From positions 744,001-808,000 of the forward strand of contig JAHDVF020001353.1 in the NCBI GenBank assembly GCA_022606425.2: a stretch of DNA of 64,000 nucleotides. Direction: 5' to 3'. Shown here piece by piece: positions 1-64,000 of this stretch. Both the position numbers and the translations under genes were made by a program. The notes beneath the pieces were generated by a model. It ran no database searches, was not told the origin of the DNA, and worked only from the letters and a program-made list of their open reading frames with translations. Within the stretch, counting starts at the first letter, position 1. Each line of letters opens with the position of its first letter. This stretch comes from Lepidostoma basale (taxonomy: Eukaryota; Arthropoda; Insecta; Trichoptera; Lepidostomatidae).

Positions 1-190
1 TTACGTTCCTTTCTTACTTCATCATTAGATATTCTATCATACATTGTTTTTCCGCACATTATTATTAGCGACCTCATTTCTACGGCATTTATCCTACTTT
101 CATCCTTCTTCTACAAACTCCAAGCTTCACTTCCATACATAAAGGTCGGAACTAGAACTCCATTGTGCACTGCCATCTTTGCTTCAGTCG
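1..190 (-). pseudogene. RTE-A LINE fragment (end of reverse transcriptase ORF)
   Basis: Read on the minus strand this encodes the piece that follows the RT domain in the RTE-A family: YGSEAW, then a stretch like QKKDESRINAVEM, then MCGKTMYDR. The same block is open at 28690-28870. It is cut by the window edge and has frame damage, so it is a dead copy. The RTE-like assignment rests on this C-terminal block and on microsatellite 3' tails in other copies. Confidence 0.8.
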
Positions 191-984
191 ATATATTTAG
201 CGGTATTGACTTGGAACATAATGGAACCTGATTAATTGCCAAAACTCTCTAATTGGCAAAAAAGTTCCGGTCCCACCACCTTATGGTCCATATTCCGATA
301 TCACGCGTTTGCGTTGAAAAATAATCGTTTTGTTTGTTTTGATGGTGTCTTGAGATTCATATTCGCCTTCTCCACGCCGAATTTAAATTGTAGTAAAAAC
401 GGTATTCTGTAAAAATGAATCATATACTGTAGGAAACACATCCTGAAAAATATTGATCATTTTTATTAAGTGTCAATTTTATTTAGGTATGTGCTTTCTT
501 CGGCAACCCCCAACGACGATTTTATTATAGCATTTGAGATAACGAGTCAGTGAGGTTCAATGCTATTTTTATCGTGACGTGTCGGTATCGGCTGATGACT
601 GTCCAGTGTAAAAGGACCTTTTAGGCACTAAAATCTCTTTTATTGGAAAAAAGAAACCTGTTTAATTGAACTCGACATTCTGTCCCTACACCTCTGTAAT
701 TGGAGAGCACTGCCTTCTCGATCTCTGTAAATTGACAACTCCTCTGTTTTTGTTCTGTACTTATCGAAGGTGGTGCATTTTAGATCATAATGTTTCACAA
801 ACGTAAATATAACGGCCTTGGATGGACAGTCACGTTGTCCTACATCGTCTCTTGCACACACATCAATTTCTTCGACTCCTCGCGTGATCGGCACTTAATA
901 TTCTGATAGGATATGGCAGCAAGCTGCCGAAACCGTTCGAAGCCATTAACCTTTGTGGAATTTAACTAAGCTTGAAGCTTAGAG
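191..984. other. No gene seen
   Basis: AT-rich sequence with no repeat family I recognise apart from the short hammerhead-like remnant at 905-942. The longest open frame (640-894, minus) has no recognisable domain. Confidence 0.5.
905..942 (+). ncRNA. Hammerhead-like remnant, family H
   Basis: A perfect hairpin GGCAGC-AA-GCTGCC (915-928) is followed by GAAACCGTTCGAAG, the same arrangement as at 9049-9080 and, on the minus strand, 35615-35652. The CUGANGA side has decayed, so activity is unlikely. Confidence 0.4.
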
Positions 985-1450
985 CTGGCTTAACGAAGTT
1001 TGGAGCTCCTGAAAGCAGGATAAACGCCGTAGAAATGAGATCACTAAGAAGAATGTGCGGGGAAACGTTCTATGATAGAATACCGAACGATGAAATAAGA
1101 AAAAAATGTAAGGCAGGTGACTGCATCGTGGAAAAAATTAAAAAAGGATCCATGAGATGGTTTGGACACATGGAACGAATGGATGAGAGTAGAATGGTTA
1201 AGAAGTTGAACACAAGCAGCGTGAGTGGAAAAAGAAGCCGAGGACGACCGAGGAAAACATGGCATCACCAAATTAATTAATTACTAAAAGGCGGCCACAT
1301 TCAAAGTCGGAATAATCGACGTGCGTGCATGGTACGATGTATGAATGTAGAGGAAGCCCAAGAGGTATGCCAGGACAGGCCAGTGTGGCGATCCATTCTC
1401 TGTCAACCCCTCCGGGGAAATGGCGTGATCGTTAGTTAGTTAGTTAGTTA
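985..1450 (+). pseudogene. RTE-A LINE, 3' part with TTAG-type tail
   Basis: Encodes RINAVEMRSLRRMCG, WFGHMERMDESRMVKK and GKRSRGRPRKTWH, the post-RT region of the ORF. It continues into the conserved 3' end and finishes with GTTA repeats at about 1433-1450. The subfamily is the one with SVSGKRSRG. It is 5' truncated, with a stop in the middle. Confidence 0.85.
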
Positions 1451-2516
1451 ATATATTATAATAGTATGTAACACTGTGGTCTCATACACGCCAAAAGGTT
1501 TTTCCGATCATTTTTATGAAATTTCGCTCGTTCAAATGGAAAACATTAATGTCTCCAAAATGCTTATTGTAGTTGTCACAAATTCGATACATTGCCGCGC
1601 TCTGAGCGTAGTTAGTGCGATAAACATTAAGATGGAAAACTTGGCTCGCGGGGTGTCTTGTGCAAGACATAGGGGTATCGAGTGTCAATTTTCAAAGAAG
1701 TTCAGAGTTGTTAATTTTAAAGTGAGTAATTTTATGAAGCAATAACATATCATTAAGAGTACGTCTATTTTTATTAATTAAAACACTGATTTTTTCCATT
1801 TTTATATCGTTCTATGTTTTCCAATCTTAAAACTTGTGTGTTTCTTACTAAAGCGTGCACCTACATTTTACTTCTAACAAGATATGTATATCGCAGCAGA
1901 AGTCTAAGCTGGTTTGCTTTTAAAGTTCCTAATGAATAATATTATAATTTCTCCAACATATCGCGAACTAATTAATAACTCCTCCGCGTCTAGGGAGCAC
2001 AGTCGCCCGCCATAATATTATAGTCACTTTCTCATCGGATTTTCATTAGTGAATTAGTCTATAGAAATTAATTCATTTATGCTTTCGTGTATGGAAAATA
2101 ATTTTGTGTTATTTTAACCGCCCTACTTTCAGGTTATTTTCCGAGAAACGTGCAAAACATTAGGTTTTTTTAGTAACGAAATTTAATTATATATTAATTT
2201 TATTTTTTTAAATTACGAAACTTCAAATACTCGGCCGCACACTTCGCCTGCCCCTTGTAAAACTATCATATTTATGAAGACTTGTACTCAAGTGTTGTTG
2301 GCACACGCGCGTATCCCTAACAGTTTGTACGTTTTAGGTACATTACTTTTTCTCAAGCGCGTATATGATACGGAATAGCGCAGAATGGCACAGTCAAAGT
2401 GAACGTATCACGTAGTTCAAATACGTAGGGTGGTTAATACTTTTTATTGTACTTTCGTATGAAGCGCTTAATATTAATATACTTGGAAATTCGTAATTAC
2501 ACCACATTATTATTTT
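1451..2516. other. No gene seen
   Basis: Low-complexity AT-rich DNA. Small open frames around 1476-1745 have no recognised domain. Possible unique host intergenic sequence. Confidence 0.4.
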
Positions 2517-2520
2517 CAAA

Positions 2521-2560
2521 AACCAACCGGTTTCGCTCCCGGCGGGGCTTCGTCAGGGTT
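2521..2560 (-). ncRNA. Hammerhead ribozyme motif, family E
   Basis: On the minus strand: stem I AACC, core CUGACGA (2556-2550), one extra A, stem II GCCCC/GGAGC around a GCCG loop, GAA, self-complementary stem III ACCGGU, cleavage nucleotide U, then GGUU pairing with AACC. All core positions except the extra nucleotide match the hammerhead consensus. Stem II has one A.C mismatch, which is repaired in the sister copy at 24.95 kb. Confidence 0.75.
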
Positions 2561-2567
2561 ACAAAAT

Positions 2568-2625
2568 ATATTGTAAAAGCTCCGGCGATAACGAAATCGG
2601 TTAGTTTTTGATAAGAATAAAATGG
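2568..2625 (+). repeat. Degenerate inverted partner of family E
   Basis: Opposite-strand relative of the preceding motif (GCTCCGGCGATAACGAAA, then TCGGTTAG). It forms an inverted pair with 2521-2560, and its CUGANGA box is lost. Confidence 0.5.
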
Positions 2626-2784
2626 TGTAAACACAAATTTAAAAAGTGTATTAATATAAGATTTAAACTTTTATGATTAAAAACTTAGTATTCAACCATC
2701 ACGCCGTATCACCGACAGATAAGCGGCCACTTGGATGGCTTGCACGTTAAATTATAATGAACATAATATTTCGTATTTGAATAA

Positions 2785-2935
2785 ATAAACTAAAGGCGTT
2801 AACACTGTGGAATTCCATAATGACGATTTTTTTATGAATTAAAACACTGTTTTTTCCACTTTTGAGTTAACACTTGAGTGACTCAAACGTAGAAAAAACG
2901 GTGTATTAATCCATAAAACAATCGTGAATAAATAA
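2785..2935. repeat. Family A palindromic repeat without ribozyme loop
   Basis: Left arm starts GGCGTTAACACTGTGGAATT and reaches ACTTTTGAGT. The right arm is its diverged inverse. The central hammerhead section present at 62.7-63.0 kb is missing, so this is an internally deleted copy. Confidence 0.65.
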
Positions 2936-2941
2936 AATGAA

Positions 2942-3075
2942 TACTAACTAATCATCACGTCGTCTTTCCAAAGAGGTATTCAGCAAGAATGGTCCACTAT
3001 TGTTCTATTATGACATACTTCTCTAGCTTCCTCAAGATTCCTTCATCGTGTCATGCACACATTTCGCATTTTTAT
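2942..3075 (-). mobile_element. RTE-A 3' end
   Basis: Begins with ACTAACTAATCATCACG, the inverse of the TTAG-tailed 3' end, followed by the inverse of the block encoding the MTRCMNVEEAR region. Confidence 0.75.
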
Positions 3076-3139
3076 TTAATAAATCATCCAAATACAGTTT
3101 TCCATTCCTTTATTTAAAGAAGAAGTCTTTTGGGGCGAC

Positions 3140-3345
3140 AACAATAGACTTATTTATTGTTTCCTGAATAACGATGTATAATTCCATATTAACTTATTTA
3201 TACGAATGAAAACGTCTGTTTATGATATTTTATTATATTTTACGACAAGTTTCGCCTCGCTAATACACTAAGGAATATCTTTTGATTATAACCTTTGCAA
3301 AGCGAAACTCGCCATTTCCATAAAAAATATATTTTCATTAATATT
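3140..3345. repeat. Family K palindrome with decayed hammerheads
   Basis: Outer sequence ATACGAATGAAAACGTCTG, then GACAAGTTTCGCC on one arm and GCGAAACTCGCC on the other. These are decayed forms of the K motif, which has ACATGT as stem III. Confidence 0.6.
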
Positions 3346-3394
3346 ATTTTTTTAATAATTTTCAAATCAAATATTCAATAATAACAAAAGATTC

Positions 3395-3660
3395 CGTTTT
3401 CTAGAAGTTATATTTTATTATATGGGAATGACGTGTTAAAATAGGTGTACTGCCTCACTGGCGTCGACATATTTGGATTCCTTCTGATATGTATGATTTT
3501 TTGGTCTCATGTTGTTTTGTTTTATTTTATCTTTGTAATACCGTTTTGTGTCCAAATGAGTCGCCTAAATGTTTTATCGTTTGTAATGTCTCATTTGTGT
3601 ATCATGTATAAATAAATAAATAAAAATACACTAGCACTTCTAGAAAACAGACGTTTCAAT
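3395..3660. repeat. Family K arms flanking an inserted 3' UTR-like segment
   Basis: K arms at about 3395-3430 (TTTTCTAGAAG) and 3635-3660 (CTTCTAGAAAACAGACG) enclose about 200 bp ending in AAATAAATAAATAAA. The insert looks like the 3' end of a poly(A)-type retroelement; its family is not recognised. Confidence 0.5.
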
Positions 3661-3849
3661 TCATATTATAATAATATACGAGTACATTTCAAATATTATC
3701 ATAAACACATGTACGATTCCCATACAAATACGATAAATGATCTTATTCAATCTCTGAAGCATTATTTAATAGCACATGTTCTCGAAATATCCGATGTCGT
3801 ATATTTCCAAATATATTATAGTTACATTACGCTATAATTTCTACTAATA

Positions 3850-4164
3850 CAATAGAACGTCGTTTATCTGGACGTCAGTTAACCGGAACGTCAATTATCC
3901 GGCCAAGCCGAGATGATTAAGGGTTCCGTACCGTGGCCTACGCATGACTAAGCTTACCCCACCACACATACACAACGTTGGGTGTGGGTTGCATCATTCC
4001 TTGCAGCGGGGTTCTCCCCGCGCCCTACGGACAGTCAGTCTCCCGCTGTGTTCGAGTTTCAGCGTGTCATCTCGTTAGTTTCAACCTGTTATTTTTTATT
4101 CGAGATTACGTGTGATTATACGGAAATACGGTATCCGGAACACGGGATAAACGATTTTCTATTG
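3850..4164. mobile_element. Jerky/pogo-like MITE, 315 bp
   Basis: Terminal inverted repeats CAATAGAACGTCGTTTATC (left) and the inverse of CAATAGAAAATCGTTTATC (right), flanked by TA on both sides. Repeated CGG/TTATCC motifs near the end resemble jerky-group termini (known form CAGTNGAACCTCGATTATCC). It has no transposase. Confidence 0.65.
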
Positions 4165-4552
4165 TACATTATAATTTCTTAGACTACACCCCCTTCAGAG
4201 TATCCTATTCCCGATTCATACATAGTTCCGTCTCTAACAATCTCGGGAACGAGTTACTATTCCGCAAACACAAATGTCGTTAAATGGATTACATACACCA
4301 AATGACTTCCAGATTGCAGACTTGCCAGAGACAAAAACAGTATTTAGTCCATGTTTAGAAGGAACTTAACGTGTTTAAATTGTATTTGCTAATACTGTAG
4401 CGTATCCCATATTTTTTTTATGTGTTGCACTCAATTATCTCTCAACCTTCTGTGAATCAACGAAGCTTCGATTTAAAATTCAAATTCAAAAAGAGAATGC
4501 ATCGTTAAAATAACTAAGTGCATTGATTATTGAGTAATTAAAATTTGATATA
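4165..4552. other. No gene seen
   Basis: AT-rich, no recognised repeat. Confidence 0.4.
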
Positions 4553-4605
4553 ATTAAGGCGTTTGCACTGTGGAATTATAATAACGATGAATTTTATGAA
4601 TTCCT
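4553..4605 (+). repeat. Family A left end, interrupted
   Basis: AAGGCGTTTGCACTGTGGAA matches the family A terminus and is cut off at about 4605 by LINE debris. Confidence 0.55.
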
Positions 4606-4795
4606 CTTCTTCTTCCTAATGCGTATCTCACTCTAACCGTCCATGGTATATTGAGAATTTTCCTGTACGTCCACATATCAAAAGGTTCTACCCTTAAAAG
4701 CGTCTGTTCATAGGTCTCTCACTCTAGCCGTCCATAGTATCTTGACACCGGTACGTCCAAATATCAAAAGTTTCGAGTCTTCTCATTCAGAGTTT
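4606..4795 (-). pseudogene. LINE remnants, two copies of one segment
   Basis: Minus-strand pieces resembling the WTYR...IPWTARV region of RTE-type ORFs occur twice in a row (about 4615-4685 and 4690-4790). Both are heavily decayed, and the clade is tentative. Confidence 0.45.
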
Positions 4796-4920
4796 GTTAT
4801 TTAATAAGATGTAAATTAGTAAGTGAGTAAAATCAAACTACCTATTAGTTTGATTTTGAAATCATATATATTCAAATAAATATAGTTACACTTTGAATTA
4901 CAACACTTATTATTTTTACT

Positions 4921-4966
4921 GAACTCAGACATGTTTCGGTTACAAGTAACCTTTATCAATGTATAC
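4921..4966 (-). ncRNA. Hammerhead-like motif J1 with U3-A8 core pair
   Basis: Minus strand: UUGAUAA (4959-4953) in place of CUGANGA, an extra A, stem II GGUUAC-UU-GUAACC, GAA, stem III ACAUGU (palindromic), C17, then UGAG. The C3 and G8 positions are jointly U and A, which keeps the core base pair. Confidence 0.6.
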
Positions 4967-4984
4967 AATTTTTCAAAAAAATTG

Positions 4985-5030
4985 TGTACATTGATAAAGG
5001 TTACTTGTAACCGAAACATGTCTGAGTTCA
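4985..5030 (+). ncRNA. Hammerhead-like motif J2 with U3-A8 core pair
   Basis: Same as J1 on the plus strand: UUGAUAA 4991-4997, extra A 4998, stem II 4999-5012, GAA 5013-5015, ACAUGU 5016-5021, C17 5022. Stem I is weak (two adjacent pairs), so activity is uncertain. Confidence 0.6.
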
Positions 5031-5071
5031 GTAAAAATAAAAAGTGTTGTAATACAAGGTGTAACTATATT

Positions 5072-5445
5072 TAATTGTATCTCAATAGAGACGAAGATGC
5101 AAATTGGAAACTGAATATGGTTGATCAAGGTGTTTACAGGACTTATGACCTGTCATTGGTTGGGTTAAGCGCACGCTTTATGTAATCACAACATTCCCCA
5201 TTCCACCTTTATCTTTATGACCATGTATGACAAATTTTTGGAAGTTGTATATATGTTACAAATCTATGCCTTATTTCACATGTCAGTTTCAATGTGCCAT
5301 CTATGAAGATTTTGATTACATGTGTTAATCTTTTTAAGATTACTCTATATATAATCTACATACTAACGCCATCTATGGAGATTTATGTTTATTAAGCATT
5401 AAGCAGAACATCTTTTTAACTTCAATGTGAATGGCTATCCCGCTA
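5072..5445 (+). repeat. Family N repeat, copy N1
   Basis: Family N arms start ATTGTATCTCAATAGAGACG and continue with TGACCTGTCATTGGTTGGG and ACATTCCCCATTCC. Complete arms end in an outer block AATGTATAC...CCCATTGCGG. This copy stops before the outer block. No transposase ORF, so it is non-autonomous. Confidence 0.75.
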
Positions 5446-5499
5446 TATAACTATATAACTATTATATATAACTATATTTATTCAAATATGAAACCACAA

Positions 5500-5984
5500 C
5501 ACAAAGTGAAGGCGAATATAGAAGAAAATCATGTATATTATTTTATGGAACATACACATTTTTTTTCAAAATAACTGGAATTTTTATAAATGAGATATCC
5601 CTAAATCCAATTCTCCCGTTGTTTGATTTAGGACTCCCTTATAATAATACATTTTATCTTATGTTGTAATTCTTTTATCCCGGTGTCTTACAACCCCATT
5701 TAGTGAGATTATAAAGCAACCCCTATTTTTTTCTGTTCAATTTCTTAGGAAAAAGGCAATCTTGATTACGGGCGATCGGCGACCTCGATACAAAAAAAGC
5801 TTTTTATCAAATTTGTAATATCATCCAGCGCGGGCGGATCGGAAAATGTTTTACCGAAAATTCTGCCATCAGCCGAATTCCCGCCTAACAAAATTCTGTT
5901 CACACTTTCTAAATGATTTTGCGATATAAGTGTGCCTTACGCGTTTGGTACAGGGTGAACTGTGATTTTTTAACAATATTTTTA
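5500..5984. other. No gene seen
   Basis: Somewhat GC-richer stretch around 5760-5960, no recognised repeat or domain. Confidence 0.4.
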
Positions 5985-6568
5985 ATTTAATTGTATCTCA
6001 ATAGAGACGAAGATGCAAATTGGAAACATAATATGGTTTATCGAGGTGTTAACAGGACTTATGACCTGTCATTGGTTGGATTAAGCGCACGCTTTATGTA
6101 ATTACAACATTCCCCATTCCACCTTTCTTATGACCATGTCTGACAAATTTTTGGAAGTTGTATATATGTTTAAGTCCAACACTAGATTTCACATGTCATT
6201 TTCAATGCGCCATCTAAGAGGATTTTTGATTAAATATGTTAATCTCTAAGATTACTCCATATATAATATACATACTAACGCCATCTATGGAGATTTATGT
6301 TTATTAAGCATTAAGCAGAACATCTTTTTAACACAATGTGAAAGGCTACCCCGCAATTAGCGCATTGTTAAAAGCCGCCTGGAGATGTCACTCCTATCTA
6401 TATGCCAAACTTTAGACCAGATATGATTACAATATACGAGTATATTTTTTAATGTATACATATACTTGTATACGAATACTGGATTTCACCCATTGCGGGT
6501 TATCAATTCATGATTTAATTCCGCAATGGGTGAAATCCAGTATTCGTATACAAGTTTATGTATACATT
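5985..6568 (+). repeat. Family N repeat, copy N2, with both outer blocks
   Basis: A full arm ends with an outer block (about 6452-6500: AATGTATACATATACTTG through CCCATTGCGG), immediately followed by the inverse block (about 6522-6568). This gives a short terminal hairpin. Confidence 0.75.
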
Positions 6569-6589
6569 CCAAAAAAAATATTTTATGTA

Positions 6590-6772
6590 TATTTTTTTAA
6601 GTCTAACAAGGATTTCAATCAATGATATGAGAATTTTGTTTTACAATCTTCAATATGAGCAGAAAATAGCTCATTATTATGAAGAAGTAATCTGTTCGTG
6701 TCCAGGCTTGAAACCAAGATCCCTGAATCAGTAACCAAGCGTTCTATCTGGTAGACCACATCTGGTAGGTTC
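6590..6772 (-). mobile_element. tRNA-derived SINE (Arg-CCT-like), diverged copy
   Basis: Inverse of the tRNA-SINE best seen at 57418-57600: body GAGCTATTTTCTGCTCATATTG and a tRNA-like head with B box GTTTCAAGCCTGG. This copy is more diverged in the A-box half. Confidence 0.7.
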
Positions 6773-7404
6773 ATAATACTAATAATCGTACTCCATATTC
6801 ACCTTAATTTTTATTTCTAAATTCCCACAAGAATAACTATTAGAAAACCTTTTTTTTACATAAACTTAAGGCTCACCTGTGAATTTTCATAAAGACTGTT
6901 CTTTCCACTTTTGAAAAATGAAAAAAAAATGTTCTAATTCATGTGAGAAAATTATTTAGGAGAGTAATCGCAGGCAGTCTCTCCTCTCTACCTACCTCCT
7001 TGAAGGGAACGATAAGATTTATAATTAATTTTCTTTAATAATGGCGATATTAAACCAGGAAGGAATTGTTATTAATTCTGCCATTAAAACATTATGTTTT
7101 TGTAGTTACGTTTCATTTCTATGACAATACGTGTTGAAAAGCTATTTCAAAAGAGAACTATTCATTCGGAAACCTTCGGCATCGACGAAGATAGTCGAAT
7201 GACATGATGATATGATATTTTATGTAAATGCACCAATTTATTGAATTTTCGCCTGCAGTTCAGACTTAACAGAGCTTGAAAATCACCGCTTTGACCTCCC
7301 TAATAGCGAGTTCACACGGAACCAAACTTTCACTGTTTACTTTTTAATATCGATAAAAACGATTTTTTCTTTTTCTTTCCCTTATTGTGGATCTTGCAAT
7401 CTGT
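6773..7404. other. No gene seen
   Basis: AT-rich, no recognised element. Confidence 0.4.
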
Positions 7405-7605
7405 TCATGCAGGATATAAAAAATTCTTCATCTCTTTGGTGTCCTGGTGCTCGACGGCCCTCTGGAGTCTCGTGCATCACAATCTTAGGAATCCTAGATC
7501 CATCCTCTTGATGTGGTCCCTCCAGATTCATCTTCTCTGCCTACTCCATCTCACTATGTGAAAATTTTTCCAGGATCTACGAACTTCTTCATTGGGTTCT
7601 ATCCA
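7405..7605 (-). pseudogene. LINE C-terminal remnant
   Basis: Minus-strand translation includes RIPKIVMHETPEGRRAPGH, typical of the basic, proline-rich end of RTE-type ORFs. Short and decayed. Confidence 0.5.
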
Positions 7606-7859
7606 TGATAGGTGAAATGTTTTCATTTCAAATCAAACCAAATCAGTTTATTTCTTATAATCTATTGAGAACAGGTAAAATTTTAAATATTGTGTATAGT
7701 ATACTACTAGAAACGCATGAGAGGTGGTTCATCATTAGGAAGACAGGATACTCTCCAGAATTAAGAGTATTTGCCTTCTGAACTTATTTTCACTAATATG
7801 AAAGACGTCGAAAGACGTTAGGAGATGTTTAGTTCTGAAAGTGTATTGAGTCATAATGA

Positions 7860-8330
7860 ATTACTTAACTAACTAAAACTAACTAACCATCACGCCGTCT
7901 CCCCGAAAGGGTAGGCAGAAAGAATGGACTGCCACACTTTAATCGATGCGGCACTCCATCCTTCTCTTTTCGCCATCGCGAGAGACGCGGTGTGATGGGT
8001 TGCGAACCTCATCGCCACCAACAGGCATCTCCCGCGCACACTTCGATCGTTCAACGTCTACATAATAAATCTAAAACAAATTATCTGAAATACAATGATA
8101 TAAAATAAAATAACAAAGAAAAATAATTTAACTCATAATGTTCTTTTAGATGGTGCACTTGTCGTCAGCTGGACGATCCGGACATTTGTGTTTATTTAAT
8201 TTTTATTCCACGTTATCCACTGTTTTTATTTTATTTACTGTAATTAGGCACTTAAAACAATCCAACACCAGCAAGAACTTAAAAATATTATTGAGAAATT
8301 ATTCAAATTGTCATTGGAATAAATGAAAAA
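7860..8330 (-). mobile_element. SINE2 (RTE-A-tailed), copy 1
   Basis: Inverse of the 31535-31948 element: TTAG-type tail at 7860, the RTE-A-like last ~70 bp, a GC-rich head (about 7970-8045) and an AT-rich 5' part ending near AATTATTCAAATTGTC. No ORF. Sharing the LINE 3' end implies mobilisation by RTE-A. Confidence 0.75.
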
Positions 8331-8562
8331 TTTATTTTTACACCTGTCAAAATTATTTTTATAAACTAAAAAACTTATATAATTTTAACACCAAAACAGT
8401 AAAAACGTATTTTTTGGCACAAATAACTATCATAAAGAGCGACAATAATCAAATTGACCAAAACAATCCACTTATACACGAAATATCTCCAAATTGACGG
8501 GAGCACCACATGAACCAAACCAAATTTTCAAAATCAGAACCAATGAATTACTTTATAAGGAT

Positions 8563-8830
8563 TAATTGTATCTCAATAGAGACGAAGATGTAAATTGTTT
8601 TTTTGGTAACAGAATATGGTGGCCGAGGCGCTTACAGGACGTATGACCTGTCATTGGTTGGGTTGAGCGATCGCTTTATGTTTAACAACATTCCCCATTC
8701 CGCCTTTCTTATGACCACCACTTCTGACAAATTTTTGGAACTTGATGCTAGAATCCCACGCTTATCTTTACATTTTTAAGTTCACTATACACTAGCGTCA
8801 TCTATTAAGATTGGGATTGAATTACTTTGA
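8563..8830 (+). repeat. Family N repeat, copy N3
   Basis: Starts ATTGTATCTCAATAGAGACG. It belongs to the subfamily with GGTGGCCGAGGCGC and GCGATCGCTTTATG. Confidence 0.75.
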
Positions 8831-9044
8831 AAGCCAAACATTGTATATCATCATCATGATCATTTATCTCATCCGTAATTGCTTTTTAATTTTATAGAAT
8901 CCAAAAATAATATAATTTACAAAAAAATAATATTCATAATACTGTTCGAAACTTTTAACACTATTGTATTATATAGAATCGTTAAACTTCAAACCACGCA
9001 ATTTTCGCTTCATGTACCTATAAGCCTAGCAAATTTTTTCATTG

Positions 9045-9085
9045 GTACCAGAAGATGGCAGCGAGGTGCCGAAACCTGGATTTTA
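9045..9085 (+). ncRNA. Hammerhead-like motif, family H
   Basis: CAGAAGA (9049-9055), extra T, hairpin GGCAGCGAGGTGCC, GAAACC. The CUGANGA box has A for U4; the minus-strand copy at 35.6 kb has the same change. Confidence 0.45.
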
Positions 9086-9089
9086 CAGA

Positions 9090-9424
9090 ATATGTATTTT
9101 TAAGAAGATGTTTTACATTTTCTTAATTCATTGTGGGTATTTGCAGTGTGAAAATTTTAAAAAATAAATAAAATAATAAATCACAGAAGACCCCGTGTAA
9201 ACTCGCCATGACAGTGTCGTGTCAAGGCGTTGTTAGCTATTCCAACTTCGCCCCACAATTTGAATTTAGAACGGGGCGTTGCCCCCTTCCACCTATTAGT
9301 CCATCCTATTATTACACCTGCAGCGGCTTACGACGTGTCAGTCACGAGATATCTTGTTCCCGCCATGGACAGCTCGTGGACTTTTGTATAAGCCTCCATA
9401 TCTCCATCATTTAAATTTTGTGAC
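9090..9424. other. No gene seen
   Basis: Mixed-composition sequence without a recognised repeat. Confidence 0.35.
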
Positions 9425-9616
9425 TATCACTAACTAACTAACTAACCATCACACCGGAAAGGTAGGCAGAGAGGATGAACCGCAAAACTATTGAACTATC
9501 CCGACATAACTCGCGATTCTTATACATTTACATAACGTGACACGCACGCTCGTCGATTGTTCCTACTTCGAATGCCATTTCTTTCCTTGACCTTCTTCGA
9601 TTTATTTTTCCATTCA
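9425..9616 (-). mobile_element. RTE-A 3' end, TTAG-tailed
   Basis: ACTAACTAACTAACTAACC tail in inverse, then the inverted 3' block. The neighbouring RTE-A copy (9617-10055) abuts it. Confidence 0.75.
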
Positions 9617-10055
9617 CAACAACAACAACAACAAACCATCACGCTGTTTCCCCGCAGAGGTAGGCAGAGAGAATAGACCGCCACACTACTCTATCCTGAC
9701 ATACCTCTCTAGATTCCTCCACATTCATACAGCGAGTTACGAGCACGTCGATTCTTCCGGCTTCTGACATGACCAACCATTAAAATTTGATCCATTCACA
9801 CAACTTGTATATATATTTTTAACCATTCTTCCCCACATCCATTCTTTCCATATGTCCAAACCATCTTAGTGACCCTTTCTAATTTTTTTTAGGATTCATC
9901 ATTCCTTTCTATTTTCTTCGTTGTGTATTCTATCATACGTTGTTTTTGCGTATATTTTTCCAAGTGATCTCATGTCTACGGCATTTATCCTACTTTCATC
10001 CTTCTTCTGCCAACTCCAGGCTTCACTTCCACACATAAGGGTCGGCACTTTGCTT
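9617..10055 (-). pseudogene. RTE-A 3' part, TTG-tailed
   Basis: Begins with (AAC)n, inverse of a TTG tail, then the inverted 3' end and the ORF region back to YGSEAW. It belongs to the TTG-tailed subfamily and lies directly against a TTAG-tailed copy. Confidence 0.8.
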
Positions 10056-10094
10056 CATATATGACTATCACAATATACGATTTTTTTACGATGT

Positions 10095-10350
10095 CGCACG
10101 CTTAATAGTAAACTGACCGATTATGGTTTAGGTCATCATTGAGTTATCATTAGACAGAGGCTTGTGTTAACGCTATCCATCTATTTTTCACAATGGTAAC
10201 GCTATCCATTCGTACGTACGATAATCGTTCACAATGTTAACGTTATCCATTCGTACGCGTTTTTCGACTGTTTTTGTTTAAACACCGACTCATGTCAGAT
10301 TGAGCAAAACTTGCTTTTTTGAGTTAAGCCAGTGTTCTATTAAGCGTGCG
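10095..10350. mobile_element. MITE with TIR CGCACGCTTAATAG, copy 1 (256 bp)
   Basis: 14-bp perfect terminal inverted repeats CGCACGCTTAATAG / CTATTAAGCGTGCG, with ATGT on both sides as a likely 4-bp target duplication. Internal short repeats of GCTATCCATTCGTACG. A second copy of identical length is at 30657. Superfamily not identified. Confidence 0.75.
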
Positions 10351-10359
10351 ATGTTTCAA

Positions 10360-10455
10360 ATGGGATTGATTTGCAGCAAAGTGTTCCATTTTTTTCTGGT
10401 TCTTATGGTGCCACTTGGACCTTTTATGTGGTAGTTTCCCGTTGCTTTCTACATT
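10360..10455 (+). repeat. Dispersed repeat with GTAGTTTCCCGTTGC
   Basis: Shares TTGCAGCAAAGT, ATGCCACTTGG-like and GTGGTAGTTTCCCGTTGC blocks with 13830-13910 and, inverted, 27685-27797. Probably a retroelement 3' UTR. Confidence 0.5.
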
Positions 10456-10564
10456 TATGTTTGCAACCATGTGGAAACGACCAACGTTAATGTTTTGATA
10501 TATGCATTTATATTACATAGAACTGTTTTTACCCGACGAATTAAAAACAAAATATTTAATTCAA

Positions 10565-10660
10565 AGAGGCACCGCTGGAAATCGAACTCACGACAAATGC
10601 ACACCCGCCCCTAAAGCAAAAGGTTATGAGTTCGAATCTCACTCCAACCTATATTCCAAG
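10565..10660. repeat. tRNA-like B boxes in opposite orientation
   Basis: Holds a minus-strand B-box-like GTTCGATTTCC and, about 60 bp on, a plus-strand GAGTTCGAATCTC. Looks like two tRNA-derived SINE heads back to back; no tRNA fold. Confidence 0.35.
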
Positions 10661-10943
10661 CTTTCATTCATATTCTTACTCGCAAATAAAAATTTAATGA
10701 ATAAGCTGTAAACTGCATTTTGTTTATTATTGTGTATACGTTAATAATAATTTTGAAATAATATATAATTCCGAAAAAATATATAATGACTTTATAGCAA
10801 TGACTAGATTATCAAATTATGCCACAGCAAGACAAAGTATGTCAACCCCTTAAAAATGTATATCTTCTATTATGAAACTTATAGAACACCCACGATTTTC
10901 ACAATCTAAAATACTGATAGTATTTTCTTATATTACATTTTGA

Positions 10944-11490
10944 ATGTATACAAATACTTGTAGACAAATACTGGATTTTACCCATTGCGGGTAAATTATT
11001 TTTTATAAGGATTAATTGTATCTCAATAGAGACGAAGATGTAAATTGATTTTTCTGGGAACAGAATATGGTGGTCGAGGCGCTTACAGGACTTATGATCT
11101 GTCATTGGTTGGGTTATGCGATCGCTTTATGTTAACAACATTCCCCATTCCGCCCTTCTTACTTAGCACTGTATGATAATTGCAAAGTCATTGCATTAAT
11201 AAAAAAATTCTGCTTAATGCTTACACCCAATCTTAATGGATGGCGCTAGTGTAGATTGAACTAGAAAATGTGAAGTATTCCTCAACATTGTAGCATATAT
11301 ACATCTTTCAAAAATTTATCAGACGTGGTGGTCGTAAGAAGGGCGGAATGGGGAATATTGTTAACATAAAGCGATCTCTTAACCCAACCAATGACAGGTC
11401 TTAAGTCCTGTAAGCGCCTCGATCACCATATTCTGTTCCCAGAAAAAAACAATTTACATCTTCGTCTCTATTGAGTTACAATTAATCCTT
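10944..11490. repeat. Family N palindrome (two arms)
   Basis: Outer block and plus arm (10944-11160) followed by a minus arm (about 11190-11490). The two arms are inverse relatives separated by about 30 bp, so the transcript would fold into a long hairpin. Confidence 0.75.
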
Positions 11491-11502
11491 ATGTTCTATT
11501 AT

Positions 11503-11645
11503 ACTTTCTAACCGATCGCGAATATCAGATCCAGCGTTCATATTTAGATTTAATACACGTCTTAATGTACCCTTGAGATGATTACATCACAAAGACGGCG
11601 CTTTGAAAGTTAGCATATTATTATTATTATTATTATTAACGTCTT
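11503..11645 (+). mobile_element. L2-like LINE 3' end
   Basis: Matches the 3' UTR at 53140-53265 (CGTCTTAATG, TGATTACATCAC, GGCGCTTT) and ends in (ATT)n. Strongly 5' truncated. Confidence 0.7.
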
Positions 11646-11674
11646 GAATTAATTTAAAATATGTTTAACTAATA

Positions 11675-11905
11675 ATGATCCTGTTCACAAGGTTCTTCCT
11701 AGAATCGAAGGAGGGAGTCATGTTATCAAAATCATCTCAGAAAGGCAAGCAAGGTGGCATAAACTGCGTCTCTTCTATTGAGCTGAAGAGGGCTGCAGAT
11801 GACAGTGTAATTGGTGGACAAGTTGCAAGACTATGCTGCAAACCAATCTCTTGGATTGAAACTGTGAAGAGGAAGACGCTGGTTTGTTGGTATGTTTTAA
11901 AGTGA
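11675..11905 (+). other. Open stretch with a dispersed repeat, product unknown
   Basis: 76 codons are open without a recognised domain. The part CTGCAAACCAATC, then GGATTGAAAC, is the inverse of the repeat at 10360 and 13830, so it is more likely repeat than gene. Confidence 0.3.
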
Positions 11906-11941
11906 CGTCATTATTTCTTTCACAGTATAAGAAATTTAATC

Positions 11942-12392
11942 ATATCTGGTCTATTGTTTGGCATATAGATAGGAGTGTAACATCTCCAGGCGGCTTCTAA
12001 CAATGCGCTAATGGCGGGGTAGCCTTTCACATTGAAGTTAAAAAGATGTTCTGCTTAATGCTTAATACACATAAATCTCCATAGATGGCGTTAGTATGTA
12101 GATTATTTATAGAGTAATCTTAAAAAGATTAACATATGTAATCAAAATCTTCATAGATGGCACATTGAAACTGGCATGTGAAACCTGGCATAGATTTGTA
12201 ACATACTCGTATATACAACTTCCAAAAATTTGTCATACATGGTCATAAAGAAAAGGTGGAATGGGGAATGTTGTAATTACATAAAGCGTGCGCTTAACCC
12301 AACCAATGACAGGTCATAAGTCCTGTAAACACCTTGATCAACCATATTCAGTTTCCAATCTGCATCTTCGTCTCTATTGAGATACAATTAAA
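11942..12392 (-). repeat. Family N repeat, copy N6
   Basis: Full minus arm from the CATCTCCAGGCGGCTTC block to GTCTCTATTGAGATACAATT. Confidence 0.75.
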
Positions 12393-13084
12393 TAAGAAAT
12401 TTAAATTTATTTTTATGAAGTAACGCATTACTTCAGGAACAAAACATGTATATACGTAATATGAATGTTCATAGTGTTAGTTTCAATTTAAAAAAAATCT
12501 TACATTCATGTATCGGGGCAGTAAATTACAGTGTTGCCAGTAAAATGTTTTCCATTTTCTCAAAACGATCTTTCCAAATACTTAACATATTATTTTGTAA
12601 GGCGCCAAAAATCGTTTAAGCTGCTTCCGTTTCTTTCTAACAACCTTCGGAGTGCGTATGTCCCTCCCGCTCGCACCCATGGCGCATTGCGGCTTACCTT
12701 GCACGAACACACTGGAGAATTTAATTAACAGGTAAATTTAACGCGAATTTTAAAAAGGGTGTACTTGTTTTCATGTGTACATCTTTAGTTACAAAAGAAC
12801 ACATTGACAACTCTTACTCGGGTCCTTTGCTTTTTTTCGTACGTTATAAGATCATTTAAGGTGATTTTTTTCCATGTAGAATAAGATTATTTATGTTGTC
12901 ATTTTAAGCTAACATTTTGTATTGGTATATAGTATTGTAATTTTTGTATGAATAAAAATATAAATTATGGTATGGAATACATAGAACATAGATTCATACA
13001 ATGTCACTGTACAAGAACATACAACTAGTCCAGAATATGAAAGTTATTATTTTCATAGTTTTTTTTGGCTGAAAATCGACATGC
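12393..13084. other. No gene seen
   Basis: AT-rich with an AATAAAAATATAAAT run near 12950. No recognised domain. Confidence 0.4.
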
Positions 13085-13610
13085 CTGCATGGCACAATGT
13101 ACGAGTATCTTCTTCTTCTTCAAGTGCCCTGTCGGGTCCCCCCAACGTTGGCGATCACCTCGGCGAATCTGTCCCTGTCATGCGTTACTCGGAACAGCTC
13201 CTCCACACTTCGGATGCCAGTCCACTCCCTCACGTTTCGCAGCCAGGACATTTGTCTCCTTCCGGGCCCTCGGCGTCCCTCAATTTTCCCCTCCAATATC
13301 AGTTGGAGAATGTGGCACTTTTCCCCACGTAGTATATTACCCAGATGTGAGATCGTTCGAATCTTGATAGTTGATAACAGTTCCCTGCCATCTCTAGCTC
13401 GCCTCAGGACTTCGGATTGGTAACCATGTCTGTCCAGGAAACTCTGAGCATTCAGCGATAGAGTCACATTTCAAATGCCTCCAGTCTGTTCATTGAGTTA
13501 ACTTTCAAGGTCCACGTTTAACATCCGTGCAATAAAACAGACCACACATAGCATTTGATCATTCTCTGGCGGAGTTTCAAGTTTACGTTATCATTGCAGA
13601 AGAGTGATTT
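13085..13610 (-). pseudogene. RTE-D LINE fragment (ORF C-terminus)
   Basis: Minus-strand protein from 13467 reads through KIRTISHLGNILRG, GKIEGRRGPGRRQMSWLRN, EWTGIRSVEELFRV and ends near IANVGGTRQGT. A related upstream block (CYVWSV, LNAQSFLD) continues to about 13610 with frame breaks. The 3' end carries a GAA-rich tail (rc of CTTCTTCTTCTTC). Similar copies: 61690, 62141, 21056. Confidence 0.75.
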
Positions 13611-13829
13611 CATTTTATTACACAATGTACGAGTATGACGAAGATTAATTTTTTTTTAAAGAAATAATAGTTAAGCTATCCATCTTTTCTGCCCGCCTTT
13701 TCGGGAAAACCACGTTGTGTTTTCTTTTGTTTGATAAATTCACGTTTAATTTGATAAATTCATATTGTATTAAAAATCCTATTTTTTGTTACTTTATTTT
13801 GAACTTTGCTTCGCTAGTTTTGATCCAAG

Positions 13830-13910
13830 GGATTGGGGTTGCAGCAAAGTTTAACATTTTTGTTGGTTCTTGAGATCCCACTTGGGCCTATGATGTGGTT
13901 GTTTAATTTT
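13830..13910 (+). repeat. Dispersed repeat, second copy
   Basis: GGATTGGGGTTGCAGCAAAG and GATCCCACTTGGGCC match the 10360 repeat. Confidence 0.45.
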
Positions 13911-14272
13911 TGAACATCTCTTTTTTTTTCAATTTAATAAATTTTTTACTTCATTCTTAAAAAAATACATGTGAAAATGAAACTCCCAATAATAGAATAT
14001 AACTTCTAGAAGGTGAACGTTTATATGAATTATAAATAAATAAATATTTTTTCAGTAGGCTATTATTAAATATAATACATTGGTTACTGAAAGGTGTCCA
14101 CGTTCGAAGTTGAAATCTGATGGTCCATTTTCTCCGCGCTATACCTTCAGATTCTGTATTTTATTAAAATAAATACAATCCATCGATTTCAACTCCCATC
14201 TGATAGAATCTCGTGTCTTTTCACTCACACTGCTTGTATCCAATGTTTTAACCTGTGATACATATTATATAG

Positions 14273-14559
14273 TATTAGGTGTATAACTTTGCCTCCGCCG
14301 TTTTTTCCCCGAAATTCGAGGCCTTATCGTAAAAAACTGGTTATACATTTATGATTCAAAGTATTGTCCATCGCTGGCCACTACTTTCTTCCATCTTTCG
14401 GGCAGCATACGAATCCCGCGTTGAAAAAACTGGTCATCTTTTGAAGCGATCCACGAATCGATCCAATTTTTTACTTCTTCATAAGACCGGAAGTGCTGGT
14501 CAGCTAGGCCGTGTGCCATTGATCGAAACAAGTGATAGTCCGAGGGAGCAACGTCTGGA

Positions 14560-14593
<34 letters not shown>

Positions 14594-15564
14594 AAGTTTC
14601 CAAGTATGTCTTGACCACTTTTGCAACATGGGGTCGAGCATTGTCATGCTGTAAAATCACTTTATCATGTCTCTCGTTGTATTGCGGCCGTTTGTCTTTC
14701 AATGCTCGGCTCAAACGCATTAATTGCGTTCAATAACGATCGCCTGTGATTGTTTCAGTCGGTTTTAACAACTCATAATACACTACGCCGAGCTGGTCCC
14801 ACCAAATACTGAGCATAACCTTGGAACCGTGAATATTCGGTTTGGCCGTCGACGTGGAAGCATGGCCGGGATATCCCCATGATTTTCTGCGCTTGGGATT
14901 ATCGTAATGAACCCATTTCTCGTCCCCAGACACAATGCGATGCAGAAATCCCTTCCGTCTTTGCCTTGCAAGCAGCTGTTCACAAACACACAAACGCCGT
15001 TCAACATCTCTCGGCTTCAACTCGTACGGCACCCAATTTCCTTGTTTCTGAATCATTCCCATGACTTTCAGGCGTTTTGAAATGGCTGGTTGCGTCACTC
15101 CCAATGATCCTGCCAATTATTGTTGCGTTTGACACGAGTCTTGATCAAGTAATGCCTCCAATTCTGCATCTTCGAAAACCTTCTCTCTTCCACCGCCATG
15201 CTGGTCTTCGACGTTAAAATCACCGTTCTTGAAGCGTTGAAACCACTCTCGGCACGTTCTTTCACTAATAGCGGCCTCACCATAGGTATTTGAGAGCATT
15301 CGATGAGCCTCAGCCGCAGATTTCTTCATATTAAAGCATAAAATTAAAACCTCCCGCAAATGACGAGAATTTGGCTCGTAAGCTGACATGTTTAATCGGG
15401 AATAACTTTATGATGCAGACACAAATCGACTAATATTTCGATGGCGTTATGTTTACAAATACTTAAGCTTATTGTATGACATCTATGATCTATTTATTCC
15501 AACTATCACTTACCGCTACTGCCATCTATTGCAAAACGGCGGAAGCAAAGTTATACACCGTATA
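14273..15564 (-). mobile_element. Mariner transposon, nearly complete
   Basis: About 1.29 kb with inverted ends around GGTGTATAACTTTGC and CCGCCGTTTT on both sides and TA at the tips. Length and ends are those of a full mariner. The transposase inside has two stops. Confidence 0.9.
14349..15389 (-). pseudogene. Mariner transposase, two in-frame stops
   Basis: Reading from ATG at 15389 one frame covers about 346 codons, the normal length for mariner (about 345). The N-terminal half has a helix-turn-helix DNA-binding region (SERTCREWFQRFKNGDF). The catalytic domain shows SGDEKW (first Asp), HDNARPH (second Asp) and YSPDVAPSDYHLF (third Asp). Thirty-four residues separate the second and third, which makes it DD34D. 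The linker motif is WVPYEL, close to the usual WVPHEL. The frame is broken only by TAA at 15117-15119 and TGA at 14730-14732; no frameshift is seen. The protein would cut and paste its own DNA at TA sites. It is inactive as written but recently degenerated. Confidence 0.92.
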
Positions 15565-15637
15565 TATAAAAGAGGCGTGTATAGAATACACCGATTGAGC
15601 CATTTATCACAAAATTGAAAAATAATTAACTAACTAA

Positions 15638-15965
15638 CTTAATGGATGGCGCTAGTGTAGATTGAACTACAAAATGTGAAGTGTTTTGCAACATTGTAGC
15701 ATATATACATCTTCTAAAAATTTGTCAGACGTGGTGGTCGTAAGAAGGGCGGAATGGGGAATATTGTTAAACATAAACCGATCGCTTAACCCAACCAATT
15801 GCAGGTCATAAGTCCTGTAAGCGCCTCGACCACCATATTCTGTTCCTAGAAAACAATTTACATCTTCGTCTCTATTGAGATACAATTAATCCTTATAAAA
15901 ATTAAAAAAAAATCCGCAATGGGTAAAATCCAATATTTGTCTACAAGTATTTGTATACATTCAAA
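15638..15965 (-). repeat. Family N repeat, copy N7, with outer block
   Basis: Minus arm ending CCGCAATGGGTAAAATCC and TGTATACATTC at 15965. Confidence 0.75.
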
Positions 15966-15967
15966 AT

Positions 15968-16385
15968 GTTAACTAACTATCCATCACGACGTTTCTCCAA
16001 AAGAGTGGGCAGAGGGGATGGATTGCCGTACTGCTCTATCCTTACACACCTTTCTATCATCCTCTACGTTTATATATCGTAACATGCACGCTTATCGATT
16101 TTTCCAACTTTGAATATAGCTTCCTTTTAGTATTTGATAAATTTGGTCATGCCATGCTATCCTTGAACTTCCACGGCTTTTCTTTCCACACACACTGATT
16201 GTATATAACATTTTAAACATTTCAGGGATCCTTTTTTAATTATGATGCAATGATCTGCATAACATTTCTTCCTTATTTCGTCGTACGGTATTCTATCTAT
16301 TCTATCTTTAACCCACATATTATTCTCAATAATCTCATTTTTACGGGATTTATTCTACTTTAATCCTTTTTTCCTAAGAAATCCT
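15968..16385 (-). mobile_element. RTE-A fragment, decayed
   Basis: TTAACTAACTATCCATCACG is the inverse tail, followed by the inverted 3' block and a heavily mutated ORF region. Confidence 0.7.
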
Positions 16386-16407
16386 GAGTGGTCTGTTCGT
16401 CCCTGAC

Positions 16408-16822
16408 TTTGACTTTCGTCACCTGAGAGTAAGAGGGTTCCAACTAACAAAATTTCACATTTGGCTTTTTTTCATGAAAAGGGTTCTTACTAACCTTATC
16501 TATAAGTACAATTAAAAAAAACATGTAAAAGTATCGTCATTTTGATGTTACGAAAATAATCAAGTTCCATCTGATCATTCAAAACACACGATTCACTGAA
16601 GAAGGATTCATTTAAACTTAGAACTTTTTTATTCCAACTGTTGCCAGAGAAAATTTACACGTTTCTCGGTAAAATAATCTCTGGAAATTGGAATAAAACC
16701 CTTTTATTCCAAGATACACACCCGAAACCAACAAAACTTTGACTTAATTTTTCTCAGCTTTTTACTTTTGTCAGTTGGAACCTTCTTACTCTCAGGTGAC
16801 GCTTTGACAAAGTCTTTGACAA
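16408..16822. mobile_element. MITE of about 415 bp
   Basis: Inverted ends GTCACCTGAGAGTAAGAGGG / CTTACTCTCAGGTGAC extended by GTTCCAACT and its inverse GTCAGTTGGAAC. CTTTGAC occurs just outside both ends and may be the target duplication. Superfamily not known. Confidence 0.6.
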
Positions 16823-17625
16823 AGGGGCCATAGATTGTTTTATCTCCCACGATGCAGATCCAACCTGTAGATCGTTATGCCGGTAGGTAGAGCAATATCT
16901 TTGCTAAATCATATCACCTCGGAATTTAACGTATTGGCTCACTGACCTTATTATAATTGTATATTATTTTTATTAATTTATCAAGTATCTTATGTTTCTC
17001 GCTCTTTTTATTATTTTATTATGTTTCACTAATTATTGTGTATCTTCAATTTGTATCTTTAGTGTATTGGAAAATAATTCGTTTAATAAGGATATATTTA
17101 AAAAAATAAATGAAATGAAAATGAAATTTTACCAGCTCCAAGGTTCAGTTCAATACACAAGGGCGCTTGATCTCTGTCTGAGATTTAAGCAATTACACTG
17201 TATGTTTGAATATATACAATTATAATTTTTATTAAATATTTAAGAAAAAAAAGTTCGTTTAAAGAGGTGCAAGTAAAGCATAATTCAAATAAATTTTCGT
17301 TATAACAGGCATGGACATTAAAATGTCATTTACAAATGGATACTTTCAATCCCTTATCGAATAATCGCCGCCTCTAGCTCTACGCTTCTACGCCTCTACG
17401 ATGTATCAACGTGAAAATTCATATAGACGTTTCCTTAACGTAGATTCGATTTTCCCGTTACAAACGAAATCGCGGTTTCTCTACGTATATATAATATATC
17501 CGACTCGCCTTTACTGCTGGCACCGTTACACTATAACGTAAATTGTGAATACTATTTCACGTAAAAAGGAATTCCCTTTACTACATTTTCTATCAAAATC
17601 ATTTTTGAAGTTTATTATTGAAGCT
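16823..17625. other. No gene seen
   Basis: AT-rich. The short stretch 16845-16900 resembles 46590-46650 (GCAGATCCAACCTG / GCAGAACCAACCTG), an unidentified dispersed repeat. Confidence 0.35.
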
Positions 17626-17627
17626 AA

Positions 17628-18095
17628 GTGAATCGTGCACTTAAAGTTGTCATAGCAAACAAAAACCTATCCAAAAAAGCTAAAATGGCAGTGCGCAATG
17701 GTGTTCTTGTACCATCCCTTATGTATGGAAGCGAAGCATGGAACTGGCAAAAGAAGGATAAAAGTAGAATAAATGCAGTGGAAGTGAGATCTCTTAATCG
17801 AATGTGTAGATACTCTGTGTATGATGGAGTGTCGAATGAAAATATAAGAAGTGAATACGGTGCGATTGATGGTATTATGAACAAAATAATGAATAGATCA
17901 TTAAAATGGTATTGACGCATGGAAACATTTGACACATGTTAACGATGTAAATGGAACTAGAAATAGAGGAAAACCGAGGAAAACGTGACACGATCAAATA
18001 AATTAAATATTGAATGACGACCATGTGAGGAGTCAGAGAAATCGACGCGAAAGATGTATGAATGTTGAGGAAGCTGTTTCAAAATGTGTTTTACC
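17628..18095 (+). pseudogene. RTE-A LINE fragment
   Basis: Encodes RALKVVIANKNLSKKAK, then MYGSEAWNWQKKDKSRINA, then MCRYSVYDGVSNENIRSE, the YSVYDRVSNE subfamily. A stop falls after LKWY at about 17915, and the 3' block follows with further damage. Confidence 0.85.
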
Positions 18096-18119
18096 ATAAG
18101 TTAATGAATATAATAAATA

Positions 18120-18275
18120 CCAATGTAAACGTCCGTTTCCTAGAAGTTTTATTATATTTTATAAAAAATTATCTACCTTACTAAGGTATTATCAAATGAC
18201 ATATCAATGTGTCATTCCCATTAAATACAATAAGTCTTCTATAAAACAGACGTTTTCGTTCGTATTAATTATTTT
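18120..18275. repeat. Family K palindrome
   Basis: Arms AACGTCCGTTTCCTAGAAG and CTATAAAACAGACG in inverse, with TATTATCAAATGAC near the centre. The hammerhead is decayed. Confidence 0.55.
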
Positions 18276-18284
18276 CTATAGAGT

Positions 18285-18500
18285 TTTAAAGAAGGATGAA
18301 AGTAGAATAAATGCAGTAGAAATGAGATCTCTTAGACGAATGTGTTTGATAGAATGTCGAATGGAATTATAAGAAGTGAATGTGGTGCGAATGATGGTGT
18401 TATGAATAAAATAATGAAAGGATCATTAAGATGTTTTAGACACATGGAATGAATGAATGAAAAAAGGCGTGATGATTAGTTAATTAGTAAGTTTAATTAT
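18285..18500 (+). pseudogene. RTE-A LINE fragment, internally deleted
   Basis: Carries the SRINAVEMRSLRRMC and GANDGVMNKIMKGSLRCF blocks, then jumps to GCGTGATGATTAGTT, the TTAG-type end. The intervening 3' segment is missing. Confidence 0.75.
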
Positions 18501-18669
18501 TTTTCAATTTGTCGATTAATGACTCAATCGGTGTATTCTTCAGCAGCCTTTGTACTTTGTACTACTATATATGTATCCGTCTTTTAAGCTTGTATCACGC
18601 AAAGATATAATAGAAACATACATAAATTGCTAAAGTACGTCAATGTTTCATATTACGCCTTAATAATAA

Positions 18670-18810
18670 TTTGCGTCCTTTGTATAGCGCAGGGCCGGCG
18701 AGGGATAGGGCCCGTGGGGCGGATCAGGGCGCGGTAAATATCGCTAACGGCCCTGGAGAGACGCATAAATATATTTGAAAGAAGAATAAATGGCCCAAAT
18801 AAAGCGAATG
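18670..18810. other. GC-rich island of unknown nature
   Basis: Block with GGGCCGGCGAGGGATAGGGC in an otherwise AT-rich region. No repeat partner in the window; could be unique host DNA. Confidence 0.3.
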
Positions 18811-19019
18811 TATTTACGCACAAAAGAAAGCATTAAGGCTAATATTTTTTTTTCTTCTGAAATGCATATTTAGCTTAGTAAACAAGTACATAAATTATCT
18901 CAATTTATTATAAAAGGTTTTTGCGTGATTTTTGGTTCATCCCACGAAAGAATTGCGATCTTCTTTACTTAAAAATTCCTAAAACTATATATTATTTTAA
19001 GATTCAATCCTAGGGATTA

Positions 19020-19290
19020 TTTTGAATGGGTGAAGAAAGAATGGTTAAAAAAGTATACGTTAACGATGTAAATGGAGTACGGAGTCGAGGTAGACCGAGG
19101 AAAACATGGCATGACCAAATTAATTAAATTTTAAAGGTTGGTCATGTCAGAAGCCGGAAGAATCGACGTGCGTGTATGACTCGATGTATGAATGTGGAGG
19201 AAGCTAGAGAGGTATGTCAGGATAGAGAAGTGTGGCGGTCCATTCTCTCTGCCTACCCCTGCGGTGAAACGGCGTGATGGTCTGTTGTTG
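19020..19290 (+). mobile_element. RTE-A 3' end, TTG-tailed
   Basis: Encodes ERMVKKVYVNDVNGVRSRG and TRCMNVEEAREVCQDREVW, then GAAACGGCGTGATGG and TTGTTGTT. Confidence 0.8.
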
Positions 19291-19794
19291 TTCGATTAAA
19301 ATCGATTACTCCTAGAGCCCACTTTGAAGTGACTGACCGAAGAGTGCAGTCTTTAGAAGTTTCTTAAATTTAACGTCACTATCCTTTACTTAATACTAAC
19401 ATGGAGGCTATTCCACGCCAACGGACCCGCAACGCTGAAAGCACGATCATAGAAACATGCTTTATTGGCTCTGACTGGAATTGTTATGTTGTTTGCACTT
19501 GTTTCTACTGATCCGAGTGAACGTTGCCTTACCGTTATCTATCCTATTATATACACAAGACAAAGATAAGAGAAGATTATTAGGATGAATGTGTTCTCAT
19601 CCTCTCTAATACATTGATAGTTGACACATATTCGTAATATGTAGCAATGTTTTGATTGACGCAACACCAAGGGTAATTTTGTTGTACATATATAGAGCCA
19701 CATAATGTACAGAAATCCTTTGAGGAATTTCAGTCTATTACAAATAATTCGACAATATTGGTTTTCTCCAAAACGCAATTTACATGCATATTTG
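19291..19794. other. Unidentified, possibly LINE debris
   Basis: No clear domain. The inverse strand of 19360-19550 looks weakly like a retroelement 3' region but I cannot support it. Confidence 0.3.
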
Positions 19795-20000
19795 AACTCA
19801 TTTATTTCTAATACGAATGAAAACGTCAGTTTTCTAGAAGTTTTTTATATTTTATGGGAATGACATGTTTCGCCCTTCTAAGGCATTCGTATTAATTATT
19901 CTGTACGTTTACGTTGATGTACGTAAACGTTTTCATTCGTATTAATTATTTAAAATGGAGTTTTACATCATTGTTTAAGAAACATTTAACACTTATTTTT
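19795..20000. repeat. Family K repeat with partial hammerhead
   Basis: Minus-strand GCCUUAGAAGGGC hairpin, GAA and ACAUGUC at 19863-19885. The core box is truncated. Confidence 0.6.
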
Positions 20001-20119
20001 TATATTTTTAAAACTATTACTTAAGTAAGGTATAGAGCAAAATGTTTGGTTTTTTAATATCCTTAAAATTCAGAATACAAATGGAACAATTATCACATTA
20101 TTTTTTACTGTATAATTGA

Positions 20120-20310
20120 CACAAATGGAAAAGTCTATTTCTAGAAGTTTAGTTTTATTTTATTGAAATGACCTGTTTCGCCTTGCTTACCATTGGCAAG
20201 GCGAAACATGCCATTACCATAAAATATAATGAAACTTCCAGAAAATAGATATTTTCATTTGTGTGATTTATTTAATATGGAGTTTTCCATACATTTTCAA
20301 GAAACAGCAT
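20120..20310. repeat. Family K palindrome, core deleted
   Basis: GACCTGTTTCGCCTTGC and GCAAGGCGAAACATGCC form a tight hairpin; both CUGANGA-type boxes are missing. Confidence 0.6.
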
Positions 20311-20324
20311 TCCCTGACATACTT

Positions 20325-20580
20325 TTGTGACTAACTACTTAACCATCACACCGTCTCTCGAAGGATTAGGCAGAAATAATGAACTACTACACTTTTCTTT
20401 CCTGAGTTACTTTTCTCGATTATTCAACATTCTTACATCTTGTCATGCACGCACTTCTATTTTTCCGACTCCTCACGTGGCCGACATTAAATATTTGATC
20501 GTGCCACGTTTTCGTCGGTTTTCCTCTTTTTCTAGTTCCATTTACAACGTTTCAATGTAAATGTAATGAAATGTTCCGAC
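20325..20580 (-). mobile_element. RTE-A 3' end
   Basis: ACTAACTACTTAACCATCAC tail inverse, then the inverted 3' block down to the VNDVNG-type region. Confidence 0.75.
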
Positions 20581-21004
20581 ATTCGCCTTACAGCTGAGGA
20601 AACTAAGGAAAAACTCAGCCGGAACATTTAATAGGTAGTCAAGCCAAGTGTGGAGAGAAAAAAACACATGTTAATAGGGTAGTTTTGTGATCCGTTCTAC
20701 TTACTAGATTAAGGGTAAACTTGCCCTCGTGTGCTCGGCGACCTATTTGCTCCACCTGTTGAGATGGCGCTGCAAACTCTAAAGTTAAACACTGTTCCAC
20801 AGCTAACCAACCTCTTACAACCATAATTTACAATCTAAACATGGTGCAGTGGCGTTTCGTTATCCTTTTGAGCTTTCACCGTCCTTAATTATAACACATT
20901 CAATGTTCGCTTTTGCATAAAGTTAGTCAAATATTTTAAACATTTTTTTTTAAATATTTTTCCTTTTTGTTCCTCTCCTATTGGAGATTGAATAGCGTCA
21001 TAGC
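20581..21004. other. No gene seen
   Basis: No recognised element. Confidence 0.35.
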
Positions 21005-21055
21005 TTTTTAATACTAATAAAAACGTCTGGTTTCTAGAAGTTTTACTATTCTTCT

Positions 21056-21335
21056 TCTTTCGGTGCCGTGTCAGGTCCCCCTAATGTTGGCGATCACTCC
21101 AACAAAGGCATTTCTATCCTGCGCCACTAGGAACAAGTTCTGAACTCTTGTTATTCCTGTCCACTCTTTGATAATCAGGACAGCTGCCTTCTACCAACTC
21201 CCCGATATCCCTCCACTTTACCCGTCAAAGGAGGTGGTATTTTTCTCCCCTTAGCACATGACCCAAATATGAGACTTTTCTAATTTTCACACTCGACAAC
21301 GGCTCTCTATTGGCTCTTACTCTATGTAGTACGTC
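21056..21335 (-). pseudogene. RTE-D LINE fragment inserted in K
   Basis: Minus strand resembles the 13085 copy: GGTGCCGTGTCAGGTCCCCC inverse at the 3' side with a GAA-rich tail. Confidence 0.65.
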
Positions 21336-21370
21336 TAGTGTTATTATATTTTTTGGAAATGACATGTTTC

Positions 21371-21773
21371 TATGGTATTGATACATGGACCTTGACTAAT
21401 AACCAAACATTTATACTTTTGAAATGTGGATATATCTATATCATAGAATATTTAAAACATCATGGACAGAGATACTCAATACTGCTGCGAATGAAAAAAG
21501 AAAAAGAAATTGTAAAGAAAGCGCAGGAATCTGGAATACTTCGGACACATTATGAAAACCAATAAATACAAAGTAAGGCAGCTGATAATCCAAGGTAAAA
21601 TTCACAGTGTCGCGAGAATAAAAATATAAGAATAAAAATGGCTAGAAAACCTTAGAAAACGGTTCAGTTTCTGCACAGCATTCCTATTTAGAACTGCTAT
21701 GTCAACGGTACAAATAACCATGATGTTGATTAACCTCCGATAGGAGAGGAACAAGAAGAAAAAGTAGAAGAAG
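21371..21773 (+). pseudogene. RTE-type LINE fragment inserted in K
   Basis: Encodes GIDTWTLT, then LLRMKKEKEIVK and a shifted ESGILRTHYEN..., finishing with GGAACAAGAAGAAAAAG. This is the classic C-terminal block of an RTE-type ORF with several frameshifts. Confidence 0.65.
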
Positions 21774-21814
21774 ACATGTTTTAGCCTTACTAAGTCTTTT
21801 GGTCTATGAACGAT

Positions 21815-22275
21815 TACAAAATTACGAAAAGTCTATGAAGCCTGCGTTCTGCCAGTTGGTACTTATGGTATTGAATCTGTTACGCTGTCCAAACAAAGTG
21901 CCGAGAAACTACGAGTGACCCAAAGAGCCATGTTAGGAATAAGCCTACGAGACAGAGTCAAAAACGATACGGTGAGAGAAAAAACAAAGGTTACTGAAAT
22001 CATCCACCGGGTGGCGACTCTAAAATGGCAATGCGCAGGTCACATAGCCAGAAGTTTAGACAAAAAGTGGACAAGAAGACTGCTGACTTGGAGACCGTGG
22101 ACGGCAATGAGAAGTGCAGGGCGACCGCAACTACGGTGGAAGGATGATCTGAACAGACACGTCGGAATAACCTGTATGCAGTCTGCACAGGACAGAATGA
22201 TATGAAAGCTAATGAAGGATGCCTTTGTCCAGGAGTGGACGAGAATGAGCTGAGGAAGAAGAAGAAGAAGAAGGT
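21815..22275 (+). pseudogene. RTE-B LINE fragment with (GAA)n tail
   Basis: Encodes LSKQSAEKLRVTQRAMLGIS, RDRVKNDTVREKTKV, RVATLKWQCAGHIAR and WTRRLLTWRPWTAMRSAGRP, closing with EEAFVQEWT-like residues and a GAAGAAGAAG tail. Better-preserved sister at 55980. Confidence 0.85.
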
Positions 22276-22344
22276 TATTTGAACCCAATTGTAATGATAA
22301 CTTTTATGCAATTGATATTTATCTTTTTAACTACATCTTGGACT

Positions 22345-22545
22345 TAACTACATGGACAAGTGTATGAAAGAATTAGATGGCATAAACGCTGGTGCGAAAA
22401 TGAACAATATGTCCACCAGCTTTTTGCTATATGCAGACGACGCTGTTTTAATCGCTGACAGGACAGAGTGACATGGAAGCGAATGGGGGAGGCCTTTGTC
22501 CAGGAGTGAACGGCAATAGGCTGAGGAAAAAGAATATCCTTATAA
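22345..22545 (+). pseudogene. LINE reverse transcriptase remnant with YADD motif
   Basis: Encodes FLLYADDAVLIAD (about 22416-22452); the Asp pair of YADD binds the catalytic metal in reverse transcriptases. It is joined directly to an RTE-B-type 3' end (GGCCTTTGTCCAGGAGTG), so the middle of the ORF is deleted. Confidence 0.7.
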
Positions 22546-23340
22546 TAACCAGTAAGTATACTTCTGACGCCCCACTGGCAATATCTTCGTCCTTGGCCTG
22601 ACCTCGGCATTACTCAAAAACCCTAATAACGCTGGGAAATCTACTTCTCACAAGACACATACGAAATTTTGACATGTTAAATCTAATGATATGTTTGTTA
22701 TGATAACTCAGGCCCCGCCAACAGCTTTATTGTGTCAGAACTTGTCTCAAGTTCCCTCTAATTTGTAAACACTCTGTAGATTCTGTTATTTCGAAATGCG
22801 GCAAGTTTAATGGAAATATCATAGCAAAGTCTAACTATTAGTTATTTACTTTATACTAATTCGCCATATTTATTTGATGTCGTAAAGTTTTCAAACGTAA
22901 ATTGCTACATTATTTATATCCTTCTAGGAGGCAAAGCCCTAAGATTTTCTTCTGTATTCGTCTTCACTTTGTGTTCTGGATTATTTTTTTAATATATTTA
23001 ACTACACTTCGTATTTTTAAAACACTTAATTACACTTTATTAAAAAACATAGTTTTATTTAATTATTTGCATTTGGTTGGGAATGTGAGCTCCCATTCCC
23101 AATCAAATGCAAATTATTCATTTATTAATTTCTGTATAAATTATTTCTTTTCAAATGTATGTTTTTTCTGTATTACAATTTTTTTACATTTTTTATTTTA
23201 TCATCATGTATTAATTAGTTCTTAATGTTAAAAAATAATTGTTGGTACCTACTTATAACAAATAGCACAGATTAATTTTTAAATTTGAATTATTGTATCG
23301 AATTTTAAATGCGTTTTTTATTAGTCTTTCATTATAAAGT
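22546..23340. other. No gene seen; one short palindrome
   Basis: GCATTTGGTTGGGAATG and its inverse CATTCCCAATCAAATGC (about 23068-23112) form a hairpin. Otherwise AT-rich without recognised content. Confidence 0.4.
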
Positions 23341-23350
23341 TTTTATTTTA

Positions 23351-23400
23351 TTTTTACACCTGAAGATGGAGGTATCCTCCGGAACATGTTGTGTTTTTTA
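23351..23400 (+). ncRNA. Hammerhead motif D1, one core change
   Basis: Stem I ACAC, core CUGAAGA 23360-23366, extra U, stem II GGAGG/CCUCC with UAU loop, then G-G-A in place of GAA (A13 to G), stem III ACAUGU, U17, GUGU pairing with ACAC. The sister D2 (43.55 kb) keeps GAA. Confidence 0.65.
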
Positions 23401-23479
23401 ATATATATTTTTCTCTTTTTTATCAAACAAAGTTTTTCAATTAACTAAGTATATTTAATTTTTACTTAATTACACGTTT

Positions 23480-23560
23480 TACAGACATGTTTCGGTTGTG
23501 ACCCATTTCGGTTTTCAAATTTTAAAATTTAGAATCTGAAAAGGTTGGGTTGCTACTGAA
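23480..23560 (-). ncRNA. Decayed hammerhead-like motif
   Basis: Minus strand CAACCGAAACATGTCTGTAAA recalls the J/K 3' half. The CUGANGA side reads UUGAAAA and stem II is poor. Confidence 0.35.
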
Positions 23561-23584
23561 ATCTGTCTTATCTGTTAAAGTTTA

Positions 23585-23735
23585 TAACACTCACTCAAAG
23601 AGTGACAAGCGTGTATGTAACGATGGTTGAATGTAGATAAAGCTCGAGAGTTATGTCAGGACAAAACAGTATGGCGATCCATCCCCCCTGCCTACCTCTC
23701 CGGGGAAACAGCGCAGCAGGATGGTTTGTTGTTTA
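23585..23735 (+). mobile_element. RTE-A 3' end, TTG-tailed
   Basis: TCAGGACAAAACAGTATGGC, TGCCTACC and GGGGAAACAGCG precede GATGGTTTGTTG. Confidence 0.7.
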
Positions 23736-24294
23736 ATTATTTAAAACCGATATTTTTATATAAAACGCGTTTAGGCGTATTTCGACTACTAGTAATGGTA
23801 AGACGCATTTAGGCGACTCCCGCAAACAATGTGTTAATAATTCAAAAGCGTAAATTCAGGTATCATAGAGATAATGATTTCTCGATAACACAATAACGAC
23901 TCAGGGGACACTTTAACGGTATATTTTCCAAAGCAAGAAATATAGAAAAACAAGTGATAACCAAAATACGCAATACAGCTTGTACAACTGTGACATCACA
24001 AATACAGAACTAATGAACCAGAGCTCCCCAAAGTATCGTACATTCTGATTCGGATATGGCGACGCACTGTCTGGGGATTTTTTCGACCCATAATTTACAG
24101 ACAAATTTATTCCTAGGAGAGAACATTATTTATTTCAAGGAGCCAAAAATGTTTCCTATATATATATTTTTAACAAAAATCAAGATATTTTTACTGCTCA
24201 CCCTAATAAAGTTCGCCCAGAAGTTACGTTAACTTGGAAGAAAATATATGTACATAAATATTACAGTATAAAAAATATTAAAATGTTGTGTGTT
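23736..24294. other. No gene seen
   Basis: No recognised element. Confidence 0.35.
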
Positions 24295-24425
24295 GTTACT
24301 TGAACAACGATGCAAAACTCCATATTAAATATTTTTTGTTTCTTGAGTAATGTTGTAAAACTCCACATTTAATCATTAATACTAATGAAAACATCAGTTT
24401 TCTAGAAGTTTTATTATAAACTTTC
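24295..24425 (+). repeat. Family K outer arm
   Basis: CTTGAACAACGATGCAAAAC and TTTTCTAGAAGTTTTATTAT; it stops before the hammerhead part. Confidence 0.55.
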
Positions 24426-24469
24426 GTATGAAGAACTTAATTTGTGTTATGACATCATTAAACATAATA

Positions 24470-24895
24470 AAAATAATATCTCAATAGATACGAATATGCA
24501 AATTGTTTTTTGGAAACAGAATATGGTGGTCGAGGCGTTTACAGGACTGTCATTGGTTGGGTTAAGCGATCGCTTTATGTAATACAACATTCCCCTTTCC
24601 GACCTTCTTACGACCACCACGTCTGACAATATATGCTACTATGTTGAGAAACACTTCACATATTTTAGTTCAGTCTACACTAGTGCCATCTATTAGGATT
24701 AGATGTAAGCATTACGCAGAAAAAACTTTATTAATGCAATGTGAAATCCTGTAAACGCCTCGACCACCATATTCTGTTTCCATAAAACAATTTGCATCTT
24801 CGTCTCTATTGAGATACAATTAATCCTTAAATGATTAACCCGCAATGGGTAAAATCCAGTATTTGTCTACAAGTATTTGTATACATTAAAAAAAA
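24470..24895. repeat. Family N palindrome, copy N8
   Basis: Plus arm 24475-24740, then minus arm 24744-24835 and outer block to TTGTATACATT at 24886. Confidence 0.75.
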
Positions 24896-24936
24896 AAAAA
24901 ACTTTTTTTTATAGATAAACCACTTTATTCGTTATT

Positions 24937-24980
24937 GACACCAAACGGTTTCGCTCCCGATGGAGCTTCGTCAGGGTAAC
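24937..24980 (-). ncRNA. Hammerhead ribozyme motif, family E
   Basis: Core CUGACGA (24974-24968), extra A, perfect stem II GCUCC-AUCG-GGAGC, GAA, ACCGUU (one change from palindromic ACCGGU), U17, then GGU pairing with ACC. Confidence 0.7.
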
Positions 24981-25009
24981 AGAATATCCTGTTGTAGTGG
25001 TTTATATAC

Positions 25010-25350
25010 ATTTTTTCTAAAAAAGTTTATTATGAATATAGTTATATTTTATTTTATGTGACTGACATGTTTCGCCCCATATTTGATAATGCCTTAGGCA
25101 GGTGAACATCTCAATCACATAAAATAAAATAAAACTTCTAGAAAATAGACAATTTCATTCGAATTCATAATGCATATTAAATCATTAATACGAAAGTGAA
25201 AACGTCTGTTTTCTTGAATTTTTCTCAAATTAAACGAGAGCTGTTTCAGAAAATTGATAGTTTCTTAAAGCTGTGCAAGGCCAAACATTTCATTTCCGTA
25301 AATTATAATAAAACTTCTAGAAAACATTTGTTTTCATTCCTATTTATTAT
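25010..25350. repeat. Two family K palindromes in a row
   Basis: First copy 25010-25188: minus-strand CTGACATGTTTCGCC and plus-strand UUGAUAA (25083-25089), U, GCCU/AGGU stem, GAA; one A is lost after GAA. Second copy 25190-25350 is more decayed. Confidence 0.65.
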
Positions 25351-25524
25351 AAAAATCTTAATGATTTTTCAATAAAAAAAACAAAACTGATATTAATATC
25401 ACCTTTATTTATATTATTGATATTATTATTTTGCTGAATCGCTCTTTACATACTTAAAGTGCGAGCCAAATCGATGTAAAGTTATCATTTTATGTAATGT
25501 GACATTGTCATGTGAGATCTACAC

Positions 25525-25640
25525 CGGACGAAAGAGAATGCGTCAAACACACTTGCTTCGGCGGGAATCGAACTCGGGGCCTTCGTTATGGCAGTATAGC
25601 ACTTACAACTCGGCCACGATCTTGTCATAAGGGTAAAAGG
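25525..25640 (-). mobile_element. tRNA-derived SINE head
   Basis: Minus strand shows A box TGGCCGAGTTGT and B box GAGTTCGATTCCCGCC at tRNA-like spacing, without a cloverleaf acceptor stem. Pol III-type SINE promoter rather than a tRNA gene. Confidence 0.6.
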
Positions 25641-26079
25641 GTTGGCACTAGACCTCCATATTGGATTGCCGTGTCCCCTCAGATATTAAATTTCTATTGG
25701 CATTATTTTACTTGTGTTTATGTTGGAAAAGTGGAGAAGAGTGAAGTTCTCGTCCGCGTTGTCGAGTATGCATCATATTTCATTAATTTTCCGAATAAAT
25801 TGGGGCTTTTAACGTCTATTTTCATCGGCGCACCCTCTGGATTTTTTTAACTTTCCCGCCACTGCCCCTTGTTTGGATCTGAATGAATAACTTTCCCTCC
25901 AAAATATTTTCCCATTACATACCGCAAGTACCCTTTCATTTTGTTTGTTTTTGACTGTTGGGGTGGCGATAATTTTCACACTTGAAAGGGGAGGGTTCCA
26001 GGTGTACTAATGCAACGTTTCTTGGGTTCCAGTACTTTTAATTATAACAGAATTTAAAAAAAATATATAAATATAATTA
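25641..26079. other. No gene seen
   Basis: No recognised element. Confidence 0.35.
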
Positions 26080-26194
26080 ATTCGAATGAAAAGGTATTTT
26101 TTCTAGAAGTTTTTTATATTTCATAGAAATGGCATGTATTGCCATGATAAGGCTTAGAAGACGAAACATGTCATTTTTCTAGGAAAAAATAATC
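26080..26194. repeat. Family K repeat
   Basis: TTTTTTCTAGAAG arm and plus-strand TGATAAGG...GACGAAACATGTCATTTT. Confidence 0.6.
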
Positions 26195-26520
26195 GGGAGC
26201 TCGGATGGGAAGTTCTTATGCATCCACCCTATAGTCCGGACCTGGCACCAAGTGACTACCACCTGTTCCTGTCTATGGCCAACGCGCTTGGGGGTACAAA
26301 TTTGGCCTCAATAGAGGCTTGTGAAAATTAGTGGTCCGAGTATTTTGCCAATAGGGACCAGGGCTTCTACGGGAGGGGCATTATGAAGTTGGATTCTCGT
26401 TGGCAATAAGTTATCTAACAGAACGGCGCATATTTGAGTTAAATCGGATGATTTTAACACTTTTTATAAAACATTGAAATAAAGGGAAAAATACGAAATT
26501 ACTTTTTCCCCAACCTAATA
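26195..26520 (+). pseudogene. Mariner transposase C-terminus and 3' TIR
   Basis: Encodes PPYSPDLAPSDYHLF with the third catalytic Asp, then FANRDQGFYGRGIMKLDSRW. One TAG interrupts and several stops end it. The right end AATTACTTTTTCCCCAACC finishes in TA at 26520. It is a different mariner from the 14.3 kb copy, and 5' truncated. Confidence 0.85.
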
Positions 26521-26990
26521 CATCTTCTTCAATGGCGCTACAGCTCATATCGAGCCTTAGCCTCCAGTATTCTTCGCCTCCAACTCCTCCTCTCCTCCGC
26601 TTCGACCCTCCAATCTGACACTCTTAGCAATCTTGCTCCATCTCTCCCAACTTCATCCTCCCATCGCAGCCTTGGTCGTCCAATTGGTCTTCTACCACCT
26701 GGGTGCCACTCCAGCAATCTTTTTGGGGTTCGCGATGACGGCATCCTCTGCACGTGACCGGCCCATCTCAGTCTATTCAGTCTGACCTGTGTGGAGAGAC
26801 TGGGAGCTTTGTAAATATTGTACAGCTCGTCATTATGCCGCACTCTCCAGCCTTCGCCGTCATTCACAGGCCGCAGAATTCTGCGCAGCACCCTTCTCTC
26901 AAAAGTATCCAGTCGCTCTGCGGATTTCGTCATTGTCCACGCCTCACATCCATAGGTCACTACTTTTCGGATGATTGTTTTATACAGGGT
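26521..26990 (-). pseudogene. RTE-E LINE fragment (ORF C-terminus)
   Basis: 140 open codons from 26960: TYGCEAWTMTKSAERLDTFE, RRILRPVNDGEGWRVR, RLRWAGHVQRMPSSRTPKRL and GRRPIGRPRLRWEDEV, finishing with ILEAKARYEL. Only the post-RT part is kept, and no stop lies inside it. The 3' end abuts the mariner end exactly. Confidence 0.8.
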
Positions 26991-27099
26991 GATTTTGGTT
27001 TTCCAGTGTACGTTTCTTGATTTGAGCGCTGGTAGTAGAGGGAAGAATGTTTTGTTACCAATATATCAAATGTTATAATTGAAAATATCACTTAATCGG

Positions 27100-27190
27100 T
27101 TTTGTGGTTACATTTTTCTCGACATGTTTCGAAGGTTACGATAAAGTATTTATATATAATAGTTTTCTCAATGATGAAGTTAAACCACCT
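27100..27190. repeat. Decayed family A hammerhead repeat
   Basis: TTCTCGACATGTTTCGAAGG on one side and TTTCTCAATGATGAAG on the other. Confidence 0.5.
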
Positions 27191-27684
27191 ACCAAAAATA
27201 TTGGCATTAATTCTTGATATAACTGAAAAACATAGTGTTTATACATTTTTTTACGATTTTAAAGGTCAAATCGAATTCTTATTCGTGTCAATGGCCATTT
27301 CATTTGGACCTAACTCTCCTTATTGTGGTGAAAGGTTTTTCTGACTTTGTGTTTCCGGGGGCGCCAGGTGTTAATTGCTGGTTTAATAAACGCCATTTAA
27401 ATGTTTCAACTTCAAAGCATACAGCTATTTATCTTTTTTTCCCATTATTAAATCTTGTGGAAGTTGAAATATTATAATTAAAAGTAGTTAAAACATAGTT
27501 TTTTTTTAAATTATTATTTAAAATGAACTTCCATCAAGAGATTTCAGTAAAATCATTTGATTATTTTTAAAACTTCTATTTCAGTTGATTTTGATAAAGA
27601 TTAACATGTGTTTTAAAAAAAAATATTAAAAATTTTATGCTTTTTTAATTGTGTACATGGAAAAATTACATTGGATAAATTACA
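27191..27684. other. No gene seen
   Basis: AT-rich; short open frames without domains. Confidence 0.35.
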
Positions 27685-27797
27685 AATACACTGAAAAGCA
27701 ACGGGAAACTACCACATCAAAAAAGCCCAAGTGGCATCCCATGAACCAGCAAGGATATTAATAAACTTTGCTGTAAACCAATCCCAGGATAGAAACT
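27685..27797 (-). repeat. Dispersed repeat, inverse copy
   Basis: Inverse of 10360-10455: GCAACGGGAAACTACCAC, CCAAGTGGCATCCC and ACTTTGCTGTAAACC. Confidence 0.55.
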
Positions 27798-27860
27798 TAA
27801 GAATAAAACATTTAAAAACAATTGTTTTTTTAAACCCAATTGGGTTATATGGTTAAATTT

Positions 27861-28328
27861 TTAGATCTTACTATTAATTATGTATTGTTTCGAATATTTT
27901 TTATATTGAGTTGTAGTGAGATTCCTTGTGTCTTTTGGTAGTTCATTGTAAAGTTTCAGTCCGTTGTTAAATATCCTTGATTGTCCTGTCTTAGTTCGTG
28001 CAATCGGTAAGTGATATCTGTCACAATTCCTGGTCCAGTGTCTGTGTATGTCTGAATTTTTAGTTAATTTGTAACTGCTGTCTGTTGTCTCTTCCATGGT
28101 CACCCTGTGTACAATTTTTAAGGTCTCATATTTGGTCAGGTCTGATATGTCCATTTGTTTTGTTTGTCTGTAAACTTGTATGGTTGGGGTAAGGTAGTCA
28201 ATGTTATATGCTAATTTTATTATTTTATTTTGTTGTCTTTGGAGTCTGGAGATGTCCTTTTGGTTTCCTGTCCTCCAAAAGGGAATCATATATGTCAGTC
28301 GGCTTTTTACATACGCTTCGTACATCAT
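27861..28328 (-). pseudogene. CR1/Jockey-like LINE, RT C-terminal part
   Basis: 155 open codons from the ATG at 28328. YEAYVKSRLTYMIPFWRTGN, LQRQQNKIIKLAYN and FNNGLKLYNELPKDTRN follow the usual order of the region after the RT fingers-palm in CR1/Jockey-group elements. The catalytic part is absent. Clade by pattern only. Confidence 0.7.
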
Positions 28329-28639
28329 AACTTTTTCCCTTCTTGGTATGTAATTCTTGTTAATTAATTTATTGAAATGTTTATTTATTTACTTAAAAAA
28401 AGTTTTGGACAACCCTGGTTTAATGTCTCTCACTGTCCACTCGCATTATGTAGTCCCCTCCCTAGGCCATTACTAACCACCTGGACAGGGTTGTCACACA
28501 CATACATTACAGACGAACGCTGACTCGCGTATGTGCCGTGACGTCATTAGCCGGGTTAATAAATATATAACACTTTCAGGACCCGCACAACTTATAAAAA
28601 CATAATTTAAAAAAATTTTCAATGAGCCTTGACATGTAA

Positions 28640-29195
28640 AATGTATGAATTTCATATTATTATGTCTTATGAAAATGGCCGTTCACAATGGAGTTCTGAT
28701 TCCAACCCTTATGTATGGAAGCGAAGCATGGAACTGGCAGAAGAAAGATGAGAGCAGAATAAATGCGGTAGAGATGAGGTCCCTAAGACGTATGTGCGGT
28801 AGAACGATGTACGACAGAATCTCAAATGCTGATATTAGGAAGGAGTGTAGAGCGAAAGAAGGTATTATGAACAAAATTATGAATGGTTCGCTTCGTTGGT
28901 TCGGACATATGGAGCGCATGGGTGAAGAAAGAATGGTTAAAAAAGTATACGTTAACAATGTAAATGGAGTAAGGAGTCGAGGTAGACTGAGGAAAACATG
29001 GCATGACCAAATTAATCAAATATTAAAAGTTGGTCATGTCAGAAGCCGGAAGAATCGACGTGCGTGTATGACTCGATGTATGAATGTAGAGGAAGCTAGA
29101 GAGGTGTGCCAGGATAGAGTAGTGTGGCGGTCCATTCTCTCTGCCTACCCCTGCGGGGAAACGGCGTGATGGTTTTGTTTGTTTTGTTTGTCTTC
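28640..29195 (+). pseudogene. RTE-A LINE, best-preserved 3' part
   Basis: 174 open codons from 28645; family sequence begins about 28675. Blocks in order: AVHNGVLIPTLMYGSEAWNW, QKKDESRINAVEMRSLRRMC, GRTMYDRISNADIRKE, GSLRWFGHMERMGEERMVKK, GVRSRGRLRKTWHDQINQI, RRACMTRCMNVEEAREVCQD and ILSAYPCGETA followed by TGA. The 3' end GGGGAAACGGCGTGATGG runs into TTTTGTTTG repeats. The RT core itself is missing, so it is a 5'-truncated copy, but it is the reference for the other fragments here. Confidence 0.88.
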
Positions 29196-29199
29196 TTCA

Positions 29200-29660
29200 C
29201 CTTAAAGACCTTTGGTCTGTTGCTGAAATCAGGCCGGCCTCTCTTGGGAGGTTGACTCCCAACTATCTCTCCATCTCTTCGGCGGTCTTCCGGGGGGACG
29301 GCAGCCGGCAGAAATATGATGCGCCACAGCGTGTGGGATTCTGGTGGGATCCATCCTCTGCACGTGCGCATTCCAGTATCTTCTGCGTTGTCTGCCCCAT
29401 CTCACGACATCCTCCACCTTGCAGATCTCGCGGATAGCCATGTTCCTCACCCTATCTCGAATAGTCCTTCCTGCTATCATCCTTAGCGTCCTCATCTCTG
29501 CCACCCGTACTTTAGCCTTCGTTTTTGTGGTATCCGCTCTGGTCTCAATGGTATATGTCAGTATAGGCCTTACGCAGGTTTTATATATTCTGGCCCTACT
29601 GTCAGTTCTCATATACTTGTTTTTCCACATTATATCCTTGAGACAACCCATTATTTTGTT
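29200..29660 (-). pseudogene. RTE-C LINE fragment (ORF C-terminus)
   Basis: 140 open codons from 29651: KTCVRPILTYTIETRADTT, VAEMRTLRMIAGRTIRDRVR, WGRQRRRYWNAHVQRMD and GCRPPGRPPKRWRDSW. Ends near ERPA; the 3' UTR reaches GAAGAAGAC. Related copies: 30455, 44455, 49870, 60000. Confidence 0.82.
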
Positions 29661-29754
29661 AACAATTCAAATATAATGTTTTATTCTTGAGTATTGACAA
29701 ATAATGTTATCGAATATTTTCTTTTAAATCTATTTTTTAAAGGTTACACCAGTT

Positions 29755-29800
29755 TTGACCGGTTTCGTCAATGCCGCTTACGCCGTCACCAGTCTCACGA
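29755..29800 (-). ncRNA. Weak hammerhead-like remnant (family G)
   Basis: Minus strand CUGGUGA...GAC-GAAACCGGUC. Stem II does not pair well. Included only for its GAAACCGGUC half. Confidence 0.25.
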
Positions 29801-29879
29801 TCTCCAAGAACAATCTTTTTAAAAAGTTATTCAAATAAGCATATTGTTACCCAGCGTGAAAGTGTCGAAAATGAAATAA

Positions 29880-30339
29880 ATATAAACATATTTATTTAAA
29901 GTAGGTACGTGCGCTATCATCCCACCACCGAGCGTGCAAGGGTTAATGGGCCAACCCCCGGCTAGTGGCGCGGCTAACGGCTCATCAGAGTTAGGAGGAT
30001 GCTGCGGCCTCAGATATTGTGATTTTAGTCCAATATTCTAACCCTCCTGTATCGCGCCCCGTTTATCTTCAGCCTATTACCCCCTCAGAGGGCAGATCTC
30101 CGAGGAAACCCGGTTTGTGCCATATTAATCAGGCAGCGCCAGTTTTACCCGGAGAAAATGTCCTTTTACGATGTACGTTTCAATGAAAACACGTCTGATT
30201 ATTTTCATTTGTTTCATAACGTCGTTTTCATGTTTGAAATTTCGACCGACCGAAATATCGATTTGCAACCAATCACTAATAAATACTCGTATATAGTCCT
30301 AACTTCTGTTATACAAAATTTAATATGAATATTTAAAAT
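29880..30339. other. GC-richer block, unknown
   Basis: About 29930-30160 is GC-rich compared with its surroundings and has no partner in the window. Possibly unique host sequence. Confidence 0.3.
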
Positions 30340-30450
30340 TTAATATGATTTAGAAAACGCATGTTTTCTAATAGTTTTATTATGTTTTATGATAATAATA
30401 TCACCTTGGTAATGCCTTTGCAAGACGAAACTTGTCGTTCCCATAAAAAC
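30340..30450. repeat. Family K repeat
   Basis: GTTTTCTAATAGTTTTATTA arm and GGTAATGCCTTTGCAAGACGAAACTTGTC. Decayed hammerhead. Confidence 0.5.
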
Positions 30451-30454
30451 CGAC

Positions 30455-31000
30455 CGAAGTTTCTTCTTTATTCCAGTATCTTCTGCGTTGTCTGCCCCAT
30501 CTCACGAGATTTTTCACCTTGCAGATTTCGCGGATAGCCGTGTTTCTCACCCTATCTCGAAGAGTCTTTCCTGCTATCATTCTCAGTGTACGCATCTCTG
30601 TCACCAGCACTTTAGCCTTTGTTCTTGTGGTATCCGCTCTGGTCTCAATGCTATATCGCACGCTTAATAGCAAACTGACCGATCATGGTTTAGGTCATAA
30701 TTGAGTTAACATTAGACAGAGGCTTGTGTTAACGCTATCCATCTCTTTTTCACAATGTTAACGCTATCCATTCGTACGTACGATAATCGTTCACAATGTT
30801 AATACTATCCATTCGTACGTGTTTTTTGACTGTTTTTGATAAAACACCGACTCAGGTCAGATTGAGCAAAACTTGCTTTTTTGAGTTAAGCCAGTGTTCT
30901 ATTAAGCGTGCGAAATGTCAGTATATGCCTTACGCATGTTTTGTATATTCTCACCTTACTGTCAGTTCTCATATACTTATTTTTCCTAAATAAACAAGTT
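30455..31000 (-). pseudogene. RTE-C LINE fragment split by a MITE
   Basis: Same family as 29200-29660 (TRTKAKVLVTEMRTLRMIAG, WGRQRRRYWN). Interrupted at 30657-30912 by the CGCACG MITE; the LINE resumes with ATGTCAGTATATGCC. The uninterrupted relative at about 29548-29566 shows the empty site. Confidence 0.8.
30657..30912. mobile_element. MITE with TIR CGCACGCTTAATAG, copy 2 (256 bp)
   Basis: Same 256-bp length and TIRs as the copy at 10095. Flanks ATAT / AAAT fit a 4-bp target duplication with one change. Confidence 0.8.
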
Positions 31001-31534
31001 ATTTTTATAAATAAATACGTGATTAATTAAGTACTTACTCCTCAACCAGAATATTGAAGGTAATAAATAGACCAACTCGTTTCCCTCAATTAATTTCCCA
31101 AACTCACCATCTCTCAAGACTTCCAGTGATTTAGGATGCTTAATCAAGCGTTACTCATCTGAATATCAGTATGAATGATTAAGGAAGAATGAAGCCATTG
31201 TCCGGAGCATGTAAGAGAGCCAAATTCAATAAGGGCGAGCTGTCATAGCTACCCCAGCAGTATTAATAATACATAGAAATTAATAACCCCCGGGGAGCAA
31301 GCGGCGATCAATGGAAATGGCGAATGTGATGAACTTTGGCTCAGTTATGGCGAAAACAATAGGATACTATTAAACTTTACAGTGATTGTTAAGTCTAACT
31401 AATTATAGAGCATTTTTCACGAAGGGGTGGGTAGATTGGATGTGACGATACACCATTCAAACACTATCCAGATAATACATTTATTTAAACTAGCAAAAAA
31501 TTTCGACAGGTGTAAAAATAAATGTTTCATGGGT
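31001..31534. other. No gene seen
   Basis: A moderately GC-rich patch at 31165-31330; nothing recognised. Confidence 0.35.
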
Positions 31535-31948
31535 TCCAATGAAAATTTGAATAATTTCTTCAATATTCTTTTAAAGTCCTTGTTGGTGTTGGTTTGTTTT
31601 AAGTGCCTAATTACTGCTAATTTAAAAAAAACGGTGGATACGCGGAACATTAATAAAATCACATAATAGACAATATGTGCAACATCTAAAAAGAACATTT
31701 TGTGTTAAATTATTTTTATTTTGTTATTTTATTTTATGTCATTGTATTTTATATATATTTTTTGTGGATGTTGGACGATCCAAGTGTGCGCGGGAGATGC
31801 CTATTGGTGACGATGAGGTTTGCAACCCATCAAACCGCGTCTCCCGCGGGGCGAAAAGAGAAGGATGGAGTGCCGCATTGGTTAAATTGTGACAGTCCAT
31901 TCTTTCAGCCTACCCTTTCGGGGAGAAGGCGTGACGGTTAGTTTAGTT
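31535..31948 (+). mobile_element. SINE2 (RTE-A-tailed), fullest copy
   Basis: AT-rich 5' part (AATGAAAATTTGAATAATT), a GC-rich middle (GTGCGCGGGAGATGCC, GCGTCTCCCGCGGGGCG) and a last ~70 bp nearly equal to the RTE-A 3' end (CAGTCCATTCTTTC, TTTCGGGGAGAAGGCGTGA), ending in TTAG-type repeats. No ORF. Confidence 0.75.
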
Positions 31949-31949
31949 A

Positions 31950-32195
31950 GTTAAACTAACTAATTAACCATCACGCCGCCTAATCGAAATGGTAAGCAGA
32001 AAGAATGGACCACCATTCTGTTCTTTACTGATATACTTGTCTCGCTTCCTCAACATTCATACATGTCATGCTCGCACGTCGATTTCTCCGACTCCTCACG
32101 TGGCCGATATTCAATATTTGATTTATTTGATCGTGCTGCGTTTTTCCTTGATCTTTCGATACTTCTTGTTCCATTCACATAATAATAAAACAAAT
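31950..32195 (-). mobile_element. RTE-A 3' end, TTAG-tailed
   Basis: AACTAACTAATTAACCATC tail inverse, then the inverted 3' block. It abuts SINE2 tail to tail. Confidence 0.75.
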
Positions 32196-32234
32196 TAAAT
32201 TACCAATCTTTATTGAATGCAAAACCGGTTGGTT

Positions 32235-32300
32235 GCATTATTTCTGCCAATCTCTCTCGGAGAGACGATGTGATGATTAGTGAGTTTGTTTTGTTACATG
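32235..32300 (+). mobile_element. RTE-A tail fragment
   Basis: TTTCTGCCAATCTCTCTCGG and GAGACGATGTGATGATTAG match the RTE-A 3' terminus. Confidence 0.55.
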
Positions 32301-32319
32301 TCAGTAACATTTTAGATAA

Positions 32320-32560
32320 AGTTAAGGCGTTAACATTGTGGAATTCCATAATGATGAATTTTTATAAATTAAAACACTGTTTTTTTTTCACTTTTGAGTT
32401 TATTTTTCTCGAAATGTTTCAAAGGCTTACACCTTCGTCATCGGGAGAACGATAGTTTATATCGTTCTCCCGAAACACCCTTCGAAACATGTCGAAAAAA
32501 ATAAACACAAAAGTGGAAAAAACAGTGTTTTAATTCATAAAAATTTGTCATGTCGGTAAC
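32320..32560. repeat. Family A palindrome
   Basis: Left end AAGGCGTTAACATTGTGG and arms meeting at the CGTTCTCCCG centre. Minus-strand hammerhead box reads CCGAUGA (32444-32438); the plus-strand partner has lost its box. Confidence 0.75.
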
Positions 32561-32639
32561 ATTTTCAATAGAAAATCACATTGAAACTATTACTAAGCTT
32601 TAAAAGTTCATTTTTTAACACTTGACGAGAAGTTTATGT

Positions 32640-32890
32640 TCCGTATTTTCGAAATTTTAATTTATAACTGTTAATGCAAAAACTTTGTTCTATATCACAA
32701 TTGTATTTATTTTACGACAGCTGTTTCAGGTAACACCTGATGATGTCAACATTAGTTGATGAAACAGCTATCGTAAAATAAATACAATTGTGATATAAAA
32801 CAAAGTTTTTGCATTAACAGTTATAAAATGTTAAAGTATCATAGTGTTTCCGCCAAAACAATAGACTACGAAATTTTATTGTTACATATT
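32640..32890. repeat. Family B' palindrome
   Basis: Arms ACAATTGTATTTATTTTACG and inverse around 32735. Minus partner is deleted from CUGA straight to AAAC; plus partner is intact (next entry). Confidence 0.75.
32730..32778 (+). ncRNA. Hammerhead ribozyme motif, family B'
   Basis: CUGAUGA 32737-32743, extra U, stem II GUCAAC-AUUA-GUUGAU (32745-32760), GAA, stem III ACAGCUAU, C17 at 32772. Stem I weak. Confidence 0.7.
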
Positions 32891-33430
32891 TTTGTTTTTC
32901 CTTTTTGTAAATTAAATCCCGACTGAATGTTTTATTATGAAACTAATATTGTCTCTTACTGCATAAATCAAACTGTCAACTTTAATTTCCATCACATTTT
33001 ACAAACCAACAAAATTTATTAGTTTTGATATTTCATTCCGGATTCTGTTGTATGTTAAAATATCTTATTAATGTGAAACAAACTTAAGTAATGAAATATT
33101 CAGATTTGCGTTCAGCCACAGTTCGTGTTTTCCTTTTGCCGAAACAAATTTCCAACAGAGCGGTTCTTTCGCTGTTTAGTTACACGAGCTGTTTCTGCTG
33201 TGAGTAATTTTATCGACACCAAACGAAGCACGTTTTTGACTTAAAACAGCCATGAAACCCACGGCTAATTGTTAATGCTAATTACAAAACAAACATTATT
33301 GTTAACTCCATCTTAATATTATTGAATTTAAGACACGTGTATCCAAAGGCAAAGATTTTGAGAAAAGGATCCAGTGTAACCCCTTGAGGAACCTCATTTG
33401 GAGATTCAACATTTTATTTTAATTCATCAT
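32891..33430. other. No gene seen
   Basis: AT-rich, nothing recognised. Confidence 0.4.
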
Positions 33431-33782
33431 TTAAGCGAATGTAGAGGATTCACTCCGTTGATCTGAAGCTTTTATAGGGGACCAATTCTGATCACCTAAA
33501 CGAGAGAGTACAGACAAACGGATTTTCACTGAGATTCTCAAACACTTCTTCGATATTGACATTTGAACGGCGTGTTTTTGGACGACCAGCGCGTTTAGCG
33601 TCTCCGGCTGTTCCAGTCTTTCTGAATTTTTCAATTAATCTCTTCACAGTTGACGAAGTCAAAACACAATTTCGATCATATTTTGTATGAAACATTCAAA
33701 CTGCGGCCGCCATAATTTCATTATTTTTGAGATATTGTTCAATTATGAAAACACGTTGTTGTATCGTGTAACGTCCCATTTT
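33431..33782 (-). pseudogene. Tc1/mariner-type transposase N-terminus
   Basis: From ATG at 33782 the minus strand reads GRYTIQQRVFIIEQYLKNNE, a stop, then FHTKYDRNC, STVKRLIEKFRKTGTAGD, KRAGRPKTRRSNV and ENLSENP. This is the paired helix-turn-helix DNA-binding region with the GRP-type hook typical of the superfamily. The catalytic part is missing and the 3' side shifts frame. Confidence 0.75.
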
Positions 33783-33899
33783 TACTAACCCTAAACTGTC
33801 AGCTATCAAATTGCTTTTTTTCGTTGTTGCTAACAATTTACTGCACAAAAGGCGGTGTACGGGACAGATTGCTCCCCCCGTACTATTAATATTTATTTA

Positions 33900-34582
33900 G
33901 GCCGCTGACTGCTGCTCGTCTCCAGATGTAGTGTAGATGGTGAAAGCGGAGAATACGGCTGATGATACTTGTGTGTAATAAAACCAAGTTTTATTATATT
34001 GCGGCGATCTGTGCAGTAGTTGAAGCGAAGAGAGTGGTGTCAGTAGCTCAAAGCCCTTACAAGGACTGGTTTTCATGTAGGTAGGAGCGCTAAATCCTCC
34101 AGACGCGCAGCGAGCAAGTGCGTGAGTGAGAGTGAGTGCCGAGTCACGAATTATGTCGGCAATGGTTTGATGATGCTATTGTAAATACGCAGATTAGTGT
34201 TTAATAGACAGGATCTTAGACTTCAGGAACGTTTTCAAGGAGGCTGCACCATATAAGCCTTCTTGAACTTTGGGCTTTCTTAAATATACTACTCAATTGA
34301 ATAGTTCTTTGTGGTAAAAAAGGGTTTAGCAGTTTCAAAGGTACTCTCCGGAACTTAAAACATAAGCGATGTTTAAGAGTATGAAAGTTTTTGAATTACT
34401 TCTTTTTCCGAGAATTTCGCTGTGACTTGAACACAGCGGGAAGCAGCCCTAAAAAACAAATCTGTATACATAAATACGGTCCTGCAAGACAGAGGCGGTT
34501 CGTAAATATTACATTAAATTATTTTTTTGTATTAATTGTTTTAAAACCCAATTTATTCACAATATATTCCCTTGTGAATAGA
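33900..34582. other. No gene seen; mixed-composition block
   Basis: 33950-34180 is less AT-rich than its surroundings, with no partner or domain. Could be unique host sequence. Confidence 0.3.
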
Positions 34583-34672
34583 AGTTAGAAATATCTCAGT
34601 ATAGAACAATGTGGTGATCCATTATTTCTGCCTACCCCTCCGGAGAGACTGTGTGGAGGTTAATTAGTTATA
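34583..34672 (+). mobile_element. RTE-A tail fragment
   Basis: GTGGTGATCCATTATTTCTG, CCTACCCCTCCGG and a TTAATTAGTTA end. Confidence 0.65.
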
Positions 34673-34673
34673 T

Positions 34674-34850
34674 TGTTACGTTCTCCCAACGATCAAGGTG
34701 TAAAGCCTTCGAAACATGCCGTGAAAAATAAATTCAAGAGTGGAAAAACAGCGTCTTAAATTTTAAAAAAATTGTCTTTCTCACGATGATGAAGGCGTAA
34801 AGCCTTCGAAACATGTCGAAAAAAATAAACCGAAAAGTGGAAAAACAGTA
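34674..34850 (+). repeat. Direct tandem of two family A hammerhead units, 97-bp period
   Basis: TTCTC of stem I starts at 34681-34685 and again at 34778-34782. Both units contain the AAGG/CCTT stem II, CGAAACATG and the GTGGAAAAACAG 3' part. Unit 1 core is CCAACGA, unit 2 ACGATGA, so both are decayed. This is the only head-to-tail pair in the window. Confidence 0.75.
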
Positions 34851-34975
34851 ATAGTAAACATGATTGTTTAGTGGTTTTACTTGGATTTAATTTATATAAA
34901 TTATAAAAATTGTGAATGACCGAATGACTTTTTTTACTTTAGTGGATTTATAACCGTGAAATTTTAAATAGCAAC

Positions 34976-35135
34976 AATCGGGTGGTGGTCTAGGGGATAG
35001 AACGCTTTGCTCCTGATCCAGGGGACTTGGGTTCAAGCCTGGACACGACCAAATTCATAATAATGGGCTATTTTCTGCTTACATTGAAGATTGTAAAAAT
35101 AAATTCTATTATCATTGATTTAAATCTGTACAAAC
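34976..35135 (+). mobile_element. tRNA-derived SINE (Arg-CCT-like)
   Basis: A box GGTGGTCTAGGGGATAG, anticodon-arm region TTTGCTCCTGATCCAG, B box GGGTTCAAGCCTGG, then a body ending CATTGATTTAAATC. Confidence 0.8.
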
Positions 35136-35144
35136 TTTAGTTTA

Positions 35145-35318
35145 TCAATTATTGAATGTCGGCCATGTGAGGAGTCAGAGAAATCGACGCGCGTGCATGA
35201 CACGATGTATGAATGTTGAGGAAGCGAGAGAAAGATATCAGGAAAGAAAAGTGTGGCAGTCCATTCTTTCTGCCTACCCCTTCGGGGAGACGGCGTGATG
35301 GTTAGTAAGTTAGTTATA
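35145..35318 (+). mobile_element. RTE-A 3' end, TTAG-tailed
   Basis: Contains TTGAATGTCGGCCATGTGAG, CATGACACGATGTATGAATG and CCCCTTCGGGGAGACGGCG, then TGGTTAGTAAGTTAGTTA. Confidence 0.85.
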
Positions 35319-35609
35319 AATTGTGACGAAGTTTTTTCGCCTTGCGAGGGGTTTTTCAAACTGAGTCAAAGAATGCCCTTGCGAGGCGAAACAAATTTGT
35401 CACAATTTATATAAACTAAATCCAAGTATAACCACTAAACAATCGTGTTTACTATTATAAAATAATAATGAAGTTTTACAAAATTAATACCTCAACCATT
35501 TATGGAAAAACATTGTTTTTATTTATAAAAATTCGTTGTTATTCTTTATTTTTGTAAACATCGAAAAAAAATCTATTTAAAATGTATATTTAGTTTGAAT
35601 CCACTAAAG

Positions 35610-35655
35610 TTTGTGTCTTCGACCGATTTCGGCAGCTCGCTACTATCTTCTGGTC
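35610..35655 (-). ncRNA. Hammerhead-like motif, family H
   Basis: CAGAAGA (35652-35646), extra U, stem with GUAGC-GA-GCUGC, GAA, AUCGGU, C17. A replaces U4, as at 9049. Confidence 0.45.
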
Positions 35656-35704
35656 ACTAATTTTTTTATTTTAATTATTTACAATGAAGGTCTACCATGA
35701 AATT

Positions 35705-35872
35705 TTAAATAGCAACAATCGGGTGGTGGTCTAGGGGATAGAACGCTTGGCTCCTGATTCAGGGGACTTGGGTTCAAGCCTCGACACGACCAGATTCCTT
35801 CTTCATAATAATGAGCTACTGCTCACATTGAAGATTGTAAAAATTAATTCTAATATCATTGATTTAAATCCT
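35705..35872 (+). mobile_element. tRNA-derived SINE (Arg-CCT-like)
   Basis: GGTGGTCTAGGGGATAGAAC, CTTGGCTCCTGATTCAG, GGGTTCAAGCC; ends at CATTGATTTAAATCC, where an RTE-A fragment begins. Confidence 0.8.
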
Positions 35873-36205
35873 TGTATGGATCCCTCTTGTATGTAAGTAA
35901 ATCTTGGAGCTGGCAAAAGAAGGATGAAAGCAGGATAAACGCCGTAGAAATATGATCACTAAGAAAAATGTGAGGGAAAACGTTGTATGATAGAATACCG
36001 AACGATGAAATAAGAAAGAAGTCTAAGGCAGGTGATGACTGCATCATGGATAAAATTAAAAAAGGATCCCTGAGATTGTTTAGACATATGGAACGAATGA
36101 ATGAGAGTAGAATGGTTAAAAAGTTGTACACAAGCAGCGTGAGTGGAAAAAGAAGCCGAGGACGTACGAGGAAAACATGGCATGACCAAATTAATCAATT
36201 ACAAA
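35873..36205 (+). pseudogene. RTE-A LINE fragment, SVSGKRSRG subfamily
   Basis: Encodes WSWQKKDESRINAVEI, TLYDRIPNDEIRKK (one frame shift away), HMERMNESRMVKKLYTSSVS and GKRSRGRTRKTWHDQINQL, then departs from the family at about 36206. Confidence 0.8.
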
Positions 36206-36565
36206 CATTTACATTTTTTTGTAAATGTTTTTTTGCCGCCACTGTCACGGTCCGCCAGCGGCGCGCGGCATTTGTTACGCAAGTCTCGGGCGGTTCTCCT
36301 AAGTGTTTTTCCACTATGAAACTTTTTGAGTACACAATTTCTAATTTGGCTCGACTTTCCCAGCGCCCCAAACTTCCCGCGGATGTAAGCATTAAATGTT
36401 TTGTTTTATATGCGGCTACCGAATGCAAAACCGCCACTCTGGGCGTCGATAAAATGTGCGCCATCCGCGTAAAACGAACTGCATTTTTTATGCTTTACCT
36501 GTTAACGTTTTCTTTGTTGTGGAGCGGTTCTGAATTTCGTCGCTTTTTTAACGTCGTGACGTAGT
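36206..36565 (+). other. GC-richer open segment fused to RTE-A, unknown
   Basis: The RTE-A frame continues open for about 120 codons past the point where family similarity ends, to TAG at 36562-36564. It includes KCFVLYAATECKTATLGVDK and a hydrophobic stretch FFMLYLLTFSLLW. The opposite strand is also open (36464-36195), so the open frame may be chance in GC-richer DNA. No domain recognised. Confidence 0.3.
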
Positions 36566-36599
36566 TTACCCTTCAGATTTTTTTATCAGATCATTATTT

Positions 36600-36884
36600 T
36601 GTAAACCTACTTACTTCCTGAAAGGGTTGGATGTAGGTGCCAAAATGAACGGAGTGTCAGTAAGCTGTCTCTTGTATACGGATGGCGCTGTCCTACTTGC
36701 AGACAACGAGCATGAACTACAAGTCCTGGTTAAAAGTATGTATGAGGTATGCTTGCAAAGTGATCCGATGATAATGTTAATAAGTCCAAGGTAAATGATT
36801 TTTGAAAAAGAAGAAATCATGACAGTCTGCAACATAAGCGTGAATGGTGAAAAATTGGAGCAAGTAGATGAGTTCGTGTATTTA

Positions 36885-36915
<31 letters not shown>

Positions 36916-37345
36916 TGCTAACTTATAAAGCGCCGTTTTTGTGATGTAATCACCTCAAGGGCGCATTAAGACGTGTTTTCAATCTAAAAAATCTAAATGT
37001 GACCGCTTAAAAAGCGATCGGCTAAAAAGTATAGTAGAACAAAGTATAAATGTTTAAATTGGGTATGAAATTTGAAAAAGATGGGTTTTCAATTTAGATC
37101 TGAAATTTGTCGGATCATTTATGCATCTGAGGTGTGAAAGGAGATTGTTCCAAGCTGATGGACCGGCTACCGCAAACGCTCGATCCCCGAAATTTGTACT
37201 AGGGCAACGCTTTGGCTCAACTAGTCTTCCTATTGCTGAGGAATTCGCCGAGCGAAGTGTGGATTTCCTTGAATTTAGGCTATCCGTTAACCAGGTAGTA
37301 TGTTTACAAAATATGGGCGAGTGCAGAGGCATTTTGAATGAATGG
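36600..37345 (+). pseudogene. RTE-A reverse transcriptase remnant, split by an L2 copy
   Basis: LKGLDVGAKMNGVSVSC and LLYTDGAVLLAD occupy the YADD palm motif, with Ala-Asp changed to Thr-Asp-Gly, then NISVNGEKLEQVDEFVYLG. The L2-like element sits in the sequence right after YLG; RTE-A resumes at about 37316 and runs to VNGALKVVIANKN. Confidence 0.8.
36886..37315 (-). pseudogene. L2-like LINE 3' part inserted in RTE-A
   Basis: Minus-strand protein includes LNSRKSTLRSANSSAIGRLV, EPKRCPSTNFGDRAFAVAGP, SAWNNLLSHLRCINDPTNF and SKLKTHLFQ, typical of the L2/CR1 C-terminus. The 3' UTR ends in (AAT)n at 36886. AGGTA occurs on both sides, a short target duplication. Confidence 0.85.
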
Positions 37346-37550
37346 TTGGGGCAAAAAAGTGAATGGTGCACTTAAAGTTGTCATCGCAAACAAAAACATA
37401 TCCAAAAAAGCTAGAATACTACATTCCTTTCTTATATCAGCATTTGAGATTCTGTTGTATATCGTTCTACTACACATACGTCTTAGAGATCTCATATCTA
37501 CCGCATTTATTCTGTTCTCATCCTTCTTCTGCCAGTTCCATGGTTAGTTA
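37338..37550. pseudogene. RTE-A fragment with internal inversion
   Basis: The plus-strand piece GALKVVIANKNISKKAR ends at about 37420 and is followed by a minus-strand piece of the same ORF (SRTIYNRISNADIRKE, MRSLRRMC) to 37545, where a GTTAGTTAGTGAG run occurs. Looks like an inversion at insertion. Confidence 0.7.
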
Positions 37551-37879
37551 GTGAGTTAAATCTGCTTTTATCCTTCTTTTAGTAGTTTAATTTAGTGAAA
37601 AGGGTATAATTATTCCGGCTTCCCTCCGACACGGCATATTTATTTAAAAGTATTTCTAAATGTATATTCATTGAAAGTTGGTTCGTTAGAGTTCCTAATT
37701 TACTCCCAGAATCACTGAAAGATTCATCGTCCGGGCACAACTTCCCTGCCAGTTTATTTAATGGCCATTATTCAGATCGTGAACCAAACTTTAAAATACC
37801 AATTTATTTTAATCAAATCATTCTCACTTCGACTTACCATTATTAATCATTAGGTATATCTTTTTTAGATTTTACATAA
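37551..37879. other. No gene seen
   Basis: Nothing recognised. Confidence 0.35.
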
Positions 37880-37975
37880 ACTTAAGGCGTTAACACTGTG
37901 GAATTACATTGTAACGATAATTTTTATGAAATGAAACACTGTTTTTTGCACTTTTGAGTTTATTTTTCTCGACAT
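37880..37975 (+). repeat. Family A left arm
   Basis: TAAGGCGTTAACACTGTGG to TTTTTCTCGACAT; breaks off inside stem III of the ribozyme part. Confidence 0.65.
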
Positions 37976-38042
37976 AATTAAAAAATAATATAATAATTAA
38001 ATAAAACGATGTTTTTTAACTACTTCCACTTTTGTCTTTATT

Positions 38043-38092
38043 TAGACAGCGACCGGTTTCGCCAGACTCGCTGGCATCGACAGACTGGTAAC
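38043..38092 (-). ncRNA. Hammerhead motif, family F, one core change
   Basis: CUGUCGA (38083-38077; A6 to U), extra U, stem II GCCAG/CUGGC, GAA, ACCGGU, C17, with stem I CAGU/GCUG. Only the A6 change spoils an otherwise complete motif. Confidence 0.6.
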
Positions 38093-38099
38093 ACTATTG

Positions 38100-38551
38100 T
38101 AAACTTAGTCCTTTATATACATACAGATCAGGGGTGGTAAACATGATTCTATACAAAAATAATCTTCATATGTTTATGTAAAAATTTTCTGAATTTAACT
38201 ATTGGTATTACAGGTATTCTTGGAGGTTCGTGTTTAATACAATGGGTTTTAATTTTTATTATCTCTTACATATTCATATATAATGTTTGAAAATATGGTA
38301 ATTTTGTTTAAATTATTACTGAATTTAAATATTATATGTTATAGTTCTTGGTCCGTAAGGTTGGCCGCGCCTTATTCGGTTTTCCCAATCCATATAGCTG
38401 CTAGGGTCTGGAATCAATCAAAAACACATTTTGGGCAGTAATCGATTCCAGGAATATTTTTTATTTATTTATATGGGGTATAGCAACGGGGAGTGCACAA
38501 ACAGTATTTGGTCATTAAGAACTAGTTCTACACTCCTTTCCTAAAGTAAAA
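38100..38551. other. No gene seen
   Basis: Nothing recognised. Confidence 0.35.
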
Positions 38552-38745
38552 ACTAACTAACTAACTAACCATCACGCCGTCTCTCCGAAGGGGTAGGCAA
38601 AAATAATGGACTGCCACACTTTTCTTTCCTGACATATTTCTCTTGCCTCCTCAACATTCATACATCGTGTCATGCACGAGCGTCGATTTCTCCGACTCCT
38701 CACATGGCCGACATTCAATATTATTATCATTCAATATTCTTAAAG
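38552..38745 (-). mobile_element. RTE-A 3' end, TTAG-tailed
   Basis: AACTAACTAACTAACCATC, ACGCCGTCTCTCCGAAGG and the inverted 3' block. Confidence 0.8.
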
Positions 38746-39489
38746 TTAACCATGGAGTTTATCTTGTTTACCCATACCCGTAGAAATACGCAACGGCTAC
38801 TTACAAATGTAATATTAATAAAATTATTGCAACACCAGAGAAAAAGTCATTTAACGGAACCTTAAATACGTCCATAGAATTTGAATGAACTCGAAATTGT
38901 AAATTTCCAGTGCTTACTATTGTCGTTAAACCTTTTTCGAATAGTTCTGGAAAATGCGAATAGTTAAAGAGCCTTTTGTGGCATACGATTACTACCACGT
39001 AATTTATTTTACGGGGTGATCAAAATTTGAATACAAAGTTGGAAGTGGCTGGTTTAGAAAATTTGACTTATAAACAAAAATGGAAGATTTTATTAACTCG
39101 GTGTTAAATATACTGGAAACGGTTACGACCTAAGTCCCGGCAGTTAGGGGTGGAATGTATACTGATAAGGGATGTTTATTCAAATACCCGGAGCTTATTG
39201 TTAGTGGACACGACTTGGACCTCTGGGAACTGGGGAGAATGCTCCTTTTTTGTTGGTCAACATAAATATTTTAATTATTTTACCTTCTTACAATACAACA
39301 ATTGTACTTTGAAAGCACAATACAATGAATCCTTTCGTACTTATAGTGGTTACTTTATTGTTTGTTTATTTCAAAATATTACACGACTTTTTTTATGTTC
39401 CAAATAAGTAGTTATTACTATTTTATTATGAATTACAACACAATTTTGTTTGGGCAAAACGCAAGTGGAAAAAATTATTTATTATATTT
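38746..39489. other. No gene seen
   Basis: Open stretches (38801-38998 minus; 39150-39407 plus) lack recognisable domains. Confidence 0.35.
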
Positions 39490-39885
39490 TTTCTTGAACA
39501 ATGATGTTAAAATTATTTTAAAATAGTTTTAATATATTAATAACTTTTATTTGTATTTATTATTAAATAATAATCAATTCCAATAAAAACGTATGTAAGT
39601 TCATTTTAAATATGTTCATTAAATAAGAATATGTTCAATCATCTAAATGTTTTATACAAGTTTTATTACAGTTTATGGGGATGACATTTCGATTTTCTAA
39701 GGCATTATCAAATGTTTGATACTCCCTTAGAAATATATGATCAAGTGTCATTCCTATAATCTAAAATAAAACTTATAGAAAACGGACGTTTTCATTCGTA
39801 TTAACTGAAAAAAAATGTTTTGATTCAGAAAAAATCGTCCCTTTGGAATACCACAGTGTTAACGGCGTAAGTTTATTAAAAATAA
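39490..39885. repeat. Family K palindrome followed by family A right end
   Basis: K minus motif holds UUGAUAA (39711-39705) with a shortened stem III. Right arm ends TTTCATTCGTATTAAC; from 39816 the A terminus CCACAGTGTTAACGGCG follows. Confidence 0.6.
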
Positions 39886-40029
39886 CATATATGTATAATA
39901 ATATAAATTAAACAATACACATATTTTTACTAGAATTATTACTAAGTTCCTAAGGAATTACATATTTTTACAAACATTGTTCATATTTGATATTCATATA
40001 TTACGTATTTAGATAATTAACATATATTG

Positions 40030-40215
40030 AGACATGCAAAGACTGCCAAATCTCAGAAAATAATTACTGAAAATCCGGGGGGGACAAGAAGAATTGGAAG
40101 ACTCAGACTGAGGTGAAAGGACGAATTGAAAAAGGAAGCGGCACAGCTTCTGTAAGTTGTAAATTGGAAGACTCCAGCTGATGACAGGGAGGCGAAAGTT
40201 AAAGGAGGCCAATTT
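40030..40215 (+). pseudogene. RTE-type LINE C-terminal remnant
   Basis: GTRRIGRLRLRWKDELKKEA and NWKTPADDREAK are the closing residues of a LINE ORF distinct from RTE-A. Confidence 0.6.
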
Positions 40216-40221
40216 TCGTTT

Positions 40222-40360
40222 TAATCTATAATAATAATAATAATTAGGCTAATTTGTATAGCGCCGCTTTCGTGAATAACTCACCTCAAGGGTACTTTGA
40301 TAATGTTTTTAGTCATCAAAGCTGCATCTGACACCAGCAATCAGATAATAGTCGTTTATA
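40222..40360 (-). mobile_element. L2-like LINE 3' end
   Basis: (AAT)n then TGTATAGCGCCGCTTTCGTG and CTCACCTCAAGGG, the inverse of the L2 3' UTR. Confidence 0.65.
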
Positions 40361-40374
40361 TTTTATACATGATA

Positions 40375-41075
40375 TGACATTTTGTAACATAAGTGTAAAC
40401 GAAGAGAATTTGGAGCAGGTAAGTGAATTTGTGTATTTAGGTAGCATGTTCACAGCGGATGGCCGAACCTATAGTGACGTCGAAAGAAAGGTTGGAGCGG
40501 ATAACAAAGTGAATGGAGCTTTAAAATAGTTATTGGAAACAAGAATTTATCAATCAAAGCGGCAACGGCCGTTCACAGTGGAGTTCTGGTCCCAACCCTA
40601 ATGTATGGAAGCGAAGTTTGGATCTGGCAGAAGGAGGATGAGAGCAGAATATGAGGTCCCTAAAACGTATGTGTGATAGAACGATATATGACAGAATCTC
40701 AAATGCTGATATAAAAAATGAATGTAGAGCGGACGAAGATATTATGAAAAAAATTATGAAGGGATCGCTGCGTTGGTTCGAACATATGGAGCGCATTGAT
40801 GGAGAAAAAATGGTTACGTTAAAGAAAGAAAGAAAGTATACGTTAATGATGTAAACGGAGTACGGAGTCGAGGCAGACCGAGGAAAACATGGCATGACTT
40901 AATGAATAAAATTTTAAAGGTTGGTCATGTTAGAAGTCGGAATAATCGACGTGCGTGTATGACTCGCTGTATGAATGTGGAGGAAGCTAGAGGGGTGTGC
41001 CAGGATAGAGAAGTATGGCGGTCCATTCTCTCTGCCTACCCCTACTGAGAAACGGCTTGATGGTTTGTTTGTTTA
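40375..41075 (+). pseudogene. RTE-A LINE fragment, TTTG-tailed
   Basis: From NISVNEENLEQVSEFVYLG through VNGALK, a damaged YGSEVWIWQKEDESR, TIYDRISNADIKNE, GSLRWFEHMERID to the 3' block; ends GGCTTGATGGTTTGTTTG. Several stops and shifts. Confidence 0.82.
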
Positions 41076-41539
41076 TATTTTATAAGCATTATAGCACCAT
41101 CGAAGAAGACAAAGATTATTGTACAAATCAAGCTTCTGTACGTTGTTTTCTTGTTTGTATAACGAAAATTTGAAAAATAAGGAAAGTTTGCATTATTTAT
41201 CAAAATTCGTCTTGGGGTAAGTAAATTTGGAGAAGTTCAATCAATATTGTCTACAGGTTGATGGATTTGTTGTGAAAGATAGATGATGCCAGAAGTTTAG
41301 ACTTCGCGTATTGAGATGTTCCCACTTCATACACAATATACGCAATATTCATTGGATGAAATGTATTTTTTTTTATACTTGGAATGGATACTTTTAACAC
41401 AATAAAAGCTAAATGGAATTTTAATACGTTTTCTCTGTTACGAAAGCCGGCAAATTCCCAGAACGGGAGTGAAAAAATCTGATAATATAATGCTTTTTAA
41501 AACGTGTTGTTAAGATTACGATGTTTTTTTATACGTTTC

Positions 41540-41650
41540 TTAAAAATCTTTTTTATACGGATGAAAACGTCTGTTTTTTAGAAATTTGATTATATTTTAT
41601 GCGAATTACGTGTTTTGCCTTGTAAACCATTATCAAACATTTAACGTTCT
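41540..41650. repeat. Family K repeat
   Basis: Minus strand UUGAUAA box, GG-stem and CAAAACACG for GAAACATG; decayed. Confidence 0.5.
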
Positions 41651-41679
41651 TAAGAACAAATGTTTTGTTATGTTATGTT

Positions 41680-41990
41680 TTGCTGGAAAATATGCCTCTA
41701 CAAAATGTCGTAAGGCGCCATGTTGGATTTACAACAGCAACACTACTATCAACCCCAACTCTCTAGCATCCACGAGAGGTCTAGAGGCAATGTGGCACAT
41801 ATTACTTAGTGCCATAGGTGCCATAGCAGATAGAGAGAAGACGAATGGCGAGCTTCCAGCGCCATAAAACTGAATACACCCAGCTAAGGGAAGGTAACCC
41901 CGACAGAAAATCCTCCAGAGAAGACAAGGGGATACCACTCTGGATATTTATTACGAACAGAAGAAGTAGTTATTAAAAAAACATTATTTT
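41680..41990. other. Unknown GC-richer open segment
   Basis: Open on the plus strand (41586-41867; RKAPCWIYNS, RGLEAMWHILLSAIGAIADR) and on the minus (41938-41729). No partner in the window and no domain; could be part of a retroelement not otherwise present. Confidence 0.3.
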
Positions 41991-42147
41991 ATTTCATTTT
42001 TATTTTAAATGAATTTTCATCACGAAATTTAAGTAAAATTATTTGATAGCTTAAAACTTATTTCTCTTCCAATTAATGGTTATTTCTGTACTTTGGTGTA
42101 AAACTCCGATTTTAATTATTTTAATATTGATAAAGGCATCCATTTTG

Positions 42148-42425
42148 TATGTTTTATATCGCACCGTGAGTGTAAAACCGAAACCAGTGCAAATATACAG
42201 TTTAGAGATATGGGAGTTTCAAGACTTCATATTGCTTGGAAAAACTGTTTTTTTTTTAATAAACCAATGATTCTCAGTTTAATTTAATATACCTATCAAC
42301 CGAAAATCATGGGTTTATTAAAAAAAAAACTGTTTTTCCAAGCAATGTGAAGTCTTTAAACTCCCATATCTCGATACTGTATATTTGCACTTGTTTCGGT
42401 TTTACACTCACGGTGCGATATATAA
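42148..42425. repeat. Palindromic MITE, about 275 bp
   Basis: Arms of about 100 bp starting TCGCACCGTGAGTGTAAAAC; the centre is AT-rich with polyA/T runs. TATA stands at both tips. Confidence 0.7.
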
Positions 42426-42727
42426 ATGACGTTGAACTCTTGATAAACTTTAAGAAGCGGATGTATTCTTGAATATTTAAAACTTAGTCAATTAACATGC
42501 AAATTCGTTTTCACGTGGAAAGCAACGTTAAACACATTTTCTTTTCATTCAATTACGTGGAAAACAGTATATAGCAGGGAATGTGGCAATAGTTGTAGCG
42601 AAAGTCGTTTATTTAATAGTCCTTCAACGTTACGTCTAGAGCAGGGGTGGCCAACCTTTTCAGCAGCCGGGCCAGATTTTTGAAATGAGATTTCCTACCG
42701 GGCCGTACAACCATTTTTTTAAATTTT

Positions 42728-43475
42728 TAGTTGTATCTCAATAGAGACGAAGACGCAAACTGGAAACTGAACATGGATGATCAAGGTGTTTACAGGACTT
42801 ATGACATGTAATTGGTTGGGTTAAGCGCACGCTTTATGTAATTACAACATTCCCCATTCCACCTTTGTTATTATGATCATGCATGACAAATTTTTGGAAG
42901 ATGTATATATACTTCAAAATCCATATCTATCTTCACGTGTCAGTTTCAATCAGCCATCTATACAGATTTGGTTGCACTTGTGAATTTTTCAAGATTAACC
43001 TATACAACCGACCCACTAACGCCATTTATGGAGAAAGATTTTCGGCATTTAGCAAACTACCTTATTCACACAATGCGAAGGCTGTCGCCTAACATATTGT
43101 TAGAAGCCGCCAGGAGTATTATTCCATTCTATATGCCAAAGAATTTGACCAGAATATTTGAAGAACAAATATTTGTGAATGTATACTTATACCCGTATAC
43201 GAAATCCTGGATTTTCACCAAAGGGTGGTTAATTCAAATTTTTAGTTGTATCTCAATAGAGACGAGGGAATGGGGAATGTTGTAATTACATAAAGCGTGC
43301 GCTTAACCCAACCAATGACAGGTCATAAGTCCTGTAAACACCTTGATCATCCATGTTCAGTTTCCAGTTTGCGTCTTCGTCTCTATTGAGATACAACTAA
43401 AAATTTGAATTAAGCACCCTTTAGTGAAAATCCAGGATTTCGTATACAGGTATAAGTATACATTCACAAATATTT
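42728..43475. repeat. Family N palindrome inside the hAT
   Basis: Plus arm 42728-43230 with outer block, second arm start at about 43246, and minus arm 43265-43475. The inner edges form a near-perfect hairpin with identical AAATTTTTAGTTGTATCTC sequence in both. Confidence 0.75.
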
Positions 43476-43545
43476 GTTCATTTTTTTAAACTTAGGAAAT
43501 TGAATAACTTTGTTCAATCCACGACTTAATAAAAAATATATAAAA

Positions 43546-43585
43546 AACATGACATGTTTCGGAGGATACCTCCATCTTCAGGTGT
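43546..43585 (-). ncRNA. Hammerhead ribozyme motif D2
   Basis: CUGAAGA (43581-43575), extra U, stem II GGAGG/CCUCC, GAA, palindromic stem III ACAUGU (43557-43552), C17. Stem I partly paired (ACA/UGU with a mismatch next to the core). Confidence 0.7.
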
Positions 43586-43649
43586 AAAAATATAATAAAA
43601 ACTAAACAATGAAAGACTAATAAAAAACGCATATAAAATTATAACTCGT

Positions 43650-43915
43650 TCTCCCTATTAATCCGTTGCTCTTATTAAATCACCTGTGAAATATAGTTAT
43701 TGCATCGTCCATTGTTTTGGCCGAAACACAATGAAACTGTTATAATACCACAATTTCTTTTTATTCACTGAGAGTGTCTCTACAGCTGTTTCGCCAACCG
43801 ACGTTGGCATCATGAATAAAAATACTGTTTTTTCCACTTTTGAGTTTATTTTTCCCGACATGTTTCGAAGGCTTACACCTTCATCATCGGGAGAACGATA
43901 TAAACTTATTATTAT
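43650..43915 (-). repeat. Fused B and A hammerhead repeats
   Basis: B unit (43650-43812) has the GCCAAC/GUUGGC stem II and ACAGCUGU, but its CUGAUGA box is cut at the join. It is followed by A unit with CCGAUGA (43890-43884) and GAAACAUGUC. Confidence 0.7.
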
Positions 43916-44069
43916 ACTACTCGCGGCTCGCGGGCCGCGGGTTGGCCACCCTTGGTCTAGAGAGATGTGAGTGAAGGCAAGTTTAATGAAAAGTAAATGT
44001 CACCCTGCTCCTCTTCGAGATCAAATTTATACTCTTTCAATGTGAAGATATTTTTTTTTTACTATTGGA

Positions 44070-44412
44070 GACACATCTCCAGGCGTTATCTAGCAATACG
44101 TTGATGGCGGTAGCCTTTCACATTGTGTTAAAAAAGATCTTCAGCTTAATGCTTACTCCAATCTTAATAGATGACGCTAGTGTAGATTGAACTAAAAAAG
44201 GTGAAGTGTGGTGTTACATTGTAGTATACATACAACTTCCAAAAATTTGACAGACATGGCGGTCGTAAGAAGGGCAGAATGGGGAATGTTATATTACATA
44301 AAGCGTGCGCTTAACCCAATAAATGACAGGTCATAAGTCCTGTAAACGCCTCGATCACCATATTCTGTTTCCAATTTGCATCTTCGTCTCTATTGAGATA
44401 CAATTAATCCGT
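44070..44412 (-). repeat. Family N repeat, copy N10
   Basis: CACATCTCCAGGCGTTATC to TTGAGATACAATTAATCC. Confidence 0.75.
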
Positions 44413-44454
44413 AAAGATATTTGTTAATTGGGGTTTAAAAAGACCAATAGTGAT

Positions 44455-44745
44455 GATATTCTTTTTCTTCTTCTTTTAATAGATTTGAAAATCTGTGTCA
44501 CAGAAATTATTTGTCATGGGATGATGAGGTCCAGCTGTCCTTTCATCTCTTACTTAGTATTCCATTTGGACGGTGTTTGGAAGGGATTTCATAAGCGACT
44601 GTATGGTAGATGCGAATCTGTAAAAATCCATTCTGGCTACATGATCTTTCCAGTATCTTCTTCTGGATCTACTCTACTGATTCAAATCCTCTATTTTGTG
44701 TGTTTTTTTATGTCGGAAATGATCAATAAATAAATAAATAATGAT
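44455..44745 (-). pseudogene. RTE-C LINE 3' part, decayed
   Basis: Inverse of CTTCTTCTTTTAATAGATTT and ATGATGAGGTC matches the 49875-50110 copy. Its 5' side joins (AAAT)n. Confidence 0.6.
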
Positions 44746-44860
44746 ATCTTGGAGATATAATAATTATAAAATATTTCTTGTTTTTAAGCTTTTTTTTCAA
44801 ATTTGAAATAACACAATTTCTTCATAAATCAATATCACAATTTATTTTTATTCACTGAGA

Positions 44861-44910
44861 ATGTCACAACAGGTGTTTCGCCAACCGACGTTAGCATCAT
44901 CAGGTGTTAC
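44861..44910 (-). ncRNA. Hammerhead ribozyme motif B2
   Basis: CUGAUGA (44903-44897), extra U, stem II GCUAAC-GUCG-GUUGGC, GAA, ACACCUGU, U17, GUGACA. Stem I UGU/ACA and CAC/GUG with a two-base bulge. Confidence 0.72.
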
Positions 44911-45184
44911 AATAAACTTATTGACGAATTTTAATTAATTAAAACACTGTTTTTCTACTTTTGAGTTTATTTTTCTCGACATGTTTCGAAGGCTTACACT
45001 TTTATCAACGGGAGAACGATATAAGTTTATATCGTTCTCCCAATGATGGAGGTGTGTAAGCCTTCGAAACATGTCGAGAAAAATAAACTCAAAAGTGGAA
45101 AAAACAGTGTTTTAATTCATACAAATTCGTCATTATAGAATTCCACAGTATTAACGCCTTAAGTTTATCTAAAAATAAACTTAT

Positions 45185-45235
45185 TGTAACACCTGATGAT
45201 GCCAATATCGGTTGGCGAAACAGCTGTAGAGACAC
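45185..45235 (+). ncRNA. Hammerhead ribozyme motif B3
   Basis: CUGAUGA 45193-45199, extra U, stem II GCCAA-UAUCGG-UUGGC (45201-45216), GAA 45217-45219, palindromic ACAGCUGU 45220-45227, A17, then GAGACA (GUGACA in B2). Confidence 0.75.
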
Positions 45236-45669
45236 TCTCAGTGAATAAAAAGAAGTTTTAAATTTAACAGTAATCATGTAGTATCATAGTGTTTCGGCCA
45301 AAACAATGGACGATGAAATAACTCTATTTCACAGGTGATTTAATAAGATCAACGGATTAATAGGGAGAACGAGTTATCGAGGTACGCAATAACGAGGAAC
45401 TCGCAGCGTTTACTCCGCGTAGTAACAAAATTATTCTTATCCTGATCACGTTTCGCTTTAACGAGGTACAAATGAGTCGGAACTGCGTCTAAGTGAATAA
45501 TTACCACGAGGAGACTCTTATTCTTACTGCATCGTCAATCCAGCACTTATATTTCTAATTACTTTCAACTTCCGTTAATTAGCGAGACAAATAAGCGGCC
45601 ACTTGGATGGGTTGCACGTCAAATTACGAGGAACATAATATTTTGTATTTGAATAAATTAAATTAAAAT

Positions 45670-45935
45670 TAACGCCGTCTCTTCAAAGGGGTAGGTAGAA
45701 TATATCGACCTCCATTCTCCTCATACTAAATATATTTATTTTTTAACTAGTTCATAAAACGGACCATTTTCTACAACGCCCTTGATATGAATAATTCATA
45801 AAAACGGCGCTCTATAAATTATTCAATTTATAATTATTAATATCCATACTGTTCTTTCTTGACATATTTCTCTCGCTTTCTCTGCATTTATACATCGTGT
45901 CATGCACGTCCGTCGATATCTCCGATTTCCCGAGA
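45670..45935 (-). mobile_element. RTE-A 3' end, interrupted
   Basis: AACGCCGTCTCTTCAAAGG (45672) and TTGACATATTTCTCTCGC to CATGCACGTCCGTCG (about 45855-45915) are one inverted 3' end with about 110 bp of other sequence between. Confidence 0.65.
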
Positions 45936-45964
45936 AATATTATAAATATGTTTTGTCATGATGT

Positions 45965-46174
45965 GTCACAGAAGGATGCAAGAATAAATGCAGTAGAAAT
46001 GAGATCTCTTAGATGCATGTGTGAATATTCTGTGTATGATAGAGTGTCGAATGAAAATATAAGAAGTGAATGCGGTGCGAATGATGGTATAATGAATAAA
46101 ATAATGAAAGGATCATTCAGATGGTTTGGACACATAGAATGAATGATTGAAGAAAGAATGGTAAAAAAATTATA
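45965..46174 (+). pseudogene. RTE-A LINE fragment cut by mariner
   Basis: RINAVEMRSLRCMCEYSVYD, RVSNENIRSECGANDG and GSFRWFGHIE; stops where a mariner enters at TA (46173-46174). Confidence 0.82.
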
Positions 46175-46562
46175 TTAGGTCCTTACATATGAAATTGGCG
46201 TTTTGTATGGGGGGAACAAAAAGTTGATTTTTTTTAAATATAATATATTTATTTAATCAAAGTATGTACCATTGCTATCTATGCACTTTTGCCATCTCAT
46301 AGGTAGTTCATCGATCCCTTTACTAATAAAAAAACAATTCGGACGGGAATCAATAAAATCTTTGAAGTCGGTTTGGACTGCCCCATTGGAGTTGAATTTT
46401 TTCCCTTGCAAGAAGTTATCCAAATTTCGAAAAAAATAGTAATCTGTTGGGGCAAGGTCCGGAGAGTACGGTGGATGTCTTAAACATTCCAATTGAAGCT
46501 CTTCTAATTTGGTAGCCGTCTGTTGTTCAGTGTGTGGTCTAGCGTTATCATGAAGCAGCAGC
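46175..46562 (-). pseudogene. Mariner transposase C-terminus and one TIR
   Basis: Minus-strand LHDNARPHTEQQTATKLEE, RHPPYSPDLAPTDYYFF and CIDSNGTYFD, then stop. HDN to TDY is again 34 residues (DD34D). The end TTAGGTCCTTACATATG follows TA. N-terminal half absent. A third, distinct mariner family in the window. Confidence 0.88.
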
Positions 46563-46880
46563 AGTTCCGTAGTGATGATATTGTTTTATTTGCCGCGCTG
46601 CAGAACCAACCTGCCAATGGTTATGCCTGTGGGTAGGGCAATTTTATTGCTTAATCGGGTCGTGTCGGAGGTCGACATATTTCGTGATAGTGTGAGTTGC
46701 CTCAGGGATGCAATATCAATGTTAGGATTCTTTCTAATTCTTAAGCTTAATTTTATATATATATATATATATTTTTTTTTTGCTTCTCTTATAATTTCTC
46801 ACAATGTAATTGCAAACGATCTGGAATTATATGTCTGTAATGTTTGTGATTTTTATTAAAATAAATGAAAAAAAAAATGA
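46563..46880. other. Unidentified retroelement-like segment
   Basis: 46590-46650 resembles 16845-16900; (AT)n at about 46757-46775. No domain. Confidence 0.3.
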
Positions 46881-47005
46881 AATGACCAATATAATGAATT
46901 ACTGAAAGGCGGCCATGTTCGAAGTAGGAACAATCAACAAGCGTGCATGTCACGTTGTATGAATGTAGAAGAGGCGCGATAGTTATGTCAGGATAGCTAT
47001 ATGAA
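46881..47005 (+). mobile_element. RTE-A 3' block remnant
   Basis: Contains GAATTACTGAAAGGCGGCC and GCATGTCACGTTGTATGAATG; no tail. Confidence 0.65.
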
Positions 47006-47089
47006 ATTTAAATAGTCATTTGAATATCTCATTACGTTGCATTTCTGACTTATACGTTTCTTTTAACACAGCAAACGAACAGAGTAGCG

Positions 47090-47405
47090 AAATGCATACT
47101 GCACCGAATGCAGGCCTTTGGATTTGCAGGTAAGATGGCCGACGGGTGAGGCGAATGGCAGCACACTAGCACATAAAACATCGGAAAGGCATTTCGGCGT
47201 GCGGCAAATTGCATGCAAATGTTTCCAGGCCGAATGGGGGAAGCCGTGGGGACTAAAAGGCAGAATCGGTCCAAATAGAGGCGTTGTAGATGAATTCGAT
47301 TCTCTTGAGAAAAATCCCGTCCGTCTACGTGAACGTAAAAGTGTCGTGAAATTGAACGGGTGCCAATTTTTTTTTAATAAATTGCTACGACATGAATTCA
47401 AATGA
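47090..47405. other. GC-richer unique block, unknown
   Basis: Open on both strands (plus 47118-47405; minus 47419-47063). Contains a good splice-donor-like CAGGTAAGA at about 47127. No domain and no partner; the best, still weak, candidate for unique host sequence. Confidence 0.3.
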
Positions 47406-47569
47406 AAAATCAGTGACAATGTGTTATTGTTAGTATAGAATCTTGCAAAATCTCACCCCGAAGTCCATTTCCTATGTCGTGCCCCTCCCCTTGTAAGCTA
47501 AAAAAGTGTTCTTAAGTAAGTTATTTTTTTTTAATATTTGGGGTATTAGTTTTGTAAAACTCCATATTA

Positions 47570-48092
47570 ATTTAATAATAGTAAACACGATTGTTTAGTG
47601 GTTTTACTTGGATTTAATTTGTATAAGTTATATAAATTGTGAAAAATTTGTTTCGCCTTGCGAGGGCATTCTTAAACTGAACCTAATCGCCAAACAGTGT
47701 GTCCTTATATTGAGTTTACAAATCTTAAGGGTGGGGTAGAAAGTATATAATGCAAATTTATTAACATTGCAACTGAATTTTCTAGGAATTTTTGCAATGT
47801 TACTGTTTTTTATTATGTATTGAACCTCAAAAATTCACAGAAATTCAATTGTAAATTTACTTATGACTAATCATTAGTTCTAAGAAAAACCAAATTGGTT
47901 TATTTAACAACTCAAAAATTTGCATTATATACTTTCTCCCCCACCCTTAAGATTTCTAAACTCAATATAAGGACACACTGTTTGGCGATTAGGTTCAGTT
48001 TCAGAATGCCCTCGCCAAGCGAAACAAATTTCTCACAATTTATATAAATTAAATCCAAGTAAAACCATTAAACAATCGAGTTTATCATTATT
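47570..48092. repeat. Family M palindrome, arms about 190 bp
   Basis: Arms run from AGTAAACACGATTGTTTAG to the AT-rich centre at about 47840 and back. Each arm includes GCCCTCG...AAGCGAAACAAATTT, a hammerhead-like half with stem III ACAAATTTGT and core UUNAGAA. The inner arms contain AAACAGTGTGTCCTTATATT. Confidence 0.75.
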
Positions 48093-48690
48093 AAGTTAAA
48101 TTTTATTTTTTTAATATATCAAACCACCCTGTAATGGTTTCGTTTTAAAGATAAGAATCACAAAATATAGTAATTACTTAGCGTCTGCAATTAGTTTCAA
48201 ACAAAGGTGTTTTCACTGTATTAATAAAATTAAAAAATATAGTGTTTTCTGCATACGTTAATGTTTAATGCAGAAGTTTTATGAGGATAATAATTTATTC
48301 CGTGGAAAACAGAGAACGCCATTAGAAGCGGTAGACCTTGCATTACATTTTCAACACGTAATTTTTCCAAGAAAAATTTTCGCTTCATTTGTTGGGATGT
48401 ATAGAATAGTCTAATTTACTACACAAAGAACACAGGAAATTAAAAATGTTGATTTACTCGAGAGACCTTGGTTAAATTAAATTACTCGTTTTTATGAATA
48501 CTTTGATCGTGTTTATACGCCTTTATGTCAGGGAAACGCTAAAAACATTGAAATTGAAATTCCACTTTAAGGAATATACATAAAAAAAATTACAATTCGA
48601 TATATGAATCGAAAAATGTGACGTCCAGGAATAACACGTGTTGGATAACACATTGATTGTGGTTGACATAACACGAGTAAATAAAAAAAT
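48093..48690. other. No gene seen
   Basis: AT-rich, nothing recognised. Confidence 0.35.
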
Positions 48691-48860
48691 ATTAAATAGT
48701 CCATTGTTTTGGCCGAAATTGATATGATATGATACCTTATAATTTAAAACTGTTGAATAAAACAACTTTGTTTTTTGTATCACAATTGTTTTTTTATTTT
48801 ACGCGACAGCTATTTCATCAACCTATGTTGACATCATCAGGTATCACAATAATATATCAA
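48690..48860 (-). repeat. Family B' single arm
   Basis: TAGTCCATTGTTTTGGCCGA also occurs near the other B and B' repeats (43.7, 45.3 kb). Contains the ribozyme motif below. Confidence 0.65.
48799..48846 (-). ncRNA. Hammerhead ribozyme motif, family B'
   Basis: CUGAUGA (48840-48834), extra U, stem II GUCAAC-AUAG-GUUGAU, GAA, AUAGCUGU, C17 (a GUC site), GCGU. Canonical core throughout. Confidence 0.75.
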
Positions 48861-48934
48861 CTGTCATATTTTCGTGATTTTTCGAATCTTTATGTGTATT
48901 TGTTCCTATGTCAAATTGAATAATTTCTTTGATA

Positions 48935-49475
48935 TAATTTGATATAATCCTCGGTCGTCCTCTATTTCCGGTTCCATTTACATCGTTAACATATAATTTT
49001 TTTGCCATTCTTTCTTCATTCATTCTTTCCATATGTCCAAACCATCTTAATGATCCTTTCATTGTTTTGTTCATAACACCATCATTCGCACCGCATTCAC
49101 TTCTTATATTTTCATTTGACACTCTATCATACACAGAGTATCCACACATTCATCTAATAGATCTTATTTCTACTGCATTTATTCTACTTTCATACTTTTT
49201 TTGCCAGTTCAATGCTTCACTTCCATACATAAGGGTTGGTCGAAGAACACCATTGTGCACTGCCATTCAAGCTTTTTGGATATGTTTTTGTTTGCGATGA
49301 CCACTGTAAGTGCACCATTCACTTTGTTGCCTGCCTCAACCCTTCTTTCAATATCCCTCTCCACTCGCCCAGCTCTTGTAAACATACTACCTAAATACAC
49401 GGACTTATCTACTTGCTCCAAATTTTCACCATTCACGCTAATGTTACAGACTGTCATGATTTCTTCTTAAATATA
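48935..49475 (-). pseudogene. RTE-A LINE fragment
   Basis: From TVCNISVNGENLEQVDKSVY through FTRAGRVERDIERRVEAGNK, VNGALTVVIANKNISKK, MCGYSVYDRVSNENIRSE, GANDGVMNKTMKGSLRWF and MNEERMAKKLYVNDVNG. Several shifts around 49200. Confidence 0.85.
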
Positions 49476-49869
49476 TTTTTTTAATTTCAAAATCACTTTT
49501 TTCATCTTTGAAGAAGGGTGTGAAAAGAGGCACACTGGAGTGAAAAGCTCGTTTAGACGAGTGCAATTCCGCATACCGCTATCGCCCTTTATTTCTGGCG
49601 TACATTTTTCCCTTTTCACCGCGCTAAATTATTTCAGCATATAATTTAAGGTCCGGCTTTAGAATCCACGAAAGTTATTGCTGGCGGTTTGTTATTCCAT
49701 TTCGAAAACCAAATTTCGCGTTTTAATATCGCAAAATTAATTTAGGGAGAAAAGCTCCACCGAAAAGCTGATGTAACACAATTTTTCAAAATTCTCCCAT
49801 TTAAAACAGTATTATTCAAATGAGAGCATTGTAAGAGATTTTTGTATTTTATAAATAATATCAAATATA
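49476..49869. other. No gene seen
   Basis: Nothing recognised. Confidence 0.35.
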
Positions 49870-50345
49870 CAATAAATTCTTCTTCTTCTTCTTTTAATAG
49901 ATTTGATGATCTGTGACACAGATATCATGTCTCGTCGAATGATGAGATCTAGCTATCCTTTCATATCTTAGGCGGTCTTCCAGGTGGGCGGTGTCCGGAG
50001 GTGATTTCATAAGCGGTTGTATATGCAAGTCTGTCACCATCCATTCGGGCTACATGGTCCATCCAGTAACTTCTTCTGGACCTTCTCCGCTGAACGATAT
50101 CCGCTATTTTCCAAGTTCTTCTTATGTCTACGTTGCGGACATGATCTTGGAGAGTTTTTCCAATAACTGATCTTAGGACCTTCATCTCCGATGTTCTTAG
50201 TAGTCCCTTGGTTCGCACAGTATCGTCTCGCGTCTCTACAGCGTACGTCATGATAGGTCGCACGCATGTTTTATAAATTCTGATCTTGCTGTCGATACGC
50301 ATGTGCTTGTTTTTCCAGATCAGATTCTTCAGGCATTTATTTTTG
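49870..50345 (-). pseudogene. RTE-C LINE fragment
   Basis: IYKTCVRPIMTYAVETRDDT, LRTSEMKVLRSVIGKTLQDH and GHRPPGRPPK are open from 50302; 3' UTR ends GAAGAAGAAGAA (inverse) at 49879. Confidence 0.82.
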
Positions 50346-50530
50346 AAAACATTTATTTTTATTTTTTAAAAAGACTAACACCAAGGATTTAAATCTGTGA
50401 TATTATAATTCATTTTACAATCTCCAATATGAGCAAAAAGTAGCTCATTATTATGAAGAAGGAATCTGATAGTGTCTAGGCTTGAACCTTAGTCCCCTGG
50501 ATCAAGAGCCAAACGTTCTATCCCCTAGAC
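50346..50530 (-). mobile_element. tRNA-derived SINE, cut by hAT
   Basis: Body, B box (inverse AGGCTTGAACC) and A-box side up to CCCTAGAC, where the hAT starts. Confidence 0.78.
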
Positions 50531-51257
50531 CAGTGGTCCGCAACCGGTGTGCCGCATCACACTGGTGTGCTATGAGCCGGATGCAGGTGTGCCGCGGCCA
50601 AACGTATAATGAAAAAAAAAATGTTTTAGTCGGAACTCGTGAATTGCGAAAGAGTCGACTCTTTCGTAAATCAGTTCAGGAGACATTGTTGCCTTTTAGT
50701 TGTTTATTTGAGGCCATTCGTGAAAAATCAATCACCGCTGATTTCTACTGGCTGGAAGTTCCTGGCGACCTCAATTTTTTTTACTTAACTCATTCATCGC
50801 CACATGTTTGTAGAAACAACGCGCCGGTACGCCACGTATTTTCTCCCAAACTATCGAAAAATATCGATCCTTTTTGGTTTGTTAATATTTTAAAATATTC
50901 ATAGATGTCATTGTAAGAAGATCGGAATTAATTTTGAAATACATCATTCGAATATTGCGAAACGCGCACAGCTGCGCTTATGGCGATCGTCTACGAAGAG
51001 CGCACATGTGTGCTTACGGCGATCGTCGGGTTAACAGCGACTTCCGGCTAGTAAAATTCGCGAAAATTTGGTCCTTCGATCTTTCGGGAGGAGCAAAATA
51101 AAACAGTCGCTGCTGATTTCTACTAGCCGGAAGTCGCCGATGAGCTAAAAAAACGTCTCCTGAGCTGATTGACGCCCACGTCCAGTTCGAATTTTAGGTT
51201 TTGGTGTGCCGCTGAATTCTAGGAAGAACTTATGTGTGAAAAGATTGCAGGGCACTG
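50531..51257. mobile_element. hAT-type non-autonomous element, 727 bp
   Basis: TIRs CAGTGGTCCGCAACC and inverse CAGTGCCCTGCAATC, with perfect 8-bp CCCTAGAC at 50523-50530 and 51258-51265. Internal direct repeats GCTGATTTCTACT and GGCGATCGTC. No transposase. Confidence 0.88.
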
Positions 51258-51284
51258 CCCTAGACCTCCATCTGATTACGCTCC

Positions 51285-51430
51285 ACTGATTCAGCAGTGT
51301 GAATGGAAAACAGAAGCCGAGGATAGCCAAGGATAACAGGGCATGACCAAATTAATCAATGAATAAGAGGACATATTCGAAGTCAGAAATATCGACGAGC
51401 GTGCGTACGTATGTATGAATGTAATAATGT
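51285..51430 (+). mobile_element. RTE-A fragment
   Basis: CAGTGTGAATGGAAAACAGA, GGGCATGACCAAATTAATC and CGACGAGCGTGC; SVSGKRSRG subfamily. Confidence 0.65.
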
Positions 51431-51829
51431 AAGTCTAGATTTAATACGCTTAAAAACAGCACAGATGTTTTGCTCACCGTGTTCCTCTGGATGTTCCACG
51501 AATTTGATATGTCTTACTTATGAGTAAATATTTACTTAAATCTTCTTAAGAACCACTGCCTAAATAAAGAAGTGCCGAAAATTTATGTATATCTGTACTA
51601 AAACTTATTTCTCGGTACTGAAATTAAGTCTCCAAAGTAAAGAGAAACTTCCTTATAACTGAACATGAGTAGGTTCCTTTTGATTTACTGAAAATCTCGG
51701 ATAAATTTAAACCTTCAAAGTATCATGTGAACATAATTTCTTAACTAACATTCTTAGAATTAAGATTAATTGACAAATGGGAGATGTTGTTGTTTGACTC
51801 GATTTTCTTTCATGTTATAATGTATTAAG
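51431..51829. other. No gene seen
   Basis: Nothing recognised. Confidence 0.35.
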
Positions 51830-52315
51830 CTTAAATGAAAGTGCACAATGGTGTTCTTATACCGACCCTTATGTATGGAAGTAAAGCATGGAACTGGCAA
51901 AAGGATGAAAGTAGAATAAATGCAGTAGAAATTAGAGCTTTTAGACGAATGTGTGCATACTCTGTGTATGATTGAGTGTCGAATGAAATTATAAGAAGTG
52001 AATGCGGTGCGAATGATGATGTAATCAACAAAAATGAAAGGATCATTAAGATGGTTTGGAAACATGGAAAGAATGAATGAAGAAAGAATGGTGAAAAAAG
52101 TATTTGTTAACTATGTAAATGTAACTAGAAATAGAAGACCGAGGAAAACGCGGCACGATAAAATAAATCAAATATTGAATGTCAGCTACGTGAGGAGTCA
52201 GAGAAATCGACGCGCGTGCATGACACGATGTATGAATGTTGAGGAAGCGAGAGAAATATGTCAGTAAAGAAAAGTGCGGCAGTCCATTCTTTCTACCTAA
52301 CCCTTCGGGGATACC
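51830..52315 (+). pseudogene. RTE-A LINE fragment
   Basis: KVHNGVLIPTLMYGSKAWNW, MCAYSVYD stop VSNEIIRSECGAND, GSLRWFGNMERMNEERMVKK and MTRCMNVEEAREICQ; the 3' end is lost at about 52315. Confidence 0.82.
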
Positions 52316-52655
52316 GCCGACATTCAATATATGATTAATTTGATATTGCTACGTTTTCCTCGGTCTTCCTATATTTCTAGTTCCGTTTACATCGTTAACA
52401 TATACTCTTTTTACCATTCTTTCTTCATTCCTTCTTTCCATGTTTCCAAAGCATCATAATGATCCTTTCATTATTTTGTTCATAACACCATCATTCGCAG
52501 CGCATTCACTTCTTATATATTCATTCGACACTCTTAAATACACGAAATATATTCACGCATTCGTCTAAGAGATCTCATATTTAATATGGATCGATACAAG
52601 AACACCATTGTGCAGTGCCATTTTAGCCTTTTTGGATAGGCTTTTGTTTTAATTA
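52316..52655 (-). pseudogene. RTE-A segment in opposite orientation
   Basis: Continues directly from the plus-strand piece but is inverted (CGTTTTCCTCGGTC to CACCATTGTGCAGTGCC). A plus-strand tail (52660-52725) follows. Confidence 0.75.
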
Positions 52656-52728
52656 AGAATCGTATGACGTATGGTCCATTTTTTCTGCCTAACCCTTCAA
52701 GAAGAGAGCGTGATGCTTAGTTAGTTCA
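52656..52728 (+). mobile_element. RTE-A tail
   Basis: GTCCATTTTTTCTGCCTAAC, GAGAGCGTGATGCTTAGTTA. Confidence 0.7.
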
Positions 52729-52734
52729 ATGCAG

Positions 52735-53263
52735 CAGCAAGACTCATTATAGGCATTCCAAAAAAGTCCCATTTAACACAACATCTCAAAGAACCTCACT
52801 GGCTTAAGAGTCCAGAAAGAATCCAGTATAAACTCTGCTGGGCAGTCCTCAAAGCGCTACATGGAATGGCTCCAAATTATACATCCGAACTCTGTATAAC
52901 GGACAGCCTAAATACAAGGAAATCCACGCTTCGCTCGGCGAACTCCTCGGCAATAGGAAGATTAGTTGAGCCAAAGCGTTGCCCTTGTAAAAATTTCGGG
53001 GATCGAGCGTTTGCGGTAGCCGGTCCATCAGCTTGGAACAATCTTCCTTCACACTTCAGGTGCATAAATGATCCGACAGACTTCAGATATAAGCTGAAAA
53101 CCCATTTTTTCATATTTCATACCCAATTTGAAACTTGCATATTTTGTTCTATTATACTTTCTAATCGATCGCAAATATCAATCAGATGCAGCGTTCATAT
53201 TTAGATTTAAAACACGTCTTAATGCGCCCTTGAGGTGATTATATCACAAAAACGCCGCTTTAA
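52735..53263 (+). pseudogene. L2-like LINE, ORF C-terminus and 3' UTR
   Basis: NAAARLIIGIPKKSHLTQHL, EPHWLKSPERIQYKLCWAVL, GMAPNYTSELCITDSLNTR, GDRAFAVAGPSAWNNLPSHF and KLKTHFF follow the classical L2/CR1 ending. Open from about 52735 to 53110 apart from minor damage. The 3' UTR is interrupted at TTAA by a piggyBac-like element and resumes at 54029. Confidence 0.87.
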
Positions 53264-54028
53264 CCGTCGCGTTGCCATGTGGTAAATTGAGTTTCCACTG
53301 CCAATTTAAAGTTGATTTTCTTAAAACCTATGGACCCTAATATTATAAAAAAAATTCTAATCCTCCATTGAAGTGTTCTCAATATTTCGTAATAAAAAAA
53401 AATAAAAAAATTACTTCCTTCATCCCAAAAAAAAATATTTTCTAAGACTGCCCTCACCTTCATTCGTGTTAAGGTAGAATTTGTTTTGCTAATATTTACA
53501 ACTTTATCAAAAGTGACAAATACTTACTCGCTGTTTTGAACGTATTATAAATTATATCTTTGGCTTTTTCTATATGTACGTAATAATACCGACTGTAGAC
53601 GGAAACGCAGGACGCAACTTAATAATATCAGAACTGTGAAAATATTAACACTTTACCAAAAGGGACAAATATTAATACGTACTCGTTGTCTTGAACGTAC
53701 TATACATTTTGCCTAGGTGCCTTTATCTTCGCCCCGCCGGCCGCGGCGCGCAGACAAGTTTATACCTGATGTTTAGTCGTTCGTATGCTATGACGCATTA
53801 CATATCAGAAATCGCATGGTTCCAGAAAAAAATTATTAATGATATGTTTTTCAAATAATCCATGTATGTTATAGATATCGATCTATTCCTAATGAAATTC
53901 CCTACAAGATGACATAAATTAAATTTTGATTCATCTAGTCATATGCTTGATATTTAGATAAAGTTAGCGGTAAACTGAACTTACCACATGGGAGCAAGCG
54001 TTTTGTTTTGAACACGGTACGTTAAGGG
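53264..54028. mobile_element. piggyBac-like non-autonomous element, 765 bp
   Basis: TTAA on both sides (53260-53263; 54029-54032). Ends CCGTCGCGTTGCC and, inverse, CCCTTAACGTACCG. Subterminal inverted repeat CCATGTGGTAA (about 53275-53291) and TTACCACATGG (about 53975). An internal duplication of about 60 bp (TATCAAAAGTGACAAAT / TACCAAAAGGGACAAAT). The host L2 3' UTR at 11620 gives the empty-site sequence. Confidence 0.85.
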
Positions 54029-54061
54029 TTAAAAGTTAGCATATTATTTTATTATTATTAT
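54029..54061 (+). mobile_element. L2-like 3' terminus, resumed
   Basis: AAAAGTTAGCATATTATTTT and (ATT)n, identical in layout to 11620-11640. Confidence 0.75.
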
Positions 54062-54243
54062 TTATTTTTTTTAAAAAGACTGACATCAAGGATTTATATC
54101 AAAGATATTAGAATTTAATTTACAATCTTCAATGTGAGCAGAAAATAGCTCATTATTATGAAGAAGGAACCTGGTCGTGTCCAGGCTTGAACCCATGCCC
54201 CCCTGGATCAGGAGCCAAGCGTCCTATCCCCTAGACCACCACC
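54062..54243 (-). mobile_element. tRNA-derived SINE (Arg-CCT-like)
   Basis: Inverse of the consensus: GACTGACATCAAGGATTTAT, CAGGCTTGAACCCATG, CTATCCCCTAGACCACC. Confidence 0.82.
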
Positions 54244-54267
54244 GGTTATTATTATTATATTTATAAA

Positions 54268-54460
54268 CGATCGAACGGACGATCGAACTGTGCGCGAGAG
54301 ATGCCTATTGGTGGCGATGATGTTCGCAACCCATCACACCGCGTCTCCCGCGGGGCGAAAAGAGAAGGATGGAGTGCCGCATCAGTAAACGTGTGACAGT
54401 CCATTCTTTCTGCCTACCCTTTCGGGGAGACGGCGTGATGGTTAGTTAGTTAGTTATATT
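54268..54460 (+). mobile_element. SINE2 (RTE-A-tailed), 5' truncated
   Basis: GTGCGCGAGAGATGCCTATT, GCGTCTCCCGCGGGGCG, then the RTE-A-like end and GTTAGTTAGTTAGTTA. Confidence 0.8.
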
Positions 54461-54799
54461 TATAAACATTATTGTTGTCTTACACATTTTACATCTTATA
54501 AAATATAACATATATTTACAGAATATGATTATTTCAGTTAACATGAGAACATCAAGTCGTTTTGTGTCTATCTGCGCTGAAATCTCTGAGTTTTTCTTCA
54601 TTTTCCCGGTAACATCACATCCTGAATCCTGTGGGAAGTCCTCGGTCCTTATCGCCTACGGAGATAGTGGCAGCCTCACGTCACGTACTACGTGGATAGC
54701 TTAACGACCGATGCGGTATCTATCGGTGTGGGAACACACTAAAACTTTTCCTCCCGCTCCTGAACGTGATTATTTTTATAGCGACTTCATACTTCTATT
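54461..54799. other. No gene seen
   Basis: Mixed composition; nothing recognised. Confidence 0.35.
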
Positions 54800-54841
54800 T
54801 GACGTTTAAGTTTTCATTTTAATTCACACTTAGATCTACTA

Positions 54842-54884
54842 CTGAATGACATGTTTCACCTCTCTTAGTCATTATCAAATGTGT
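54842..54884 (-). ncRNA. Hammerhead-like motif, family K, U3-A8 core
   Basis: UUGAUAA (54878-54872), extra U, weak stem II (GACU/AGGU), GAA, ACAUGU, C17, AUUCAGU. Best-kept K core in the window though stem II is poor. Confidence 0.5.
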
Positions 54885-55011
54885 AGATTGACTCACACAT
54901 TCTCTTTACATCTCGCTAATTCTATATTTGCTAACGCTATTGAGACAAATTGAGGCTAGTTATTTCAAAAGTAATAAATAATTAAAGGGGTTAGGGGCAG
55001 TCAGATGTATG

Positions 55012-55306
55012 AAAAAACAACAATAAACCATCACGCCGTTTCCTCGCAGGGGTAGGCAGAGAGAATGGACCGCCACACTACTCTATCCCGACATACCTCT
55101 CTAACTTCCTCCACATTCATACAGCGAGTCATCCACGCACGTCGATTCTTCCGGCTTCTGACATGACCAACCTTTAAAATTTATTAATTTGGTCATGCCA
55201 TGTTTTCCTCGGTCTACCTCGACTTCGCACTCCATTTACATCGTTAACGTATACTTTTTTAACCATTCTTTCTTTACCCATGCGCTCCATATGTCCGAAC
55301 CAACCA
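55012..55306 (-). mobile_element. RTE-A 3' part inserted in the left arm
   Basis: TTG-tailed copy (inverse CAACAATAAACCATCACGC). Its target duplication ATGTATGAAAAAACAA / ATGTACGAAAAAACAA is visible at 54993 and 55308. Confidence 0.82.
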
Positions 55307-55979
55307 ATGTACGAAAAAACAAGTATTAAAAAAAGAATTTATGTCAGTATTTTAATTTATTTTATAAATTCAACAGTACCTACAAATATATTATATGATG
55401 CTTTAACTTGATTTGACCCAAATTTGAAAAAAAAATATATAAATTATATTCGAAGTTATCGCCATATCTGTTGGACTCTGTTTCATAATGCGATGACCAA
55501 TATAACTTCTTAAAGGTTCATCTTAAATCATTCAAATAAAATAAAAACATTACTTTAATAGTTAATCGAGTGCCTGTTCGATGGATTATTTTTTTAAACG
55601 TCTATTTTTTATAAACATTTAACTGTTGCATTTTTCCTTGAAAATCCGTAAGAGGATTATCGGAGGCCGGCATTTTGTTTATTTTCAAAATAAAAAAAAA
55701 GCTAAGATCAAGCACTAGATTATGTATTAAAATACTTTTTATTTGAATGATTCAAGATGAACCTGTAAGAAGTAATAATGTTCACCGCAAAGCACCACTT
55801 ATGAAACAGGGTCCAACAAATATGGCGATAACTTCATATATAATTAATACATTTATTTATTTTTTACTTTTGGTCAAATCAAGTTAAAACATTATAATAA
55901 AAAATAACATTGTTGGTTTTATAAAATAAATTAAATTACTTAAAAAAAAAACGGAAAATACCGATCAACCTGAAACGAA

Positions 55980-56435
55980 AAGTCTATGAAGCCTGCGTTC
56001 TGCCAGTTGGTACTTATGATCTTGAAACTGTTACATTGTCCAAACAAAGTGCCGAGAAACTACGAGTGACCCAAAGAGCCATGGAAAGAACCATGTTAGG
56101 AATAAGCGACAGAGTCCGAAACGATACGGTGAGAGAAAAAACAATGGTCACTGACATCATCCACCGGGTGGCGACTCTAAAATGGCAATGGGAAGGTCAC
56201 GTAGCCAGAATCTCAGATGAAAAGTGGACAAGAAGACTATTGACTTGGAGACCGTGGACGGCAAAGAGGAGTGCAGGGCGACCGCAACTACGGTGGAAGA
56301 ATTATCTTAACAGACACGTCGGAATAACCTGGATGCAGTCTGCATTGGACAGAGTGACATGGAAGCGAATGGAGGAGGCCTTTGTCCAGGAGTGGACGGG
56401 AATAGGCTGAGGAAGAAGAAGAAGAAGAAGAAGAC
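55980..56435 (+). pseudogene. RTE-B LINE fragment, GAA tail, in the right arm
   Basis: 124 open codons from 56036: KQSAEKLRVTQRAMERTM, RVATLKWQWEGHVARIS, KWTRRLLTWRPWTAKRSAG, GITWMQSALDRVTWKRM and EEAFVQEWTGIG, then (GAA)n. Intact over this part; the RT domain is absent. Confidence 0.87.
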
Positions 56436-56488
56436 TGTTAAAAAAAAATCTTGTTTTTTCATACCTCTGACTACCCCTAACCCATTAA

Positions 56489-56949
56489 ACATATGATAAA
56501 ACAATGAAAAAAATTGTTTCTTGTAACATGTTTCATTCTTCCCTCTTATTATTATTTAAATCTCATTTATGATACTTAGTACCTTTGTAATCGTTTAATA
56601 ATGTCGTTTCAAGTGACCAAAGACATAGACACCAACAACGTGTATAAAAAATAACCACATACTCTATGGTTATAAAATTTTGGCTGTAATACGTAAAGTG
56701 TTGTATCATCTAGTTGATCTCGCATTGTTATTCCTTACATCTTCCATGTTTCTGTGTACTCGTCTCTGCTCCCGCAGGCACCTAAGCCTGACGTGCCAGC
56801 ACTTCACATAGCTTCTAACAAAACATAAAACATTTATTTTATATCCAGTGCCAAAGGTTTACGTCGACTCGTAGATAACGTTAACAACCCATACACGAAC
56901 GGTAAACAGCATGGACGCGCGACTTACTAAAACTTAATTAAAAAAAAAA
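56489..56949. other. No gene seen
   Basis: Nothing recognised. Confidence 0.35.
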
Positions 56950-57072
56950 ATAACTAACCATCAGGCCGTCTCCCCGAAAGAATAGGCAGAAAGAATGGAC
57001 TGCCATACTTTTCTTTCCTGACATATTTCTCTCGCTTCCTCAACATTCACACATCGTGTCATACACGCGCAT
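56950..57072 (-). mobile_element. RTE-A 3' end, inverted part
   Basis: ACTAACCATCAGGCCGTC to CATCGTGTCATACACGCGC; switches to a plus-strand RTE-A piece at about 57073. Confidence 0.75.
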
Positions 57073-57417
57073 CGGTGTTCTTGTACCGACCCTTATTTAT
57101 GAAAGCGAAACATTGAACTGGTAAAAGAACTTGCATATTTTGTTCTATTATACTTTCTAATCGATCGCAAATATCAATCAGATGCAGCGTTCATATTTAG
57201 ATTTAAAACACGTCTTAATGCGCCCTTGAGGTGATTATATCACAAAAACGCCGCTTTAACCGTCGCGTTGCAATGTGGTAAATTGAGTTTCCACTGCCAA
57301 TTTAAAGTTGATTTTCTTAAAACCTATGGACCCTAATATTATAAAAAAAATTCTAATCCTCCATTTGCGAAAGCGAAACATTGAACTGGTAAAAGAAGGA
57401 TGAAAGTGGTAAAAGAT
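57073..57417 (+). pseudogene. RTE-A fragment split by a copied segment
   Basis: GGTGTTCTTGTACCGACCC, then GAAAGCGAAACATTGAACTG twice (57101 and 57369) around the 238-bp insert. Confidence 0.8.
57128..57365 (+). repeat. 238-bp copy of the L2/piggyBac junction
   Basis: Same length as 53132-53369, with a single visible difference (C at 53276, A at 57272). It includes the 3' UTR of L2, TTAA and the first ~105 bp of the piggyBac-like element. Flanked by a 29-bp direct duplication of the target LINE (57101-57129 and 57369-57397). Confidence 0.9.
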
Positions 57418-57600
57418 GACCGGGTGGTGGTCTAGGGGATAGAACGCTTGGCTCCTGATCCAGGGGACATGGGTTCAAGCCTGGACACGGCCAGATTCCT
57501 TCCTCATAATAATGAGCTATTTTCTGCTCACATTGAAGATTGTAAAATAAATTATAATATCATTGATTTAAATCCTTGGTATTAGTCTTTTAAAATATAA
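57418..57600 (+). mobile_element. tRNA-derived SINE (Arg-CCT-like), clear copy
   Basis: GGTGGTCTAGGGGATAGAAC (A box), CTTGGCTCCTGATCCAG, GGGTTCAAGCCTGGAC (B box), body TTTTCTGCTCACATTGAAG and 3' end CCTTGGTATTAGTC. Inserted within RTE-A; AAAGTGGTAAAA and AAAGTAGAATAAA at the edges are the likely duplicated target. Confidence 0.85.
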
Positions 57601-58005
57601 AAATAAAATAAAAGTAGAATAAATGCAGCAGTGTGTGGATATTCTGTGTATGATAGAGTGTCGAATGAAAATATAAGAAGTGAATGCGGTGCGAATGATG
57701 GTGTTAAGAATAAAATAATGAAATGATCATTTAGATGGTTTGGACCATGGAAAAAATTAATGAAGAGAAAATGGTAAAAAAATGTATGTGTTAACTATGT
57801 AAAAGGAACAAGAAATAGAGGAAGACTGTGGCACGATCAAAAAAATAAAATATTGAATGTCGGCCAGAAATCGAAGTGCGTAAGTACATGACACGACGTA
57901 TGAAGGAAACGAGAGAAGTATGTCAGGAAAGAAAAGTGTGGCAGTCCATTCTTTCTGCCTACCCCTTCGGGGAGACGGCGTGATGTTTAGTAAGTTAGTT
58001 AGTTA
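57601..58005 (+). pseudogene. RTE-A 3' part, TTAG-tailed
   Basis: CGYSVYDRVSNENIRSECGA in one frame, damaged 3' block, GGGGAGACGGCGTGATG and GTAAGTTAGTTAGTTA. Confidence 0.82.
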
Positions 58006-58044
58006 ATTATCATTATTATAATATTCGTAACAATAAATGAAGTG

Positions 58045-58485
58045 GGAATTAAAGTGTTATGAACAAAATAATGAAAGGAACATTAATATGGTTTGGACAC
58101 ATAAAAATATTGAATGAATGGTAATAAAAGTATATATTAGCGATTTTAATGGAATAAGAAATAGTGGAAGATCGAGAAAATCGTGGCACGATCAAATAAA
58201 TAAAATGTTGAATGTCGGCCACTTGAGGAGTCATTGAAATCGAAGTGCGTATATGACACCATGTATGAAGGACTTGGACTTGGATCTTCTGGCTTACAGA
58301 GCTTCAGCTCTAATGGCTATTCCTCTTTCGTCTGTAGGAACCATTGTTGGAATGTGATTTGGTAGTTGTTTTATGAAAGGAAACGAGAGAAGTATGTCAA
58401 GAAAAGTGCGGCAGTCTAATTTTCCGCCTACCCTTCTGCCTACCCTTTCGGGGAGACGGCGTGATTGTTAGTTAGTTAGTTAGTT
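58045..58485 (+). pseudogene. RTE-A 3' part with a 105-bp insert
   Basis: Reads from VMNKIMKGTLIWFGH-like sequence to the TTAG-type tail. The foreign segment lies between TATGAAGGA (58264) and TATGAAAGGA (58372). Confidence 0.78.
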
Positions 58486-58705
58486 TTCTCTATACGTCAA
58501 CGATGTAAATGAGATTGAAAAAATACGCCAAAACATAATTAAACAAATTTTAAAAAAAGCCGGAAAATCGATGCGCGTGTATGATTTGCTATATGAATGT
58601 GGAGGAAGCCAGAGAGTTTTCTCAGGATAGCGAAGTGTGGTGGTCCTTTCTCTCTGCCTACCCTGTCGGAGAAACAGCGAGATGGTTGGTTGTTGTATTA
58701 TATTC
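58486..58705 (+). mobile_element. RTE-A 3' end, TTG-tailed
   Basis: CTATACGTCAACGATGTAAA, ATGAATGTGGAGGAAGCC and GATGGTTGGTTGTTGT. Confidence 0.8.
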
Positions 58706-58724
58706 TGCAATTCTAATGCTTATT

Positions 58725-59320
58725 ACTAACTAACTAACTAACCATCACGCCGTCTCCCCGAAAGGGTAGGCAGAAAGAATGGACTGTCACACTTTAACCG
58801 ATGCGGCACTCCATCCTTCTCTTTTCGCCCCGCGGGAGACGCGGTGTGATGGGTTGCGAACCTCATCGCCACCAATAGGCATCTCCCGCGCACACTTCGA
58901 TCTTCTAACATCCACAAAATAAATCTAAAACAAAAAATATAAAATACACTGATATAAAATAAAATAACAAAATAAAAATAATTTAATACAAAATGTTATT
59001 TTTTAGATGGAGCACATTTGTCTATTTAATTTATGTTCCACGAATCCACCGTTTTTTTTTAATTTAGCACATAATGTAATAACACATAATGTTTTTCCGA
59101 TGTTGCACATGTTGACATGGACGATCCGGACTTTTGTGTTTCTTTGATTTATGTTACACGTATCCACCGTTTTTTAAATTAGCTGTTATATGATTTAATT
59201 AATGTTCCACGTATCCACTTTTTTTTATTTTGCAGTAATTAGGCACTTAAAACCAACTAACACCAACAAGAACTTTAAAAGAATATTGAAGAAATTATTC
59301 AAATTGTCATTGTCTAATGC
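58725..59320 (-). mobile_element. SINE2 (RTE-A-tailed), long copy
   Basis: Inverse of the 31535 element with an expanded AT-rich 5' part; GTTCCACG(A/T)ATCCACC-like units recur three times (about 59035, 59150, 59208). Confidence 0.78.
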
Positions 59321-59334
59321 TTATTCTTTTTGTT

Positions 59335-59580
59335 ATATCTGTATCGGAGGTTGAACAACATCATGACTATTATTACTTTTGATACTGCAGCTACATGGTT
59401 TATGTTCTGCTATAATTAAACGATTCTCGAAGGTATTCTATCCTGTATTTTCTACTTCTATCCGTTAATTCTACCTTGCATAATCAGTTTCTCATAACGT
59501 GCCCGAAGTATTTAAGTTTCCTGTGCTTTGTGATCATGGATGTGTGATGATATACGGCGTGATGGTTAGTTAGTTTATAA
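59335..59580. mobile_element. LINE debris followed by an RTE-A tail
   Basis: 59340-59550 reads like a minus-strand RTE-type remnant (AACGTGCCCGAAGTATTTAA). 59552-59580 ACGGCGTGATGGTTAGTTAG is a plus-strand RTE-A tail. Confidence 0.45.
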
Positions 59581-59649
59581 AAATGTTTCTTTACGTGTAC
59601 GGACTCCGTTTCAAACTGTTGGTATTTTCAGTATTCCTTTCCTTCAATC

Positions 59650-59765
59650 CTTCGAATGCAGCTTCGCCCAGTACGGGATTTGAACTCGGAAATATTGGAT
59701 TTTCCTGCAACTGGCGAGTTAGCTTTATTGGCTTTTCGTGTTGGTTTCGATCCTATAAACTTTTC
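59650..59765 (-). repeat. Possible tRNA-derived sequence
   Basis: Minus-strand B-box-like GAGTTCAAATCCCGTACTGG; A box weak (AGCTAACTCGCC). Confidence 0.3.
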
Positions 59766-59999
59766 CATTGTTTTAAACCAAATAACAATACACAATTTTA
59801 AAATTGCGTTTCTTTTAAACTCACAATAATACTGATGAAACTTTTCACGTCTAAAAAAAAGTTTCAAAAATGTATAATCTTTTTTATATTATAATTTTAT
59901 TGTTTTTTTTTCAATAAGATATTATAGGAGAAATTTCCTTTCAGAAATCAATGAATCTTATCACAATTTTATATTTATAAACATATTATTCGAGGGCAG

Positions 60000-60330
60000 A
60001 CACTGTCAAGACAAAGAGCATGCTCAGGACAACCGCGATGAAAACACTCCGCGCTATAGCTGGCAAAACCCTACGTGATCGAGTTAGGAATACAATAATC
60101 CGAGAAATCTGCGAGGTCAAAAATGTGGTCAGATGGGGTCGTCAAAGACAGCGATACTGGCATCAACATGTAGAAAGAATGAGCTCCAATAGGATACTAG
60201 ACATAGCTCTCCATGAAACGCCGACCAGGAAGACCCCCGAAACGGTGGAGAGAAAGCTGGAGTTCAGCGTCTCAAGAGGACCCGCCTGAAATAACAGACT
60301 CCTGAGTCTATCAAAAGTGAAGAAGAAAAA
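60000..60330 (+). pseudogene. RTE-C LINE fragment
   Basis: LRTTAMKTLRAIAGKTLRDR, RNTIIREICEVKNVVRWGRQ and RQRYWHQHVERMSSNRI, ending GGPA-like RGPA and AGTGAAGAAGAAAAA. Confidence 0.83.
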
Positions 60331-60349
60331 TTATATAACTAATCTATTT

Positions 60350-60745
60350 ATTATTTCTTGAACAATGATGTAAAACTCTATATTTAATAATGAATACGAA
60401 TGAAATCGTCTGTTCTCGACTCCGGTGGTACGGTCATGTGATGCGGAGAGACAATGAACACAGTCCAAAAAGCCCTCAGCATTCCTACAAAACCAAGAAG
60501 ACAAGGTCGCCCAATGGCAACATGGTGGGCCAGCATGGAAAAGGAGCTCCAACACGAGAACCTGACAGTGGAGATGACTCAAAATAGAAATGAGTGAAAG
60601 AATGAGTCAAAGAAGGAGAAGAAATTATCTGTTTAATAGTAGTTTTATTACTCGTATATTGTAGTTTATGGGAGTGACATATTTTGCCTATCTAAGCCAT
60701 TATCAAATAATATTTGATAATACCTTAGAATGGCGTTTTTATTCA
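60350..60745. repeat. Family K palindrome split by a LINE remnant
   Basis: K outer arm 60350-60417; the LINE C-terminus LRWYGHVMRRDN... (60418-60625, GAAGAAG end) interrupts it; K resumes TAGTAGTTTTATTAC with UUGAUAA and G12 changed to A. Confidence 0.65.
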
Positions 60746-60754
60746 TATTTAAAT

Positions 60755-61050
60755 TCCTTATGTATGGAAGTGAAGCTTGGAGCTGGCAAAAAAGAATAAA
60801 AGGATAAGTGCCGAAGAAATGAGATCACTGAGAAGAATGTGCGGGAAAACGATTTAAGAGATGTAAGGCGGATGATTGCATCATAAGTAAAATTAAAAAA
60901 GGATCCCTCAGATGGTTTGAGGGATCATGTTTTAATTCTCTGTCAGAACGAGAGAAGAATGGTCAAAATGTTGTATACAAGCAGTGTGAGTGGAAAGAGA
61001 AGTCGTGGAAGACCAAGGATAGCATGGCATGACCAAATTTACAAGAGTTT
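60755..61050 (+). pseudogene. RTE-A LINE fragment, SVSGKRSRG subfamily
   Basis: LMYGSEAWSWQKR, RMCGKT, GSLRWF, and RRMVKMLYTSSVSGKRSRG, with deletions between. Confidence 0.78.
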
Positions 61051-61228
61051 GTCGCAAAAGCTGTTTCGCCAACTTTGTTGCCAAAATTGCAACAAAATTG
61101 TATGTTAAATTTTCGTATGAAGCATTCACTTTGTGGTAAGACATTTAAAAAATATATATAATTTGTATTTAAAATAAAATAAAATAAAATCACTGCACTT
61201 TGTTTTTCATCACTATGCGGTTATTTTA

Positions 61229-61272
61229 ATTGCCGACTAGTTTCGCTTGTACCCAAGCTTCCTCAGTGCTTC
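61229..61272 (-). ncRNA. Hammerhead ribozyme motif I1
   Basis: CUGAGGA (61266-61260), extra A, stem II GCUUG-GGUA-CAAGC, GAA, palindromic ACUAGU (61241-61236), C17, GGCAAU. Stem I partly mispaired. Confidence 0.75.
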
Positions 61273-61317
61273 TTAATAACAGGCGTTAGGAATAACAGTA
61301 ATAACAGGCCTGTTATT

Positions 61318-61364
61318 TCGAAGCCCTGAGGAAGCTTAGGTACAAGCGAAACTAGTCGGCAATT
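61318..61364 (+). ncRNA. Hammerhead ribozyme motif I2
   Basis: Stem I GCC, CUGAGGA 61326-61332, extra A, stem II GCUU-AGGUAC-AAGC, GAA 61348-61350, ACUAGU 61351-61356, C17 61357, GGC. Complete core and stem I. Confidence 0.8.
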
Positions 61365-61440
61365 AAAATAACCGCATAGTGGTGAAAATCAAAATGCAGT
61401 GTTTTTATTTTATTTTAAATACAAATAATAATAAAAAAGT

Positions 61441-61689
61441 TAATTGCATGTGTATAAACAAAATGTTTGTTTTAACAACATGAAATATTTGACTGGATCT
61501 GAATTCGATCAAAAGTTTCTCAACTTTTTGTATTCAAATCGTCGTCCCACTCGTAATTGAAAAATCCACATTCCCCAGCATCCGCTTTCTTATCTGAGTC
61601 CTACCAACATCATCCCGGCCCTACCAACGGCTCGGCAGCCTGACAAATTGCACAACTATTTTGCAGTGACGTGTGGTGGAAATATTTCA
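61441..61689. other. No gene seen
   Basis: Nothing recognised. Confidence 0.35.
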
Positions 61690-61905
61690 TTTGGATTAAT
61701 ATTTTTAAATACCTAGGCAGCATACTAACGCAATCTCTTGACCAGATATAGAGATAAAATATGGAATTGAGGCAGCAAGAGCTACGTTTAATAAAATGAA
61801 ATCACTCTTCTGCAATGATAACATAAACTTGAAACTCCGCCAGAGAATGATGAAATGCTATGTGTGGACTGTATGGATGTAAAACGTGGACCTTAAAATT
61901 CAATC
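61690..61905 (+). pseudogene. RTE-D LINE fragment
   Basis: FKYLGSILTQS, then (shifted) ARATFNKMKSLFCNDNINLK and LRQRMMKCYVWTV. Directly upstream in the ORF of the 13085/62141 type pieces. Confidence 0.7.
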
Positions 61906-61914
61906 ATTATTATT

Positions 61915-62140
61915 GATTTAGCCGCAATGGGTAAATTCCAGTATTTGTCTACAAATATTGGTAACATTCAAGAAAAACCAAAAACTGGTCCAAGTTTAAA
62001 AAGTATAAAAATTGGAGAAGTATTCTCCTGGCGTTGTCTAGCAAATGTGGCCTTTCACATTGCATTAATAAGATTTTCTGCTTAATGCTTACACATATTC
62101 TTAATAGATGGCGCTAGTGTAGATTGAATTAATAACATGT
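61915..62140 (-). repeat. Family N repeat, copy N11
   Basis: Outer block CCGCAATGGGTAAATTCC plus the GATGGCGCTAGTGTAGATTG region; cut at 62140 by a LINE. Confidence 0.65.
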
Positions 62141-62430
62141 GAAGTGTGTTGCAACATATTAGTCATAAAGTCTAGAAATATGGCATATTTGAGACACATT
62201 CTCCGCAACGAGAAATACGATCTGCTGCACCTCATCATGAAAGGGAAGATCGAGGGTAGGCGCGGTGTGGGAAGACCCCAGTTGTCCTGGCTCATAAATA
62301 TCAAGGAGTGGACCGAAATTCGGGGGTAGGGGGAGTTGTTCCGTGTGGCACAGGACAGAGAGACCTACACCAGGGTGACAGGGGGGCTTCGGGGGCCTGA
62401 CAAAAGCACTCGAAGAAGAAGAAGATTTAA
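62141..62430 (+). pseudogene. RTE-D LINE fragment, GAA tail
   Basis: MAYLRHILRNEKYDLLHLIM, KGKIEGRRGVGRPQLSWL, EWTEIRG stop GELFRVAQDRET and CGAAGAAGAAGA. Confidence 0.8.
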
Positions 62431-62699
62431 CTACTTATCACTTAGATCACAAAAGCAGAAGTATTTTTTTTACTTGTGTGTCAAAGGCCATTTGTTTAAG
62501 TCTTAAAGTATTAACTGTTCCTTTTCTAAATATATCTTTTACTAATAAAACACCCTCAACCCAAAACTTCCATTATAACACATAAAAATATTTTCAAATT
62601 TTAACCCATTAAGTCTCTGCTACTCTGCCTAAGTTAACAAACACACGTTATTATATAATATTTTCTTAGGTTCTTGCATTCACTTTGTAATAATTTTGG

Positions 62700-63045
62700 T
62701 AAGTTTATTTCGTTCTCCCGATGATGAATGTATAAAGTCTTCGAAACGTGTCGAGAAAAATAAACTTGAATGTATAAAAAACAGTGTTTAAATTACGATT
62801 TTTTTTATGAATTAAAACACTTTTTTTCCACTTTTGAGTTTATTTTTCTTGATATGTTTCGAAGGTTTACACCTTCATCATCAGGAGAACGATATAAAGA
62901 ATGAGTTTATATTGTTCTTTGGATGATGAAGGTGTAAGCCTTCCAAACATGTCGAGAAAAATAAACTCAAAAGCGGAAAAACAGGGTTTAATTCATAAAA
63001 AATTCGTCATTATCTAATTTCACAGTGTTAAGACCTTAAGTTTAA
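62700..63045. repeat. Family A cluster: three hammerhead arms
   Basis: Plus arm (62711-62765; core CCGAUGA), minus arm (62820-62890; core CUGAUGA), plus arm (62912-62965; decayed), then right terminus AGTGTTAAGACCTTAAG. Confidence 0.8.
62846..62889 (-). ncRNA. Hammerhead ribozyme motif, family A, canonical core
   Basis: Stem I UUCUC, CUGAUGA (62884-62878), extra U, stem II GAAGG/CCUUC, GAA, ACAUAU (ACAUGU in most copies), C17, AAGAA. It has U4, where most A copies have C. Confidence 0.72.
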
Positions 63046-63279
63046 CTAGTGTTTTAATTACTGCATATATAATATATTTTATAAATTGAATTTACTTTTT
63101 GCAAATATACTCTAATCATGATGCAATTACTTCTTGCGTAATATTATAATTATATTTCATGTTTGTCTTTTAGCGTGCGCTACTGCAATCTTCGGGCATA
63201 TCGGAACATTTCCTGATCTTCTCCGTAAACTTTGGGCTTCCTGAATTAATCTGGTTCCACTGCAAACTACTAAACTTCT
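63046..63279. other. No gene seen
   Basis: Nothing recognised. Confidence 0.35.
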
Positions 63280-63350
63280 CCCGAGGAGATTTGAATCTTA
63301 AACACTTGATGAGAGCTACGCAAGCAGCCACCGAGCCACGGGAATTTCAT
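63280..63350 (-). mobile_element. tRNA-derived sequence
   Basis: Minus-strand A box TGGCTCGGTGG and B box GATTCAAATCTCC about 40 bp apart, preceded by CCCG. No intact cloverleaf. Confidence 0.5.
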
Positions 63351-63469
63351 TGCATTTAAATGATATTGAACTTTTTGTTTAGTTTATCTTATTACCAACT
63401 CTGATGTATAGAAGTGTGATCCATCTTATAAGATAGAACGTCGATTGCAGTATAAAGTTATAATTATGG

Positions 63470-63930
63470 CAGGCAGACAGAATGGACCGCCACACTACTC
63501 TATCCTAAACACCTCTCTAGCTTCCTACAAATTCATACAACGAGTCAGACACGCACGTCGATTCATGCGACTTCTAACATGACCAACATTTAAAATTTGA
63601 TGCCATGCTAATTTGATGATTAAAATTTAGTTACGCCATGTTTTCCTCGGTCTACCTCGACTCCGTAGCTCTACTCGTATTTACATCGTCAACGTGTACT
63701 TTCTTAACCATTCTTTCTCCGTCTATGCGCACCATATGTCCTTAATACCTTCTTCCGCTCTACATTCCTTTCTTATATCAGCATTTGAGATTCTGTCGTA
63801 CATCGTTCTACCACACATACGTCTCGGAAATTTATCTCTACCGCATTTATTCTGCTCTCATCCTTCATCCCCCAGTTCCAAGCTTCGCTTCCATGCATAA
63901 GGGTTGGGACCAGAACTCACAAGAAATTCC
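63470..63930 (-). pseudogene. RTE-A LINE fragment
   Basis: GGCAGACAGAATGGACC to the YGSEAW-type block (inverse of CCATGCATAAGGGTTGGG), with deletions near 63740. GRTMYDRIS subfamily. Confidence 0.8.
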
Positions 63931-64000
63931 ACAGAGTTAACTCTAAACTCTAGACATTTTTTTTAATAATTAAAACACTTTTTTTACATTCGATTTTTTT
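63931..64000 (-). repeat. Family A right end, cut by window edge
   Basis: AATTCCACAGAGTTAACTC and AATTAAAACACTTTTTTT. Confidence 0.45.

Follow-up and report, generated by a model that had tools for sequence, protein, structure and literature searches.

The window, the whole 64,000-nucleotide stretch of Lepidostoma basale DNA that we analyzed, carries short palindromic repeats with a hammerhead-like motif together with a 5'-truncated Penelope-like element. The copies lie solo or head-to-head inverted, except for one direct pair (34679/34775), and belong to eight families (A, B, B', D, E, I, J and H) that share one layout:

2471-2657, palindrome of family E: left arm 2525..2556 (-), right arm 2577-2614 (+), degenerate
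2525..2556 (-), family E hammerhead motif: CUGACGA-A, stem III ACCGGU, H17 U; left arm
4870-5080, palindrome of family H, arms 93%
4928..4959 (-), family H hammerhead-like motif with C3U/G8A: UUGAUAA-A, stem II GGUUAC/GUAACC, ACAUGU, C
4991..5022 (+), family H hammerhead-like motif, second arm
23360..23390 (+), family D hammerhead motif, copy 1: A13 replaced by G; covariance model R2, E = 2.5e-4
24943..24974 (-), family E hammerhead motif, copy 2
32411..32444 (-), family A hammerhead-like motif, left arm of palindrome 32351-32551
About 32651-32840, palindrome around the following B' copy, inverted arm truncated
32737..32772 (+), family B' hammerhead motif: CUGAUGA-U, stem III ACAGCUAU
34679..34732 (+), family A motif, degenerate, first in the direct tandem pair (period about 96 nt)
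34783..34817 (+), family A motif, second in the direct tandem pair
37990..38527 (-), 5'-truncated Penelope-like element: last ORF codons, 3' UTR, J hammerhead, tail
38051..38083 (-), family J hammerhead-like motif: CUGUCGA-U, A6 replaced by U; Penelope terminal motif
43551..43581 (-), family D hammerhead motif, copy 2: CUGAAGA-U, ACAUGU; also 3' of the GIY-YIG coding sequence in locus L155
43781..43816 (-), family B motif, 5' portion of the core missing at a junction
43857..43890 (-), family A motif, CCGAUGA-U
44868..44903 (-), family B hammerhead motif, outer arm of nested palindrome 44839-45257
44966..45019 (-), degenerate family A motif in an inner arm of 44839-45257
45040..45075 (+), family A motif reading CCAAUGA-U, in the other inner arm of 44839-45257
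45193..45228 (+), family B hammerhead motif, outer arm of the same palindrome
48805..48840 (-), family B' hammerhead motif, copy 2
61235..61266 (-), family I hammerhead motif: CUGAGGA-A, ACUAGU; left arm of palindrome 61157-61430
61326..61357 (+), family I hammerhead motif, right arm of the same palindrome
62710..62764 (+), degenerate solo copy of the family A motif
62851..62884 (-), family A motif that reads CTGATGA and lies in the left arm of palindrome 62791-63011
62912..62965 (+), family A motif in the right arm of 62791-63011; core TGGATGA, G12 replaced by C

The original prediction had named ten sites as hammerhead motifs, and all ten bear this out, with exact CTGANGA (CUGANGA in RNA) and GAA boxes, a hairpin, and an A…U box that is palindromic or nearly so. 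Eight families share the layout, J and H being additions made here, and the earlier list of copies is extended by D at 23360, J at 38051, H at 4928/4991, and more of A and B. A descriptor scan of the window gave 18 matches, 17 of them within these repeats, and none in the reversed window or in four Markov sequences; the eighteenth, at 27796, looks like chance. A second scan ignored the core and stem I and sought a Watson-Crick hairpin of at least 5 bp, GAA and a palindromic A..T box. It found 12 sites, 9 of which had CTGANGA (at most 2 mismatches) exactly 1 nt ahead of the hairpin; one (3325, AT-rich) had it two nt ahead, none had it abutting the hairpin, and the reversed window yielded 2 sites, neither with the core. 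The hammerhead-like repeats are thereby confirmed as real.

Among the 17 copies, picked by a scan that itself scored the core, G8, A9, G12, A14, A15.1 and U16.1 are invariant, while C3 (15 copies), U4 (13), G5 (15), A6 (16) and A13 (16) vary; N7 takes all four letters, and H17 is C in 11, U in 4, A in 2 and never G. Every copy, in all eight families, has an extra nucleotide between A9 and stem II (U in 12, A in 4, C in 1, G in none), which the layout as earlier described had overlooked; stem II, which abuts A9 in type I hammerheads, does so in none of the 17. In arms drawn from the genome this nucleotide is A in 45/45 of family I and 26/28 of family E, and T in 40/41 of family D. The proposal that the core stays across families holds for B, B', D, E and I, whose commonest sequences keep every core letter despite variation in N7, the stems and stem III, but fails for A and J, whose common sequences carry U4C and A6U respectively and depart from the type I core found in the 17-copy set. 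Family A has C at position 4 in 7/9 window copies, though site 62846 reads CTGATGA, and in all 9 readable copies of 10 fetched from the genome (8 CCGATGA, 1 CCAATGA), all of them near-matches to the CCGATGA query. Both U4C and A6U should impair cleavage. The core of family H carries a C3U/G8A pair.

Stems I and II covary. Across 19 aligned copies, standard pairs fill 90.0% of pair cells (60.4 ± 2.5 shuffled, 33-41% in slid registers) and the covariation score is 0.786 (0.201 shuffled, 0.09-0.18 in slid registers), in shuffle tests that ignore kinship of copies within families; two of five such measures are less striking, namely pairs changed on both sides (8 versus 7.2 shuffled) and further pair types (26 versus 22.1). 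In the hammerhead register 97.9% of stem II and 80.3% of stem I cells are paired, with both-side changes in 8/9 pairs; B, B' and H have a weak stem I. The palindromic stem III hexamer cannot form a 3-bp stem in a monomer, and makes either a single pair capped by a tetraloop or, between two molecules, a 6-bp dimer stem; over the copies this amounts to 1-2 bp in monomers and 4-8 pairs in dimers. In B' it reads ACAGCUAU at 32737..32772 and ACAGCUGU in 34/44 full genome arms. The palindrome makes the dimer action originally envisaged possible, but folding favored the dimer over two monomers in just 3 of 17 copies, with a tie in 1.

A covariance model built from E, I, J and H (R2) recovered three other families in the window, namely D (4.5e-5 and 2.5e-4), A (0.003) and B (0.005), but a reciprocal model from A, B, B' and D got no further than H 0.07, I 0.12, E 1.8 and J 4.7, all E-values being rough. 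R2 also marks an unexplained window site at 895 (5.4e-5). The Rfam check suggested at the outset was negative, with no hammerhead at gathering score or E ≤ 10 across the window or in two 81-base pieces. This carries little weight, because canonical-looking viral controls failed as well: none of 12 viral loci (of 21 found) reached gathering, these being hammerheads by letters alone that may not be real ribozymes.

Comparison with the 769 Mb assembly ties two of the families to Penelope-like coding sequence. The same 758-aa ORF is present in loci L151 and L152, with RVT_1 (1.4e-13) and GIY-YIG (6.6e-5) matches, the RT assignment resting on Pfam and one weak PDB match; beside this frame, each inverted terminal arm carries a J hammerhead, letter-for-letter over the first 17 bases, and R2, which was trained on J, marks these arms. 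The truncated window element at 37990..38527 (-) matches L151 3724-4261 at 97.2% over 538 nt. J also lies downstream of GIY-YIG in L154, as does D in L155 (R2 match 7.4e-7, D being absent from R2 training), where the evidence for D is the adjoining GIY-YIG match, the RT portion lying outside the fetched sequence. The predicted Penelope link is thus borne out, and taken beyond what had been proposed, through coding sequence for J and D, but A, B, E, I and H are linked by anatomy only, as is B', which has the same terminal anatomy.

Genome-wide measurements of that anatomy cover B', I and D. In L151 and L152 the arm ends at C3+93 on one side and C3+137 on the other. Among 29 distinct B' loci from 30 fetched (L115 repeats L104), 22 are paired, and in 21 of these one arm ends at +130..146 and the other at +87..106, most commonly 137 and 93 nt after C3; the exception is L113 (137 and 51). 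Six of the seven unpaired loci end at +132..137, the seventh (L103) being the query. Looser alignment lengthens some short B' arms. Inverted terminal repeats with a tail on one, as in Penelope elements, are accordingly present in L151, L152 and 21/22 paired B' loci. Direct repeats of at least 8 nt stand at the outer ends of 13/20 paired B' loci (L113 and L124 excluded), with a mean length of 8.3 versus 4.5 for shuffled flanks (maximum of 300 shuffles 6.5), indicating target-site duplication for B' only. Several of these direct repeats are low-complexity. No coding sequence was seen within the B' arms, which are most likely the non-autonomous relatives originally proposed. With window-derived queries, I arms end mostly at about +100..118, a few near +92, and D arms mostly at +90..101, neither with a 93/137 split. 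An AAAC-n-GTTT hairpin at C3+62..70, a pattern picked after the tails had been inspected, occurs in J, D, B' and A and in 2.1% of random 55-nt pieces; it is absent from E, H, I and B as tested.

We conclude that the repeats are very probably Penelope-like retrotransposon termini and short non-autonomous derivatives. Each combines a minimal type I hammerhead motif with a stem III box that is palindromic and one additional nucleotide following A9. Published Penelope anatomy comprises head-to-head pLTRs, an optional tail on one, and TSDs of 8-10 bp (PMC3846280). Shared features, rather than a tree, relate the elements to the Penelope/Poseidon clade (PAc of Anolis, Pen2a of Adineta vaga), which likewise has an RT and GIY-YIG ORF, a terminal hammerhead, head-to-head inverted terminal repeats, two alternative 3' ends, AT-rich flanks and TSDs near 8-12 bp. 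In contrast to that clade, the tail is 44 nt here (about 30-40 bp there), the hammerhead lies 389 nt after the ORF (at the ORF start in PAc, per the paper's text), the 5 kb of L151 shows an inverted second terminal copy and no direct one, and the short families consist of termini in which no coding sequence was seen. Small Penelope hammerhead variants (Lunse et al. 2017; Cervera and de la Pena 2014) are also described as minimal type I, dispersed in animal genomes, reduced in stem III and thought dimeric (PMC7761336); they may differ in the extra nucleotide found in all eight families here. The plus-strand hammerhead of chrysanthemum chlorotic mottle viroid, a viroid and not a genomic element, has an extra A between A9 and G10.1, where U is reported to do better than A, and C or G to do badly (PMC3705267).

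A structural or protein-binding hairpin of the Penelope terminus, in RNA or DNA, that is an ex-ribozyme or never was one, is the strongest alternative, though we consider it doubtful. It would fit the U4C of the commonest A copies, the A6U that J carries in two element copies whose 758-aa frame is open, the small share of copies favoring the dimer fold, and a report that HHR mutants still insert (PMC11167929), whereas the intact cores of B, B', D, E and I amid varying N7, stems and stem III, and the absence of G at H17 in 17 copies, point to a ribozyme. So do the extra nucleotide, U or A in 16/17 and hence a letter tolerated by the tested viroid hammerhead (PMC3705267), and the paired C3U/G8A of H, which also occurs in natural hammerheads (PMC3088659). 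Such a hairpin is compatible with the Penelope-terminus reading.

Much less probable are animal non-LTR retrozymes, non-autonomous and spreading via circular RNAs from hammerhead cleavage and ligation, a reading unsupported here. They share the type I hammerhead with short palindromic stem III, similar repeats are reported in insects (PMC7229834), and the one direct pair has a period of about 96 nt, but retrozymes form tandem repeats of about 300 bp with a canonical type I hammerhead, and a tandem-repeat finder gave 4 short arrays, none made of the palindromic repeats. The other copies stand alone or head-to-head, the ends of B' insertions fall near +93/+137, away from the ribozyme cut, and none of 25 5'-truncated B', I and D arms starts at the first base past the cut, 3 starting 3 nt past it, with BLAST ends that may err by a few bases. 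Amphibian (newt, axolotl) satellite/retrozyme hammerheads share a single-pair helix III, a palindromic tetraloop cap and dimer action but are tandem repeats, and the available part of that account does not mention an extra nucleotide (PMC7229834). DNA transposons (MITEs or foldback) with long inverted repeats, their hammerhead likeness a by-product of hairpin-rich termini, would match the short, palindromic, high-copy form and target-site duplications but are highly improbable given one-arm copies, unequal arms with fixed alternative ends, identical ends on an RT and GIY-YIG element, and a motif absent from the reversed-window control. No transposase gene was seen between such arms in the loci inspected.

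For Penelope-like termini, the RT/GIY-YIG protein of an autonomous element would recognize the terminal RNA in trans and nick AT-rich target DNA, reverse transcription beginning at one of two fixed sites. Priming by both target strands could then give two cDNAs that join at their 5' ends, leaving a palindrome with ribozymes outward. Two RT start sites are reported to bound the tail, with both target strands cleaved and extended and the HHR inactive without protein (PMC11167929). Less surely, the hammerhead may cut weakly or with the help of a protein, perhaps as a dimer, and would then serve to trim transcripts that are multimeric or read through, with cleaved RNA not the usual template. Uncleaved RNA is the likelier template, because truncated insertions do not begin at the cut.

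Minimal hammerheads in Penelope-like elements are already known, and their role has been called a mystery (PMC7761336); added here are the extra nucleotide, the terminus-only palindromes and the fixed spacing. We offer only tentatively that the Penelope-like elements in this lineage have a hammerhead subclass of their own, with an extra U/A after A9, a palindromic stem III and fixed spacing to two RT start sites that insertion ends would place at C3+93 and C3+137. Rather than cutting the template, this hammerhead might be kept for shaping or anchoring the RNP at that distance, and would cut only when a protein assists. Such anchoring would account for the changed-core families (A and J) and the terminus-only non-coding derivatives. 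Most of the repeats look like small non-coding passengers of Penelope-like elements, which helps in asking what the ribozyme is for, and our results suggest that terminus-only derivatives of this kind may account for many of the minimal hammerheads dispersed in genomes. One genome here provides a natural experiment, in which copies of an element with an open RT and GIY-YIG frame accompany eight related families, of which five keep the core intact, one has a compensated core and two have a changed core in their common sequence.

Each of the ten sites named in the original prediction, inspected on both strands, carries on one of them CUGANGA, a hairpin, GAA, a palindromic or nearly palindromic A...U box of 6 or 8 nt, and one nucleotide. 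The core boxes stand as described, but one further nucleotide, absent from that description, separates CUGANGA from the hairpin. A descriptor scan of the window that permitted up to one bulged nucleotide after CUGANGA gave 18 matches, 17 of them within these repeats, and all 17 used the bulge; the same descriptor matched nothing in the reversed window or in four Markov sequences. Because this descriptor had scored both the core and stem I, we reran the test blind to both, selecting sites that combined GAA, a palindromic A..T box and a hairpin with 5 or more Watson-Crick pairs. CTGANGA (at most 2 mismatches) stood exactly 1 nt 5' of the hairpin in 9 of the 12 sites so selected, immediately adjoined it in none, and lay two nucleotides before it in one AT-rich site; the reversed window yielded two sites, neither with the core.

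In the 17 copies N7, the free core position, is the most variable letter, and H17, after which the cut is expected, is never G. In seven family representatives hand-picked as good copies, the hammerhead register gives stem I 20 paired positions of 21 and slid registers give it 3 to 7; over all 17 copies the figures are 43 of 51 and 12 to 23. In 19 aligned copies, pairing and covariation scores far exceed those of shuffled and slid versions, while pair changes on both sides and further pair types are less distinct from shuffles. A covariance model built from families E, I, J and H retrieves D, A and B copies plus one unexplained site, and the reciprocal model shows weaker recovery.

The proposed hammerhead covariance search, run with Rfam, found no hammerhead at gathering score or at E ≤ 10, a negative of low power, as 0 of 12 viral loci with canonical hammerhead letters passed gathering. 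These 12 belong to a set of such IMG/VR contigs (L001-L021), one of which, L002, has a stem I of CCCA/UGGG and a long stem III. The pattern CTGATGAT..CGAAACATGTCG gave no match in viral contigs and 8 in bacterial and archaeal genomes, about the number estimated for chance; of two patterns with vertebrate-like letters, one gave none and the looser one 11 viral loci. A literature text search for the motif letters returned nothing relevant among the matches listed.

Two features favour a hammerhead over just any hairpin. First, 16 of the 17 copies have U or A as the extra nucleotide; a viroid hammerhead with an insertion at the same place tolerates these letters, U more readily than A, and is harmed by C or G (extracts of PMC3705267). 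Second, family H replaces C3 and G8 with U3 and A8, a paired change known from natural hammerheads that shows activity in vitro (extracts of PMC3088659). Core changes in families A and J count against full activity. Position 4 of family A is C in 7 of 9 copies in the window and in all 9 readable genome copies, the latter being near-matches to a CCGATGA query; CUGAUGA occurs in a single window copy, which is consistent with later decay of a CpG. In family J, the four arms of two element copies all read CUGUCGA. The earlier claim that the core stays constant therefore does not hold for every family.

Every family searched is multi-copy in the genome (769 Mb, 1572 contigs), whose mobile elements point to an arthropod, with first-look candidates numbering 1235 for I, 875 for D, 1272 for B', 1180 for E and 781 for A, of which 40 per family were scored. 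A genome search for GIY-YIG coding sequence gave at least 62 matches, all above cut-off (150 of 541 candidates scored). Two of these loci, L151 and L152, have in common a 758-aa open frame, with reverse transcriptase and GIY-YIG domains in L151, flanked on both sides by inverted repeats, about 455 to 660 bp long, that each hold a J hammerhead motif; in L151 the sense copy begins 389 nt 3' of the ORF. Downstream of the GIY-YIG match, L154 has a J motif and L155 a D motif, the latter in a 700-base piece and found by the E, I, J and H model, whose training set lacked D (E 7.4e-7). All four GIY-YIG loci read far enough downstream thus hold a hammerhead motif, which supports the predicted link to Penelope-like elements; in L153, without a motif, the sequence stops just short of the expected place. 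The window itself contains a piece of such an element:

37990-38527: 5'-truncated copy of the L151/L152 element, 97.2% identity

From position 4174 of L151, A9, the extra U and G10.1 spell AUG, opening an 11-codon frame; the main ORF of an Anolis element begins at stem II (extracts of PMC11167929).

The arms, inverted head-to-head copies of the terminus, match the published terminal anatomy of Penelope elements, which have head-to-head terminal repeats (pLTRs), an optional tail on one of them and target-site duplications of 8-10 bp (extracts of PMC3846280), the tail being the stretch bounded by two reverse transcription start sites (extracts of PMC11167929). Measured from C3, one arm of L151 and L152 ends at +93 and the other at +137, the extra 44 nt being confined to one arm. 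Inverted-arm pairs occur in 22 of 29 distinct B' loci, and 21 of these combine a long arm (+130 to +146) with a short one (+87 to +106), the commonest ends being 93 and 137 by strict scoring, whereas looser scoring lengthens some arms. The exception, L113, has arms ending at 137 and 51; among the seven unpaired loci, L103 is the query and the other six are long. Direct repeats of at least 8 nt lie at the outer ends of 13 of 20 B' pairs tested. Two family A palindromes in the window look similarly unequal, with arms matching to about +152 and +94 at 32.4 kb and to +132 and +95 at 62.9 kb. Genome-wide, arm ends were measured for B', I and D; the I and D arms show no 93/137 split, and a few I arms end at about +92. 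The tail-less arm of L151 and L152 adjoins a (TA)n run, which fits the published AT-rich target preference of Penelope elements.

For the Anolis element, cutting and extension of both strands of the target have been reported, with reverse transcription beginning within the RNA (extracts of PMC11167929). An enzyme of the same type probably copies terminus-only RNAs in trans, and two cDNAs joined at their 5' ends would give the palindromes. Uncleaved RNA is the likelier template, because none of 25 5'-truncated arms (10 B', 7 I, 8 D) begins at the first base past the cut, although three begin 3 nt further on, with BLAST ends uncertain by a few bases. Hammerhead mutants of the Anolis element still insert, and its hammerhead cuts only with protein (extracts of PMC11167929).

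A block AATAA..A[GT]TG follows the cut in 15 of 19 copies, versus 1.5% of random and 2.9% of GC-matched pieces, for a pattern picked after the tails had been viewed; it is absent in D. We rejected our first reading of it, a poly(A) signal; alternatively, in I and E, its AATAA part could, judging by the letters, pair with the element 5' end as an outer stem I. The idea that the element 5' end coincides with stem I was also rejected: family I agrees with it (drop at -14), but B' arms run further upstream than stem I in several loci.

Minimal type I hammerheads have already been described in Penelope-like elements, as have thousands of dispersed examples (extracts of PMC7761336). Our analysis adds an extra nucleotide common to the eight families, terminus-only palindromes, arm ends at 93/137 that B' shares with the J element, and families with a changed core in their common sequence. 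Titles and abstracts among the matches listed describe none of the four, but the consensus of the two key papers on minimal hammerheads (Lunse 2017, Cervera 2014) may already include the extra nucleotide.

The window holds other repeats. Pfam searches of 10 window ORFs gave mariner-type matches in three and no match in seven, and hammerhead motifs were marked by none of the scans in four long inverted repeats:

14349-15116 and 46253-46582, minus strand: mariner/Tc1-type transposase fragments (Pfam Transposase_1, DDE_3)
42718-42877/43250-43409: long inverted repeat, 92-95%
11049-11447: long inverted repeat, 92-95%
24472-24821: long inverted repeat, 92-95%
42152-42425: long inverted repeat, 92-95%

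At 895-944 (plus strand) the E, I, J and H model matches (E=5.4e-5) a hairpin GGCAG CAAG CUGCC that has GAAACCGUUCG after it, CUGA upstream and a poor core. Further GAAACATGTC motifs lie on the minus strand at 19862-19886, 25064-25099 and 27112-27140, mostly 3' of a hairpin and with no clear CUGANGA, and are possibly decayed or other Penelope termini. The motif at 25064 has flanks, GTGATTG and CAGTCAC, that are able to pair.
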